From positions 1 to 58,801 of the forward strand of contig CAKTIM010000011.1 of the NCBI GenBank assembly GCA_934565795.1: 58,801 nt of DNA. Direction: 5' to 3'. The DNA comes from an uncultured Oscillospiraceae bacterium (lineage in GTDB: Bacteria; Bacillota; Clostridia; Oscillospirales; Oscillospiraceae). The notes below the pieces were generated by a model. That model saw only the letters and a program-made list of their open reading frames with translations, made no database searches and was not told the DNA's origin. Below, piece after piece: positions 1 to 58,801 of this stretch (positions within the stretch are counted from its first letter, which is position 1; each line of letters starts with the position of its first letter). The translations under genes were made by a program, and so were the position numbers.

Positions 1-187
1 TTGTTTATTACTGCCCGAATTACAACAGAACCCCGGCTTTCGCTTGCTGAAAAGCTGGGGTTCTTTGACAGGCTGAGCTTCCCTTGGAAGCTTAGAGATG
101 TGCCCTTTAGGTTATACGCTTTTCTTTACCACTCAAAAACCGCCAGGCTGAGGGTCGGCAGATTGCCGACCCCTACGGGGGGTGGCC
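1..187. repeat. Repeat block at left edge
   Basis: No gene is seen. A hairpin at 29-62 (12-bp arms, one G-U pair, 10-nt loop) has no convincing U-run. A leftward-pointing GTAG hairpin ends near 176, just before the stop codon of the leftward gene that follows. The block is cut by the window edge. Confidence 0.6.
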
Positions 188-691
188 TTACCCGAAGCTT
201 ACCCGTTGGCCTTGTTCTACCAGGCGGCAGATGCGGGCGTAGTCGGAGGGGGACAGGGCGGATACGCTGGAACCCAGCTTGACCGCGCCGCTGCCGGTCA
301 AGCCGTTTTCTGCCGGGCGGCCGCCGCCGGCCATACTGGCTGCCAGCTGGCCGCGGGTGTATTCGGCGGCGTAGGCCATGGCGGCGGGGAGCAGCTCCCG
401 GAAGTGGGCGCCGCAGTAGGCGCTCTCCACATCCGCGCCGCTGCGCAGCAGACTGCAAAACAGCTTGTTTCGTGCCTCCCGGCGGATATCAAAATCCGGG
501 AAAAGCTCCCGCAGGCCTTCCGCCTCCTGCACGATGCCGTCATAGATCTGATTGACCCGCTGCCAATGGGCCTGGGTCTGGCTCTGCGGCGCCTGCTCAG
601 CCGCCGCGCCGGACTGCTCCGCCTCCGGCGTCCCCTCCGCCCCGCCCTCCGCCCCCTCGGCGAAGAGCTGCATCCAATTGTTGTTATCCAA
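188..691 (-). CDS. Phage scaffold-like protein with a probable Prp cleavage site
   Basis: This 167-residue protein lies last in the visible leftward phage operon. The start is a TTG at 691, chosen because a strong AAGGAG lies just upstream and because no ATG fits. The protein starts with an Asn-rich stretch and then reads MQLFAEGAEGG at about residues 7-17. This resembles the LQFF/A motif that Prp protease cuts in ribosomal protein bL27 and in some phage capsid and scaffold proteins. A low-complexity Ala/Glu/Gln region follows, then a helical part with FPDFD, LLRSGADVESAY and AAMAYAAEY, and a tail with RPAENGL. From memory, this arrangement is common in small scaffold or head-associated proteins of Clostridia phages. 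The gene directly upstream encodes a Prp-like protease. A role in head assembly is inferred from position and motif. The function could be another head protein. Confidence 0.7.
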   Translation of the reverse strand: MDNNNWMQLFAEGAEGGAEGTPEAEQSGAAAEQAPQSQTQAHWQRVNQIYDGIVQEAEGLRELFPDFDIRREARNKLFCSLLRSGADVESAYCGAHFRELLPAAMAYAAEYTRGQLAASMAGGGRPAENGLTGSGAVKLGSSVSALSPSDYARICRLVEQGQRVSFG

Positions 692-750
692 TCTACTTTT
701 CTCCTTCTTTTTATAATGTTCCCCCTTGGCTCCCCAATGGGGGTGCTGGC

Positions 751-1104
751 TCACGCGGAGGCCCCCAGGTGAATGACGCCCTCCAGGGTCACGTTTCGGG
801 GGAACGACCGGGCCAGCTCGTTCAGGCCCACCTGGGCCGTCCAGAATACCAGGGCCGCCGTGTCCCGGTGGGCGGGCAGCGGGAGCGCGTCGATCTCCGC
901 CTCCCCCTCCCGCAGGACGATCCGGGGCGGCGCGGCCAGCAGCCCCGCCGAAGCCAGATGCTCCACCGCCCGGCCCAGGCCCCGGCACAGGGTACTCACC
1001 CCGGCGCACACCAGATCACGCCCCCGCGCCCCCGCCCCAGCATGCCCCCGCACCCGCAAATGCAGCGATTCATCCAGGGCAGTGTAAAAATGTACTGTTA
1101 CCAT
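751..1104 (-). CDS. prp: Prp-type cysteine protease of the phage module
   Basis: This 117-residue protein has the hallmarks of the Prp (YsxB) family: a conserved GHAG with the catalytic His at residue 21, and DLVCAGVS with the catalytic Cys at residue 33. The 12-residue spacing matches that of chromosomal Prp. The C-terminal GLNELARSFPRNV also fits the family pattern. Prp normally trims the N-terminal extension of ribosomal protein bL27 in Firmicutes, and in Staphylococcus it also processes capsid and scaffold proteins of phage 80alpha. Here the gene is not beside rplU/rpmA but between the portal and scaffold-like genes, so it is probably the phage's own prohead protease. The start at 1104 has AAAGGAAG upstream. 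The 837-bp gap to portal is filled by repeats. Confidence 0.85.
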   Translation of the reverse strand: MVTVHFYTALDESLHLRVRGHAGAGARGRDLVCAGVSTLCRGLGRAVEHLASAGLLAAPPRIVLREGEAEIDALPLPAHRDTAALVFWTAQVGLNELARSFPRNVTLEGVIHLGASA

Positions 1105-1941
1105 GTGTTCTTCCTTTCGTAGTTTATAAAACGTGTGTTGAATGGGAACACCCTACCCGTGTAGGGGCGGATATCAGCCGCCCGCAGCGTCGCGGAATTG
1201 AGCTGTCAGTTGAATGGACATTGCCAAAAGCTTTTGAGTCCGTAGGGGGCGGCAATCTGTCGCCCCGCAGCGTAACGTATCAGAGCGGTGCGGTGAATGG
1301 GAGCAGGTTGCGCTACCTCCAAAGCTTCCCTTGGGGTGGTGCTCCGCGCAGCGAATCAGAATATCAATGATTGCCAGTGGCAATCATACCTTGATTCATT
1401 AGCTGGCAGCCCGTAGGGCTGACTGAAGAGGGCTACCGCAGTGGGATTTTTATTAAGGGTAGGTTGAATGGGAAGCACCTCTCCGTAGGGGCGGATACCA
1501 GCCGCCCGAAAGGTAATGTAATTGAGCTGTATAGACGAAACGCTCAATCCCGGTACTCGGCGGGTCGACAAATTGCCGACCCCTACGCAGGCGGTGGTTT
1601 TCGGCTGATGCCATTCAATGGGGTGCTATCGAAGTGGCGGGGGTTCGGGCGGCTAATATCCGCCCCTACGCACTCAAAGTGTTTAACACTGTACCTTTTT
1701 AACCCAATCTCTTTCAAAACCACAACCTGAGTGCCCTCTTCAGTCGCTGCGGCGACAGCTATTTAATTATGGTATCATTGCCACCGGCAATGATTGTTAT
1801 TAAAGATTCGCTGCGCTCTGCAACACCCCTCAGGGAAGCTTGGGGATGTATCCTTTTACGGTATACGTTCATCTTTACTGCTATCGAAACCGTGGGGTTG
1901 AGGGTCGGCAGGTTGCCGACCCCTACGGGTGGGGGGGCGCA
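1105..1941. repeat. REP-like hairpin block between portal and prp
   Basis: No gene is seen in these 837 bp. Six GTAG hairpins can be read: three rightward (starting near 1161, 1241 and 1487), then three leftward (ending near 1585, 1673 and 1927). A 64-bp miniature element fills 1337-1400, and a second type of insert lies at about 1752-1817 in reverse. The block splits an otherwise compact phage head operon. Confidence 0.8.
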
Positions 1942-3711
1942 CTATGTGGGGCTGGTGGAGTTGGCGACGCGTTGGCGGGCGGTGCGGGTGGCGTAGGGTT
2001 CCTGCTTTTCGCCCCGGAGGCTGGCTTTGCCGGTGGGCCGCTGCTGCGGCTCCTGCCGTTCCTCCGGCGTTTCCTCCGGCGCGGGCAGGGGGGCGGCGGC
2101 CAGGGACTGGAGGTACTGCTGGGCGCTGCGGGCGATGCGCTGCATCACCATGTCCTTGCGGTCGAAATCCATCATGTCCATGCAGGCCAGGGCCTGCTCC
2201 GCGTTGCGGGGGTCGAAGAACCCGGCGGAGTAGAATTGCAGCGCCATCTCGTTCTGGCTCATGCGGGAATAGGCGCTCTGCTTCTGGGCGCTGACGCTGA
2301 TATCGAACAGGGGCACGCGGGTCAGGCCGGTCATGTCGTCGCTCTGGGCCTGCAAGCCCCGGTTGCTGTAGCGGATGAATTCCTCCGCCCCCGCCTCGCC
2401 CACGATGCGAAAGCACCGGGGCAGGCTGTAAAACTGGCGGATCAGCTCGATGACCATCAGGCAGATGCGGCGGAAGGCCCGGTAGGCGGCCTTGTTGCTG
2501 TCCCGGCTGAGCTTGCTGCCCGCCTCCTGCATGGCGGCGATGGCGCTGGCGGCGGTGACGCCGCTGCTGGTGCCGCCGGTGGAGATATCCCGGTTGCCGG
2601 TGACCTCCTTCAGTTCGTCCACCTTGCCGTTGAGCACCGCCAGATACACCTCGCTCAACCCCGTGCTCTGGATAGGCAGAATGCTGTCCTGCCCCAGGCC
2701 GCCCTCCACGTGGACAAAATCCCGGCTCAGGTCGCCGTACTCCTCCTCGTTGACGCTGCCGTCGCTGCGGATGAAGTGCCGGGGCCGGGCGTTGACCAGC
2801 ATGTTCATCAGGATCGCCTGGTTGCCCCGGTCGATGTACTCCTGGGCGCTCTTGGCCACGTCGATGTAGCCGAAGCCGCAGGGCGTGCCCTCGGTGCGGA
2901 ACAGCGGGTCAAAGACGAAGGGATACAGCCCATGGTCATACCAGCCCCGGCTGGCGTACTGCTCCTCATTTTCCGAGGCGAAGAGCACCGTGTCCCCCAC
3001 GAATTTGCAGTAGTGCAGCACCGTCCGGCCGCCCACGGTCTTCTTGTAGTACCAGTCCACCACGGCGCTTTTTTCGGTGGTGTCCACCCGGTCGTCATAC
3101 AGGTATTTGCTGCTGACCTCCTCGGGCGAGCCCAGCTTTTCCGCCAGCTGGGGGTAGCGCTCGATCAGGCTCTCGTTGCGCTGTAGCTCCACATGGAATA
3201 CATTGGCCGAGGCCTGAATGTCGGTGATGCCGCTCTCCCAGAAGAGGTTCAGGATGTCCACCTTGCGGATGGCGATGTCCCCCAGACCGTTCAGGCGGCT
3301 GTCGTCCCAGAATACGCCATAGATGCCGGTGCCGGATTTGAGCTTGCAGTCGTTCACCTCGTCGTAAACCTGCTCAAATTCACTCTGCTCCAGCACCACC
3401 GGGACGACGGCGCTGAGCAGCCTGGCCTCCGCCCGGTCGCTCTCCTCCCTGGGCAGCACATTGGGGCTGGGGAAATTGTCCATCACGTCCGCGTGCTTGC
3501 TGGCGATGGCGTTGAACAGCCACCCGGAGGTAGGCTCCACCTGGCTTTTCCCCCGGCCCCGCATGCATTCCCAGTGGCGCAGCTTGTACCACTGGGCGTT
3601 CTCCACCACCCGGCGCTCCAGGTTGGCCTTGCCCTCCTTGTAGCGGTTCAGGGTGGCCCTGGCCCGGCGCACCTGCTCCTGGCCGATGGGCAGCTTTTTC
3701 ACATTAGTCAT
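1942..3711 (-). CDS. Phage portal protein
   Basis: This 589-residue protein fits a phage portal, the dodecameric ring at the capsid vertex through which DNA is packaged and ejected. It has the usual portal N-terminus with a basic helix and the WYKLRHWECMRG region, followed by SGWLFNAIASKHADVMDNFPSPNVLPRE. A mid-region reads SGTGIYGVFWD, and a long helical part carries GGTSSGVTAASAIAAMQEAGSKLSRD. A Pro/Gln/Glu-rich tail ends the protein. The start codon overlaps the end of the large terminase gene by 8 bp, the usual terL-portal coupling. The reading frame is intact over its full length. The gene is followed by a repeat block, not by another head gene, which is unusual for a working phage operon. 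Confidence 0.92.
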   Translation of the reverse strand: MTNVKKLPIGQEQVRRARATLNRYKEGKANLERRVVENAQWYKLRHWECMRGRGKSQVEPTSGWLFNAIASKHADVMDNFPSPNVLPREESDRAEARLLSAVVPVVLEQSEFEQVYDEVNDCKLKSGTGIYGVFWDDSRLNGLGDIAIRKVDILNLFWESGITDIQASANVFHVELQRNESLIERYPQLAEKLGSPEEVSSKYLYDDRVDTTEKSAVVDWYYKKTVGGRTVLHYCKFVGDTVLFASENEEQYASRGWYDHGLYPFVFDPLFRTEGTPCGFGYIDVAKSAQEYIDRGNQAILMNMLVNARPRHFIRSDGSVNEEEYGDLSRDFVHVEGGLGQDSILPIQSTGLSEVYLAVLNGKVDELKEVTGNRDISTGGTSSGVTAASAIAAMQEAGSKLSRDSNKAAYRAFRRICLMVIELIRQFYSLPRCFRIVGEAGAEEFIRYSNRGLQAQSDDMTGLTRVPLFDISVSAQKQSAYSRMSQNEMALQFYSAGFFDPRNAEQALACMDMMDFDRKDMVMQRIARSAQQYLQSLAAAPLPAPEETPEERQEPQQRPTGKASLRGEKQEPYATRTARQRVANSTSPT

Positions 3712-5122
3712 TGATAATCTCCATTCCCGGCCGCTTTTCGGCCGCTGTGATCTGCTCCCTGGGAATGTCCAGGAAGAGCTTCAGGGGTGAGCGGCTGTAG
3801 CCGTCCTCCGCCCTGGGGAGCCGGGGCCGGATGGGGCGGCTCATGCAGAAATAGCGCACCTCGTCGGCCACGTGATCCTCGCCGTCGGTGTCCACATCCT
3901 CGGCGTTCACCCGGTCGTATTGCAGCAGGGGGATGGTACGGATGAAGGCCCGGCAGTTCTTAAAAATGTACATCTGGGGATACCCGTTCTCGTCCAGCTG
4001 GAGGCGGTAGTGCACCTGCATCCAGCCGGGCAGCCGCTTGTTGTCCCCCGGCTGGAAGAATACCTGGTGCCGGGCGGCGGTCTGGGCGATGCTCTCGCCG
4101 GTCTCCCCATCCCAGATGGCGGGGTCGGCAATGCCGGTGATGCGCCTGCCCCGGAGCCAGCGGTGCTCCGTCTCGATCTGATGAATCTTGGAAAACACCT
4201 GCTCCGGCGTCCAGCGCACCCCCTCGTTGGGGGTGGCGGTGCAGCCGTACAGCTCCAGGATGCGGTAGGCCACCCCGTCGTAGTCCACCGCCCACCAGCC
4301 GCAGGAGAAGGGCCGGTGATAGCCCCAGTCGAAGCTGCGGTACAGCTTCCACTCCTTCGGAATTTCAAAGGGCTCAATGACGTGGGTATACTGCCGGTCG
4401 CGGTAGTGGTCGGGCCGGTCGTAAAAATCCTCGAAGAACTGGCCCTCGTATACGTCCCAGTCCCCCTGGAGCCAGGCCTTGCGCAGCTTGGGGGGCAGCT
4501 TTTCCAGACTGCGCAGATATTGGGGCTGGCTTTTCATCAGGGCGGTGTTGTCGGTGCACAGAGCCTGAATAAAGGCGTAGTCCTCCGGGTGCTCCTGCTC
4601 CTGAAAATTGCGGTCGATGAACAGGCGCTTGAAATACCCATGGCTCGGCCCGCCGGGGTTCAGGGTGAAATAGGTGCGCTTGGGGAAATCATTGGCCCCC
4701 CGGACGCAGGCGTCGATCTGCACCAGCCAGCGCTCCTGAAACTGCCCCGCCTCGTCGGCAAACCACACATCGTACTCCGCCCCCTGATACTGCCCCAGAT
4801 CCTCGTCCCCGTCGCAGTAGCCGAAGCAGATGGTGCTGCCGCCGGGGAAATAGAAAATTTTGTCGGTCTTGTTGTAGCTGGCCACCCCATTCAGCATCAG
4901 CAGCAGGGGGGCGATGTGGTTATTGTACAGTTCCCGGTAGGTGCGCCGGGTGATGAGCACCTTGATCCCCGGATAATGCAGACACAGCAGCACCGCCTTC
5001 CACCGCACAAACCAACTCTTCCCCCCGCCCCGCGCCCCGCCATACCCCACATACCGATGCCGCTCCAACAGCGCCTGCCTCTGCTTCAAATTCGGCTCCG
5101 GCATCACCAACCGTACCCCCAT
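3704..5122 (-). CDS. Phage terminase large subunit
   Basis: This protein of about 472 residues is the ATP-driven DNA-packaging motor and headful nuclease. Near the N-terminus, GGARGGGKS is the Walker A motif, and VWFADEAG about 90 residues later is Walker B with the catalytic Glu. The sequence YFTLNPGGPSHGYFKRLF fits the coupling region. In the C-terminal half, SFDWGYHRPFS and GIADPAIWD supply the acidic residues expected of the RNase H-like nuclease. The ATG at 5122 was preferred. A GTG at 5125 is equally near the AGGGGG ribosome site. The end overlaps the portal start by 8 bp. The reading frame is full length. The repeat block upstream separates it from the likely small subunit. Confidence 0.93.
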   Translation of the reverse strand: MGVRLVMPEPNLKQRQALLERHRYVGYGGARGGGKSWFVRWKAVLLCLHYPGIKVLITRRTYRELYNNHIAPLLLMLNGVASYNKTDKIFYFPGGSTICFGYCDGDEDLGQYQGAEYDVWFADEAGQFQERWLVQIDACVRGANDFPKRTYFTLNPGGPSHGYFKRLFIDRNFQEQEHPEDYAFIQALCTDNTALMKSQPQYLRSLEKLPPKLRKAWLQGDWDVYEGQFFEDFYDRPDHYRDRQYTHVIEPFEIPKEWKLYRSFDWGYHRPFSCGWWAVDYDGVAYRILELYGCTATPNEGVRWTPEQVFSKIHQIETEHRWLRGRRITGIADPAIWDGETGESIAQTAARHQVFFQPGDNKRLPGWMQVHYRLQLDENGYPQMYIFKNCRAFIRTIPLLQYDRVNAEDVDTDGEDHVADEVRYFCMSRPIRPRLPRAEDGYSRSPLKLFLDIPREQITAAEKRPGMEIIND

Positions 5123-5934
5123 CACTTTTTCCCCCTCTCTCTCATACCCAAATTCTCAGTTGACCCCTCGTAGGGGCGGATACCAGCCGCCCGCAACGTC
5201 ACGGAATTGAGCTGTCAATTGAATGAAAATAGCCAAAAGTTCCTGAGTCCGTAGGGGTCGGCAACCTGCCGACCCTCAACCTGACGGTTTCGATAGCACC
5301 CCGTCAAACGGCACCAGCTCCCGCCCTCCACCAAAGCTTCCCTTGGGGGAAGCTGGCAGGCCGTAGGCTTGACTGAAGAGGGCTACCGCAGTACGTCCTT
5401 TTTTAAGGGTAAGTTGAATGGCACACGCCAACCCGTAGGGGCGGATACCAGCCGCCCGCAGCGTCGCGAAATTGAGCTGTCAGTTGAATGAACGTCACCA
5501 AAAGTTTTTGAGTTCGTAGGGGGCGGCAATTTGTCGCCCCGCCGGGTGTCGGGATTGAGCGTTTCGTCTATACAGCTCACATTCGTTAGCTTTCGGGCGG
5601 CTAATATCCGCCCCTACGCACTCAAAATGTTTAACACTGTACCTTTTTAACCGAATCTCTCTCAAAACCATCACCTGAGTGCCCTCTTCAGTCGCTGCGG
5701 CGACAGCTATTTAATTATGGTATCATTGCCACCGGCAATGATTGTTATTAAAGATTCGCTGCGCTCTGCTACACCCCTCAGGGAAGCTCAGAGATGTATC
5801 CTTTGGGTTATACGTTTTTTCTTTACCACTCAAAAACCGTAAGTCTGCGGGTCGGCAAATTGCCGACCCCTACGGGGCTCAGAAGTTTTTAACCGCTCCC
5901 AAAACACCATCGTGCCCCAGACAGTTCGTATCCT
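5123..5934. repeat. REP-like hairpin block between small and large terminase genes
   Basis: No gene is seen. Rightward GTAG hairpins start near 5170, 5250, 5436 and 5517. Leftward ones end near 5617 and 5873. An uninterrupted AGCTTCCC hairpin at about 5333-5356 is an empty site for the 64-bp miniature element. A reversed, filled element lies at about 5715-5780. Confidence 0.8.
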
Positions 5935-6297
5935 CTACTCCGCATAGCTCTCCGCCGCGCCTGACAGGACTACGGTGACGCCGGTGTCGGAGCTGGCGTT
6001 CAGGCTGCGCTCGATCTGCTTCAGCTTCAGCTCCCGTTCCCGGGCGTCCATGGAATCGTCCTGGCGCAGGATGTCCTGCAAGTCCTTCAGCACCCCCGTC
6101 AGCTGCTTCAGGCCCGCCCGGTCGACCATGCCCTTTTCCCTGCACCGATGCACCTCAAAGCAGCGCTCGCCGGCATCATCCTTGCACCGCTCCCGCCGGA
6201 TCTCCACCCCGCAGTCCAGCTCCCGGGCCGCCTGCTCCAGCCGCTCCAGCAGCCGCCCCGCCACCGCTCTGACCCGCGCCCCGTCCTCATGCTCCAT
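5935..6297 (-). CDS. Putative phage terminase small subunit
   Basis: This 120-residue protein starts MEHEDGARVRAVAGRLLERLEQAARELDC. A start further upstream is possible in frame but lacks support, and the chosen ATG overlaps the previous gene by 11 bp, which suggests coupling. The middle part has LKQLTGVLKDLQDILRQ and a charged helix with REIKLKQIE-like heptads. The C-terminus reads TGVTVVLSGAAESYAE. From memory this layout, a DNA-binding helical part followed by a short beta strand ending near acidic residues, resembles small terminase subunits of Clostridia phages. The position upstream of the large subunit supports this. No clear HTH motif is visible, so it could be another small packaging-associated protein. 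Confidence 0.5.
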   Translation of the reverse strand: MEHEDGARVRAVAGRLLERLEQAARELDCGVEIRRERCKDDAGERCFEVHRCREKGMVDRAGLKQLTGVLKDLQDILRQDDSMDARERELKLKQIERSLNASSDTGVTVVLSGAAESYAE

Positions 6298-6478
6298 ACG
6301 CTTCCACCTCCACCATGCGCTGCCGCACGCAGTCCTCGCAGAGCGCTTCGCCGCCAGGCAGGGGGAAGCACCATGCATCGATGATATGCCTGCCGCAGTC
6401 GGCGCACACCGGCCGCCGGGCCAGACGCCGATCCGCCGCCGCGGCGCGGCGCTCAGCCTCCAGCCACGGCTCAGTCAT
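6287..6478 (-). CDS. Small zinc-ribbon phage protein
   Basis: This 63-residue protein has two CxxC pairs, CADC at about residues 25-28 and CEDC at about 47-50, with a short intervening loop. They probably bind one zinc ion. The N-terminus is a charged helix rich in Ala, Arg and Glu. The gene overlaps its upstream neighbour by 8 bp and its downstream neighbour by 11 bp, so the three small genes form one translationally coupled set that leads into the packaging genes. Small CxxC proteins of this kind are common in phage early or packaging regions. No specific function can be given. Confidence 0.65.
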   Translation of the reverse strand: MTEPWLEAERRAAAADRRLARRPVCADCGRHIIDAWCFPLPGGEALCEDCVRQRMVEVEAYGA

Positions 6479-6692
6479 GACCCCGGCCCTCCCATACGCT
6501 GTCCAGCACCTGCATGGCCGCGCACAGCGGGGCAGTGGTGCGCCCGTTCTGCTCCACCCGCTCGATCAGGATGAACACCCCGCCCAGCAGCCGCACGAAC
6601 ATCCCCGTCCGCACCACGCCCCCCGGCACCCGGGTCATCCACACCCGCCCCTTGGCATCCCGCCCGGTGCACAGATCAAAGCCCTTTTCCAT
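6471..6692 (-). CDS. Small hypothetical phage protein
   Basis: This 73-residue protein is the first gene of the leftward phage operon. It starts MEKGFDLCTGRDAKGRVWM, and its core is a run of beta-strand-like segments such as GMFVRLLGGVFILIERVEQNG. No family was recognised. A GGAAAGAGGGA-type ribosome site precedes the ATG at 6692. The leftward promoter at 7674-7702 lies about 980 bp upstream, and almost all of that gap is repeat DNA. Any transcript from that promoter must therefore cross a hairpin block before reaching this gene. Confidence 0.6.
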   Translation of the reverse strand: MEKGFDLCTGRDAKGRVWMTRVPGGVVRTGMFVRLLGGVFILIERVEQNGRTTAPLCAAMQVLDSVWEGRGHD

Positions 6693-7640
6693 GGTTCCCT
6701 CTTTCCGTCCAGCCTATTGGACACATTGTAGAATATACTTTTTGTACAACGAAGTAAAAAATAGTTGAAAATTCAGAACCCCTATGCTAAAATACACCCA
6801 GGGCGGGCAGTCCCCCCGCCCCGGATGCATTCGGATCAACGAAATCAAATCCCCCGCACCCCACCCCGTAGGGGCGGATACCAGCCGCCCGCAACCTGAC
6901 GGTTTCGATAGCACCCCGTTGAATGGGAGCAGCTAAAACCATCTGAGTCCGTAGGGGTCGGCAACTTGTCGACCCCAAACGTTGCGGTTTTGACAGCAGT
7001 ACGATGAATGGGAGCAGGTGACAGCCACCACCAAAGCTTCCCTTGGGGGAAGCTGGCAGGCCGTAGGCTTGACTGAAGAGGGCTACCGCAGTACGTTCTT
7101 TATTAAGGGTAAGTTGAATGGCACACGCCAATCCGTAGGGGCGGATACCAGCCGCCCGAAAGGTAACGAAAGTGAGCTGTACAGACGAACCGCTCAGTCC
7201 CGGTACCCAGCGGGGCGACAAATTGCCGCCCCCTACGAACTCAGAAGATTTTCCGGCTTCCATTCAACCGGCAGCTCAGGCCCGGTACACAGCGGGCGGC
7301 TAATATCCGCCCCTACGCACTCAAAATGTTTAACACTGTACCTTTTTAACCGAATCTCTCTCAAAACCGTTACCTGAGTGCCCTCTTCAGTCGCTGCGGC
7401 GACAGCTATTTAATTATGGTATCATTGCCACCGGCAATGATTGTAATTAAAGATTCGCTGCGCTCTGCAACACCCCACAGGGAAGCCAAGAGATGTATCC
7501 TTTTACGGTATACGCTCATCTTTACTGCTTCCTAAACCGCAAGGTTGCGGGTCGGCTGGTAGCCGACCCCTACGGGGACTCAGAAAGCCTTTACTGCTTC
7601 CCAAACCGGCAGGCTGCCGATCCACCGCGGGCTTTTGATT
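6693..7640. repeat. REP-like hairpin block upstream of the phage operon
   Basis: No gene is seen. Rightward GTAG hairpins start near 6869, 6951 and 7136, and leftward ones end near 7238, 7316 and 7573. An empty AGCTTCCC hairpin lies at about 7034-7056, and a reversed, filled miniature element lies at about 7410-7477. Confidence 0.8.
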
Positions 7641-7673
7641 TCGTTACAGTTCACTTGTGTCAACCGTGAGTTC

Positions 7674-7702
7674 ATTATAGTGCACTTATTTCAATTTGTC
7701 AA
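7674..7702 (-). promoter_or_regulatory. Leftward phage promoter with operator-like repeats
   Basis: On the minus strand TTGACA (7697-7702) and TATAAT (7674-7679) are separated by exactly 17 bp, which is a perfect sigma-A promoter. Repeated GTTCAC/GTGAAC-type half sites lie around it, at about 7650, 7667, 7682, 7713 and 7723, including the inverted pair TTCACTATTTTGAA. These are probable binding sites for the divergent repressor at 7838. Confidence 0.8.
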
Positions 7703-7837
7703 GTCCCTGTATTTCACTATTTTGAACTTTGTCTAATTTTGGTGAACCTATCCAAAGCGTGCATCCCGATTGGCCCCGTTCTTCTTGCCCTGTGGGGCAA
7801 AATCTACAAGACGGGGCGGCACAGGGGAGATGCAGTC

Positions 7838-8389
7838 ATGTTCTATGAAAATTTCGTTGCCCTCTGCCAGGCCCGGGGGGAGTCCCCCTCCCGGGTGGCG
7901 CAGAACGCGGGGTTGAGCCGCGCCGCCGCCTCCAGCTGGAAGCAGAATCCGTCCGCCCGTCCCACCGCCGCCGCGCTGGAGAAGCTGGCCGCCTACCTCG
8001 GCGTCAGCCCCGCCGAGCTGCTGGAGGATACCCCCCATCCCGCGCCCCAGCCGTCGGGCTTCTATCCCCATTTCTGCGCGCTGTGCCGCAGCCGGGGCGT
8101 CAGCCCCTCCCGGGCGGCGGAGGACGCGGGGATCAGCAAGTCCGCCGTCTCCAAATGGAAGCGGGAGCCGGACACCGTCCCCTCCGGCACGGTGCTGGCC
8201 AAGCTGACCGCCTACTTCGGCCTGCCCACCTCCCAAATTCTGGGCGAAGCCCCCGCCGCCGCACCCACCGACGAGGCCCTCAAATTTGCCCTCTTCGGCG
8301 GCGCCCAGGACATCACCCCCGAAATGTTCGAGGAGGTACGCTCCTTCGCCCACTTCGTCCTGGAACGGGAAAAGAATAAGAAAAAATAA
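7838..8389 (+). CDS. Phage-type repressor with two tandem XRE HTH domains
   Basis: This 183-residue protein contains two copies of the same HTH unit. The first spans about residues 2-62 (NFVALCQARGESPSRVAQNAGLSRAAASSWKQ is its HTH) and the second about 70-132 (HFCALCRSRGVSPSRAAEDAGISKSAVSKWKR). The two align along their whole length, so an internal duplication is likely. A Pro/Ala-rich linker joins them. The ATG at 7838 was chosen because AGGGGAG lies 7 nt upstream, although the frame is open further upstream. It is divergent from the leftward phage promoter and followed by an ImmA-like peptidase, the usual repressor and anti-repressor arrangement. It probably holds the leftward promoter silent. 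One chain with two DNA-binding domains could bind adjacent half sites as a monomer, which is an inference. Confidence 0.85.
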   Translation: MFYENFVALCQARGESPSRVAQNAGLSRAAASSWKQNPSARPTAAALEKLAAYLGVSPAELLEDTPHPAPQPSGFYPHFCALCRSRGVSPSRAAEDAGISKSAVSKWKREPDTVPSGTVLAKLTAYFGLPTSQILGEAPAAAPTDEALKFALFGGAQDITPEMFEEVRSFAHFVLEREKNKKK

Positions 8390-8660
8390 GCCCCCTTTTC
8401 CTCCGTAGGGGTCGGCAACCTGCCGACCCTCAACCTTGCGGTTTTTGAGCGGTAAAGAAAAACGTATAACTTAAAGGGTACATCCCCCAAACTTCCTCCA
8501 TTCAATGCACTGCTATCGAAGTGGCAACGTTGAGGGGCGACAAATTGCCGCCCCCTACGAACTCAGAAGCTTTTGGTAATCTCCATTCAACCGGCAGCTC
8601 AATTCCGCAACCTCGCGGGCGGCTGGTATCCGCCCCTACGGATGGGGTGCATCCCACTCA
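8390..8660. repeat. Short REP-like block between repressor and peptidase
   Basis: One rightward GTAG hairpin starts near 8405 and two leftward ones end near 8560 and 8641. No gene is seen. It separates two genes that normally sit together in one operon. Confidence 0.75.
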
Positions 8661-8726
8661 CCGCTCTGCTGCCAAAAGCCGCACCATTTTCGCGTTTTAT
8701 TCGGCTCTGCCGGAAAGGATTATGTC

Positions 8727-9155
8727 ATGGTATCGCTGCAATCTCTTTATGCCCAGGCGGAACAGCAGAATATTCCCGTGCTCCGCTTTCCCATGCCGGG
8801 GTGCGAATCCATGTCCATCCAGCTGCCGGACGGGGGGTGCGCCATCGGGCTGGACAGCGGCCCCGCCACCGAGACCGGGGAGCGGGTGCATCTGAGCCAC
8901 GAGCTGGGCCACTGCCTGACGGGCAGCTTCTATAATATTTACGCCGCCGCCGACCTGCGCGCCCGCCACGAGAACCGGGCCGACAAGTGGGCCATCCGCC
9001 GCCTGATCCCCGTGGCCGCCCTGGACGACGCCATCGCCTCCGGCCACACCGACCTGTGGGAGCTGGCCGACTACTTCGGCGTCACCGAATCCTTCCTCAA
9101 AAAAGCCCTCTGCCTCTACATCCACGGCAACCTCGCCACTGAATTGTATTTTTGA
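8727..9155 (+). CDS. ImmA/IrrE-family metallopeptidase
   Basis: This 142-residue protein carries the zinc-protease motif HELGH at about residues 50-54, with the downstream acidic ligand probably in RHENRADKWA. ImmA-type proteases cleave XRE-family phage or ICE repressors in response to DNA damage or cell signals and so turn on the element. The partner here is most likely the double-HTH protein directly upstream. GGAAAGGA precedes the ATG at 8727. The C-terminal half, with ELADYFGVTESFLKKAL, looks like a short substrate-binding helical domain. The protein is a little shorter than typical ImmA but has all the expected parts. Confidence 0.85.
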   Translation: MVSLQSLYAQAEQQNIPVLRFPMPGCESMSIQLPDGGCAIGLDSGPATETGERVHLSHELGHCLTGSFYNIYAAADLRARHENRADKWAIRRLIPVAALDDAIASGHTDLWELADYFGVTESFLKKALCLYIHGNLATELYF

Positions 9156-10150
9156 TTATCCCTTCGTAGGGGTCGGCAATCTGTCGACCCTCAAGCTGGC
9201 GGTTTGTGGAGCAGTATGGATGAACGTATAACCTGACGGGTAAATCCTTGAGCTTCCCTGTGGGGTGTTGCAGAGCGCAGCGAATCTTTAATTACAATCA
9301 TTGCCGGTGGCAATGATACAATAATTAAATAGCTGTCGCCGCAGCGACTGAAGAGGGCACTCAGGTGATGGTTTTGAGAGAGACTCAACTAAAAAGGTAC
9401 AATGTCAAATATTCTGAGTCCGTAGGGGGCGGCAATTTGTCGCCCCGCCGAGTACCGGGACTGAGCGGTTCGTCTGTACAGCTCACTTTCGTTACCTTTC
9501 GGGCGGCTAATATCCGCCCCTACGGATTGGCGCGTACCATTCAACCTACTCTTAATAAAAATCCCACTGCGGTAGCCCTTTTCAGTCAGGCCTACGGCCT
9601 GCCAGCTTCCCCAAGGGAAACTTTTGGAGGTAACCGTAGCCTGCCTCTATTCAACGAACCGCTCTGTTCCGCGACGTTGCGGGTCGGCAGGTTGCCGACC
9701 CCTACGAACTCAGAAGATTTTTCCGGCTTCCGTTCAACCGGCAGCTCACGTCCATTACCTCGCGGGCGGCTGATATCCGCCCCTACGGATTGGCGGGCAC
9801 CATTCAACTTACCCTTAATAAAAAACGTACTGCGGTAGCCCTTTTCAGTCAGGCCTGTGGGCTGCCAGCTAATGAATCAAGGTATGATTGCCACCGGCAA
9901 TCATTGATATTCTGATTCGCTGCGCGGGGCGCCACCCCAAGGGAAGCTTTGGTGGGCGCGGAAGCTGTTGCCATTCAATGCACCGCTCTGTTCCGCAACG
10001 TTTAGGGTCGGCAGGTTGCCGACCCCTACGAACTCAGAAACTTTTGGTGATGTCCATTCAATATACCGCTCAATGCCGGTATGCTGCGGGCGGCTGGTAT
10101 CCGCCCCTACGGTGGGGGGCTTGCCATTCAACGTATTGCTATCGAAAACG
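9156..10150. repeat. Long REP-like hairpin block
   Basis: No gene is seen. Two rightward GTAG hairpins start near 9166 and 9421, and five leftward ones end near 9525, 9708, 9787, 10029 and 10112. A forward miniature element of the second type fills 9266-9330, and a reversed element of the first type fills about 9872-9937. This block marks the right edge of the phage island. Confidence 0.8.
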
Positions 10151-10177
10151 GCAATAACCCTATTTTTATTAAAATCG

Positions 10178-10206
10178 TTGAAATACTATCGGTAGAAAAC
10201 TATCTA
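10178..10206 (+). promoter_or_regulatory. Probable promoter of the etfB operon
   Basis: TTGAAA (10178-10183) and TATCTA (10201-10206) are 17 bp apart in an AT-rich stretch (10150-10260) unlike the surrounding GC-rich DNA. It is the only good sigma-A-like site in front of etfB. Confidence 0.5.
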
Positions 10207-10278
10207 TTTTATGCAAAACATCTAATTTATCGTCATAAAAACTATGTAACCAACCAAATCTGTGTTTCGTGAATTGGG

Positions 10279-10311
10279 AAAGCCCCCGCTTGGATTGACA
10301 GCGGGGGCTTT
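10279..10311. terminator. GC-rich hairpin in the etfB leader
   Basis: Arms AAAGCCCCCGC (10279-10289) and GCGGGGGCTTT (10301-10311) enclose an 11-nt loop. Only three U residues follow. It could end stray transcription or act as an attenuator in the etfB leader. Confidence 0.5.
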
Positions 10312-10378
10312 CGGTTATATGATTCAGGGGTAGCTCTGGCGCAGATTGATTGTTTTTGTAAACCGGGAGGTTTTGGAT

Positions 10379-11167
10379 ATGAAAATTCTTGTGTGCATCA
10401 AGCAGGTTCCGGGCTCCAGCAATGTGGAGGTGGATCCGGTCAGCGGGGTGCTGAAGCGCAGCGGTGTGCCCAGCAAGTGCAATCCCTATGACCTGTACGC
10501 CATCGAGGCGGCGCTGGAGGCGGCGGAGCGGTTCGGCGGCACGGTGCAGTGCCTGACCATGGGGCCGCCCCAGGCCAAGGCGGTGATCCAGGAGGCCATC
10601 TGCATGGGCGCCTCCGGCGGCACGGTGCTGTCCGACCGCAAATTCGCCGGGGCGGACGTGCTGGCCACGGCCTACACCCTCTCCCAGGGCATCCGAAAGT
10701 GCGGGGAATTTGATCTCATTATCTGCGGCAAGCAGACCACCGACGGCGACACCGCCCAGGTGGGCGCGGAGGTGGCGGAATATCTGGGGCTGCCCAATGT
10801 GAGCAATGTACGCGCCATCGGCGCGCTGGAAGAGGGGAAGCTGACCGTCACCGCCGGGCTGGACGATCGGGTCATGGAGCTGCGCATTGCGCTGCCCTGC
10901 CTGCTGAGCATGGACGGCGACATCAACACCCCCCGGCTGCCCTCCTATAAGATCCGCAAGCAGCTGACCGAGGAGCAGGTGCGCATGCTGAGCTTTGCCG
11001 ACTTCGCGGATCAGGACGCCGGCCACTACGGCCTGAGCGGCTCCGCCACCCAGGTAGAGCGCATCTTCCCCCCGGAGAAAACCGGCGGGCGGCAGACCCT
11101 GGACGGGGACGCCGGCACCCAGGCCCAGGCGCTGCTGGCGCTGCTGCGGCAGAAAAAATTCGTGTAA
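10379..11167 (+). CDS. etfB: Electron transfer flavoprotein beta subunit
   Basis: This 262-residue protein is the small ETF subunit. The N-terminus MKILVCIKQVPG and the following KCNPYDLYAIEAALEAAER are typical of EtfB, and ICGKQTTDGDTAQVG is the conserved nucleotide-binding loop. The ATG at 10379 has GGGAGG 9 nt upstream and was preferred over an in-frame start at 10346. EtfA starts 12 bp after its end, and a GlcD-type oxidase follows. The order matches the lctBCD cluster of Acetobacterium woodii, in which NADH, ferredoxin and lactate are coupled by flavin-based electron bifurcation. Here it probably carries the bifurcating FAD and the NADH site. This is inferred from gene order, since plain ETF subunits look similar. 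Confidence 0.92.
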   Translation: MKILVCIKQVPGSSNVEVDPVSGVLKRSGVPSKCNPYDLYAIEAALEAAERFGGTVQCLTMGPPQAKAVIQEAICMGASGGTVLSDRKFAGADVLATAYTLSQGIRKCGEFDLIICGKQTTDGDTAQVGAEVAEYLGLPNVSNVRAIGALEEGKLTVTAGLDDRVMELRIALPCLLSMDGDINTPRLPSYKIRKQLTEEQVRMLSFADFADQDAGHYGLSGSATQVERIFPPEKTGGRQTLDGDAGTQAQALLALLRQKKFV

Positions 11168-11179
11168 GGGGGCGGCCAT

Positions 11180-12364
11180 ATGGGAAAGCTCATCATCAAC
11201 CATCATCTCATCACCCCGGAAAACGCGCCGGCGCTGGTGGATATCTGCCCCTTCGGCGCGATCTCCTATGAAAATGGGCGCCTGGACATCTCCTCCGGCT
11301 GCAAGCTGTGCAAAATGTGCGTCCGCAAAAGCGGCGGCCTGGTGGAATTCCAGGAGGAAGCCAAGACCGTTGACCGCGCCGCCTGGCGGGGCATCTGCGT
11401 CTACGCCGACTGCTCCGGCGGCAAAATCCACCGGGTGACCTACGAGCTGATCGGCAAGGCCCGGGAGCTGGCCGCCGTGACGGGCCACCCCGTGTGGGTG
11501 CTGGCCATCGGTCATCAGCTGGACGGCTGCGTCCAGACCCTGCGGCACTACGGGGCGGACGTCCTGTTCGTCTACGACGATCCTGCCCTGGCGGAGTTCC
11601 GCATCGAGCCCTACGCCCAGGCGTTCTATGATTTCATCCAGCGCAAGCGCCCCTCCTCCATTCTGGTGGGGGCCACCAATCTGGGGCGGCAGCTGGCCCC
11701 CCGGGTGGCCGCCCGGTGCCGCACGGGGCTGACGGCGGACTGCACCATCCTGGATATGAAGGAAAATACCGATCTTGTCCAGATTCGCCCCGCCTTCGGC
11801 GGCAACATCATGGCCCAGATCGTCACCCCCCACACCCGGCCCCAGTTCTGCACCGTGCGCTATAAGGTGTTCAACGAGCCAAAGCCCAGCGAGGCACTCA
11901 CCGGCGAGGTGGTGCCCATGCCCGTCACCGAGGAAATGCGGCGCTCCGCCATCGACGTGCTCAGCACCCAGGAAAAGCCCAGGGACATTGACATTGCCGA
12001 GGCGGACGTGATCGTGGCCGTGGGCCGGGGCGCGTCGGGCAAGGCCGCCCGGGCCTGGGCAGCGGAGCTGGCTTCGCTTCTGGGCGGCGTGGTGGCCTGC
12101 TCCCGCCCATTGGTCGAGAGCAACGTGTACGACGCCAAGCACCAGATCGGCCTGTCCGGCCGCACCGTCAAGCCCAAGCTTCTCATCACCCTGGGCATCT
12201 CCGGGGCGGTGCAGTTCGCCGCGGGCATGAAGGCGGCGGAGTGCATCGTGGCCATCAATTCCGACCCCGCCGCGCCCATCTTTGATGTGGCCCACTACCG
12301 GGTGGTGGGGGACGTGAACGAAATTCTTCCCAGGCTGATTCAGCAGATCAAGGGGGTATCCTGA
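11180..12364 (+). CDS. etfA: Electron transfer flavoprotein alpha subunit with ferredoxin-like N-terminus
   Basis: This 394-residue protein has an extra N-terminal Fe-S part. Four Cys (23 in DICPFGA, then 41, 44 and 47 in CKLCKMCVR) can hold one 4Fe-4S cluster. The ETF alpha body follows, with [27 protein letters not shown] and the FAD-binding C-terminal region [31 protein letters not shown] and GISGAVQF. The N-terminal ferredoxin domain is a feature of LctC-type EtfA in bifurcating lactate dehydrogenase complexes. The stop codon overlaps the start of the next gene by 1 bp (TGATG), so the two are translationally coupled. The complex would oxidise lactate with NAD+, driven by reduced ferredoxin. 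Confidence 0.93.
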
Positions 12365-13755
12365 TGTACAGCAAGGTAACACAGGCGGATATCGACGCCC
12401 TGCGGGCCATCGCCGGCCCGGAAAACGTGCTCCAGGGGGAGCAGATCAACCCCGACTACGCCCACGACGAGCTGGGCGGCGTCAGCCGCATGCCGGAGGT
12501 GCTGGTGCGGGTGAGCACCACCCAGGAGATTTCCCAGATCATGCAGCTGGCCGACCGGCGGCTCATTCCCGTCACCGTCCGGGGCAGCGGCACCGGCCTG
12601 GTGGGAGCGGCGGTGCCCATCTGCGGCGGCATCCTGCTGGAGACCACAAAAATGAATGAGATTCTGGCGCTGGACACCGAGAATCTCACCGTCACCGTCC
12701 AGCCCGGTGTGCTGCTGATGGAGCTGGCCGCCTTCGCCGAGGCCCACGATCTGCTGTATCCCCCCGATCCGGGGGAGAAGAGCGCCACCATCGGCGGCAA
12801 TATCTCCACCAACGCCGGCGGGATGCGGGCGGTGAAGTACGGCGTGACCCGGGACTATGTGCGCGCCCTGACCGTGGTGCTGCCCAGCGGCGAAATCCAG
12901 ACCTTCGGCGCGGCGGTGGCCAAGAACAGCTCCGGCTACAGCCTGAAGGATCTGGTCATCGGCTCCGAGGGGACACTGTGCATCATCACCGAGGCGGTGC
13001 TGAAGCTGGTGCCCCTGCCCAAGGTGTCCCTGAGCCTGCTGGTGCCCTTCCCGGATCAGAAATCCGCCATCGAGGCGGTGCCCCGCATCATCTCCTCCAA
13101 GGTCACCCCCACCGCCATTGAGTATATGTCCAGGGATACCATCCTGTTCTCCGAAAGCTACCTGGGCAAGCGCTTCCCCGATACCAAAAACGACGCCTAC
13201 ATCCTGCTGACCTTCGACGGCGGCAGCCAGGAGCAGGTGGAGCGGGATCTATCCACCGTGGCGGAGCTGTGCCTGAGCATCGGCGCGCTGGACGCCTACA
13301 TCGTGGACACCGAGGAGCGGAAGAAATCCGTCTGGTCAGCCCGGGGCGCGTTCCTGGAGGCCATCAAGGCCTCCACCACGGAGATGGACGAATGCGACGT
13401 GGTGGTGCCCGGCAATCAGGTGGATACCTTCATCAAGTATACCCACGCCCTGGCATCCCGGTTCCGCGTCCGCATCCCCAGCTTCGGCCACGCCGGCGAC
13501 GGCAACCTCCACGTCTACATCTGCCGGGATTCCCTTTCCGACGAAGCCTGGCATCAGACCCGCGACGCCATCTTCGACCTGATGTACCAGCGCGCCACCG
13601 AACTGGGCGGCCTGGTCTCCGGCGAACACGGCATCGGCTACGCCAAAAAGCCCTACCTCCGCCGCCAGTATGGCGATACCCCCCTGTCCTTAATGCAAGG
13701 CATCAAACAAGTCTTCGACCCCCACAACATCCTCAACCCCCAAAAAATCTTCTGA
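12364..13755 (+). CDS. FAD-linked lactate dehydrogenase, GlcD family (LctD-like)
   Basis: This 463-residue flavoprotein has the FAD-binding domain of the vanillyl-alcohol oxidase superfamily at the N-terminus: [14 protein letters not shown] and [26 protein letters not shown], then [16 protein letters not shown]. The C-terminal substrate domain ends with [15 protein letters not shown] and [13 protein letters not shown], whose His residues are conserved in D-lactate and glycolate dehydrogenases. Length is normal for the family. It is directly coupled to etfA, so its FAD electrons most likely pass to the ETF. D-lactate is the expected substrate, although GlcD-family enzymes also act on glycolate and other 2-hydroxy acids. 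No lactate permease or racemase gene is visible nearby. Confidence 0.88.
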
Positions 13756-14240
13756 CCCTCCCCCCCCGTAGGGGTCGGCTACCAGCCGCCCGCAACCCAT
13801 CGGTTTCGATAGCAGTCCGTTGAACGGGGGCAAGCAAAACAACTGAGCCCCGTAGGGGTCGGCAATTTGTCGACCCTAAACCCCACGGTTTTTGAGTGGT
13901 AAAGAAAAAACGTATAACAGAAAGGGCACATCCCCCAAGCTTCCCTGTGGGGGAAGCTGTCGCCGCAGCGACTGAAGAGGGCACTCAGCTCATGGTTTTG
14001 AGAGAGATTTGGTTAAAAAGGTACAATCCAAAACACTTTGAGCCCGTAGGGGCGGATACCAGCCGCCCGCCAAGTACCGGGACTGAGCAGTATAAACGAA
14101 CCGCTCAATCCCGGTACCCAGCGGGGCGACAAATTGCCGCCCCCTACGAACTCAGAAACTTTTGGTAATGTTCATTCAACTAACAACTCAATTCCGCGAC
14201 GCTGCGGGCGGCTGGTATCCGCCCCTACGGGCCTCAAAAG
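13756..14240. repeat. REP-like hairpin block
   Basis: No gene is seen. Rightward GTAG hairpins start near 13779, 13854 and 14045, and leftward ones end near 14148 and 14229. The hairpin at about 13937-13958 is an empty site matching those filled by the second type of miniature element elsewhere. Confidence 0.8.
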
Positions 14241-14253
14241 CTTTCACACAGCA

Positions 14254-14281
14254 AAAACCCGGACGAATTTGTCCGGGTTTT
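14254..14281. terminator. Bidirectional intrinsic terminator
   Basis: Arms AAAACCCGGAC and GTCCGGGTTTT flank a 6-nt loop. It has an A-run on one side and a T-run on the other, so it can work on both strands. It lies 12 bp past the end of guaB. Confidence 0.8.
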
Positions 14282-14293
14282 ATCATATGCCTT

Positions 14294-15799
14294 TTACTTC
14301 ACCTGGGACGACGATCTCAGTGTCACGTCGTGGTAGCCGCCTTCGACGATGGAGACGGAGGAGACCAGCGTGATCTTCGCGTCGCGCTGGAGGGCGGGGA
14401 TGGTGGTGACGCCTACGTTGCACATGGTGCTCTTGACCTTGTACAGCGACGCCTCCACGTTGTCGTGCAGGGGGCCGGCGTAGGTGACGTAGCTGTCCAC
14501 GCCCTCCTCAAAGCTGAGCTTGGTGGCGCCGCCCAGGTCGTAGCGCTGCCAGTTCCGGGCGCGGTTGGAGCCCTCGCCCCAGTATTCCTTCATATACGCG
14601 CCGTTAACCATAATCTTGGGGGTGGGGCCCTCGTCGAACCGGGCAAAGTACCGGCCCAGCATCAGAAAATCCGCGCCCATGGCCAGCGCCAGGGTCATGT
14701 GGTAATCGTGGACGATGCCGCCGTCGGAGCAGATGGGCACATACACGCCGGTCTCCCGGAAGTATTCGTCCCGTGCGGCAGCCACCTCGATCAGAGCGGT
14801 GGCCTGGCCCCGGCCGATGCCCTTGGTCTCACGGGTGATGCAGATGGAGCCGCCGCCGATGCCCACCTTCACGAAGTCCGCCCCGGCCTCGGCCAGGAAG
14901 CGGAAGCCGTCCCGGTCGACCACGTTGCCCGCGCCGATCTTCACGGTATTGCCGTAGGTTTCCCGCACCCAGTCGATGGTCTTTTTCTGCCAGCAGGTGT
15001 AGCCCTCGGAGGAATCGATGACGAACACGTCCGCCCCCGCCTCCAGCAGGGCGGGAATGCGCTGGGCATAGTCGCGGGTGTTCACGCCCGCGCCCACCAG
15101 ATACCGCTTCTTCTCGTCCAGCAGCTCCAGGGGATGATCCTTGTGGGAGGCGTAGTCCTTGCGGAATACGAAGTACATCAGGTTCCCGTCCCTGTCCACG
15201 ATGGGCAGGGAATTGAGCTTGTGCTCCCAGATGATGTCGTTGGCCTCTTTCAAGGTCGTCTCCGCGGGGGCGGTGATGAGCTTTTCCAGGGGGGTCATAA
15301 AGGTGCGCACCTTGTCCTCCGGCTGCATCCGGGAGACCCGGTAGTCCCGGCTGGAGACGATGCCCAGGAGCTTGCCGTTGGGGGTGCCGTCGGCGGTGAT
15401 GGCCACGGTGGAGAAGCCGTTGCTCGCCTTCAGCGCCAGCACGTCGGCCAGAGTATTGTCCGGGGTCAGGTTGGAGGCGGAGGTGACGAAGCCCGCCTTG
15501 TGGTTCTTCACCCGTGCCACCATGGCGGCCTGATTCTCGATGGTCTGGGAGCCGAAGATAAAGCTGATGCCGCCCTCCTTGGCCAGAGCGATGGCCAGGG
15601 TGTCGTTGGACACGGACTGCATCACCGCCGAGGTCAGCGGCACATTCAGCGAAATCGCCGGCTGCTCCTGCCCCTTGCGATACTTCACCAGCGGCGTCCT
15701 CAGGCTCACATTGTCAGGAATACACTCCTCGGAGGTGTACCCCGGAATCAGCAAATACTCACTGAACGTATGACTCGGCTCCTTATAATAATATGCCAT
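14294..15799 (-). CDS. guaB: IMP dehydrogenase
   Basis: This 501-residue enzyme oxidises IMP to XMP in the committed step of GMP synthesis. The N-terminus [20 protein letters not shown] is followed by a barrel start and two CBS domains at about residues 95-220, where [11 protein letters not shown] is typical. The active-site loop is [11 protein letters not shown], with the catalytic Cys. The flap region reads [22 protein letters not shown]. From memory, several of these segments match the enzyme of the protist Tritrichomonas foetus more closely than the usual bacterial GuaB, which has GPGSICTTR and MKEYRGMGS. The ATG at 15799 has GGAGG upstream and was preferred over an in-frame start at 15847. 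Only about 40 bp separate it from a repeat block, so its promoter is not obvious. Confidence 0.93.
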
Positions 15800-15841
15800 G
15801 GTGTTTTTTCCTCCTTCGTTTTTTGGCATTGAATTAACAAA

Positions 15842-16290
15842 TCTCACCCCGTAGGGGCGGATACCAGCCGCCCGCAGCGTCGCGGAATTGAGCTGTCAGT
15901 TGAGTGGAAGCCGCCAAAAGTTTTTGAGTTCGTAGGGGGCGGCAATTTGTCGCCCCGCAGCGTAACCACTTTGATAGCAGTTCGTTGAATGGCACCAGCT
16001 CCCGCCCTCCACCAAAGCTTCCCTTGGGGTGGTGCTCCGCGCAGCGAATCAGAATATCAATGATTGCCGGTGGCAATCATACCTCGATTTATTAGCTGGC
16101 AGGCCGTAGGCCTGACTGAAGAGGGCTACCGCAGTTGGTTCTTTATTAAGGGCAAGTTGAATGGTACGTACCCATCCGTAGGGGCGGATACCAGCCGCCC
16201 GAAAGCTAACGAAACTGAGCTGTATAGACGAACCGCTCAATCCCGGTACCCGGCGGGTCGACAAATTGCCGACCCCTACGGGAGGGGGGC
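15842..16290. repeat. REP-like hairpin block
   Basis: No gene is seen. Rightward GTAG hairpins start near 15851, 15932 and 16179, and one leftward hairpin ends near 16281. A forward miniature element of the first type fills about 16028-16091. The block lies between two leftward genes. Confidence 0.8.
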
Positions 16291-17220
16291 TCACACTGTT
16301 TTTCCGTCGCCGTCGTCCAGGATGTGGGCGACGGGGGTGCCTTTTTCGGAGAGCTTTTTGAAGTTGCCCATGACGCTGCCCACCTGGCTCATCATGGCGA
16401 AGGTGTGGGGGTACTTTTCGATCACGGCGGCCAGGGCGGCGGCCTGGGTGGTGTTCACCACGCACATGACGATCCAGGTCTCCTTGCCGGTGTAGGCGCC
16501 CACGGCCTTATAGCGGGTGGCGCTGTGGTGGAGCAGGTGGATGATGTCGCCGCAGACCTCGTCGGGGTAGTCGGTGACGATCTCAAAGCGCATGGCGCTG
16601 CGGCCGCTCTTCTGGAAGCGGTCGCCCACGGTGGTGGAGGTGAAGCCGTACAGAATGCACAAAATCACCGGCTCCATCTGGTAATCATACACAAAGAAGC
16701 TGGCCACCGCCACCATGGCGTTGATAATGAAGCTCAGAGCGAACACGCTCTTGCCCGGATGGTGCTTGTGCACCACGGCGGAGATGAAGTCGGTGCCGCC
16801 GGTGTAAGCGCTGGCCTTGATGAGCACGCCGTAGCAGAAGCCCATGATGATGCCCGCCACCAGCGGCCCCAGAATGCGGCTGGTGCCGCTGTCGGTGGCG
16901 TAGGCAATGACGCTCAGGTCGATCCGATCCAGCACCAGCAGGGCCAGGGAGAAGGTGACGACATACACCATGCTCCGCACCGCCACCGCCCGGCTGACCT
17001 CCAGATAGCACCAGATAGCCAGGGGAATGTTCACCAGCAGGCTCAGATAGCCCACGCTGATCCCCGTCAGATGCTGAATCATGGTGCAAACGCCATTGAT
17101 CCCCGAGGGTGCGAACTGATTGGGAAAAATAAACAGCTCATAATTCACCGCCGACAAACACGCCACCCCGGCGATCACGAAATAAGTCCAGATCTTCTTA
17201 ATCGTTTCCCATCGATTCAC
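16291..17220 (-). CDS. YitT-family membrane protein
   Basis: This 309-residue protein has five to six membrane segments in its first 200 residues, such as YFVIAGVACLSAVNYELFIF, VGYLSLLVNIPLAIWCYL, MVYVVTFSLALLVLDRI and LGPLVAGIIMGFCYGVLIKA. The motif SAYTGGTDFISAVVHK is characteristic of YitT/DUF161 proteins. The C-terminal soluble part (from about residue 225, RFEIVTDYPDEVCGDIIHLL through GAYTGKETWIVMCVV) is the DUF2179 domain found with it. The family is widespread in Firmicutes, and its transport substrate is not settled. The gene ends just before a repeat block and is upstream of guaB in the same direction, but co-transcription is uncertain. Confidence 0.88.
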   Translation of the reverse strand: MNRWETIKKIWTYFVIAGVACLSAVNYELFIFPNQFAPSGINGVCTMIQHLTGISVGYLSLLVNIPLAIWCYLEVSRAVAVRSMVYVVTFSLALLVLDRIDLSVIAYATDSGTSRILGPLVAGIIMGFCYGVLIKASAYTGGTDFISAVVHKHHPGKSVFALSFIINAMVAVASFFVYDYQMEPVILCILYGFTSTTVGDRFQKSGRSAMRFEIVTDYPDEVCGDIIHLLHHSATRYKAVGAYTGKETWIVMCVVNTTQAAALAAVIEKYPHTFAMMSQVGSVMGNFKKLSEKGTPVAHILDDGDGKTV

Positions 17221-17249
17221 GGCTTTTCTACCTCGATTTTGTATGTATT

Positions 17250-17860
17250 TTTTCTTGGCTCCCCGATGGGGGAGCTGGCAGCCCGAACGGGCTGACTGAG
17301 GGGGTGCGGTTCGTTGAACGGTAATATGTAAAATTCTTTGCCCCCCGTAGGGGTCGGCAACCTGCCGACCCTCAACCTAACGGTTTCGGAAGCAGTAAAG
17401 ATGAACGTATAACCGAAAGGGTACATCCCCTAAGCTTCCCTGTGGGGTGTTGCAGAGCGCAGCGAATCTTTAATTACAATCATTGCCAGTGGCAATGATA
17501 CAATAATTAATTAGCTGTCGCCGCAGCGACTGAAGAGGGCACTCAGCCTATGGTTTTGAGAGAGATTTGGTTAAAAAGGTAAACGGTTAAACACTTTGGG
17601 TGCGTAGGGGTGGTGCTCCGCGCAGCGAATCAAGATATCAATGATTGCCAGTGGCAATCATACAATTGATTCATCGGATACCAGCCGCCCGAAACCCAAC
17701 GAACGTGAGCTGTACAGACAAACCGCTCAATCCCGGTACCCGGCGGGGCGACAGATTGCCGCCCCCTACGAACTCAAAAACTTTTGGCAATTTTCATTCA
17801 ACTGACCGCTCAATTCCGCAACGCTGCGGGCGGCTGGTAGCCGCCCCTACGGAATCGGGG
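17250..17860. repeat. REP-like hairpin block upstream of dnaA
   Basis: No gene is seen. Rightward hairpins start near 17347 and 17604, and leftward ones end near 17770 and 17852. The hairpin at 17604 is split by a 64-bp miniature element at exactly 17611-17674. A second-type element fills about 17450-17514. Confidence 0.8.
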
Positions 17861-17937
17861 CCTTAATTGATTGTCTACTATACCATACCCCCCCTGGCGG
17901 GTCAAGAGGGAAAAGGAATTCCGGGCGGAAATACGGC

Positions 17938-17966
17938 TTGTAATTTACGGGAAAATGTGCTATAAT
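17938..17966 (+). promoter_or_regulatory. dnaA promoter
   Basis: TTGTAA (17938-17943) and TATAAT (17961-17966) are 17 bp apart, 70 bp upstream of dnaA. A short stretch of repeat-free DNA (17870-18035) carries it. No DnaA boxes are visible here. Confidence 0.8.
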
Positions 17967-18035
17967 TTAGGTTGAAATGCTATGCTTTAAAACGCAGAAA
18001 GGTTCCTGTTACAAACAGAGGAAAGGAGCGACAGA

Positions 18036-19349
18036 ATGTATTCATCCGCCTATGTCTGGGCGAAGGTGCTCAGCCACATGGAAGAGCGGCTGGGGAGCGT
18101 GACGGTGTCGGCCTGGTTCGACGATGCCGAGGTGGTGGAGCTGAACGAGAATAACCTGATTCTCTATTCCCCCTCCGATTTCCGGCGGGATATCATCCGC
18201 CGCCGGTGCACCGGGTTTGTGGAGGACGCGCTGAAAGAGGTCTTCAATTCCGACGCCAAGCTCCTGGTGTTCGGCGACAAGGAGCGCGACAGCTTCCGCA
18301 ACAAGGGAAAAACCGTGTCCTCCATGGACTTTAACCCCCAGTTCACCTTTGATAATTTCGTGGTCGGCCCGTCCAACCGCTTCGCCCACAGCGCCTCCAT
18401 CGCCGTGTCCAAGAATCCGGGGCAGGTGTATAACCCCCTGTTCATCTACGGCCCCTCCGGCGTGGGCAAGACCCATCTGCTCTACGCCATCGCCAACGGC
18501 ATCCGGCGGCAGAACCCGGAGGCCAACATCGTCTACATCAAGGGCGACGAATTCACCAATGAGCTGATCTCCGCCATTGCCAGCGGCAAAAATGTGGAAT
18601 TCCGCAGCAAATACCGGGAAAGCGACCTGTTTTTGATCGACGATATTCAGTTTATCGCCGGTAAGGAATCCACCCAGGAGGAGTTCTTCCACACCTTCAA
18701 TAAGCTCTACGAGGAGCACAAGCAGATCGTCATGACCTCCGACCGCAAGCCCAGCGACATGCTCACCTTGGAAGACCGGCTGCGCACCCGCTTCGAGTGG
18801 GGATTGCTTGCCGACGTGCAGCCGCCGGACTACGAGACCCGGATGGCCATTCTGAAAAACAAGGCCAAGAGCTTAGGCATCGAGCTGAGCGACGACGTGT
18901 GCAATTACATCGCCATCAACGTCACCAACAACGTCCGCCAGATCGAGGGCATCGTGAAAAAACTGCTGGCCTACCGTGACCTGGACGACATGACCCTGGA
19001 TCTGCCCAACGTGACCCGGGTCATTGAGGACTCCTTCAAAACCGAGGGCAACGCCCTGCCCACCCCCAGCCTGGTCATCAGCCAGGTGTGCAAGTTCTAT
19101 TCCATCGACGAGGCGGTGCTCCGGGGCACCCTGAAAAAGAAGAACATCGCCGAGGCCCGGCAGATCGCCATGTACCTGATCCGCAACCTGACGAACCTGA
19201 GCCTTCCCGACATCGGCAAGGAATTCGACCGGGATCACACCACCGTCCTCTACGCCATCCGCCGCGTCGAAGCCGCCCTCAAAGCCAAGGACGAAACCAT
19301 CCAAAACAACGTCCGCGACATCACCGCCAATATCAACTCGTCGCTGTAA
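18036..19349 (+). CDS. dnaA: Chromosomal replication initiator DnaA
   Basis: This 437-residue AAA+ ATPase opens the replication origin. Domain I is at residues 1-80. NFVVGPSNRFAHSAS introduces the AAA+ domain, with Walker A GPSGVGKT at 139-146, Walker B FLIDDIQFI near 200 and sensor motifs up to about 310. The C-terminal domain carries the DnaA signature DRDHTTVLYAIRRVE for DNA-box recognition. The length is slightly shorter than in Bacillus (446). GAAAGGAG lies 7 nt before the ATG at 18036. The origin with seven DnaA boxes lies downstream, between dnaA and dnaN, as in many Firmicutes. A repeat block follows the stop codon after only 15 bp. Confidence 0.98.
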   Translation: MYSSAYVWAKVLSHMEERLGSVTVSAWFDDAEVVELNENNLILYSPSDFRRDIIRRRCTGFVEDALKEVFNSDAKLLVFGDKERDSFRNKGKTVSSMDFNPQFTFDNFVVGPSNRFAHSASIAVSKNPGQVYNPLFIYGPSGVGKTHLLYAIANGIRRQNPEANIVYIKGDEFTNELISAIASGKNVEFRSKYRESDLFLIDDIQFIAGKESTQEEFFHTFNKLYEEHKQIVMTSDRKPSDMLTLEDRLRTRFEWGLLADVQPPDYETRMAILKNKAKSLGIELSDDVCNYIAINVTNNVRQIEGIVKKLLAYRDLDDMTLDLPNVTRVIEDSFKTEGNALPTPSLVISQVCKFYSIDEAVLRGTLKKKNIAEARQIAMYLIRNLTNLSLPDIGKEFDRDHTTVLYAIRRVEAALKAKDETIQNNVRDITANINSSL

Positions 19350-19810
19350 GCTCCCCCCTCCGTAGGGGCGGATACCAGCCGCCCGCAGGGTACCGAAATT
19401 GAGCGGTATGTTGAATGGACATTACCAAAAGCTTTTGAGTTCGTAGGGGGCGGCAATTTGTCGCCCCGCCAGGTACCGGGATTGAGCGGTTCGTCTGAAC
19501 AGCTCAGTTTCATTACCTTTCGGGCGGCTAATATCCGCCCCTACGCACTCAAAACGTTGTACACTGTACCTTTTTAGTGGGGTCTCTCTCAAAACCACAA
19601 GCTGAGTGCCCTCTTCAGTCGCTGCGGCGACAGCTAATTAATTATTGTATCATTGCCACCGGCAATGATTGTAATTAAAGATTCGCTGCGCTCTGCAACA
19701 CCCCACAGGGAAGCTCAGGGGATGTATACATCAGGTTATACGTTCATCTTTTTTGCTATCGAAACCGATAGGTTAAGGGTCGACAAATTGCCGACCCCTA
19801 CGGACTCAGA
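19350..19810. repeat. REP-like hairpin block between dnaA and oriC
   Basis: No gene is seen. Two rightward GTAG hairpins start near 19360 and 19443, and two leftward ones end near 19543 and 19801. A reversed second-type miniature element fills about 19637-19701. The DnaA boxes start 13 bp after the last hairpin. Confidence 0.8.
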
Positions 19811-19822
19811 ATACCCCAAAAT

Positions 19823-20052
19823 TTTTCCACAGGCACTGTGGAATGTGGAAACCGTCTCTGTGGAGAAGTTCACGCCGAAACACCTCGAAACATTGGCTGT
19901 GGACAAGTTGTTATTTCTTCCGTTTGCCCTGTGGATAAAAAGTCCGCGTGAAAGCTGCGCCTTCGGGACTTTTCCACATAACTTGCTACTACTACCCCTA
20001 TTACTGCATAAACCTATTTATAGATAGATATATCTATCTATATTTAACAAGA
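19823..20052. other. Replication origin oriC
   Basis: Seven DnaA-box-like 9-mers are seen: TTTTCCACA at 19823-19831 and 19970-19978, and TGTGGAATG, TGTGGAAAC, TGTGGAGAA, TGTGGACAA and the perfect TGTGGATAA (reverse strand) at 19837, 19844, 19859, 19898 and 19930. After the last box, CTA triplets at 19986-19994 and 19998-20003 form a DnaA-trio on the other strand. An AT-rich stretch then contains a perfect 24-bp palindrome at 20019-20042. This fits the box-trio-unwinding element order of Bacillus oriC. Confidence 0.92.
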
Positions 20053-20064
20053 AAGGAAACTGCC

Positions 20065-21168
20065 ATGCGATTTACCTGTGAAAAAAGTCAGCTGCTTCAG
20101 GGGCTGAATATTGCCGGCCGGACGGTGGCGCAGAAGAGCGCGCTTTCCGCCATCGAGGGAATTCTGTGCCAGGCGGGCAGCGGCCTGACCCTCACCGGGT
20201 ACAATATGGAAACTGCCATCACCTATCAGATCGCCGCCGACGTCAGCGACGGGGGAGAGTGCGTGTTCCCCAAGCTCTTCAGCGACATCATCCGGCGGCT
20301 GCCGGAGGGGCCGGTGACCGTGGTGGTGGATGAGCAGTACCATGTGTCCATTCGCTCGGGCTACTCCTCCTTTACCATCAGCGCCGAATCCGCCGACGAA
20401 TACCCCGATCTGCCGGACGTGAGCACTGGCCACCCCATCCGCATTCCTCAGAACCGGCTCAAGGAGCTGATCTCCGGCACCATCTTCGCCGTGGCAGACA
20501 ACCAGGCCCGCCCCATCCACAATGGCGTCAAATTCGAGGTGGCCTACGATTCCATTACCGCCGTGGCGGTGGACGGCTTCCGCCTGGCCCGGCGCACCTA
20601 CCACCCGGAGGAATCCACCGAGCGGGAGCTGAGCTTCGTGGTTCCGGCCACGGGATTAAAGGAGCTGGAAAAAATCCTGACGGACTCCGACGAGCCTGCC
20701 AAATTCACCCTGGGCAAGAAGCACATTCTTTACCAGGTGGGCGACGCCATCCTGGTCTGCCGCCTGCTGGAGGGCGACTTCCTGGACTGGCGGCGGGTGG
20801 TGCCCACCAATTGCCCCATCAAGCTGGTGACCAGCGTCTATGACCTGGCAGCCAGCGTCGACCGGGTGGGCCTGATCGTCTCGGAAAAATATAAAAGCCC
20901 CATCCGCTGCGTGTTTGGGAATCAAGAGCTGCAAATGCGCACCTCCACCACCATCGGCTCCGCCGAGGATCGCTGCGCCTACGCCGGCGACGGCCAGGAG
21001 CTGGAGATCGGCTTCAACGTCCGCTACATGGCCGACGCCCTGCGTGCCATCCCCTCCGACGAAGTCACCATGGAACTGACCAACGGCCTAAGCCCCCTCG
21101 TCCTCACCCCCGTGGACGATAAAAACGACTTCGCATATATGATTCTGCCGGTAAGGATCAAAAATTGA
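20065..21168 (+). CDS. dnaN: DNA polymerase III beta subunit (sliding clamp)
   Basis: This 367-residue protein forms the dimeric ring that holds DNA polymerase III on DNA. It starts MRFTCEKSQLLQGLNIAGRTVAQKSALSAIEGI and shows three repeated clamp folds, with SGGTIFAV-like SGTIFAVADNQARPIHNGVKFE in the second and AEDRCAYAGDGQELEIGFNVRYMADAL in the third. The C-terminus MILPVRIKN is the usual clamp tail. The ATG at 20065 has GAAAGGAAA 8 nt upstream, and an earlier in-frame start at 19948 would run through oriC and is rejected. The gene follows oriC directly, and transcription through the AT-rich element may matter for origin opening. Confidence 0.97.
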   Translation: MRFTCEKSQLLQGLNIAGRTVAQKSALSAIEGILCQAGSGLTLTGYNMETAITYQIAADVSDGGECVFPKLFSDIIRRLPEGPVTVVVDEQYHVSIRSGYSSFTISAESADEYPDLPDVSTGHPIRIPQNRLKELISGTIFAVADNQARPIHNGVKFEVAYDSITAVAVDGFRLARRTYHPEESTERELSFVVPATGLKELEKILTDSDEPAKFTLGKKHILYQVGDAILVCRLLEGDFLDWRRVVPTNCPIKLVTSVYDLAASVDRVGLIVSEKYKSPIRCVFGNQELQMRTSTTIGSAEDRCAYAGDGQELEIGFNVRYMADALRAIPSDEVTMELTNGLSPLVLTPVDDKNDFAYMILPVRIKN

Positions 21169-21169
21169 C

Positions 21170-21906
21170 CGCAGAACGTTGAGTGGGAAGCAGAAAGAAC
21201 AACTGAGTCCCGTAGGGGTCGGCAATTTGTCGACCCGCAACGTAACCACTTCAATAGCAGTGCGTTGAATGGAACCAGCTTCCGCTACCACCAAAAGCTT
21301 CCCTTGGGGTGGTGCTCCGCGCAGCAAATCAGAATATCAATGATTGCCGGTGGCAATCATACCTCGATTTATTAGCTGGCAGCCCGTAGGGCTGACTGAA
21401 GAGGGCCTACCGCAGTAGGATTTTCTTAAAGGGTGTGTTGAATGGTACACGCCAATCCGTAGGGGCGGATATTAGCCGCCCACCGGGTATCGAGATTGAG
21501 TGGTATGTTGAATGGACATCACCAAAAGTTTCTGAGTTCGTAGGGGGCGGCAATTTGTCGCCCCGCCGAGTACCGGGATTGAGCGTTTCGTCTATACAGC
21601 TCAGTTCCATTACCTTTCGGGCGGCTAATATCCGCCCCTACGCACTCAAAACGTTGTACCCTGGTACCTCTTTAGTTAAGTCTCTCTCAAAACCACAAGC
21701 TGAGTGCCCTCTTCAGTCGCTGCGGCGACAGCTATTTAATTATGGTATCATTGCCACCGGCAATGATTGTTATTAAAGATTCGCTGCGCTCTGCAACACC
21801 CCACAGGGAAGCTTGGGGGATGTGCCCTTTAGGTTATACGTTCATCTTTACTGCTACCCAAACCGCAAGGTTGCGGGTCGACAAATTGCCGACCCCTACA
21901 GACTAA
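21170..21906. repeat. REP-like hairpin block between dnaN and yaaA
   Basis: No gene is seen. Rightward GTAG hairpins start near 21210, 21460 and 21540, and leftward ones end near 21640 and 21900. A forward first-type element fills about 21308-21372, and a reversed second-type element about 21735-21799. In most Firmicutes these two genes are adjacent. Confidence 0.8.
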
Positions 21907-21916
21907 GGAGTCAAAC

Positions 21917-22162
21917 ATGAAAGTAACAGTCACGAAAAAGTCCTCCGTTTTACCTTTAATAATCTCCACGGAATTCATCAAGCTGGACGCCGCCCTAAAA
22001 TTTGCGGCGGTGGTGGAGTCCGGGGGGGAGGCCAAGGAGGCGGTGCAGGCCGGGGCCGTTGCGGTCAACGGGGAAATCTGCACCATGCGGGGCAAGAAGC
22101 TCCACCCCGGTGATCGGTTCTCCTACGATGGGAAAACCTTTGAAATTCATGGTGATACATGA
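21917..22162 (+). CDS. yaaA: S4-domain RNA-binding protein YaaA
   Basis: This 81-residue protein is the small S4-domain protein found between dnaN and recF in many Firmicutes. The S4 fold is visible as [48 protein letters not shown], with the usual Lys-Leu-Asp-Ala start and the VNGE turn. CTAAGGAG precedes the ATG at 21917 by 6 nt. The end overlaps the recF start by 14 bp, so recF is translationally coupled to it. RNA binding is expected from the fold; some homologues have been linked to ribosome assembly, but a role here is not certain. Confidence 0.9.
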
Positions 22163-23249
22163 GCTTTATCTGCGCTCCTTCCGCAATTACGCCGAGGAGC
22201 GGCTGGAATTTGACCCCGGCGTGAACCTGATCGTGGGCCAGAACGCCCAGGGAAAGACCAATCTGCTGGAGGCCATCGCCTTCCTCGGCAGCGGCAGGAG
22301 CTTCCGCGCCCAGCGAAACGCCGAGATGATCGGCTTCGGGGCGGACTTCGCGGAGCTGGACGGGGGCATCACCGCCCAGGAGCGTGACCAGCGCATCCGC
22401 TGGCTGATCTTCCCCGGCTCCCGGCCAAGGCAGCTGACGGTGAACGGCGTGAAGAAAAAGACCGCCGCCAGCCTGGCGGGGCTGCTGCCCACGGTGCTGT
22501 TCTGCCCGGAGGATTTGCTGATTTTAAAGGCCGGGGCGTCTGCCCGGCGGCGGTTTGGGGATAATGTATTGTGTCAGCTGCGACCCAATTACGACGCGGC
22601 CCTGGTCGAATACACCCGCATCCTGGATCAGAAGAGCCGCATTTTAAAGGATCATCACGACCACCCTGCCGTGCTGGAAATTCTGCCGGAATACAACCAG
22701 CGCCTGTGCCGGGTGGGGGCCATCCTCATTTCCTACCGGGCCAGATTCTTCGACGCCCTGGGCAAAGCGGCAGGGGAGTACCACAGCAGCTTTTCCGGCG
22801 GCCGGGAGGACTTCCGGCTGGAATATAAAACGGTTTCCAATATTTTAGACCCCTTCGCCCCGGTTGCGGCGCTGGAGGGAAAATTGAACGAGCACCTGGA
22901 GCGCCACTACCGGGCGGAGCTGGACAGCGGCCAATGCCTGACGGGGCCGCACAAGGACGATTTTGAGATCACCCTGTCCGGGATCAACTTAAAGCTCTAC
23001 GGCTCCCAGGGCCAGACCCGCACCGCGGCCATCAGCCTGAAGCTGGCCCAGCGGGAGCTGATGCGCCGGGAATGGGGCCAGGAGCCGGTGCTGCTGCTGG
23101 ACGACGTCCTCAGCGAACTGGACGCCGGCCGCCAGGACTTCGTCCTCAACCAGATCGTCAAAGGCCAGGTCTTCATCACCTGCTGCGAACCGGGAAGATT
23201 CACAAAGCTGGGAAAGACCATGGAAATCAAAGAAGGCGCCCTCTCGTAG
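22149..23249 (+). CDS. recF: DNA replication and repair protein RecF
   Basis: This 366-residue SMC-like ATPase loads RecA at gapped DNA with RecO and RecR. It starts [18 protein letters not shown], and Walker A is GQNAQGKTN at about residues 32-40. [13 protein letters not shown] follows. The C-terminal half has [11 protein letters not shown], the ABC signature-like [15 protein letters not shown], and Walker [18 protein letters not shown]. The ATG at 22149 overlaps yaaA by 14 bp, and the GTG at 22152 is an alternative. The TAG stop codon comes from the GTAG of a repeat unit that begins at 23246, so the last residues may be repeat-derived. Length is normal for the family. Confidence 0.97.
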
Positions 23250-23530
23250 GATCGGCTACCAGCCGCCCGCAACGTCGCGGAATTGAGCTGTCAGTTGAAT
23301 GAAAATAGCCAAAAGTTTCAGAGCCCGTAGGGGGCGGCAATCTGCCGCTCCGCAGCGTAACAAAACAGAGCGGTGCGTTGAATGGAACGCACCCCCTCCG
23401 TAGGGGCGGATACCAGCCGCCCGAAAGGTAACGAACGTGAGCTGTACAGACGAACCACTCAATCCCGGTACATGGCGGGTCGACAAATTGCCGACCCCTA
23501 CGGACTCAGAAGTTTTTTACTGCTGCCCAA
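23246..23530. repeat. REP-like hairpin block between recF and gyrB
   Basis: This block starts inside the recF stop codon. Rightward GTAG hairpins start near 23246 (slightly degenerate), 23327 and 23399, and one leftward hairpin ends near 23502. No nested miniature element is present. About 95 bp remain before gyrB. Confidence 0.8.
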
Positions 23531-23624
23531 ACCGCAACGCTGCGGGTTGCAATTCTCGCCAATTACTGCCCGATGGGGCATTTCTATAAATGGTTCCCAA
23601 CCATGCGCTTTATGGAGGATGATT

Positions 23625-25553
23625 ATGTCAGAAGAAACGAAGGTAACACAGGAATACGGCGCTGAGCAGATTCAGGTGCTGGAGGGGCTGGAGGCGGTGC
23701 GGAAGCGGCCGGGTATGTATATCGGGTCGACCTCCGCGTCGGGTCTGCACCATCTGGTGTATGAGATCGTGGACAACGCCATCGACGAGGCGCTGGCCGG
23801 GTACTGCAAGCACATCACCGTCACCATCAACCCCGGCAACTCCATCACCGTCACCGACGACGGGCGGGGCATCCCCGTGGACATCCAGCCCCAGACCGGC
23901 CGTCCGGCCCTGGAGGTGGTTTACACCGTGCTCCACGCCGGCGGCAAGTTCGGCGGCGGAGGCTACAAGGTCTCCGGCGGCCTGCACGGCGTGGGCGCAT
24001 CCGTTGTCAACGCCCTGTCCGAGTGGCTGCGGGTGCGGGTGCACAAGAACGGGAATATCTATGAAATGAAATTCTCCCGGGGTGCCATCACCCAGGAGAT
24101 GAAGATCGTCGGCTCCACCGACCACACCGGCACCGAGGTCACCTTCCAGCCCGACCCGGAGATGTTCGACACCCTGGAATACGACTATGAGGTGCTCCAC
24201 GAGCGCATGCGGGAGGAGGCCTTCCTGAACGCCGGGCTGCGCATCTCCATTGCGGACAAGCGCACCGAGGATGGGCAGAGCGACACCATGTGCTTCGAGG
24301 GCGGCATCCGGGAGTTCGTCACCTGGGCCAACCGCAACAAGACCCCCATCCACGAGGATGTGATCTACATCGCCGGCAGCAAGGGGGACGCCTCCGCCGA
24401 GATCGCCTTCCAGTACAACGACGGCTACAATGAATTCATGATGAGCTTCGCCAACGACGTGCGCACCCCTGAGGGCGGCATGCACGAGACGGGCTTCAAG
24501 ACCGCCCTGACAAGAGTGCTCAACGCCTACGGCGAGCGCAACGGCATCATCAAGGGCGGCGACAAGGTGTCGGGCGAGGACTGCCGGGAGGGCATCACCG
24601 CCATCATCTCCGTCAAGCTCACCGACGCCCAGTTCGAGGGCCAGACCAAGGCCAAGCTGGGCAACGCCTACATCCGGGCGCTGGTGGATCAGATCGTATC
24701 CGATCAGCTGGCCACCTACCTGGAGGAGCACCCCCAGACGGCCAAGCTCATCCTGGAAAAGGCCATGATGGCCAACCGGGCCAGAGAGGCCGCCCGCAAG
24801 GCGCGGGACACCATCCGCCGCAAGACCGGCCTGGAATCCGGCCAGATGCCGGACAAGCTCCAGGACTGCAACGAGCGCAACCCGGAGCTGTGCGAGATAT
24901 ACATCGTCGAGGGCGACTCCGCCGCCGGCTCCGCCATCCAGGGCCGGGACTCCCGGTTCCAGGCGATCCTGGCCATGTGGGGCAAGATGCTCAACGTGGA
25001 GAAGGCCCGGGCGGACAAAATTTACGGCAACGACAAGCTCTACCCCCTGATCGTGGCCCTGGGCGCGGGCATCGGGGACGAATTCGACCTGAACAAGCTG
25101 CGCTATCACAAGATCGTCATCATGGCCGATGCGGACGTGGACGGCGCCCACATCCGCACATTGCTTCTGACCTTCTTCTTCCGCTATATGCGCCCGCTGA
25201 TCGAAAACGGCTACGTCTATTCCGCCGTGCCCCCGCTGTATAAGCTGACCCGTGGCAAGACCGTAAAGGTGGCCTACTCCGACGAGCAGCGCGACCAGGT
25301 CTCCGCCGAAATGCGCGCCGACAACCCGGGCGCCAAGGTGGATATCTCCCGCTATAAAGGCCTGGGCGAAATGGATCCCCACGAGCTGTGGGAGACCACC
25401 ATGGATCCCGAACAGCGCAGCCTGCGCCGCATCACCCTGGACGACGCCATGCGCGCCGACGAAATCTTCAACGTCCTCATGGGCGAGCAGGTAGAACCCA
25501 GAAAAGAATGGATCGAACGCAACGCCAAATACGCGGTGAATATTGATATTTAA
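23625..25553 (+). CDS. gyrB: DNA gyrase subunit B
   Basis: This 642-residue protein is the ATPase half of DNA gyrase. The GHKL ATPase fold shows EIVDNAIDEALAGYCK, DDGRGIPVDIQ and GLHGVGASVVNALS. The TOPRIM domain has EGDSAAGSAIQGRDSRFQAI and IMADADVDGAHIRTLLLTFFFRYM, with the catalytic Glu and Asp residues. The usual EGDSAGGSA reads EGDSAAGSA here, and the usual PLRGKILNVEKAR reads AMWGKMLNVEKAR. These are modest changes close to the region linked to quinolone and nucleotide contacts. The ATG at 23625 has GGAGG 6 nt upstream. The nearby in-frame ATG at 23619 lies inside that site and is less likely. Confidence 0.98.
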   Translation: MSEETKVTQEYGAEQIQVLEGLEAVRKRPGMYIGSTSASGLHHLVYEIVDNAIDEALAGYCKHITVTINPGNSITVTDDGRGIPVDIQPQTGRPALEVVYTVLHAGGKFGGGGYKVSGGLHGVGASVVNALSEWLRVRVHKNGNIYEMKFSRGAITQEMKIVGSTDHTGTEVTFQPDPEMFDTLEYDYEVLHERMREEAFLNAGLRISIADKRTEDGQSDTMCFEGGIREFVTWANRNKTPIHEDVIYIAGSKGDASAEIAFQYNDGYNEFMMSFANDVRTPEGGMHETGFKTALTRVLNAYGERNGIIKGGDKVSGEDCREGITAIISVKLTDAQFEGQTKAKLGNAYIRALVDQIVSDQLATYLEEHPQTAKLILEKAMMANRAREAARKARDTIRRKTGLESGQMPDKLQDCNERNPELCEIYIVEGDSAAGSAIQGRDSRFQAILAMWGKMLNVEKARADKIYGNDKLYPLIVALGAGIGDEFDLNKLRYHKIVIMADADVDGAHIRTLLLTFFFRYMRPLIENGYVYSAVPPLYKLTRGKTVKVAYSDEQRDQVSAEMRADNPGAKVDISRYKGLGEMDPHELWETTMDPEQRSLRRITLDDAMRADEIFNVLMGEQVEPRKEWIERNAKYAVNIDI

Positions 25554-25559
25554 TGGTAA

Positions 25560-26030
25560 AAAGCGCCCCGGTACGTTGAATGGCAAGCACCCACCCCGTA
25601 GGGGCGGATACCAGCCGCCTGCAACATTGCGGTTTCGATAGCAGTCCGTTGAATGGAAACAGAGAAAAATTTCTGAGTCCGTAGGGGGCGGCAACCTGCC
25701 GCTCCGCAACGTAACGAGACAGAGCGGTGCGTTGAATGGGGCAGGCCACGGCCACCACCAAAGCTTCCCTTGGGGTGGTGCTCCGCGCAGCGAATCAGAA
25801 TATCAATGATTGCCGGTGGCAATCATACCTCGATTTATTAGCTGGCAGCCCGTAGGGCTGACTGAAGAGGGCTTACCGCAGTTGGTTTTTTATTAAGGGT
25901 GAGGTGAATGGCAAGCACCCCCAGTAGGGGCGGATACCAGCCGCCCGCAAGCCAACGAACGTGAGCTGTATAGACGAACCCCTCAATCCCGGTACCCAGC
26001 GGGTCGACAAATTGCCGACCCCTACGGATA
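25560..26030. repeat. REP-like hairpin block between gyrB and gyrA
   Basis: No gene is seen. Rightward GTAG hairpins start near 25597, 25680 and 25924, and one leftward hairpin ends near 26025. A forward first-type miniature element fills about 25777-25841. gyrB and gyrA are normally adjacent in Firmicutes. Confidence 0.8.
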
Positions 26031-26084
26031 TGGAAATTGGCGCGGTATGAATTTGAAAGCGTTACTATAAATGGAGGTGCATAT

Positions 26085-28645
<2,561 letters not shown>

Positions 28646-28649
<4 letters not shown>

Positions 28650-29083
28650 AAACCGTGACCCTGTACACCGACGGGGCCTGCTCCGGCAACCCCGGCCCCG
28701 GCGGCTGGGGCTGCATCCTGGAGTGGAACGGCCATGAGCGGGAGCTGTCCGGCGGCGAACAAAGCACCACCAACAACCGCATGGAGCTGACCGCCGTCAT
28801 TATGGGCCTGTCCGCCCTGAAAGAGCCCTGCGCCGTGGAATTATACTCCGACTCCAAGTACGTCATCGACGCTCTGGAAAAGGGCTGGGCCTGGGGCTGG
28901 AAAAAGCGCGGCTGGATCAAAAGCGACAAAAAGCCCGCCCTCAACCCCGACCTCTGGGAGCAGCTCCTCACCCTCGTCTCCCAACACCAAGTCACCTACC
29001 ACTGGGTCAAAGGCCACGCCCAAAACCCCAAAAACACCCGCTGCGACGAACTCGCCGTCGCAGAATGGAAAAAATTGAAATAA
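28646..29083 (+). CDS. rnhA: Ribonuclease HI
   Basis: This 145-residue enzyme cuts the RNA strand of RNA-DNA hybrids. The four acidic active-site residues are all present: Asp in [14 protein letters not shown], Glu in [13 protein letters not shown], Asp in LYSDSKYV and Asp in [11 protein letters not shown]. The loop [17 protein letters not shown] is the basic handle of the E. coli-type enzyme, and [10 protein letters not shown] is also typical. The start codon overlaps gyrA by 4 bp (ATGA), so it is co-translated with gyrase. A role in removing hybrids such as R-loops, which gyrase also opposes, is consistent with this pairing. Length matches the family. Confidence 0.96.
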
Positions 29084-29084
29084 T

Positions 29085-29765
29085 CCCCTATAAGGGTCGG
29101 CAATCCGCCGACCCTTAATCTATTGGTTTCAATAGCAGTAAAGATGAACAGAACCAGAAAAAAACTGCCCCCCGTAGGGGTCGGCAATTTGTCGACCCTA
29201 AACCTGACGGTTTCGATAGCAGTAAAGATGAACGTATACCGTAAAAGGATACATCCCCAAGCTTCCCTGTGGGGTGTTGCAGAGCGCGGCGAATCTTTAA
29301 TAACAATCATTGCCGGTGGCAATGATACCATAATTAAATAGCTGTCGCCGCAGCGACTGAAGAGGGCACTCAGCTCATAGTTTTGAGAGAGATTTGACTA
29401 AAGAGGTAGAGTGTTAAACATTCTGAGTCCGTAGGGGTGGTGCTCCGCGCAGCGAATCAAAATATCAATGATTGCCGGGGGCAATCATACAATTGATTCA
29501 TCGGATACCAGCCGCCCGAAAGCTAACGGACGTGAGCTGTACAGCCGACCCGCTCAATCCCGGTACCCGGCGGGGCGACAAATTGCCGCCCCCTACGAAC
29601 TCAGTTGTTTTGCCTGCTTCCATCCAACGCACTGCTATCGAAACCGTAACGTTGCGGGCGGCTGGTATCCGCCCCTACGGATCGGCGTGTACCATTCAAC
29701 GCACTGCTATCAAGGTGGCGACGTTGAGGGTCGACAGATTGTCGACCCCTACGGTGGGGAAAAGT
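29085..29765. repeat. REP-like hairpin block
   Basis: No gene is seen. Rightward units start near 29092 (GTAG lost), 29176 and 29430, and leftward ones end near 29598, 29680 and 29752. A first-type element fills about 29437-29500 inside the hairpin at 29430. A second-type element fills about 29275-29340. Confidence 0.8.
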
Positions 29766-29852
29766 TTTGAATTTCCCTGGTTTGATGCACTTCTCATATC
29801 GATTACATCCAAAACCAAAATGTTATGTAAGCTCCGACCCATAATCAAATAG

Positions 29853-29899
29853 AAAAATTCCACCACGTTTAATGGAATCGACGTGGTGGAAAATTTTTT
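29853..29899. terminator. Bidirectional intrinsic terminator
   Basis: Arms TTCCACCACGT and ACGTGGTGGAA are flanked by an A-run on the left and a T-run on the right. It lies 132 bp past the end of spo0A and could also stop transcripts from the rnhA side. Confidence 0.85.
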
Positions 29900-29950
29900 C
29901 TTGGTCTGCCCCGAGAGCCTAAAAATTTCCTTGTGACCCCAGAAAAATCG

Positions 29951-29967
29951 TTCGACAAAATTCGACA
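29951..29967. promoter_or_regulatory. Tandem pair of Spo0A boxes
   Basis: TTCGACA occurs at 29951-29957 and 29961-29967, 10 bp apart in the same direction. This equals the spacing at which a Spo0A dimer binds tandem 0A boxes (TGTCGAA on the minus strand). They lie downstream of spo0A. Confidence 0.65.
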
Positions 29968-30030
29968 TTTTATGACAAATAGCTTCGCCCTCCCGGTGTG
30001 AGGGGGAGGGCGGAGCATGACGTGTTGGGC

Positions 30031-30810
30031 TCAAAATTGGGCGGCTTCGGCGCTTTTCAGCTGCAATTGGAGCTTGTCCGCGATCAGCGCAATGAATTCG
30101 GAATTGGTGGGCTTTCCCTTGGTGTTGCTCACCGTGTAGCCGAAGAAGCGCTGCAATGTATCCAGATCGCCCCTGTCCCAGGCGACCTCAATGGCATGGC
30201 GGATGGCTCGCTCTACCCGGCTGGGGGTGGTGCCGAAGGCCTTGGCGACCTGGGGGTAAAGCACCTTGGTAATGGCGTTGATAACGTCCATGTCGTTGAC
30301 GGCGATGATAATGGCCTCCCGCAGATACTGGTAGCCCTTGATGTGGGCTGGGACGCCAATCTCATGGATAATTCCCGTGACCATGGATTCTATGCCAGTC
30401 TTATCCAGGCGGCGCGGGGCGGATGTCCGAAGGCTCTCCCCACCTCGGATTTCCTCCAGCCGCTCCACCAGGGCGGACATATCGCAGGGCTTGAGCATCA
30501 GGTACTTTACCCCCAGGCTTGCCGCCGCAGATGACACGTATTCCGTCAAGAATGCTGATGTAGCCAAGGTCACAGGCCGTCGCTCCATGCCAGCCGTTGA
30601 CTTGAGCACGCTGATGCCGTCCTGCTTGCTCAGCATCAGATCCAGCACCAGGATATCCGGCTTCCGTTCCCCGATCAATCGAATGGCCTGTTCCCCGTCT
30701 CCTGCGGTTCCAACGACCTGGAACCCGTCCGATCGCGCAAGCGCAGAGGTCAGAGCGCTGCAAAACTCCTCTGCGCTGTCCGCAATCAACACGGTGGTTG
30801 CGTGTTCCAT
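30031..30810 (-). CDS. spo0A: Sporulation master regulator Spo0A
   Basis: This 259-residue response regulator controls entry into sporulation. The receiver domain has the phosphorylated Asp-57 in [14 protein letters not shown], and the switch and Lys residues in ATSAF and KYLMLKPCD. The C-terminal DNA-binding domain reads [50 protein letters not shown] and [13 protein letters not shown], which is specific to Spo0A. The acidic pair that normally binds Mg2+ reads Asp-11 Ser-12 (IADSAEE), where Bacillus has Asp-Asp. Loss of the second acid could alter metal binding or phosphorylation. GGAGAGGAATG supplies the ribosome site for the ATG at 30810. Confidence 0.97.
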
Positions 30811-30882
30811 ACATTCCTCTCCTGTCCAACTAGAATTCTCCCCATCCGATACGGCTTTCGTACCGCCGTGTGCGACAAATAT

Positions 30883-30911
30883 AATTTAGCACAAGGTATT
30901 CCCATTTGCAA
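30883..30911 (-). promoter_or_regulatory. Probable spo0A promoter
   Basis: On the minus strand TTGCAA (30906-30911) and TAAATT (30883-30888) are separated by 17 bp, about 72 bp upstream of spo0A. Both are imperfect, so the call is tentative. Confidence 0.45.
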
Positions 30912-30958
30912 GGGGAATATATAATAATCGTTCGTCTGAAATGCGGAATTTACCCTAG

Positions 30959-31040
30959 AAAACAAGTGACTTCGACACTTTTTAATGAAATTTGACAGCT
31001 CGTAGAATAAACTGTCGAAGTCCGCCTCAGCACTTGTTTT
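30959..31040. promoter_or_regulatory. Inverted repeat containing Spo0A boxes
   Basis: AAAACAAGTG plus ACTTCGACA (30959-30977) is mirrored by TGTCGAAGT (31013-31021) and CACTTGTTTT (31031-31040), with 9 extra bases in the right arm. Each arm holds a 0A box (TTCGACA/TGTCGAA). It sits between the two divergent genes, 12 bp upstream of the promoter at 31053. Confidence 0.65.
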
Positions 31041-31052
31041 TAAAACATTCTC

Positions 31053-31080
31053 TTGACTTTTTGCGAAACACAAGTATAAT
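31053..31080 (+). promoter_or_regulatory. Promoter of the citrate operon
   Basis: TTGACT (31053-31058) and a perfect TATAAT (31075-31080) are separated by 16 bp, about 40 bp upstream of the first gene. Confidence 0.8.
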
Positions 31081-31120
31081 TGTATACATTAATACATCAA
31101 TTGGAAAGGGGCCTTATAGC

Positions 31121-32497
31121 ATGTTGGAGATTTCCAGCAAGACCAACCTTTTGGAGAAGAATTCCTACAAATATTCCCTACAGGACGTGGCCGAGCCGAA
31201 TTTGCAGCGGGACATCTACTCCTACGGCACGGTGCCCAAGGTGGCCTTCAACCACCGGCGGGTGCCCCTGAACATGCCGGAGGAAATATGGATCACCGAT
31301 ACCTCCCTGCGGGACGGCCAGCAGTCGGTGGAGCCGTACACGGTGGAGCAGATCGTGAACATCTACAAGCTCCTCAGCCGCCTGGGCGGCCCCTACGGGA
31401 TCATTCGCCAGACCGAGTTCTTCGTCTATAGCAAAAAAGACCGGCAGGCGCTGGAGAAGTGCATGGAATTGGGCCTGAAATTCCCGGAGATCACCAGCTG
31501 GATCAGAGCCAGCAAGGAGGACTTCAAGCTGGTGCGCGACCTGGGCATCCGGGAGACGGGCATCCTGGTCTCCTGCTCGGATTACCACATCTTCAAGAAG
31601 ATGAAAATGACCCGCTCCCAGGTGCTGGACTACTACCTGGGCACGGTGAAGGACGCCTTCGACGCCGGGGTCATTCCCCGCTGCCACCTGGAGGACATCA
31701 CCCGGGCGGATTTCTATGGCTTCGTGGTGCCCTTTGTCAATGAGCTGCAAGCCCTGTCCCGCCAGGCGGGCATCCCCGTGAAGATTCGGGCCTGCGACAC
31801 CATGGGCTACGGCGTGCCCTACACCGAGGCGGCCCTGCCCCGGTCGGTGGCCGGTATCGTCTACGGCCTGCAGCACTATTCCGATGTGCCCAGCGAGTGC
31901 CTGGAGTGGCACGGGCACAACGACTTCTGCAAGGCCGTGGCCAACGCCTCCACCGCCTGGCTCTACGGCGCCTGCGCCGTCAATTGCAGCCTGCTGGGCA
32001 TCGGCGAGCGCACCGGCAACATCCCCCTGGAGGCCATGGTGTTTGAGTACGCCTCCCTGCGCGGCTCCCTGGACGGCATGGATCCCACGGTGATCACCGA
32101 AATTGCCGCGTATTTCGAGAAGGACATCGGCTATAAGATTCCCCCCATGACCCCCTTCGTGGGCGGCAGCTTCAATTCCACCCGCGCCGGCGTCCACGCC
32201 GACGGGCTGATGAAGGACGCGGAAATTTATACCATCTTCGATACCGAAAAGCTGCTCAACCGCCCCGCCACCGTGGAGGTGGGCAAGACCTCCGGCGCGG
32301 CGGGCATCGCCTACTGGATCAACCAGCACTTCCGCCTGAGAGACGGCCAGAAGCTGGAAAAGCACGACCCGCTGGTAGAGCAGCTGAAGGCCTGGGTGGA
32401 TAAGGAATATGAAGACGGCCGGGTGACCATGATCGCCCACAGCGAGCTGCTGGAAAAGATTCAGGAATTCGCCCCAGGGCGTTTCCCCAAGGAATAA
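31121..32497 (+). CDS. Probable Re-citrate synthase (homocitrate/isopropylmalate synthase family)
   Basis: This 458-residue protein belongs to the HMGL-like superfamily. WITDTSLRDGQQSVEPYTVEQI near residue 60 holds the metal and acyl-CoA motif, and WHGHNDFCKAVANA and NCSLLGIGERTGN the His ligands and C-terminal barrel. The protein is longer at the N-terminus than ordinary isopropylmalate synthase and lacks its C-terminal regulatory domain. The length is close to that of the Re-face citrate synthase of Clostridium kluyveri (about 450). A GntR regulator, aconitase and isocitrate dehydrogenase follow in the same operon, which makes citrate the expected product. Homocitrate synthase remains an alternative. 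GGAAAGGGG precedes the ATG at 31121. Confidence 0.85.
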   Translation: MLEISSKTNLLEKNSYKYSLQDVAEPNLQRDIYSYGTVPKVAFNHRRVPLNMPEEIWITDTSLRDGQQSVEPYTVEQIVNIYKLLSRLGGPYGIIRQTEFFVYSKKDRQALEKCMELGLKFPEITSWIRASKEDFKLVRDLGIRETGILVSCSDYHIFKKMKMTRSQVLDYYLGTVKDAFDAGVIPRCHLEDITRADFYGFVVPFVNELQALSRQAGIPVKIRACDTMGYGVPYTEAALPRSVAGIVYGLQHYSDVPSECLEWHGHNDFCKAVANASTAWLYGACAVNCSLLGIGERTGNIPLEAMVFEYASLRGSLDGMDPTVITEIAAYFEKDIGYKIPPMTPFVGGSFNSTRAGVHADGLMKDAEIYTIFDTEKLLNRPATVEVGKTSGAAGIAYWINQHFRLRDGQKLEKHDPLVEQLKAWVDKEYEDGRVTMIAHSELLEKIQEFAPGRFPKE

Positions 32498-32511
32498 GGA
32501 GGGCGGAACAT

Positions 32512-33159
32512 ATGGCAATGTTTAAATCCATTTCCCTGGCCGACCAGGTGTTTGAAAAGCTGGAAAGCGACATCGTCTCCGGGGTCTACCCCAGGGGCGA
32601 GGTGCTCACCGAGCTGAAGCTGGTGGAGCAGCTGAACGTCAGCCGCACCCCCATCCGCGAGGCGCTGCGCCGCCTGGAGCAGGAGCGCCTGATCCAGGAT
32701 TCCGGCAAGGGCTCCGTGGTGCTGGGCATCACCCTGGAGGATCTGGTGGACATCATGGATATCCGCCTGCGCTGCGAGGGCCTGGCCGCCCGCTACGCCG
32801 CCCTGAACCGCAGCGAGGAGGACGCCGCCCGCCTGCGCCAGCTGATGGAGCTGCAGGACTTCTACGTGGAAAAGGAGGATGTAGACCACCTGCGCCAGAT
32901 CGACGACGAATTCCACGACTGCATCTATGAATTCTGCGGCCGCCACGTGCTGATGGACACCCTGCGCCCCCTGCACCGCAAGAGCCAGCGCTACCGCCGG
33001 GGCTCCCTGGCCACGCGCCGCAGGATCAGCACCGACGAGCACAAGGCCATCTGCGACGCCATCTGCGCCGGGGACGGCGACCGGGCGGACGAAATGATGA
33101 CCCGCCACATTGAAAACGCGAAGAAAAGCATGATTGAGAGGTTCAGTCAAAATGGGTAA
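32512..33159 (+). CDS. GntR-family regulator with FCD ligand domain
   Basis: This 215-residue protein has an N-terminal winged HTH (LADQVFEKLESDIVSGVYPRGEVLTELKLVEQLNVSRTPIREALRRLEQERLI at residues 9-62) and a C-terminal FCD helical domain. That domain has EFHDCIYEFCG and DEHKAICDAICAGD, and its Asp and His residues usually bind a metal and a small carboxylate. FCD regulators often sense organic acids. Its place between citrate synthase and aconitase suggests it senses citrate or a related acid and controls this operon. GGAGGGCGGA precedes the ATG at 32512. The end overlaps the aconitase start by 8 bp. Confidence 0.93.
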   Translation: MAMFKSISLADQVFEKLESDIVSGVYPRGEVLTELKLVEQLNVSRTPIREALRRLEQERLIQDSGKGSVVLGITLEDLVDIMDIRLRCEGLAARYAALNRSEEDAARLRQLMELQDFYVEKEDVDHLRQIDDEFHDCIYEFCGRHVLMDTLRPLHRKSQRYRRGSLATRRRISTDEHKAICDAICAGDGDRADEMMTRHIENAKKSMIERFSQNG

Positions 33160-35080
33160 GACGATCGCGCAAAAGATCATTGCAAGCCATCTGATTTCCG
33201 GGGAAATGGTGCCCGGCCGGGAGGTCGCGCTGAAGATCGACCAGACCCTGACCCAGGACGCCACCGGCACCATGGCCTATCTGGAATTTGAGACCATGGG
33301 CATCCCCCAGGTGAAAACCGAGTTCTCCATCGCCTATGTGGATCACAACACCCTGCAATGCGGCTTCATGAACGCCGACGATCACCAGTACCTGCAAACC
33401 GTGGCCGCCAAGCACGGCGTCCGCTTCTCCCGCCCCGGCAACGGCATCTGCCATCAGGTGCACCTGGAGCGGTTCGGCAAGCCCGGCAAGACCCTGATCG
33501 GCTCCGATTCCCACACCCCCACCGGCGGCGGCCTGGGCATGCTGGCCTTCGGCGCGGGGGGAATGGACGTGGCCGTGGCCATGGGCGGCGGCGCGTACTA
33601 CATCACCATGCCCAAAATGTTCAAGGTGGAGCTGACCGGCCGCCTGCGGCCCTACGTCACCGCCAAGGACGTATCCCTGAAGCTGCTGCAAATTCTCTCC
33701 GTCAAGGGCGGCGTGGGGGCCATCATCGAGTGGGGCGGCGAGGGCATCCGAAGCCTGACCGTGCCGGAGCGGGCCACCATCACCAATATGGGCACCGAGC
33801 TGGGGGCCACCACCTCCATCTTCCCCTCCGATGAGCAAACCAGAGCCTTTTTGAAGGCCCAGGGCAGGGAAGAGGACTTCGCTGCCCTGGAAAGCGACCC
33901 GGACGCGGTGTATGACCGCGTTATCCCCATCGACCTGAGCACCCTGACCCCCATGATCGCCTGCCCCCACAGCCCGGATAATGTGGTGGAGGTCTCCACA
34001 TTGGCGGATGTGAAGGCAGACCAGGTGTGCATCGGCTCGTGCACCAATTCCTCCCTGACCGATATGCTGAAGGTGGCCGCCATGCTGCGGGGCCGCCGGG
34101 TGGCCCCTGGGGTCGATCTGTCCGTGTCCCCCGGCTCCCGGCAGGTGCTTTCCATGCTGGCCGCCTGCGGCGCGCTGAACGATATCCTGGCCAGCGGCGC
34201 GCGGCTGCTGGAATGCGCCTGCGGCCCCTGCATCGGCCTGGGCTTCTCCCCCAATTCCGGCGGCGTGAGCCTGCGCACCTTCAACCGTAATTTCCTGGGC
34301 CGCAGCGGTACCAAGGACGCCAATGTCTACCTGGTCTCCCCGGAGACGGCGGTGGCCTCCGCCCTCACCGGCTTCATCACCGATCCGACCACCCTGCCGC
34401 CCATCCCGGCGGTGTCCATGCCGGAGCGCTTCGCCATCGACGATACCGGCGTCCTGCAGCCCCTGCCCCCGCAGCAGGCCAAGGATGCCCCGGTGCTCCG
34501 CGGCCCCAACATTCAGCCCTTCCCCAAGGGCAGACCCGTGCCCGATGAAATCGGCGCGTCCCTGGTGCTGAAGGTGGGCGACAACATCACCACCGACCAC
34601 ATCATGCCCGCCGGGGCAAAGGTGCTGCCCTACCGCTCCAATATCCCCAAGATGAGCGAATTCTGCTTCGAGGTCTGCGACCCCGGCTTCCCCGCCCGGG
34701 CCAAGGCGGCGGGCAGCGGCGTGATTCTGGGCGGCAGCAACTATGGCCAGGGCTCCTCCCGGGAGCACGCGGCCCTGGTGCCCATGTACCTGGGCATCCG
34801 CGCCGTGGTGGTCAAGAGCTTCGCCCGTATCCACGTGGCCAACCTGATCAACGCCGGCATCCTGCCCCTGACCTTTGAAAACGAGGCGGATTACGACCGC
34901 TTCGCCCAGGGCGACCGGCTGACCATCTCCGATATCCACGCCGGAATGGATTCCGGCTTTGTCACCATGAAAAATGAGGCGGGGGAGACTGCCCGCCTGC
35001 GCTGCGCGCTGACCGCCCGGCAAAAGGCCATTCTGCTGGCCGGCGGCCTGCTGGAATACACCAAGGAGGGTGGAAAATAA
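33152..35080 (+). CDS. Aconitate hydratase
   Basis: This 642-residue enzyme converts citrate to isocitrate through an active-site 4Fe-4S cluster. The cluster ligands are Cys in CIGSCTNSS and the two in ACGPCIG. Other landmarks are IGSDSHTPTGGGLGMLAFGAGGMDVA and the C-terminal swivel domain with NITTDHIMPAGAKVLPYRSNIPKMSEF and GGSNYGQGSSREHAA. The length is that of the shorter bacterial type, not the 900-residue AcnA. The ATG at 33152 overlaps the regulator by 8 bp, and the TAA overlaps the next start by 1 bp. It links the citrate synthase and isocitrate dehydrogenase steps. Homoaconitase or isopropylmalate isomerase activity is less likely in this context. Confidence 0.95.
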   Translation: MGKTIAQKIIASHLISGEMVPGREVALKIDQTLTQDATGTMAYLEFETMGIPQVKTEFSIAYVDHNTLQCGFMNADDHQYLQTVAAKHGVRFSRPGNGICHQVHLERFGKPGKTLIGSDSHTPTGGGLGMLAFGAGGMDVAVAMGGGAYYITMPKMFKVELTGRLRPYVTAKDVSLKLLQILSVKGGVGAIIEWGGEGIRSLTVPERATITNMGTELGATTSIFPSDEQTRAFLKAQGREEDFAALESDPDAVYDRVIPIDLSTLTPMIACPHSPDNVVEVSTLADVKADQVCIGSCTNSSLTDMLKVAAMLRGRRVAPGVDLSVSPGSRQVLSMLAACGALNDILASGARLLECACGPCIGLGFSPNSGGVSLRTFNRNFLGRSGTKDANVYLVSPETAVASALTGFITDPTTLPPIPAVSMPERFAIDDTGVLQPLPPQQAKDAPVLRGPNIQPFPKGRPVPDEIGASLVLKVGDNITTDHIMPAGAKVLPYRSNIPKMSEFCFEVCDPGFPARAKAAGSGVILGGSNYGQGSSREHAALVPMYLGIRAVVVKSFARIHVANLINAGILPLTFENEADYDRFAQGDRLTISDIHAGMDSGFVTMKNEAGETARLRCALTARQKAILLAGGLLEYTKEGGK

Positions 35081-36258
35081 TGGATGCTTCCATTGAAAAG
35101 GCGCTCAATTCCCTGGGCGACGCCGTAAAGGAGAGCCTGGGCCGGGAGGGACAGATCCTTTCCGCCGTGGATGCCTTCCGCGTCCTGCTGCGCCAGCAGC
35201 TGGAGCGCATCGATCACATGAATACCGACAAGGTGGATTTTTCCACCAAGGAGGTAGTCACCATCGGCCTGATCGACGGCGACGGCATCGGCGCGGTGAT
35301 CTCCCCCCAGGCCCGCCGGGTGCTGGAGGCCCTGCTGGCCGATGAGATCAAAAGCGGCAAAATCGTCCTGAACCAGATTCAGGGCCTGACCATCGAAAAC
35401 CGCCTGGCCCTGGGCCAGAGCGTGCCCCAGCAGGTGCTGGAGCATATCCGGCAGTGCGACGTGCTCCTCAAAGGCCCCACCACCACCCCCATGGGCGGCA
35501 AAATGGAGAGCGCCAACGTGACGCTGCGCCGGGAGCTTGACCTGTACGCCAACGTCCGCCCGGTGTCCATCCCCCAGGAGGGCATCGACTGGATGTTCTT
35601 CCGGGAGAATACCGAGGGCGAGTACGTGCTTGGCAGCCGGGGCGTGAGCCTGGACGGCATGGCCGTGGACTTCAAGGTGACCACCGACGCGGGCACCCGG
35701 CGCATCGCCCGTGCCGCCTTCGACTACGCAAGGCAGAACGGCAAAACAAGGGTTTCCATCGTCACCAAGGCCAATATCATGAAGAAGACCGACGGCAAAT
35801 TCACCGCCATTGCCCACGAGGTGGCCCAGGATTACCCGGAGATCACCGTGGACGACTGGTACATCGATATCATGACCGCCAATCTGGTCAACCCCGCCAT
35901 CCGCGCCTCCTTCCAGGTGGTGCTGCTGCCCAACCTCTACGGCGACATCATCACCGACGAAGCCGCCCAGATCCAGGGCGGCGTGGGCACCGCCGGCAGC
36001 GCCAACATCGGCGACCGCTTCGCCATGTTCGAGGCCATCCACGGCTCCGCCCCCCGCCTGATGGAGCTGGGCCTGGGCGACTACGCCAGCCCCCAGAGCA
36101 TCCTCAAAGCCGAAGCCATGCTCCTGCGCCACATCTGCCGCCCCACCGCCGCCGCCCGCCTGGAGGCTGCTTTGCAATCCAACCCCCTCCCCATCACCGG
36201 CGACAAACAAGGCGTCACCTGCAAAGAATACACCGACAAACTCCTAGAACTCCTATAA
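35080..36258 (+). CDS. Isocitrate dehydrogenase (NAD-type family)
   Basis: This 392-residue enzyme converts isocitrate to 2-oxoglutarate. The core begins at about residue 60 with VVTIGLIDGDGIGAVISPQA. MESANVTLRRELDLYANVRP (143-162) carries the isocitrate-binding Ser and Arg residues, and IMTANLVNPA, NLYGDIITDEAAQIQGG and EAIHGSAP complete the active site. ESANVTLRR with LDLYANVRP points to isocitrate, not isopropylmalate. The first 55 residues form a helical extension not usual in the family. Coupling by TAATG supports this start, but an in-frame ATG at about 35218 would give a standard length. Together the operon makes 2-oxoglutarate for glutamate. Confidence 0.9.
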   Translation: MDASIEKALNSLGDAVKESLGREGQILSAVDAFRVLLRQQLERIDHMNTDKVDFSTKEVVTIGLIDGDGIGAVISPQARRVLEALLADEIKSGKIVLNQIQGLTIENRLALGQSVPQQVLEHIRQCDVLLKGPTTTPMGGKMESANVTLRRELDLYANVRPVSIPQEGIDWMFFRENTEGEYVLGSRGVSLDGMAVDFKVTTDAGTRRIARAAFDYARQNGKTRVSIVTKANIMKKTDGKFTAIAHEVAQDYPEITVDDWYIDIMTANLVNPAIRASFQVVLLPNLYGDIITDEAAQIQGGVGTAGSANIGDRFAMFEAIHGSAPRLMELGLGDYASPQSILKAEAMLLRHICRPTAAARLEAALQSNPLPITGDKQGVTCKEYTDKLLELL

Positions 36259-36262
36259 AAAA

Positions 36263-36292
36263 AGCCTCCCACCCCCAGGGAGGCTTTTTTTT
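36263..36292 (+). terminator. Terminator of the citrate operon
   Basis: Arms AGCCTCCC and GGGAGGCT enclose a 7-nt loop, and seven T residues follow directly. It begins 5 bp past the isocitrate dehydrogenase stop codon. Confidence 0.92.
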
Positions 36293-36294
36293 CC

Positions 36295-36940
36295 ACCCCA
36301 CCCGCCGAATAAATTGAATGGGAAGCCCCCCCTCCCGTAGGGGCGGCTACCAGCCGCCCGAACCCCAACGGTCTCGATAGCAGTCCGTTGAATAGAACCA
36401 GCAAAAAAACTACCCCCCCGTAGGGGTCGACAACCTGTCGACCCTAAACCTAACGGTTTAAGAAGCACTAAAGATGAACGTATACCGTAAAAGGATACAT
36501 CCCCAAGCTTCCCTGTGGGGTGTTGCAGAGCGCAGCGAATCTTTAATAACAATCATTGCCGGTGGCAATGATACCATAATTAAATAGCTGTCGCCGCAGC
36601 GACTGAAGAGGGCACTCAGGTAATGGTTTCGAGAGAGACTTGACTAAAAAGGTAGAATGTCAAACACTTTGAGTCCGTAGGGGTGGTGCTCCGCGCAGCG
36701 AATCAGAATATCAATGATTGCCAGTGGCAATCATACAATTGATTCATCGGATACCAGCCGCCCGAAAGGTAATGAAACTGAGCTGTATAGACCAACCACT
36801 CAATCCCGGTACCCAGCGGGGCGACAAATTGCCGCCCCCTACGAACTCAGAAGCTTTTAGTGATGTCCATTTAACTGACAACTCAATCCCGGTACCCAGC
36901 GGGGCGACAAATTGCCGCCCCCTACGGCCTCAAAAACTTT
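36295..36940. repeat. REP-like hairpin block
   Basis: No gene is seen. Rightward GTAG hairpins start near 36337, 36420 and 36677, and leftward ones end near 36842 and 36925. A first-type element fills about 36684-36747 inside the hairpin at 36677, and a second-type element about 36519-36584. Confidence 0.8.
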
Positions 36941-36946
36941 TGGCAC

Positions 36947-36977
36947 AAAAAATCGCCCTCCCGGTGAGGGGAGGGCG
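36947..36977 (-). terminator. mscL terminator
   Basis: Arms CGCCCTCCC and GGGAGGGCG enclose a 6-nt loop, and on the minus strand a run of six U residues follows. It lies 12 bp past the mscL stop codon. Confidence 0.85.
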
Positions 36978-36988
36978 GGGGAGTGTAC

Positions 36989-37456
36989 TTATTTTTCCTT
37001 CAGCAGATCCCGAATCTCGGTGAGCAGAAGCTCCTCCTTGGTGGGCTCCGGGTCGGCGGGGGGAGCGGGGGCTTCCTTGGGCGGCTCCTTGTGCTTGGCC
37101 ATGTCGGCCACCTTGTTGATGCCCTTGACCAGGAAGAAAACCACCAGGGCCAGAATGAGAAAATTGATCACCGCCGCCAGGAAGTTGCCGTAATTCAGGG
37201 TGTTGGCGATGGGCTTGCCCGCCTCGTCCAGAGGCGCTTCGCCAAAGAGGCGGGGGAGGGTGAGCTTCATCTCGGAGAAGTCGATGCCTCCCATGAAGAT
37301 GGCCACGATGGGCATGATGATATCATCCGTGATGGACTTGGTGATGGTGGAGAAGGCTGCGCCAATGATGGTACCCACAGCCAGCGCCATGGCGTTCCCC
37401 TTGATGGCAAAGGCCACAAATTCATCCCACCAGCCGGGCTTCTTCGGTGTTTTCAT
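36989..37456 (-). CDS. mscL: Large-conductance mechanosensitive channel MscL
   Basis: This 155-residue channel opens under membrane tension to release solutes during osmotic downshock. It starts with a short basic part and WWDEFVAFAIKGNAMALAVGTIIGAAFSTITKSITDDIIMP, where the first helix (TM1) carries the GxxxG-like pore line. TM2 is NFLAAVINFLILALVVFFLVKGIN. The periplasmic loop between them has the expected length. The C-terminal part is Pro/Glu-rich, ending in the helix EELLLTEIRDLLKEK that forms the cytoplasmic bundle. The family is usually 130-150 residues, so the tail is slightly long. It is transcribed alone, 23 bp from the next gene upstream in the same direction (serS end). Confidence 0.97.
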   Translation of the reverse strand: MKTPKKPGWWDEFVAFAIKGNAMALAVGTIIGAAFSTITKSITDDIIMPIVAIFMGGIDFSEMKLTLPRLFGEAPLDEAGKPIANTLNYGNFLAAVINFLILALVVFFLVKGINKVADMAKHKEPPKEAPAPPADPEPTKEELLLTEIRDLLKEK

Positions 37457-37479
37457 AATCGTACCCCTCTTTTTTGTAA

Positions 37480-38775
37480 TTACTTCTTGATCTTCTCAAT
37501 AACCTCAATGCCGCCCAGGTATTTGCGCAGAACCTGGGGCACCACCACCGAGCCGTCGGCGCGCTGGTTCTGCTCCACCATGGCGGGGAAGATGCGGGAG
37601 GTGGCCAGGCCGGAGCCGTTGAGGGTGTGCACGAATTCGGGCTTGCCCGTGGCCTCCCGGCGGAAGCGGATGTTGCCCCGGCGGGCCTGGTAATCCCGGG
37701 CGTTGGACACGGAGGAGACCTCCTTGTAGCCGTTCATGGAGGGAATCTGAATTTCGATGTCATAGGTGCGGGCCATGGAGGCGGAGCAGTCGCCCGCGGC
37801 CAGCTTGACGGTGCGGAAGTGGAAGCCCAGGCCCTTCACCAGATCCTCGGCCTTGCGCACCAGCTCGTCAAAGGCGGCGTCGGAATCCTCCGGGCGGGTG
37901 TACTGGAACATCTCCACCTTGTTGAACTGGTGGCCGCGCACCATGCCCCGCTCGTCGGCCCGGTGAGAGCCGGCCTCCCGGCGGAAGCAGGGGGTGTAGG
38001 AGAAGAACTTCTTGGGCAGATCGGCCTCGCTGAGAATTTCATCCCGATACACGGAGGCCAGCGCCGCCTCGGCAGTGGGCAGCATGTAGTGGATGCGGTC
38101 GTCCGTGGGGTTGGCGATCTTGTAGACCTCGTCGGCAAACTTGGGGAACTGACCGGCGGTCTCGCCGCACTGGTACTCCAGCATGTGGGGCGGCAGGATG
38201 AACTCGTAGCCGTCGGCAATGTGGGTGTCGATGAAGTAGTTCAGCAGCGCCCACTCCAGCCGGGCGCCCATGCCGGTGTACATCCAGTTGCCCGCGCCTG
38301 CCAGCTTGACGCCCCGCTCATAGTCGATCAGCCCCAGATCCTGGCACAGATCAACGTGATGCTTGGGGGTGAAGTCAAACTTGTGCGGCTCGCCGAAGTA
38401 GCGCAGCGGCTCGTTGTTCTCCTTGCCGCCGGGCTTCAGGTCGGGGTCGGGCAGATTGGGCAGCGAGAGCATGCAGGTGCGGTACTCAGCCAGCACGGCG
38501 TCCAGCTTCACGGCATCCTCCGCCAGCTCCGCCTTCAGCTGCGCCATCTCGGCGAACAGGGGAGCCACATCCTTTCCCTGCTTCTTCATCTGGGGGATCT
38601 CCTTGGAGACCTTGTTCTGCATGGCCTTGCGCTGCTCCGTGGAGGCGATCAGCGCCCGGCGCTGCTCATCCAGCTCCAGGATCCGATCCACCGTGGCATC
38701 ACAATCCACTTCCTTCGCCCGCAGCCCAGCCTTCACCGCCTCGGGATTTTCTTTGATTTTCTTAATGTCCAGCAT
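37480..38775 (-). CDS. serS: Serine-tRNA ligase
   Basis: This 431-residue class II synthetase charges tRNA-Ser and tRNA-Sec with serine. The N-terminal half (residues 1-105) is the long coiled-coil tRNA arm, starting MLDIKKIKENPEAVKAGLRAK. Motif 2 is FRREAGSHRADERGMVRGHQFNKVEMFQY, and motif 3 is NGSGLATSRIFPAMVEQNQ, both with the conserved Arg residues. The length matches bacterial SerRS. A clear ribosome site (AAAGGAG) precedes the ATG at 38775. Its leader is only about 40 nt long before repeat DNA begins, and no T-box is visible. Its position near parAB and the origin is common in Firmicutes. Confidence 0.98.
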   Translation of the reverse strand: MLDIKKIKENPEAVKAGLRAKEVDCDATVDRILELDEQRRALIASTEQRKAMQNKVSKEIPQMKKQGKDVAPLFAEMAQLKAELAEDAVKLDAVLAEYRTCMLSLPNLPDPDLKPGGKENNEPLRYFGEPHKFDFTPKHHVDLCQDLGLIDYERGVKLAGAGNWMYTGMGARLEWALLNYFIDTHIADGYEFILPPHMLEYQCGETAGQFPKFADEVYKIANPTDDRIHYMLPTAEAALASVYRDEILSEADLPKKFFSYTPCFRREAGSHRADERGMVRGHQFNKVEMFQYTRPEDSDAAFDELVRKAEDLVKGLGFHFRTVKLAAGDCSASMARTYDIEIQIPSMNGYKEVSSVSNARDYQARRGNIRFRREATGKPEFVHTLNGSGLATSRIFPAMVEQNQRADGSVVVPQVLRKYLGGIEVIEKIKK

Positions 38776-38811
38776 TGTTTCTAACTCCTTTTTGGAATAT
38801 TAAATGTATTT

Positions 38812-39490
38812 TGTTTGCCCCCCCGTAGGGCCAGATACCAGCTGCCCGAACCCATGCGGTTTCGACAGCAGTAAGTTGAACAGAACCAGTCAAACCACCT
38901 GCCCCCGTAGGGGTCGGCAACCTGCCGACCCTCACCCCCACGGTTTCGATAGCACCAAAGATGAACGTATAACCTACCGTATACATCCCCCAAGCTTCCC
39001 TGTGGGGTGTTGCAGAGCGCAGCGAATCTTTAATAACAATCATTGCCAGTGGCAATGATACAATAATTAACTAGCTGTCGCCTCAGCGACTGAAGAGGGC
39101 ACTCAGCTCATGGTTTCGAGAGAGATTTGGTTAAAAAGGTAGAAGGTTAAACACTTTGAGTCCGTAGGGGCGGTGCTCCGCGCAGCGAATCAAAATATCA
39201 ATGATTGCCGGGGGCAATCATACAATTGATTCATCGGATACCAGCCGTCCGAAAGCTAACGAACGTGAGCTGTACAGTCAAACCGCTCAATCCCGGTACC
39301 CGGCGGGGCGACAAATTGCCGCCCCCTACGAACTCAGTTGCTTTGCCTGCTTCCATTCAACGCACTGCTATTGAAACCGTGACGTTGCGGGCGGCTAATA
39401 TCCGCCCCTACGAAGAGCCGCTCCCATTCACCGCACCGCTCTGTTCCATCACACGGCGGGGCGACAAATTGCCGCCCCCTACGGGCTCAG
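38812..39490. repeat. REP-like hairpin block between parB and serS
   Basis: No gene is seen. Rightward hairpins start near 38824, 38907 and 39163, and leftward ones end near 39330, 39411 and 39482. A first-type element fills about 39170-39233 inside the hairpin at 39163, and a second-type element about 39005-39070. Confidence 0.8.
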
Positions 39491-39497
39491 AAATGCT

Positions 39498-40361
39498 TTA
39501 CTTCTCCACCTTCATCAGCGCATCCAACAGCGTCTGCAGATCGTCCTGCCCATAAAACTCCAGCTCGAAGCGGCCCTTGCGTTTGCCGTTGATGATCTTG
39601 ACCCCCCGGCCCAGGTGCTTGCTCAGGGACTTTTCGCATTCCTTGACGTAATCCACCTGGAAGGTGGCAGGCTCCTTTTTGGGCACCTGCTCCTTGGACA
39701 TGTTCTTGCACAGCAGCTCCGCCTGACGGACGGACAGGCCCAGATTTGCAATTTTCTGAGCGGCCTCCAGCTGCTTTTTGCCGGATTTCAGCATCAAAAT
39801 CGCCTTGGCGTGACCGGCGGTGAGGCTTCCGGCCCGCAGCATGTCCAGCACCTTTTCGTCCAGCGTCAGCAGACGCAGTGCGTTGGCCACGGCGGGGCGG
39901 GATTTGCCCACCCGTTGGGCGGCCTCCTCCTGGGTCAGGCCGAATTCCTCCATCAGGGACTGATAGCCCAGCGCTTCTTCCACGCTGTTCAAGTCCTGAC
40001 GCTGCAAATTCTCGATCAGGGCCAGCTCCTTGGCCTTCTTGTCGTCGGCCTCCACCACCACGGCGGGTACCTCCGTCAGCCCTGCCATGCGGCTGGCCCG
40101 CCAGCGGCGCTCTCCGGCGATGATCTGATAGTAGCCGCCGCCGGTGTCCCGCACGGTGAGGGGCTGAATGACGCCGTGGGTGCGGATGGAATCGGCCAGC
40201 GCGGCCAGCTCCTCCTCGTCAAAATCCTGACGGGGCTGCTCCGGGTTTGGCTCCACCCGGTGCAGGGGCAGCAGCTTATAGGCGCTGTCCTCGGCGGCGT
40301 CCTGGTCGAAGTCGCCCAGCAGCGCGCCCAGGCCCCGGCCCAGTCCTTTCTGTGATGCCAT
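39498..40361 (-). CDS. parB: Chromosome partitioning protein ParB (Spo0J)
   Basis: This 287-residue CTPase binds parS and spreads as a clamp to load condensin and guide chromosome segregation. It starts KGLGRGLGALLGD. LLPLHRVEPNPEQPRQDFDEEELAALADSIRTHGVIQPLTVR and IIAGERRWRASRMAG form the CTP-binding domain, with GERR the key motif, and LALIENLQRQDLNSVEEALGY follows. The HTH (TQEEAAQRVGKSRPAVANALRLL, about residues 138-160) recognises parS. The C-terminal dimer domain ends near residue 287. It starts 12 bp after the end of parA. Two parS sites lie nearby at 41154 and 44371. Confidence 0.97.
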   Translation of the reverse strand: MASQKGLGRGLGALLGDFDQDAAEDSAYKLLPLHRVEPNPEQPRQDFDEEELAALADSIRTHGVIQPLTVRDTGGGYYQIIAGERRWRASRMAGLTEVPAVVVEADDKKAKELALIENLQRQDLNSVEEALGYQSLMEEFGLTQEEAAQRVGKSRPAVANALRLLTLDEKVLDMLRAGSLTAGHAKAILMLKSGKKQLEAAQKIANLGLSVRQAELLCKNMSKEQVPKKEPATFQVDYVKECEKSLSKHLGRGVKIINGKRKGRFELEFYGQDDLQTLLDALMKVEK

Positions 40362-40373
40362 TTCTCCTCCTCC

Positions 40374-41135
40374 TTATCGTTTCAGCTTCTTTGCCACTTC
40401 CTGGGCAAGCTCCCGATAGGCGCTCGCGCCCCGGCAGCTGCGGTCGTAGGCCGTGATGGGCAGACCGTGGCTGGGCGCCTCCGCCAGTCGGACGTTGCGG
40501 GGAATGGAGGCGGTAAAGACCTTGCCGGGGAAGTGACGGCGCACCTCCTGGGCAACCTGGGTTGAAAAATTGATGCGCCCGTCAAACATGGTCAGCACCA
40601 CGCCGAAGATTTCCAGCGTGGGATTGAGCTTTCGCTTGACGCTGCGCAGCGTGGCCATGAGATCGCTCAGCCCCTCCAGGGCGTAGTATTCGCACTGGAC
40701 GGGAATCAGGATCCCGTCGGCGGCGATCAGACCGTTCAGTGTGAGCATTTCCAGGGAAGGGGGGCAGTCGATGAAGATCACGTCGTAATCCTCCCGCACC
40801 GCCTCCAGCATTTTGCGCAGCTGGCGCTCCCGGTGCTCCATATCGATCAGCTCCACGCCCGCCCCGGCCAGGTCGGCAGAGGAGGGGATCACGTCGGCAT
40901 ATTCGGTTTTCACAATGGCCTGCCGGGCGGTGGCCTCCTCGATGAGCATGGAGTAGCTGGTGTGCTTCACCCGCCGCTTGTCGATGCCGAAGCCGGAGGT
41001 GGCGTTGGCCTGGGGGTCGAAGTCGCAAACCAGCACCCGCAGCCCCAGCTCCGTCAGCGCCGCCGCCAGGTTGACGGCGGTGGTGGTCTTGCCCACGCCG
41101 CCCTTTTGGTTTACGACGGCAATAATTGTGCCCAT
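40374..41135 (-). CDS. parA: Chromosome partitioning ATPase ParA (Soj)
   Basis: This 253-residue Walker-type ATPase works with ParB in chromosome segregation and regulates DnaA in Bacillus. It starts MGTIIAVVNQKGGVGKTTTAVNLAAAL, with the deviant Walker A KGGVGKTT. VLVCDFDPQANATSGFG follows, and Walker B is DVIFIDCPPSLEMLTLNGL. VLTMFDGRINFSTQVAQEVRRHF is typical of chromosomal Soj. GAGAGAGG precedes the ATG at 41135, and parS lies 18 bp upstream of it. It is 12 bp from parB. The gene is close to the origin, as expected for the chromosomal type. Confidence 0.97.
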   Translation of the reverse strand: MGTIIAVVNQKGGVGKTTTAVNLAAALTELGLRVLVCDFDPQANATSGFGIDKRRVKHTSYSMLIEEATARQAIVKTEYADVIPSSADLAGAGVELIDMEHRERQLRKMLEAVREDYDVIFIDCPPSLEMLTLNGLIAADGILIPVQCEYYALEGLSDLMATLRSVKRKLNPTLEIFGVVLTMFDGRINFSTQVAQEVRRHFPGKVFTASIPRNVRLAEAPSHGLPITAYDRSCRGASAYRELAQEVAKKLKR

Positions 41136-41153
41136 TTCCTCTCTCCCTCTTTA

Positions 41154-41169
41154 TGTTTCACGTGGAACA
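41154..41169. promoter_or_regulatory. parS site 1
   Basis: TGTTTCACGTGGAACA matches the parS consensus at all but one base on each arm choice. It lies between the parA start and the preceding leftward gene. Confidence 0.92.
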
Positions 41170-41171
41170 TT

Positions 41172-41666
41172 TTATTCCGTGGGTTCCGTGACCGGCCCGG
41201 TGTGGGCGGCCTGATACAGGGATTCCTCCTCGCTCTCCTCCTGAGAGAAGATGTAATCCTCCAGCTCGGCGGGGGCGATCACCTCGTCCTCTGCCTGGGT
41301 ATCCGTGGCCTGGGTCTCCGCCGCGGCGGTGGTTTCCTCCGATGGCTTGGTGACGGTGCTGTAGTTCTGCCCCACGGGACGCTGGCCGGAATCCTGCACC
41401 AGCCGGACAATGGCGATGCCCATCAGCACCGTCAGCACCAGCAGCGCTGCAAAGGCCCGGCTCAGGCGACGGATGGTTCTGCGCTGATTCTCCACCACTT
41501 CCTCCGGCTCCAGGGGCGGATGCCAGACCTGGGGCTTCTTATTGGAGGCACGCTCCTTGGGCAGCAGCACGATCGTCCCCGGCTTGATGGGGTATTTCTC
41601 CATCTCCGCCCTGCATTTCTCACAAAACGTCTGCTCCGTCTCCCGCCCACACTTCAAGCAACGCAC
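41172..41666 (-). CDS. Zinc-ribbon single-pass membrane protein
   Basis: This 164-residue protein starts at the GTG at 41666, where an AGAGGGGG site lies upstream. An in-frame ATG further upstream gives an unlikely 27-residue extension. The first part is a zinc ribbon with CLKCGRE and CEKCRAE. A single membrane helix follows, RAFAALLVLTVLMGIAIVRLV at about residues 67-87. The outer part is a Thr/Glu-rich, acidic tail (EETTAAAETQATDTQAEDE and further) with no clear domain. The protein was not assigned to a family. It lies directly before parS and parA. Its zinc ribbon would be cytoplasmic and the acidic tail outside. Confidence 0.7.
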   Translation of the reverse strand: MRCLKCGRETEQTFCEKCRAEMEKYPIKPGTIVLLPKERASNKKPQVWHPPLEPEEVVENQRRTIRRLSRAFAALLVLTVLMGIAIVRLVQDSGQRPVGQNYSTVTKPSEETTAAAETQATDTQAEDEVIAPAELEDYIFSQEESEEESLYQAAHTGPVTEPTE

Positions 41667-41764
41667 ACCCGCACCCCCTCTTTGTCGGTTTATCAAATAT
41701 TCTACTACAATTTTACCCATTCGTAAAGAGGCAAACACCCCATTCAAAAGATTTTTTGAACCCC

Positions 41765-42360
41765 CAATCCCACCCGCCTGAACTCTGGCAGTTTGGGTAG
41801 CAGAACGGTGAACGTAAAAAGAAAAAAACTGAGCCCGTAGGGGTCGGCAATTTGTCGACCCTCAACCTTACGGTTTAGGAAGCAGTAACGATGAACGTAT
41901 AACCTCAAGGGTACATCTCTAAGCTTCCCTGTGGGGTGTTGCAGAGCGCAGCGAATCTTTAATAACAATCATTGCCGGTGGCAATGATACCATAATTATA
42001 TAGCTGTCGCCGCAGCGACTGAAGAGGGCACTCAGCGAATGGTTTTGATAGAGATTTGATTAAAAAGGTACAGTGTACAACGTTTTGAGTGCGTAGGGGT
42101 GGTGCTCCGCGCAGCGAATCAAGATATCCATGATTGCCGGTGGCAATCATACAATTGATTCATCGGATACCAGCCGCCCGAAAGGTAATGAAACTGAGCT
42201 GTACAGACGAACCGCTCAATCCCGGTACCCAGCGGGGCGACAAATTGCCGCCCCCTACGAACTCAGAAGTTTTTGGTAATGTCCATTCAACTGACAACTC
42301 AATCCCGGTACCTGGCGAGCGGCTGATATCCGCCCCTACGGGTGGGCAGCCCCATTCACC
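41765..42360. repeat. REP-like hairpin block
   Basis: No gene is seen. Rightward GTAG hairpins start near 41837 and 42092, and leftward ones end near 42260 and 42340. A first-type element fills about 42099-42162 inside the hairpin at 42092, and a second-type element about 41937-42002. Confidence 0.8.
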
Positions 42361-42387
42361 GCACCACAATTAAAATCCTTACACTCT

Positions 42388-42429
42388 AAAAAACCAGGCG
42401 CACCGTGTTTTATAACGCGGTGCGCCTGG
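42388..42429 (-). terminator. hflKC terminator
   Basis: Arms CCAGGCGCACCG (42394-42405) and CGGTGCGCCTGG (42418-42429) enclose a 12-nt loop, with a U-run on the minus strand. It lies 28 bp past the hflC stop codon. Confidence 0.9.
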
Positions 42430-42456
42430 GGCTATTCACCTGTCATTGGAAGTCCA

Positions 42457-43341
42457 TTACTCTCCTATGCCCATCAGTATCTTTGCCAGTGCCGAATTGC
42501 CGTCCAGGATTACGGTTTTTTCGGTGCCGTCCAGGCTCTTTTTCAGGGCGTCCAGGGCCAGGGTGAATTCGTAGAAATCCTTCTTGTCCTGGGTGTCGTA
42601 AGCGGCGGCCAGCATGCGCATGTATTCGCCCTCGCCCTCGGCCACCAGGGCGGCGGCCTGGGCCTCGGCGTCGGAGACGATGATGTTCACCTGCTTGTCC
42701 ACGTTGTTGCGGATGATGGAGGCCTCATAGTTGCCGTCGGCGGTGTACTTTTCCGCCATCTGGTTCCGCTCGGAGATCATGCGGCTGTACACCGCGTTCA
42801 GGTTGGATTCTGGCAGGTCAAACTGCTTGATCTTCACATCCTCCACCCGGATGCCGTAGGCTCTGGCCAGCTGATCCACGTCGGAGGCGATGCTGGCGTA
42901 GATTTCATTGCGCAGCGCGCCGTCCTCCATGTTGATCACGTCCGCCTGGGCCAGGGTGCCCATGACGGTTTTCAGCTCGTTGTAGGTCAGGGCGTCCAAC
43001 CGCTCCTCGGCGTTGCTGCGGGTGCCCAGCCGGCGGTAAAATTCCTTGGGGTCGTCGATCGACCAGAGGATGTAGCAGTCCACGGTCATGTTCTGCTTGT
43101 CAGAGGTGAGCACCTCGGAGGGCGGAATGTCATACAGCTGGGTTGCCTTGGTGAAATAGGACACGCTGTCCACAAAGGGGAGCTTGAAGTGCAGCCCCGC
43201 CTCGCCGGTGACGTTGACGATCTTGGAGAAGCGGAAGGTGCAGGCGTATTCGTCCTCGGCCACGGTATAGAAGCAGCCGGAGACCAGGATCACTGCCAGC
43301 AGGGCAATGACCGCGATGGGGATCCATTTTTTAGTTTTCAT
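42457..43341 (-). CDS. hflC: SPFH membrane protein HflC
   Basis: This 294-residue protein has a single N-terminal membrane helix (WIPIAVIALLAVILVSGCFYTV) followed by an SPFH/band-7 domain: EDEYACTFRFSKIVNVTGEAGLHFKLPFVDSV and CYILWSIDDPKEFYRRLGTRSNAEERLDALTYNELKTVMG. A coiled-coil part with SDAEAQAAALVAEGEGEYMRML follows. HflC partners with HflK in a large cage around the FtsH protease and modulates it. The start overlaps the end of hflK by 11 bp, so the pair is translationally coupled. The downstream terminator closes the operon. The length fits HflC of Firmicutes. Confidence 0.94.
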   Translation of the reverse strand: MKTKKWIPIAVIALLAVILVSGCFYTVAEDEYACTFRFSKIVNVTGEAGLHFKLPFVDSVSYFTKATQLYDIPPSEVLTSDKQNMTVDCYILWSIDDPKEFYRRLGTRSNAEERLDALTYNELKTVMGTLAQADVINMEDGALRNEIYASIASDVDQLARAYGIRVEDVKIKQFDLPESNLNAVYSRMISERNQMAEKYTADGNYEASIIRNNVDKQVNIIVSDAEAQAAALVAEGEGEYMRMLAAAYDTQDKKDFYEFTLALDALKKSLDGTEKTVILDGNSALAKILMGIGE

Positions 43342-44338
43342 TGTCAGCTTCGCCTCCTGACTGGTTCATCAGCTGCTCCAGCGGCAGCAGCATCTGCACG
43401 TCGCTGGCCGCGCCCGTGTTGATATAGAGCTTGACGCCGGGCAGAATCTCGGAGATCGCCTCATAGTACATCCGGGAGCGGGTGATCTGGGGATCATTGG
43501 CGTACTCCTGATACCGGGCGGTGAACATGGCGACCTGCTCGGTGGCCTCGTTGATCCGCTTCTGCTTCAGATATTCCGCGTTTTGCACCAGCTGATCCGC
43601 CTGGGCCTGCGCCTTGGGCAGCTGGGCATTCTGATAGGCCTTGGCGTCATTGATGACCGTCTCCGCCTTCTGCTTGGCCGTCTCCACCGCCTTGAAGGCC
43701 TCAATGACCTCCTGGGTGGGCGGCTCGGCATCCTGAATCTTCACATCCACCAGGCTCAGACCGATCTGATACTGGCTGAGAATCTCCGCCACCAGCTCCC
43801 GCACCTGCATCTGGATGTTCTCCTTGCCGGTGGTGAGCACCGCGTCCACCGTGGAGGAGCCCACCACATTGCGCACCTGGCTCTGAATCAGATTGCGCAG
43901 GATCAGCTCCGGCTCGTTGGAGGCGTACAGATACTGCACCGGGTCGGAAATCTTGTATTCCACAAAGAAATCCACGTTGACGATGTTGTAGTCGCCGGTA
44001 ATCATGGCGCTTTCGCCCTCGTCCACCACATAGTTATTCTGCTTGGGGGTGCTGTAGCCCAGCTGAATCTTCTGATAGACGTTCACATCCACCTTCTGCA
44101 CCCGCTGAATCCCAAAGGGCAGCCGGAAGTGAACCCCCGCGTCCGTGACCCCCGTGACCTTGCCAAAGGTGGTCACCACCGCCTGCTGCTTGTCGTCCAC
44201 GGTGTACACACAGCTCTCCACCGCCACTACCGCCAGCAGCACCAGCGCAATAATGGGAATCCATTTCAGATTCCACTTTTTCTTCCCCTTCCGCGGCTCT
44301 TCCCCGCCAGAATAATGATAGCTTCCATCCTGATCCAT
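43331..44338 (-). CDS. hflK: SPFH membrane protein HflK
   Basis: This 335-residue protein begins with a short hydrophilic Gly/Lys-rich part (MDQDGSYHYSGGEEPRKGKKKWN), then a membrane helix (WIPIIALVLLAVVAVESCVYTV) and a band-7 domain with DDKQQAVVTTFGKVTGVTDAGVHFRLPFGIQRVQKVDVN and MITGDYNIVNVDFFVEYKISDPVQYLY. A coiled-coil part rich in Gln, Ala and Lys follows (TAKQKAETVINDAKAYQNA). It forms the HflKC complex with the downstream gene. AAGGAGAGATAATTT precedes the ATG at 44338. parS site 2 lies about 33 bp upstream, in the likely promoter region. Confidence 0.94.
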   Translation of the reverse strand: MDQDGSYHYSGGEEPRKGKKKWNLKWIPIIALVLLAVVAVESCVYTVDDKQQAVVTTFGKVTGVTDAGVHFRLPFGIQRVQKVDVNVYQKIQLGYSTPKQNNYVVDEGESAMITGDYNIVNVDFFVEYKISDPVQYLYASNEPELILRNLIQSQVRNVVGSSTVDAVLTTGKENIQMQVRELVAEILSQYQIGLSLVDVKIQDAEPPTQEVIEAFKAVETAKQKAETVINDAKAYQNAQLPKAQAQADQLVQNAEYLKQKRINEATEQVAMFTARYQEYANDPQITRSRMYYEAISEILPGVKLYINTGAASDVQMLLPLEQLMNQSGGEADNEN

Positions 44339-44370
44339 AAATTATCTCTCCTTATTATAAAATATAAATG

Positions 44371-44386
44371 TGTTCCACGTGAAACA
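44371..44386. promoter_or_regulatory. parS site 2
   Basis: TGTTCCACGTGAAACA is an almost perfect parS site, 3.2 kb from site 1. It lies just upstream of hflK, in the region where its promoter should be. Confidence 0.9.
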
Positions 44387-44394
44387 TCCTCCCC

Positions 44395-45170
44395 CGCCCC
44401 CCGCCAGCATCACGTTGAATGGGAAGCCCCCCCGTAGGGGTCGGCTATCAGTCGACCCTTAACCCAACGGTTTCGATAGCAGTCCATTGAATGGGAACAG
44501 GAAAAAACTTTTGAGTCCGTAGGGGTCGGCAACCTGCCGACCCTCAACCTCACGGTTTTGATAGCAAAAAAGATGAACGTATACCGTAAAAGGATACATC
44601 CCCCCAAGCTTCCCTGGGGGGGAAGCTGTCGCCGCAGCGACTGAAGAGGGCACTCAGCTAATGGTTTCGAGAGAGATTTGGTTAAAAAGGTACAGCGTAC
44701 AACGTTTTGAGTGCGTAGGGGCGGATACCAGCCGCCCGAAAGCCAACGAACGTGAGCTGTATAGACCAACCGCTCAATCCCGGTTCCCAGCGGGGCGACA
44801 AATTGCCGCCCCCTACGAACTCAGAAAATTTTTGTGCATTCCACTCACCGCACTGCTATCGAAACCGTAACGTTGCGGGCGGCTGGTATCCGCCCCTACG
44901 GATTGGCGTGTACCATTCACCGTACCCTTAATAAAGAACGTACTGCGGTGGCCCTCTTCAGTCAGCCCTACGGGCTGCCAGCTAATGAATCAAGGTATGA
45001 TTGCCACTGGCAATCATTGATATTTTGATTCGCTGCGCGGAGCACCACCCCAAGGGAAGCTTTTGGAGGGGGCCGCAACCTGCTCCCATTCACTGCACCG
45101 CTCTGTTTCGTCGCGCTGCGGGGCGACAAATTGCCGCCCCCTACGGGTGGGGTGCGTCCCATTCAGCGTC
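44395..45170. repeat. REP-like hairpin block
   Basis: No gene is seen. Rightward GTAG hairpins start near 44432, 44519 and 44716, and leftward ones end near 44816, 44902 and 45145. An empty AGCTTCCC hairpin lies at about 44607-44632, and a reversed first-type element fills about 44983-45046. Confidence 0.8.
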
Positions 45171-45200
45171 CTGTGATCAAAACAACAACACCATCGTACC

Positions 45201-45758
45201 TCATGTCAGTGACATTTCTCCCAGGAGCTGTTCGGCTTCCTGCTTCATGCGGGAGGCGATGTAGCCGATGACCATTACCCGCAGCACCTGGGCGATGCGC
45301 TGCTTTGCGCCGGGGGTCGGCTCCTGGTAATTGGCCAGCACCTGGTCGATGGCGCTGTCCCATTCGCCGGTGCGATCCAGCTCCCTGGCCTGGACGGCCA
45401 GACGGACAAACATAAAATAGAGCGCGGAATCGTCGATCAGGTCGTCGGACTCATCGTCCAGCGCGCCGTTGATATAGCCCAGCATCCCGCAGATGCGCTC
45501 CATGGGCAGCACGCCCTTGAGCATATTGATATTGAGAATGCGGCACAGCTGGCGCAGGGTGTAGCGCTTGTTCTGCGGCGGCGCGAGAAAGCCCCGCTTG
45601 ACCCAGTTCTGAATGATGTACGGCTCCAGCCCCGTAATGCTGGAAACCTGACTGAGCACCATCCCCCCAGCCAAAAACATGGGCTGCAACAGCCCCTGCA
45701 CATGCTCCGCCTCGCCCGTATCCATCTCCAGCACCGTCCCAGGTAAAATCCACTGCAT
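45201..45758 (-). CDS. DUF1836 putative transcriptional regulator
   Basis: This 185-residue protein fits the DUF1836 family of Clostridia: an N-terminal WILPGTVLEMDTGE, a MerR-like HTH (SSITGLEPYIIQNWVKRGFLAPPQNKRYTLRQLCRILNINML at about residues 40-81), and an alpha-helical C-terminal part with DSALYFMFVRLAVQA. Members are thought to be DNA-binding regulators, but targets are not known. The ATG at 45758 has AAAGGAGGAAA upstream and was preferred over one at 45800. The promoter directly upstream contains an inverted repeat filling its whole spacer, which suggests the protein controls its own gene. It stands alone between two repeat blocks. Confidence 0.85.
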   Translation of the reverse strand: MQWILPGTVLEMDTGEAEHVQGLLQPMFLAGGMVLSQVSSITGLEPYIIQNWVKRGFLAPPQNKRYTLRQLCRILNINMLKGVLPMERICGMLGYINGALDDESDDLIDDSALYFMFVRLAVQARELDRTGEWDSAIDQVLANYQEPTPGAKQRIAQVLRVMVIGYIASRMKQEAEQLLGEMSLT

Positions 45759-45790
45759 TGGATATTTCCTCCTTTTAACTCTGTGAGATG

Positions 45791-45819
45791 ATAATATCAT
45801 ATGGTCACATGATTGTCAA
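45791..45819 (-). promoter_or_regulatory. Promoter with operator in the spacer
   Basis: On the minus strand TTGACA (45814-45819) and TATTAT (45791-45796) are separated by exactly 17 bp. The near-palindrome ATCATATGGTCACATGAT (45796-45813) fills the spacer and is likely to be an operator. Confidence 0.85.
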
Positions 45820-45854
45820 TAGCTAAGCAATAATATTTTCCAAGGAGATTGGAT

Positions 45855-46370
45855 TAGCGCCACCCCGTAGGGGCGGATATTAGCCGCCCGCAACGTTGCG
45901 GTTTGGGTAGCAGTAAAATCCTTCTGAGTCCGTAGGGGTCGGCAATTTGTCGACCCGCCGGGTACCGGGATTGAGCGCTTCGTCCATACAGTTCACTTTC
46001 ATTACCTTTCGGGCGGCTGGTATCCGCCCCTACGGATCGGTGCGTCCCATTCAACCTACCCTTAATAAAAATCCCACTGCGGCGGCCCTCTTCAGTCAGG
46101 CCTACGGCCTGCCAGCTAATGAATTAAGGTATGATTGCCACCGGCAATCATTGATATTCTGATTCGCTGCGCGGAGCACCACCCCAAGGGAAGCTTTTGG
46201 TGGGCGCGGAAGCTGTCCCCATTCACCGCACCGTTATGTTCCGCAACGTTGAGGGTCGACAAATTGCCGACCCCTACGGACTCAGGTGTTTTGCCTGCTT
46301 CCATTCAACGCACTGCTATCAAAACCGTCAGGTTTCGGGCGGCTGGTATCCGCCCCTGCAAAGGGATGCG
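45855..46370. repeat. REP-like hairpin block
   Basis: No gene is seen. Rightward GTAG hairpins start near 45867 and 45933, and leftward ones end near 46036, 46278 and 46358 (the last is damaged). A reversed first-type element fills about 46118-46182. Confidence 0.8.
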
Positions 46371-46393
46371 CAAAAAAGGAAGCACCCCGTTAT

Positions 46394-47836
46394 TCACGGG
46401 GTGCTGGGGGTGTTTGCCAGCCAGGTGTCCAGCTGGGATTGGAGGTCTTGCTGGAGGGTGTCCAGGCCGGCGGCTTGCAGTTCCTGGGCCATTTGGGGGA
46501 CGTAGATGTCCGGGTCGACGGTGCCGGTGATGAGGGCGGAGTAGTATTTGCCGTAGATGCGGGTGATCTCCTCCACAATGTCCGGGTGGGCGGAGTAGTC
46601 GGGCATGAAGCCGAGGATGGCGGACTCCTGGGCGGCGTCGTTGAATTTCTGGAAGGCCTGCCAGCGATCCGGGCTTTCGCCCTGGCGGGTGCGCAGGATG
46701 AACCAGTTGCCCTGGGTGTAGCTCACGCCCTGGTAGCCGTCGGAGATGCTGCGCACCTGTCCCGCCTCGGTCAGCTCATAGTGGACGCCCTGGATGCCGA
46801 AATTCAGCAGATTGCGGATCTCCGGGTCGGTGTTCAGAGCGTTGAGGAAGATCACCGCCTCCCTGGGATGCTCGCTGCGGGCGCTGACGGCCATCACCGC
46901 CGCCCGGGCGGAGGCCGTGGTGGCCACGCTCTTGGCCGCCTGCACGGCAATCACCCCGTAGCCGAAGGATTCGCTCAGGCTGGCGTCGATGTCCGGCCCG
47001 CCGCTGGCCAGGCGGAGGAATACCTTCTCGTCGCTGAACCGGGAGAAGGTGGTGCGGATGCAGGCGTCGGCGTTGATGTAGCCCGCCTGATAATACCGGC
47101 GCATGGTGCGAAGCAGGGATCGCACCTCCGGCTGCTGGAGGCCGCACACCAGCTGGCAGCTGTCGCTGTCGGAGCGCAGCACCAGCGGCAGGGTCTCGGT
47201 GATGTACTCATAGCCCAGGGTGGACATCAGATCGTAGTGGGAGGAATCCATAAACAGCGGGATATACTCCGGCTCGTTCTCCGCGATCATCTTCAGCAGG
47301 GGCAGCAGGGAGTGGAAGGTGTGGTAATTGGATACGTCGATGCCGTATTTTTCCACCAGCTCCCGGTTGAATACGAATTGCAGGGGCACCGCCAGCTCCT
47401 TGTTGGTGGGCACGCCCCAGATTTTGCCGCCGATCTGCACGCCCTTCCAGAGCTTTTCGTCGATGGCCTGATACATCTGCGCCCCCTCCGCCTGTAGATA
47501 GGGGGTCAGATCCAGCCAGGCCCCGGCCTGGGCGTTGGTCTGATAGTTGTCCGTCCAGGTGAAGGCAATGTCAAAGGGCTGGTTGGTGTTGACCATGGCG
47601 GTGAGATAATTCTCGTAGTCGTTCCAGCCGATCTTGTAATAGTTGACGGCAAAGCCGTATTTTTCCAGCAGAATATCGTTCAGCGCCTGGTTCACCAGGG
47701 ACAGATCCCGATCCGGCTCGCCGATGGTGTAGTAGTTCAGCACCACCGCCGCCTGGGGCCGGCCGCCCCCCTCGGGCTGGGGCGCGCAGCCGGTGAGCAG
47801 CAGCGCCGCCAGCGCCAGCGCCAGCAGCCGCCTCAT
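46394..47836 (-). CDS. Extracellular solute-binding lipoprotein
   Basis: This 480-residue protein has a lipoprotein signal peptide with lipobox LLTGC and the modified Cys at residue 17. The mature part has the two-lobed fold of family-1 solute-binding proteins: VVLNYYTIGEPDRDLSLVNQALNDILLEKYGFAVNY, PFDIAFTWTDNYQTNAQAGAWLDLTPYL and GKIWGVPTNKELAVPLQFVFNRELVEKYG. This matches sugar-type binding proteins of Firmicutes that go with permease pairs. The start overlaps the regulator upstream by 4 bp, so it is the last gene of a kinase, regulator and binding-protein operon. No ABC permease genes are visible. It may act as a sensor partner or serve permeases encoded elsewhere. Confidence 0.92.
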   Translation of the reverse strand: MRRLLALALAALLLTGCAPQPEGGGRPQAAVVLNYYTIGEPDRDLSLVNQALNDILLEKYGFAVNYYKIGWNDYENYLTAMVNTNQPFDIAFTWTDNYQTNAQAGAWLDLTPYLQAEGAQMYQAIDEKLWKGVQIGGKIWGVPTNKELAVPLQFVFNRELVEKYGIDVSNYHTFHSLLPLLKMIAENEPEYIPLFMDSSHYDLMSTLGYEYITETLPLVLRSDSDSCQLVCGLQQPEVRSLLRTMRRYYQAGYINADACIRTTFSRFSDEKVFLRLASGGPDIDASLSESFGYGVIAVQAAKSVATTASARAAVMAVSARSEHPREAVIFLNALNTDPEIRNLLNFGIQGVHYELTEAGQVRSISDGYQGVSYTQGNWFILRTRQGESPDRWQAFQKFNDAAQESAILGFMPDYSAHPDIVEEITRIYGKYYSALITGTVDPDIYVPQMAQELQAAGLDTLQQDLQSQLDTWLANTPSTP

Positions 47837-48645
47837 ACCGTGGCCTCCGGGGTGCGCTCGTCCGGGACGTCCGGCTCGTCGATGCCCTGAATGCGCCGCA
47901 GGTCGCCGGGGGAGATGCCGAAGAGCCGCTTGAAGTGGACGTAGAAATTATTCTGCTGGGAGTAGCCCACGCTGGAAATGATGTAGGAAATCTTCTCCCT
48001 GGTGTTCTCCACCAGATACCGGGCGGTTTGCAGCCGGAACACCATCAGATATTCCGAGAATTTCAGCCCCGTGTCGTTGAGGAACACCCGCCCGATGTAC
48101 TTGCTGCTCATGTTGAATTTCTCCGAAATGGAGGTCAGCGACAGGTTGGAGCCGTAGTCGTTCTTTACGATCAGGATCATCTTGTTGGTGATGTTGGAAA
48201 AGCTCTTGTAGGGCCGGTTGGCCACCGGGTCAAGCTGGGCGTCGGCGGGCTGCTTCTGCCGGACGGCGCCGCCCAGCTCCCGCACCACGGTGCGCTCCAG
48301 ATATTCCTCCAGCTCCCGGACGCTGATGGGCTTGAGCAGATAGTCCCTGGCCCCGGCCTTCATGGAGTTCTGGACGTGCACAAAGTCGTCGTACCCGGAG
48401 ATCATGCAGAAGCAGGTGTCGAACCCCCGCTCCCGCAGCACGGAAACCAGCTCGTAGCCATAGTGATCCCCCAGGTTCACGTCCACCAGGGCAATGTGGG
48501 GCCGGAAATCCACCGCCAGATCCACCGCCTGTTCAAAGGAATCCGCCGTGAGCACGGCGGTGATGCCGTATCTGTCCCAGTCGATCAGCAGCCGCAGGTT
48601 TTCCCGGATGTCCTTTTCGTCATCCACGATCAGAAGCCGATACAT
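47833..48645 (-). CDS. Response regulator, AraC-type (YesN-like)
   Basis: This 270-residue regulator has a receiver domain at residues 1-120 with acidic pocket DDE at 8-10, phosphorylated Asp-55 (HIALVDVNLGD), and Lys in LLKPISVRELEEYL. A linker leads to an AraC-type domain with two HTH motifs: LTSISEKFNMSSKYIGRVFLNDTGLKFSEYLMVFRLQTARYLV and ISYIISSVGYSQQNNFYVHFKRLFGISPGDLRR. It fits the YesN class, which pairs with YesM-type kinases and controls carbohydrate uptake genes. The start overlaps the kinase end by 26 bp, and the end overlaps the lipoprotein start by 4 bp. Confidence 0.94.
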   Translation of the reverse strand: MYRLLIVDDEKDIRENLRLLIDWDRYGITAVLTADSFEQAVDLAVDFRPHIALVDVNLGDHYGYELVSVLRERGFDTCFCMISGYDDFVHVQNSMKAGARDYLLKPISVRELEEYLERTVVRELGGAVRQKQPADAQLDPVANRPYKSFSNITNKMILIVKNDYGSNLSLTSISEKFNMSSKYIGRVFLNDTGLKFSEYLMVFRLQTARYLVENTREKISYIISSVGYSQQNNFYVHFKRLFGISPGDLRRIQGIDEPDVPDERTPEATV

Positions 48646-50374
48646 CTTTCTCCTCCTCGTCCCGAATTTGAATGCGTATCCGCACGCCGGTGGGCTGATT
48701 GTTCATCAGCTCCATGGTCACCCGGTCGCCGTAGTACAGATACAGCCGCAGGTATACGTTTTTCAGCCCGATCTCCTTGTCCGACCGCTCGGCGTATTCC
48801 CGAATCTGCGCCGGGGTCAGCACCCGGTTCAGCTCCCGGCACTTTTCCTCCGGGATGGAGCCCAGGTTGTCAAAGAAATCCAGCACCAGTCCGCCGCTCC
48901 GGCGGCGGGCCTCCACCACCACCACCTTGATCTGGTCGTCCTCCCGGAAATTGTGCTTGAAGAAGTTCTCCAGAATGGGCTGCATCCAGATTTTCGGCGT
49001 GGGCACGTCATACAGGCTCTCGTCCACGTCGATGTGATAGAGCATCTGGTCGCCGTACAGGAAGCACATCAGCTCCAGATATTGCTCGGTGATCTCCAGC
49101 TCCTGCTTCAATGGGATCACGGGGTCGGTCTTGACGATGTTGCGGTACAGCTGACCCAGGCTGGCCGCCGCCTCCGCCGCCGTGGGCGCGCCCTCCCGCA
49201 TGGCCCGCAGGCGGATGCGCTCCAGGGTGTTGTAGAGGAAGTGGGGATTGAGCTGGGCGCTGAGCATCTTCATCTCCGTGCGCTGCTGGTTGATGGTCAG
49301 CACATATTTTTGCTGGATCAGCATGTCCAGGTGGCGGTACAGGCCGTTCAGATTCTCGGCGATCTGGCCGTATTCGTCGTTGCGGCCCCCCAGATCCATG
49401 GGGGTAAAGTCGCCGGACTGCACCCGGCCCATGCTGTCCAGCATCCGCTGTAGATAGCGGGTGTCCTCGGTGAATTGGCGGCTGTAGAGAATGACGGTGA
49501 AGATGAAGGCCACAATGACCAGCAGACAGATGCCCGCCACCACATACAGCGACGGAAACAGATACGGCTGCCGGTGGGATACCGCCGCCACCGCGAAGCC
49601 CTCCGGCGCGGCCTTCGTCCAAAAGAACAGCCGCTGCCCGTCCAGCCGGGCGGTGCCGCTGCCGTCGCCCCCGGCGGCCAGCTGAAGCCAGGCGTCCTGG
49701 GATAATTCCAGCTGCCCGGCGGGCACCGTCGTCCTGCCCGCAAAGTAGCACATCCCCCCGTTTTCCGTGGGGATCACCCCGGCGGCATAGTCCGAAAGGT
49801 CGATGAGAAAGACGATCTGTCCCCCCGGCCCGGCCTGCCCCGCCAGATCCTTGGTGTATACCAGCATGCCCTCCTGTAGGGCGTCCGCCTCCCGGCGGGT
49901 GACGAAACGATAGCGGGAATAGCCCGCGTCGCTGAACTGGGCGGCAAGAATCCGCTCCCCGTCGTCGTGGAGCACATAGCGGATGGTGTAGTCCGACGCC
50001 GTCACCACGGAGCCAAGGGCCTCCGGGTAGGTCTCCGACCCGGCGTCGCCGCGGCCCAGACGGTAGCGCATGTATTCCTCCGGCGTAGCGCCGAAGAAGC
50101 GGGTAAAATCCTGTTCCAGCGTCCGGGAGGCATAAATGCGGAAAAACAGCCGGTCGATCCCCGCCAGCACACTCTGCCGCTTCACCTCCAGCAGGGAAAA
50201 CCCCGCACTGGCCCCGGAGGAAAAGCGGTCAAGCCCCGTGGCATTGGCATTGAGCAGCAGCACCCCGGGGACAACACCGATCACCACCAGCATAATCGCC
50301 ACATACTGAAAAAAGGTTCGCCGGTAGATCCTGTACCTCAAAAACGGAAACAACCCCCTGCCCCACACAGCCAT
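48620..50374 (-). CDS. Sensor histidine kinase, YesM-like
   Basis: This 584-residue kinase has a first membrane helix at about 19-42 (FFQYVAIMLVVIGVVPGVLLL), an extracellular sensor domain of about 250 residues, a second helix (SLYVVAGICLLVIVAFIFTVILYS), a HAMP domain and the YesM-type His-kinase core. The phosphorylated His lies in QLNPHFLYNTLERIRLRAM. The ATPase part has ILENFFKHN as N box, but the G1 box, usually DNGPG, reads DNLGSI. This degenerate G box could mean weak ATP binding. The ATG at 50374 was chosen because GGAGGAGGGG lies just upstream, although the frame is open to 50407. It is likely to sense a sugar or polymer, possibly through the lipoprotein of the same operon. Confidence 0.92.
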   Translation of the reverse strand: MAVWGRGLFPFLRYRIYRRTFFQYVAIMLVVIGVVPGVLLLNANATGLDRFSSGASAGFSLLEVKRQSVLAGIDRLFFRIYASRTLEQDFTRFFGATPEEYMRYRLGRGDAGSETYPEALGSVVTASDYTIRYVLHDDGERILAAQFSDAGYSRYRFVTRREADALQEGMLVYTKDLAGQAGPGGQIVFLIDLSDYAAGVIPTENGGMCYFAGRTTVPAGQLELSQDAWLQLAAGGDGSGTARLDGQRLFFWTKAAPEGFAVAAVSHRQPYLFPSLYVVAGICLLVIVAFIFTVILYSRQFTEDTRYLQRMLDSMGRVQSGDFTPMDLGGRNDEYGQIAENLNGLYRHLDMLIQQKYVLTINQQRTEMKMLSAQLNPHFLYNTLERIRLRAMREGAPTAAEAAASLGQLYRNIVKTDPVIPLKQELEITEQYLELMCFLYGDQMLYHIDVDESLYDVPTPKIWMQPILENFFKHNFREDDQIKVVVVEARRRSGGLVLDFFDNLGSIPEEKCRELNRVLTPAQIREYAERSDKEIGLKNVYLRLYLYYGDRVTMELMNNQPTGVRIRIQIRDEEEKDVSASDRG

Positions 50375-50459
50375 CCCCTCCTCCGAAAAAAATTTTTTTC
50401 CCACCAATCCGCCGTCTTTTAAACCAATTATACATCCTTTCCCCCACCCCGTCTATCCC

Positions 50460-50946
50460 CTCCAAAAAATTTCCCCCACCCCCTTACGGCTTTGATAGCA
50501 GTAAATTGAATGGGAACAGGCAAAAATTTCTGAGTCCGTAGGGGTCGGCAATTTGTCGACCCTAAACCTCACGGCTTTTGAGTGGTAAAGAAAAAACGTA
50601 TAACCTAAAGGGTACATCCCCCAAGCTTCCCTGTGGGGTGTTGCAGAGCGCAGCGAATCTTTAATCACAATCATTGCCGGTGGCAATGATACCATAATTA
50701 AATAGCTGTCGCCGCAGCGACTGAAGAGGGCACTCAGCCCATGGCTTTGAGAGAGACCCAACTAAAAAGGTAGAATGTCCAACATTTTGCCATTCAACGC
50801 ACTACTACCCAAATGGCAACATTGCGGGGCGACAAATTGCCGCCCCCTACGAACTCAGAAACTTTTGGCTATTTTCATTCAACCAACAGCTCAATTCCGG
50901 GACGTTGCGGGCGGCTAATATCCGCCCCTACGGGGCGGCATATCCC
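50460..50946. repeat. REP-like hairpin block
   Basis: No gene is seen. One rightward GTAG hairpin starts near 50537, and two leftward ones end near 50850 and 50932. A forward second-type miniature element fills about 50639-50703. Confidence 0.8.
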
Positions 50947-50956
50947 ATCACCCCCG

Positions 50957-50988
50957 CAAAAAAAGGGATCGGCGGGTGCCGATCCCTT
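50957..50988 (-). terminator. Terminator of the folate transporter gene
   Basis: Arms AAGGGATCGGC (50963-50973) and GCCGATCCCTT (50978-50988) enclose a 4-nt loop, and a U-run follows on the minus strand. It lies 19 bp past the stop codon. Confidence 0.92.
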
Positions 50989-51007
50989 AATTGGGTGCGC
51001 AGTGATA

Positions 51008-52108
51008 TCATTCTCCCAGCTGGCAGCTGATAACCTGGCCGGTTTTTTCGTCGATGACCACCGTGGCGGTGCCGATCTCCTCCAGCGCTCCGGCCTCGGC
51101 GGCCTTCCCCGCGGGGGTTTTGGACATGGCCCGGATGGCTTCCAGCTTCTGCTCGTCCGTTTCGCAGCCCGACAGGCTGTAGGCGGCCAGCCCCTCCGGG
51201 TTCACCCGGTAGCAGATGGCGGTGTAGTGCATCTGGCTGTCCAGGAATTTCTTGCTGGACTTGGTGACGATGGCCACCAGCGTCTCGTCCGCATAGGCGG
51301 GGTCGCTGTCGGCCACGGCCTGGGCCACGGCGGTGTTGGCGTCGTAGCGGTATTCGTCGCTGGAGCCGACGATCAGGTTGGTGGTGTTGTAGTAATACTG
51401 CATGTAGCCGAAGGCGCAGCCGCAGCCCACCACCAGCAGCACCACCAGAGTGGCGATCTGCTTGCCGGTGAATTTCAGCGCGTCCTTGGCATCGGAGCCG
51501 GTGTAGGTCAGCCCCATGCGGTTGGTCACCGGCACCATCACCCGCAGAAACAGGGTCAGCACCACGGATTCAATGGGGAAGAACGCCAGATTCTTTAAAA
51601 TCCGCGCCATGCCCATAATGCCCAGAATCTGATTCTTCGCCTTCTCCGGGCTGCCGATGTATACATACCACCAGGCAAAGATCAGCTGCTGCAAAACGAT
51701 GTTCACAAACAGGCAGATGAAAAACCGGCTGAGCATCACTCGCGTGGGGGTCACCTTGCAGCGGTACAGGCACAGGGCATAAATCATGGTGCTGGCGATC
51801 TCCGTCAGCATAAAGGGCAGGAAATAATCCCCGGTGGGATAGAGGAAGAAGCCGATGGTGTCCGAGATCATGGCGGCGGGAATGGCCACCACCGGCCCGA
51901 AGATCATCGCGCCCAGCGCCGTCGCCAGCATGGCCGTCTGGATGCTCAGCTGGGGGGCCAGAGGAATGGCCAGGGGCTTCATGGCGATGCGCAGCGCCGT
52001 CAGCAGCGCGGTGACCACCAGCATTTTGGTGTCCTTCAGTTCACTGGCCGCGTCGCGCCAGTAGGCCCTGGAGAAGGGATGGGGATAGAGTGCTCTTGAT
52101 TTCTGCAT
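51008..52108 (-). CDS. folT: Folate-type ECF transporter S component with C-terminal extension
   Basis: This 366-residue membrane protein resembles FolT, the substrate-binding subunit of folate ECF transporters. The first 210 residues carry five to six helices with LRIAMKPLAIPLAPQLSIQTAMLATALGAMIFGPVVAIPAAMISDTIGFFLYPTGDYF, the usual FolT signature region. From about residue 215 there is an extra membrane helix (QIATLVVLLVVGCGCAFGYMQYYY) and a soluble domain of about 120 residues ending in TVVIDEKTGQVISCQLGE. Normal FolT is about 170-200 residues and lacks this part. A tetrahydrofolate riboswitch in the leader supports folate as substrate. The general ECF ATPases and T component are not in the window. 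AAAGGAG precedes the ATG at 52108. Confidence 0.88.
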   Translation of the reverse strand: MQKSRALYPHPFSRAYWRDAASELKDTKMLVVTALLTALRIAMKPLAIPLAPQLSIQTAMLATALGAMIFGPVVAIPAAMISDTIGFFLYPTGDYFLPFMLTEIASTMIYALCLYRCKVTPTRVMLSRFFICLFVNIVLQQLIFAWWYVYIGSPEKAKNQILGIMGMARILKNLAFFPIESVVLTLFLRVMVPVTNRMGLTYTGSDAKDALKFTGKQIATLVVLLVVGCGCAFGYMQYYYNTTNLIVGSSDEYRYDANTAVAQAVADSDPAYADETLVAIVTKSSKKFLDSQMHYTAICYRVNPEGLAAYSLSGCETDEQKLEAIRAMSKTPAGKAAEAGALEEIGTATVVIDEKTGQVISCQLGE

Positions 52109-52171
52109 AAAAAATCTCCTTTCATGTAGGAGCGTTCGGAACCGGGAGGGATGCTGCCCTGAGGCCGCTCA

Positions 52172-52209
52172 AAATAAAAAATCCCCCAACGGGCATAGGC
52201 CCACCGGGG
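52172..52209 (-). terminator. Riboswitch-linked terminator
   Basis: On the minus strand CCCCGGTGGGC and GCCCGTTGGGG form an 11-bp stem with three G-U pairs and a 4-nt loop, and a run of U residues follows. It lies 64 bp upstream of folT and is probably the switch's expression platform. Confidence 0.85.
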
Positions 52210-52319
52210 AGTAATGATCCATTTCGAGTGACCCGAGGGGAAAGGACAGGAAGCGCCCCGTACCGTTCGCCCAACCGAGTATCGTTGCTACATAAAAGGA
52301 GGCAAAGCCCCAATTATGG

Positions 52320-52418
52320 CGCAGCGGGTGCGGGAACCCCATCGCGGATGCGAAACCCTTCGTCTGCCACACAACTCCCCATTCTGGCAGCACTTCACGC
52401 AGGATCCCCTACTCTGTT
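52320..52418 (-). ncRNA. Tetrahydrofolate riboswitch aptamer
   Basis: On the minus strand the RNA reads AGAGUAG, then GCGUGAAGUG, then GAAUGGGGAGUUGU, then ACGAAGG, and ends GCACCCGCUGC. These are, in order, the conserved segments of the THF (folT) aptamer. It begins about 4 nt after the expected transcription start and lies upstream of a FolT-type gene. The terminator at 52172-52209 is about 110 nt downstream, which is a longer linker than I would expect. Confidence 0.85.
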
Positions 52419-52425
52419 CGACAAC

Positions 52426-52454
52426 AATATACATGATTGCGCCCCAAATGTAAA
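52426..52454 (-). promoter_or_regulatory. folT promoter
   Basis: On the minus strand TTTACA (52449-52454) and TATATT (52426-52431) are separated by 17 bp. The predicted start is within a few bases of the riboswitch. Confidence 0.8.
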
Positions 52455-52499
52455 GGGAAATTTTGGACTTTCAGAAAATATATTTTCAACCCCACCCGC

Positions 52500-52682
52500 A
52501 AAGCTACGTTGAATGGTGATATATAAAACTCTCTGAGTCCGTAGGGGTCGGCAACCTGCCGACCCTCAACCTTGCAAGGGAAGCTTTTGGAGGTCACCGT
52601 CACCTGCCTCCATTCACCGCACCGCTCAATTCCGCCACATTGCGGGTCGGCAAATTGCCGACCCCTACGAACTCAAAAAATT
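52500..52682. repeat. Short REP-like block
   Basis: One rightward GTAG hairpin starts near 52540 and one leftward hairpin ends near 52668. The stretch 52683-52951 before spoIIE holds a possible -10 (TAGAAT at 52771-52776), but no clear -35 or 0A box. Confidence 0.7.
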
Positions 52683-52951
52683 TCAACTTACCCCCATCAA
52701 AACCGCCCGCCCGTCATAACTTTCCTGTGGGGCTTTCCACGTTGCGACTGCATCTTTTGTTTGCCGGTGATAGAATGCAGGAAAAAGCTCCGGCGGGGCT
52801 GTGTAAATGCGGGAAATGGTGGGAATAATCCTGAATTTCACCTTCCAAAAGTTGCGTTTTAACGCTATTTTGAGATGTGAAAAATGCTGCTTTCACCGCG
52901 GGCAGAGCTGCTGGGGGCCGGAAATTCACGAATGAAAGGCAGGACTTGCGA

Positions 52952-54775
52952 ATGTTGGGACCGATGGAGACGGTGCTGCTGCGGGTGAAACGACGGGGGG
53001 AGCGCGTCTGGGAGAATCCGACGCTGCGGGCATTTTCGGCGGGGGCGGCCTGCTTTGGGGGCGGGCTGGCCCTCAGCGGAATGCAGCTGTGGGGCCGGAT
53101 GCAGCCGGCGGCGGTGGGACTGGTGACCCGGTTCCGGGGCTGGCGGTGCTGCGCGGCGGCGGCGGGCTGCGCGGCGGGGTATCTGCTCTTCTGGGGCCAG
53201 GGGGGCTGGCAGGGGGCAGCCTGGGTGCTGGGGGCCTTCGCCCTGGCGCTGCTCACCCCCGCCCGGCAATCCCGGCTGTGGCTGGCGGCGCTGTGCGTGT
53301 GCATGGTGGCGGGGATCAGCCTGATCTTCGGCGGCAGCGGCCTGCCCCTGGGCGGACGGGTGCTGGTGGCGGCGCTGAGCGCCCTGCTGGCCGCCTGGGA
53401 AAGTCCGCTGGCCAAGTACCTCACCTGGGGGGCGGGGGTCATGGCCCTGGGGTGCCGCAGTCCCAATTTGGCCGCCCTGGCGGGGGGCTTCGGCGCGGCG
53501 GCGCTGCCGCTGCCGGGGGCGCTGGCCGTCTCGCTGGGGGCCGATCTGGGCAGCGGCTGGTATTTTCTGACCCTGGGTACATCCTTGAATTTTTATCTGA
53601 GCCGCATTTTCCCCGGAAAGGAGTATTATCGGGGGGTATCGCTGGCTTCATCTTTGATTTTATTGATGCTCATCACCCAGAATCAGCGCTGGCCGCTTCT
53701 GCTGCTGGCCGTGCTGGGGGGCTGGGCGGGGGCATTGGTGCCGCTGCCTGCGCCCCGGCGGGGGAGAGTGGGAGCGGCCCAGGTGCAGCTGGAGGGCGCG
53801 GCGCGGGTGCTGACCCGGCTCCAGCGGCAGCTGCTGGACTGGGTATCGCCGCCGCCGGACGTGGCGGGGCTGACCGAGGAGCTGCGCCGGAGCACCTGCG
53901 GCGTCTGCCCCTGCCGCACCGGATGCATGGAGCAGAAGGCCATGACGGCGGAAATGTTGGAGGGGGACGCCCCTTTTCTGTGCCGCAAGTCCGCTGCGGT
54001 GACGGCGGAGCTGAGCACCACCCGGAAGATGCTGAAGCGGATGCACCTGTTCCGGGCCAAGCAGGAGGAGTACCGGCTGGCCCTGGTGCAGCAGTATGGC
54101 TTTCTTGCGGACGCCCTGCGGGAGCTGGCCGACCGGCTGCCGGGCCTGCACCCCGCCCGCCCCCGCTACCGGGTGCAGGTATCCGCCCGCTCCCGCAGCA
54201 AGCAGGAGTCCGACGGGGATTGGGTCTCCGCCTTCGCCGCCCCAGGGGGGAAATTTTATGTACTGCTGTGCGACGGCATGGGCACCGGCAGCGAGGCGGC
54301 AGCGGAGAGCCGGGAGGCGGCCAGTCTGATGACGCAGATGCTGCGCTCCGGCCTGTCCCCCGGCGCGGCCCTGGGCAGCGTAAACAGTCAGCTCACCCTC
54401 ACGGGCCGGGGCGGCGCGGTGACCGTGGATCTGGCGGAGCTGCACCCGGATACCGGGCGGGTGTGGCTGTATAAGTGGGGGGCGCAGCCCAGCTGGCTGA
54501 TCCGCCGCCGCCGGGGCGTGGAGGTGGGTTCCTCCGGCCCGCCGCCGGGACTGGGGGTAAGCCAGGGCCGGGAGTCGGTGAGCCGCGTCCACCTGCTCCC
54601 CGGTGATACCCTGCTGCTGCTCAGCGACGGCATCGGCACCGCCAACGCCTCCGCCTGGGCCAGGATCGCCTGCGACACCCCACCCGGCGACCTGGCCGCC
54701 CAGATCCTGCGCACCAGCGCCCAACCCGACGACGCCACCGCCGTCGTCATCCGCATGAAACGCAAGGAAGCATAG
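52952..54775 (+). CDS. spoIIE: Stage II sporulation protein E (SpoIIE)
   Basis: This protein of 607 residues is a membrane-bound PP2C phosphatase that activates sigma-F in the forespore by dephosphorylating SpoIIAA. About 10 hydrophobic segments fill the first 270 residues. A middle region carries CGVCPCRTGCMEQK, a Cys cluster of unclear role. The C-terminal PP2C domain has FYVLLCDGMGTGSEAAAESREAASL, LLLLSDGIGTANAS and QPDDATAVVI, with metal-binding Asp residues. Bacillus SpoIIE is about 827 residues, so the central domain here is short. The ATG at 52952 has AAAGGCAGGA upstream; other in-frame starts at 52877 and 52964 are possible. It stands alone between repeat blocks. Confidence 0.93.
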   Translation: MLGPMETVLLRVKRRGERVWENPTLRAFSAGAACFGGGLALSGMQLWGRMQPAAVGLVTRFRGWRCCAAAAGCAAGYLLFWGQGGWQGAAWVLGAFALALLTPARQSRLWLAALCVCMVAGISLIFGGSGLPLGGRVLVAALSALLAAWESPLAKYLTWGAGVMALGCRSPNLAALAGGFGAAALPLPGALAVSLGADLGSGWYFLTLGTSLNFYLSRIFPGKEYYRGVSLASSLILLMLITQNQRWPLLLLAVLGGWAGALVPLPAPRRGRVGAAQVQLEGAARVLTRLQRQLLDWVSPPPDVAGLTEELRRSTCGVCPCRTGCMEQKAMTAEMLEGDAPFLCRKSAAVTAELSTTRKMLKRMHLFRAKQEEYRLALVQQYGFLADALRELADRLPGLHPARPRYRVQVSARSRSKQESDGDWVSAFAAPGGKFYVLLCDGMGTGSEAAAESREAASLMTQMLRSGLSPGAALGSVNSQLTLTGRGGAVTVDLAELHPDTGRVWLYKWGAQPSWLIRRRRGVEVGSSGPPPGLGVSQGRESVSRVHLLPGDTLLLLSDGIGTANASAWARIACDTPPGDLAAQILRTSAQPDDATAVVIRMKRKEA

Positions 54776-54777
54776 CA

Positions 54778-55440
54778 TCCCGCCCCCGTAGGGGCGGATA
54801 CCAGCCACCCGCAACGTTACCACCTCGATAGCAGTCCGTTGAATGGAACCAGGCAAAACAACTGAGTCCCGTAGGGGGCGGCAACCTGCCGCTCCGCAAC
54901 GTAACGAGCCAGAGCGGTGCGTTGAATGGCACCAGCTGACGGCCCCCTCCAAAGCTTCCCTCGGGGTGGTGCTCCGCGCAGCGAATCAGAATATCAATGA
55001 TTGCCGGTGGCAATCATACCTTAATTCATTAGCTGGCAGCCCGCAGGGCTGACTGAAGAGGGCCTGCCGCAGTACGTCCTTTATTAAGGGTAAGTTGAAT
55101 GGTATGCACCCCTCCGTAGGGGCGGATACCAGCCGCCCGAAAGGTGACGAACGTGAGCTGTATAGACGAACCGCTCAATCCCGGTACATGGCGGGTCGGC
55201 AAATTGCCGACCCCTACGGACTCAGAAGGATTTTACTGCTATCGAAACCGTCACACTGCGGGGCGACAAATTGCCGCCCCCTACGAACTCAGAATGTTTA
55301 ACCGTCTACCTTTTTAGTCAAATCTCTCTCAAAACCATACGCTGAGTGCCCTCTTCAGTCGCTGCGGCGACAGCTTCCCCCTCAGGGGATTATACGCTCA
55401 TCCCCACTGCTTCCCAAACCGCCAGCTTGCCGACCCCTAC
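54778..55440. repeat. REP-like hairpin block that supplies the pdaA stop codon
   Basis: Rightward GTAG hairpins start near 54787, 54870 and 55117, and leftward ones end near 55218 and 55285. A partial leftward unit ends at 55440 and carries the stop codon of pdaA. A forward first-type element fills about 54967-55030. Confidence 0.8.
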
Positions 55441-56210
55441 TTAAACAAATCCGAAATGGGTGCGAAGCGGTAGCCCAGGGATTCCCATTTGGTCAGCAGC
55501 TCGTCCAGAATTTCGGCGTTGGTCTGGCTGGTGGAGTGCAGCAGCACCACCGCGCCGGGGTGGATGCGGGGGATGAGCTTGCCGAAGGCCGCCTCGTGGC
55601 TGGGCTGGGAATCCTGCTTCCAGTCCACATAGGCCAGGCTCCAGAATACCGTCCTGTACCCCAGCGCCTGGGCCTGCTTTAAATTCTCCTCGCTGTAAAT
55701 CCCCTGGGGCGGACGGTAGAATTTTTCCATGGGCTTGCCCACAACTTCCTGATAAATGGCCTCCAGATCCTCCAGCTCCTTCCGAAAGGCGCCGGGATCA
55801 GAGATCTTGCTCATGTCGTAATGGTGCATGGTGTGATTGCCCACCGTGTGCCCCTCGGCCTCCATGCGGCGCACCAGATCGGGGTGCTGGCGGATGTAGG
55901 AGCCAACCAGGAAAAAGGCGGCAGGCACCTGATGCTTTTTCAGCACGTCCAGAATCTTTTCCGTGCAGCCGTTTTCGTAGCCCGCGTCAAAGGTCAGATA
56001 TATCACCTTGTCGCCGGTGTTCCCCAGATACGCCGCGTCCAGCGCCCGCAGCTGATCCACCCCGGCGTTGCCGATGGGGGCCACCCCCGGCTCCCGGAAG
56101 GACAGCCCCCAGGAGCCGGTTTGCAGCACCGCCCCCCGCATGACCCCAAAGGCCGCCGCCCCGGCCACCAGCAGCGCCAGCGCCAAAATCACCCAATCCC
56201 GTCTGCGCAT
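55437..56210 (-). CDS. pdaA: Spore-cortex delta-lactam polysaccharide deacetylase PdaA
   Basis: This 257-residue protein removes acetyl groups from MurNAc during muramic delta-lactam formation in the spore cortex. It has an N-terminal membrane or signal helix (DWVILALALLVAGAAAFGVM). The NodB domain starts KVIYLTFDAGYENGCTEKILDVLKKHQVPAAFFLVGSYI; the FDAGYENG motif is typical of PdaA. GNHTMHHYDMSKIS has the metal His residues, then YRPPQGIY and LLHSTSQTN. The ATG at 56210 has GGAGG 7 nt upstream. The TAG stop comes from a repeat-unit GTAG (CTA at 55437-55439). Its location next to spoIIE supports a sporulation role. Confidence 0.95.
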   Translation of the reverse strand: MRRRDWVILALALLVAGAAAFGVMRGAVLQTGSWGLSFREPGVAPIGNAGVDQLRALDAAYLGNTGDKVIYLTFDAGYENGCTEKILDVLKKHQVPAAFFLVGSYIRQHPDLVRRMEAEGHTVGNHTMHHYDMSKISDPGAFRKELEDLEAIYQEVVGKPMEKFYRPPQGIYSEENLKQAQALGYRTVFWSLAYVDWKQDSQPSHEAAFGKLIPRIHPGAVVLLHSTSQTNAEILDELLTKWESLGYRFAPISDLFK

Positions 56211-56298
56211 ATGCATTCCTCCATTCCCCACCAGCCTATGAGGGCCGCCTGCGGGATATTCCGCCCGAAAATGGGAATGCTTTTGCGAGGTGAACAAG

Positions 56299-56970
56299 GT
56301 GATTTTATCCTATTTGCGCACGCTGGTGCTGTATCTGGTGCTGATCCTGGTCATTCGGCTCATGGGCAAGCGGCAGATCGGGCAGATGGAGCCGGCGGAA
56401 TTCGTGGTGACCATGCTGGTGGCCAATCTGGCCTCCATTCCCATGCAGGATGGAGGCATCCCCCTGTTTTCCGGCCTGGTGCCCATCCTGACGGTGCTGG
56501 GCGTGGAGCTGGTGCTCTCCTGGGGCACCCTGCGCAGCACCGTATTCCGGCAGCTTTTGTGCGGAAAGCCCGTCATTCTGATCGATAATGGCCGCATTGT
56601 GCAGAATCGCCTGCGGCAGACCAGGATCACCCTGGATGAGCTGATGGGTCATTTGCGCGCCAAGGATGTGCTGGACGTGCGCCAGGTGCAGTATGCCATC
56701 CTGGAAACCGACGGCACCCTCTCTGTCTTCCCCTATCCCCAGGAGCGCCCCGCCTCCGCTAAGGACGCAGGGCAACAGGTGTCGCCCCAGAAAATGCCCG
56801 TCACCCTGATCGAGGACGGGGTGCTCCTGCGGCAGAACCTGACCCTCAGCGGCCGGGACGAGCCATGGGTGCGCCAGACCCTGCGCCAGCACAACGCCGC
56901 CCAGGAGGATACCTTCCTGCTGGCCGTGATGGGCGCGCAGGTGATTTTTATACCCAAGGAGGAAGGCTGA
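56299..56970 (+). CDS. DUF421 membrane protein (YetF/YcaP family)
   Basis: This protein of 223 residues has two to three membrane helices near the N-terminus (LRTLVLYLVLILVIRLMGKRQIGQMEPAEFVVTMLVANLASIPMQDGGIPLF and VLGVELVLSW), followed by a soluble domain with CGKPVILIDNGRIVQNRLRQTRITLDELMGHLRAKDVLDVRQVQYAILETDGTLSVF. This is the DUF421 layout; Bacillus relatives (YetF, YrbG and others) include spore-associated members, and the molecular function is unknown. The GTG at 56299 has AGGTGA 5 nt upstream; another GTG at 56290 is possible. The stop codon is next to the start of the following gene (TGAATG), so both are coupled. Confidence 0.88.
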   Translation: MILSYLRTLVLYLVLILVIRLMGKRQIGQMEPAEFVVTMLVANLASIPMQDGGIPLFSGLVPILTVLGVELVLSWGTLRSTVFRQLLCGKPVILIDNGRIVQNRLRQTRITLDELMGHLRAKDVLDVRQVQYAILETDGTLSVFPYPQERPASAKDAGQQVSPQKMPVTLIEDGVLLRQNLTLSGRDEPWVRQTLRQHNAAQEDTFLLAVMGAQVIFIPKEEG

Positions 56971-57351
56971 ATGGGACGATTTAAGATCGGCGTGGGCCTG
57001 CTGGCGGTGCTGCTGGCCCTGGCCGTGGGGGCGCAGCTGGGCATGAAGGCCGCCCAGCAGCCGGTGTCCGAATTGCTGACGGCGGCGCTGGAGCAGGTGC
57101 AGCAGGCCCGCTTCCCGGAGGCGCAGGCCCTGGTCGACCAGGCCCGGCAGCAGTGGGAGCGCACCCGCACCTTCCGCGCCGCCCTGGCCGACCATCAATG
57201 CCTGGAGGATATCGAAAGCCAGCTGGCCATGCTGTCCGTCTGGGCCGCGGAGCACGAGCCCGCCGACTTCGCCGTCCTCTGCGCCGACACCCTCCTCCGC
57301 CTCAAAGCCGTCGCCGACGCCCACGCCCTGAACCTCTCCACATTCTTCTAA
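56971..57351 (+). CDS. DUF4363 protein
   Basis: This 126-residue protein has an N-terminal hydrophobic segment (IGVGLLAVLLALAVGAQLGM), then an alpha-helical part with LLTAALEQVQQARFPEAQALVDQARQQWERTRTF and ADHQCLEDIESQLAMLSVWAAEHEPADFAVLCADTLLRLKAVADAH. This fits DUF4363, a short family encoded beside DUF421 proteins in spore formers. Its position directly after the DUF421 gene, with no spacing, supports joint function. The helical outer part resembles a small helical bundle. Function is unknown. Confidence 0.85.
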   Translation: MGRFKIGVGLLAVLLALAVGAQLGMKAAQQPVSELLTAALEQVQQARFPEAQALVDQARQQWERTRTFRAALADHQCLEDIESQLAMLSVWAAEHEPADFAVLCADTLLRLKAVADAHALNLSTFF

Positions 57352-57359
57352 CCCCAGCC

Positions 57360-58116
57360 CCCACCGCGTAATGGGCCTGATCCGCCAGTTGAATGGGAAG
57401 CACCCCATCCGTAGGGGCGGATACCAGCCGCCCGCAACCTACCGGGCCTGAGCTGTCAATTGAGTGGAAGCAGCCAAAAGTCTTTGAGTTCGTAGGGGGC
57501 GGCAACCTGTCGCCCCGCAACGTCGCCACTTCGATAGCAGTACGTTGAGTGGCGACAGCTTCTGCAACCTCCAAAGCTTCCCTCGGGGGAAGCTGGCAGC
57601 CCGTAGGGCTGACTGAAGAGGGCTACCACAGTGGGATTTTCTTAAAGGGTGCGGTGAATGGGGCCGCTCACCCGTAGGGGCGGCTACCAGCCGCCCGCAG
57701 CGTTGCCATATCGATAGCAGTTCGTTGAGTGGCACCAACCAAAAGCCTCTGAGTTCGTAGGGGGCGGCAATCTGCCGCCCCGCCGGGTACCGGGATTGAG
57801 CGATTCGGCTGTATAGCTCACGTTCGTTGGCTTTCAGGCGGCTAATATCCGCCCCTACGCACTCAGAACGTTGTACACTGTACCTTTTTGGTTGGGTCTC
57901 TCTCGAAACCATACGCTGAGTGCCCTCTTCAGTCGCTGCGGCGGCAGCTAATTTATTATTGTATCATTGCCACCGGCAATGATTGTTATTAAAGATTCGC
58001 TGCGCTCTGCAACACCCCGCAGGGAAGCTTGGGGATGTGCCCTTTCGGTTATACGTTTTTTCTTTACCACTCAAAAACCGTAACGTTGAGGGTCGGCAGA
58101 TTGCCGACCCCTACGG
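57360..58116. repeat. REP-like hairpin block
   Basis: No gene is seen. Rightward GTAG hairpins start near 57409, 57494, 57673 and 57757, and leftward ones end near 57860 and 58114. The hairpin at about 57573-57597 is an empty site, and a reversed second-type element fills about 57947-58013. Confidence 0.8.
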
Positions 58117-58188
58117 GGGTGCTCCCATTTACCCCCGTGAATAAGCCGCTTCCAAATTGGGTATGCTCCAACCTGGAGGTGCGATTGT

Positions 58189-58617
58189 ATGAAATTGCGG
58201 GAAATTATGACCCCCGACCCGGTGCGGGTTGAGCCGGATACCACCGTGGATGTGGCGGCCCGGCTGCTGACACAATATAATATAGGAATGCTCCCGGTGT
58301 GTACCCCGGACGGCGCGCTGCGCGGGCTGGTGACCGACCGGGATATCGTCACCCGCTGCCTGGCCGCCGGACGCAGCCCGGCCCACACCGGCGTCCGGGA
58401 GGTGATGACCCAGCGGGTCGTCTCCGCCCCGCCCCATATGGAGACCTCTGCCGCCGCGCACCTGATGGGCCGGGAGCAGATTCGCCGCCTGCCCATTCTG
58501 GAGGACGGCCGCCTCCGGGGCATCGTCAGCCTGGGCGACCTGGCCGAGTGGGAGGAATCCAGCCTGGACGCCTCCGACGCCCTCACCGAGATCAGCACCA
58601 ACCTGTCCAGAAGATAG
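58189..58617 (+). CDS. Tandem CBS-domain protein
   Basis: This 142-residue protein consists of two CBS motifs in one Bateman module. The first is at about residues 5-60 (IMTPDPVRVEPDTTVDVAARLLTQYNIGMLPVCTPDGALRGLVTDRDIVTR) and the second at about 70-125 (VMTQRVVSAPPHMETSAAAHLMGREQIRRLPILEDGRLRGIVSLGDLAEW). Bateman modules bind adenosine nucleotides or S-adenosylmethionine and act as regulators. No other domain is attached, so it may regulate a partner protein by binding. GGAGGTG precedes the ATG at 58189. Gene context gives no partner. Confidence 0.92.
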   Translation: MKLREIMTPDPVRVEPDTTVDVAARLLTQYNIGMLPVCTPDGALRGLVTDRDIVTRCLAAGRSPAHTGVREVMTQRVVSAPPHMETSAAAHLMGREQIRRLPILEDGRLRGIVSLGDLAEWEESSLDASDALTEISTNLSRR

Positions 58618-58693
58618 CGTTGTCCGCCTGCCGCGCACAGATGCCCACATAAAAAATAATCTCAAAAAATGGCCTCAAAAGTCGAAAAAAGGG

Positions 58694-58722
58694 TTGACAA
58701 AGGGGTTAGGGCGTGGTAATAT
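58694..58722 (+). promoter_or_regulatory. Promoter near the right edge
   Basis: TTGACA (58694-58699) and TAATAT (58717-58722) are 17 bp apart. It should drive the partial gene at the window end. Confidence 0.8.
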
Positions 58723-58766
58723 GTGTAGGCTTTCCGATGAACGCCTCTTGCAGGGGCGGGAGGTTG

Positions 58767-58801
58767 GTGAAAATCACGAGAAATTCCATGAAAAAGAGAA
58801 A
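58767..58801 (+). CDS. Start of a gene cut by the window edge
   Basis: Only the first codons are visible. A GTG at 58767 follows GGGAGG closely, and an in-frame ATG at 58788 starts MKKRK, the basic start of a possible signal peptide. The promoter at 58694 fits. The product cannot be identified. Confidence 0.4.
   Translation, partial: MKITRNSMKKR

Follow-up and report, generated by a model that had tools for sequence, protein, structure and literature searches.

Compound GTAG REP blocks sorted by orientation in the gene gaps of an Oscillospiraceae bacterium

REPs are best known from proteobacteria. REPs, REPINs and the arrangement with GTAG outside as the commonest dimer form are already known. 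The head-to-head REP dimer with GTAG outside is described as privileged in most REP families in the main text of PMC3733652. For the RAYT transposases, the text of a 2010 paper states that homologs were not found in other major lineages (PMC2817692), and the sections of a 2018 survey cited here describe subclass 2.4 as scattered over various phyla (PMC6006769).

Here, we compare with these systems a chromosomal stretch of 58.8 kb with 60% GC, the whole of which is called the window. Pfam matches were obtained for dnaA, dnaN, a recF-like gene, gyrB and gyrA; further genes are IMPDH, serS and parB. Portal and terminase genes are located at the left end (1942-5125) with REP blocks on both sides, and contigs homologous to this region are present in a viral collection (L212-L214). 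A THF riboswitch (Rfam RF01831) occupies 52320-52418 of the minus strand, directly upstream of a co-oriented ECF-transporter-like gene.

Hairpin types and block order

A hairpin scan of the window gave 120 GTAG matches at a loose cut-off that includes chance matches within genes. By hand, 105 termini (56 rightward, F; 49 leftward, R) were placed into 22 complete blocks, and block limits and hairpin types A, B and C were likewise hand-assigned (Table 1). The 105 termini include five hairpins split by a 64-bp insert as well as degenerate or hybrid hairpins (13768, 23246, 38825, 42339, 44434, 54788 and 55440). The leftward hairpin at 176 was left out because its block is cut by the window edge. 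Isolated matches within genes were dropped, as were those GTAGGG/CCCTAC matches, located in or next to blocks, that have no REP hairpin. Among the latter, 1156, 1993, 13656 and 52412 run contrary to an F-before-R rule (1993, 13656 and 52412 being located in a gene or in the riboswitch), and 1413, 21386, 25852, 44971 and 57603 are compatible with it.

Table 1. Positions and composition of the REP blocks and of two features within them.
Feature	Position	Strand	Composition and remarks
Block 0, edge-cut	152..176	-	One leftward type C hairpin; outside the 22
Block 1	1161..1926		F A,B,A / R C,A,C
Block 2	5170..5873		F A,C,A,B / R A,C; L212 counterpart gap: only ~40 bp between aligned segments
Block 3	6868..7573		F A,C,A / R B,A,C; compatible with three nested elements
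Block 4	8405..8639		F C / R B,A
Block 5	9166..10110		F C,B / R A,C,A,C,A
Block 6	13768..14228		F A(hybrid),C,A / R B,A
Core REPIN of block 6	14046..14147	+	102 bp, GTAG...CTAC, one long hairpin, RNA z -7.2
Block 7	15851..16279		F A,B,A / R C
Block 8	17347..17850		F C,A(interrupted) / R B,A
Block 9	19362..19801		F A,B / R A,C; between dnaA and dnaN
Block 10	21212..21899		F C,A,B / R A,C
Block 11	23246..23501		F A,B,A / R C; first GTAG gives stop codon of recF-like gene; L001 gap 18 bp
Block 12	25598..26025		F A,B,A / R C; gyrB-gyrA gap, 14 bp in L001
Block 13	29174..29752		F C,A(interrupted) / R B,A,C
Block 14	36337..36925		F A,C,A(interrupted) / R B,B
Block 15	38825..39482		F A,C,A(interrupted) / R B,A,B
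Block 16	41837..42339		F C,A(interrupted) / R B,A
Block 17	44434..45144		F C(hybrid),C,A / R B,A,B
Block 18	45867..46277		F A,C / R A,C
Block 19	50538..50931		F C / R B,A
Block 20	52541..52668		F C / R C
Block 21	54788..55440		F A,B,A / R C,B,C(degenerate)
Block 22	57411..58114		F A,B,A,B / R A,C
Type A hairpin split by 64-bp palindromic insert (W)	29431..29517	+	Same site at 17604, 36677, 39164, 42093

Type A is GTAGGGGCGGATACCAGCCGCCC, type B GTAGGGGGCGGCAATTTGTCGCCCC and type C GTAGGGGTCGGCAACCTGCCGACCC. Each consists of a 5' GTAG followed by a short palindromic stem-loop, and the hairpins occur in many intergenic copies with complementary stem changes; the base before GTAG is C in 101/105 termini. 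Read from GTAG, the 531 stem cells of 59 B/C hairpins comprise 486 Watson-Crick pairs, 44 G-T, 0 A-C and 1 other. A single stem position holds 37 of the 44 G-T pairs, and the degenerate copy at 55440 supplies four of the remaining seven as well as the one other cell. The 42 type A hairpins gave 286 Watson-Crick, 3 G-T, 2 A-C and 45 other cells, 37 of these 45 at one A-G position. Since the copies are related, such cells are not independent events. Among 17 distinct B/C hairpins, 99.3% of cells are paired vs 91.4% after shuffling and the covariation score is 0.300 vs 0.152, neither value being reached by any of 500 shuffles. The number of cells changed on both sides was likewise reached by 0/500 shuffles, that of pairs changed on both sides by 27/500 and that of pair types by 50/500. 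The covariation claimed in the earlier note is thus confirmed, and its assignment of GTAG plus palindrome to the REP form is supported by form and covariation. The pairing patterns of B/C and type A are consistent with, but no proof of, a structure that is read from the strand bearing GTAG, as would be expected of a RAYT substrate. The hairpin structure seems to be under constraint on one strand.

All F hairpins precede all R hairpins in 22/22 complete blocks, which contain up to seven REPs. For this order P = 4e-21 at fixed counts (permutation), a value that is too optimistic because the blocks share copied modules and hairpins were treated as independent. The blocks span 11,892 bp (20.2% of the window), and 22 of the 24 gaps longer than 150 bp between genes, by our own gene calling, contain exactly one of them. 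The rightward-before-leftward order had been proposed in the earlier note, together with a count of about 23 blocks in about a fifth of the window; both agree with the 22 complete blocks and the edge-cut one found here. Types A and B/C alternate in 75/83 neighbouring hairpin pairs (types by hand). The large imperfect dyad that had been proposed for each block is only partly supported: hairpins at equal depth on the two arms are of opposite class in 36/43 pairs (shuffle p 5e-5), and matched flanks are no more complementary than mismatched ones.

The gene pairs around the 22 block-bearing gaps are tandem in 15 cases, convergent in four and divergent in three, and blocks frequently lie close behind stop codons. 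Folding of blocks 3 and 9 (2/22) and of one core gave z values of -12.9 (DNA, 20 shuffles) and of -7.7 and -7.2 (RNA). BIMEs of E. coli have been proposed to serve as gyrase sites. The order could be maintained by selection on the block as a functional whole, whether as such a site or, at the ends of transcripts, in termination or RNA protection, in agreement with one block per gap, the frequent proximity to stop codons and the strong folding of both blocks tested. Against it, blocks also occur in divergent gaps and are absent at the same genes in the colinear locus L001. Furthermore, B/C stems pair best on the GTAG strand, and therefore either transcript carries half of them on the poorer strand. 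We regard such selection as very improbable.

Cores, inserts and shared modules

The explanation that we favour, with slightly better than even confidence, is that the blocks are compound, nested REPINs, i.e. REPINs inserted inside REPINs that spread as compound units. The mobile unit would be a REPIN, in which two facing GTAG REPs with GTAG outside form one long hairpin on the single strand, and a RAYT (Y1 HUH) transposase would move it as single-stranded DNA. On insertion of a REPIN inside a REPIN, the new REP pair would fall between the old pair; rightward REPs would therefore stay left of leftward ones without selection. If each element were a heterodimer that ends in type A on one side and in B or C on the opposite side, and if insertion occurred in a fixed orientation, types would alternate and opposite arms would differ in type. 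Compound units with GTAG at both ends would spread again, into gaps behind genes. We infer both the RAYT as mover of the window's elements and the insertion of REPIN into REPIN as the origin of the sorted order.

The innermost F..R unit, termed the core, is exactly 102 bp long in 14/22 blocks and 166 bp (102 + 64-bp insert) in five; the other three cores measure 154, 313 and 128 bp. The core of block 6, the single one folded, forms one hairpin from GTAG to CTAC. Two inverted REPs and a spacer giving one long hairpin, as in a REPIN, were hence found in this core, and 14/22 cores have its length.

Nesting is directly visible in a 63-64 bp palindrome. It occurs in two variants and occupies some but not all copies of two kinds of site inside larger palindromes, namely the type A hairpin (5 with, 42 without) and the Z site (11 with, 5 without, by pattern). 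In the five cores with the W insert it is located at the identical base. A block query matched 92/136 genomes of the genus and, among the matches listed, most lie in the 64-bp palindromic W part (window 29434-29493).

Modules of ~430-504 bp are common to groups of blocks at 85-92% identity and often start or stop at GTAG termini inside other blocks; alignment ends fall within 3 bp of a terminus in 24% of cases vs 10.5% expected. The recurrence of GTAG-bounded modules across blocks suggests that compound units spread. The shared modules and the identical W site could also indicate a single ancestral compound block that arose by any route and was then copied as a whole or in part, so that the shared polarity reflects descent rather than a repeated process. 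However, the blocks vary in depth, order and core orientation, and blocks of the L212 type (see below) are sorted too, with another hairpin and partly at other gaps. Such common descent, which can be combined with nested REPINs, is rather unlikely in our view.

Local duplication was considered as the source of most A-P units, which show a likeness of 0.771 in the same block (n=7 pairs) vs 0.808 in different blocks (n=371). As they are no more alike within than between blocks, most were presumably not made in this way. The few remaining comparisons within blocks (Y, n=1; L212-type, n=2) gave a slightly higher likeness than those between blocks.

Four features are left unexplained by nested REPINs: F and R counts are unequal in 12/22 blocks, a plain outer element is absent, the age gradient within blocks is weak and the flanks are not complementary. 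As a tentative proposal, the transposase may prefer the interior of its own folded REPINs, in fixed orientation, which would yield nested compound elements moving as wholes. If true, a self-nesting mobile element has reshaped nearly all origin-proximal gene gaps of a gut Clostridium, and different REP families have done the same in sister lineages.

Sister loci and RAYT-like genes of relatives

The 80 best relatives by gyrB are mostly MAGs of Oscillospiraceae and other Clostridia; three of the 80 bear the name Candidatus Faecousia. The hairpin density of the window (1.6 per kb) compares with 0.89 in the next highest of the 80 syntenic loci, 36 of which have no such hairpin. The best match by gyrB, L001, is colinear with the window at 75-89% nucleotide identity over matching segments and lacks the window's blocks. 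Accordingly, its gaps measure 18 vs 369 bp in the window (recF-gyrB), 14 vs 531 bp (gyrB-gyrA), 253 vs 748 bp (dnaN-S4) and 584 vs 715 bp (dnaA-dnaN). In L001, the dnaA-dnaN gap contains a single FR dimer, which belongs to another family, and the dnaN-S4 gap a lone hairpin. The window's recF-like gene stops at the TAG of the first GTAG (23246-23249) where L001 has TAA; thus, the final codons were apparently rewritten by insertion of a REP.

L212 and L214 are pieces from a viral collection whose portal gene is 82% identical to that of the window. Together with L297, they contain groups of GTAGGGGCGATGAAAATCGCCC hairpins. With this hairpin, sorted order was found in eight blocks of L292, L294, L295 and L297 (p 4e-5), which are the same contigs as L212 and L214 plus one more; each contig was counted once and groups cut by contig ends were excluded. 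The groups read FFR, FRR, FFFR, FFRR, FRRR, FFR, FRR and FFR, one having an outer hairpin from another family and the last lying 100 bp from the contig end. A ninth place, where two hairpin families are 34 bp apart, reads FRFRR. Some of the GTAGGGGCGATGAAAATCGCCC blocks share the window's gap behind the portal gene; others are at different gaps.

The F units of L212-type blocks are evenly spaced at ~158 bp, and the sole same-arm pair compared has a likeness of 0.923 vs 0.869 between blocks. Together with the unequal F and R counts, this would agree with slippage, by which tandem half-unit copies extend the arms on either side of a central REPIN and keep the polarity. In the window, however, A-P units are no more alike within a block than between blocks and most hairpins at equal depth on the two arms differ in type, which makes slippage improbable.

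For nested REPINs, L214 is informative in that a 102-bp type-A-like REPIN is located 157 bp inside two rightward GGGCGAT units of another hairpin family. Its spacer is identical to those of window cores at 31-35 of 53-54 positions, above 500/500 shuffles in all ten comparisons. A 133-bp A-type REPIN adjoins a block at 34 bp. The two plain REPINs of L214 hence lie beside or within a block, neither alone, and comparisons of the window with relatives showed no single-REPIN insertion with a matching empty site.

Two further observations concern L212. Relative to L214 (L212:4909-5444 vs L214:2540-6725), several kb are missing between a REP block and a point within a gene, apparently through a REP-associated deletion. 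Another structured element, GGCTCCCTCTCTGAGGGAGCTGGCAGCCCG..GGGCTGACTGAGGGAG, in which one arm has two possible partners, was seen at L212:4991-5056 and in relatives. A query containing it matched 75/136 genomes of the genus and, among the matches listed, most lie there or in its inverted copy.

The 58.8-kb window contains no RAYT gene. PF01797 matches were found in 13/21 relative genomes, and five proteins scanned from among the weaker PF01797 matches all match NF047646 (RAYT), one with 84 bits and four with 67-76 at a curated cut-off of 80. The HUH motif and the C-terminal Tyr motif of RAYTs were detected by script in 35/41 loci examined, so that both motifs and the NF047646 match occur in relatives. 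A GTAG hairpin, with stems that differ from those of the window, lies near 21 of these 35 RAYT loci, near meaning within 600 bp on at least one side with up to 150 bp into the frame allowed. The 14/35 loci without a nearby GTAG hairpin include many 250-aa proteins. RAYT-like genes are located inside F..R in L091, L097, L100 and L181, and between two FR or FRR groups in L088, L090 and L186, the surrounding REPs being cognate. In L208, a GTAG hairpin at 16867 lies within the matched part of a RAYT gene (G111:C2), as reported for subclass 2.4.

FR predominates among neighbouring hairpins in relatives, with 62 FR, 26 RF, 11 FF and 11 RR pairs in one count and 26 FR, 8 RF and 4 FF in a second; in these counts overlapping loci were in places counted twice, and many loci were picked by matches. 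Multi-hairpin groups in a 400 kb sample of seven genomes are mostly plain FR dimers. Consequently, the polarity is not supported as a new principle: GTAG outside is the head-to-head dimer described in the main text of PMC3733652, and is the commonest neighbour pair in relatives. The F-before-R rule is not general either, since mixed clusters such as RFRFRFFR (L104) exist in relatives. The opposite arrangement, R then F at a distance of 31 bp, was seen in L057 (2583-2614 and 15442-15473), whose genome (G018) gave no Y1 transposase match.

Comparison with known REP systems

The bacterium's family is rich in GTAG hairpins and in RAYT-like genes, with NF047646 matches in 180/400 genomes, six of them above the curated cut-off. 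By their motifs only, some relatives' RAYTs resemble subclass 2.4 of RAYT/TnpAREP as the cited sections of Quentin 2018 (PMC6006769) describe it, with NH[IFV]H, WQ, YIxNNP and REP-flanked genes; other relatives have DHLH or DHIH.

The compound REP form and its place in Clostridia appear to be undescribed. As far as limited searches show, two things are new: the regular compound form, present in almost every gap, and the fact that it recurs in a related lineage that has a different hairpin. With sorted compound REPs making up a fifth of its DNA, such a region preserves a fossil record of how REPs moved, in which the unsettled target choice of REPs becomes testable.

With the GTAG REP dimers described in the main text of Di Nocera 2013 (PMC3733652), the hairpins of the window share the GTAG tail, stems of 6-9 bp, short loops, G-T pairs, complementary stem changes, heterodimers and a mainly intergenic location. 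They differ in that this main text names no Firmicutes or Clostridia hosts and that the window's blocks contain up to seven REPs sorted by orientation. BIMEs are likewise REP mosaics between genes; however, their regularly spaced REPs alternate in orientation according to the text of PMC2817692, whereas in 22/22 blocks of the window orientation is sorted and type alternates. The REPINs of Pseudomonas fluorescens (Bertels and Rainey 2011, PMC3116915) share two inverted REPs and a spacer that form one hairpin. In the parts of that paper cited here, ordered clusters are tandems of near-identical REPINs, whereas the window carries sorted, alternating compound blocks in nearly all gaps.
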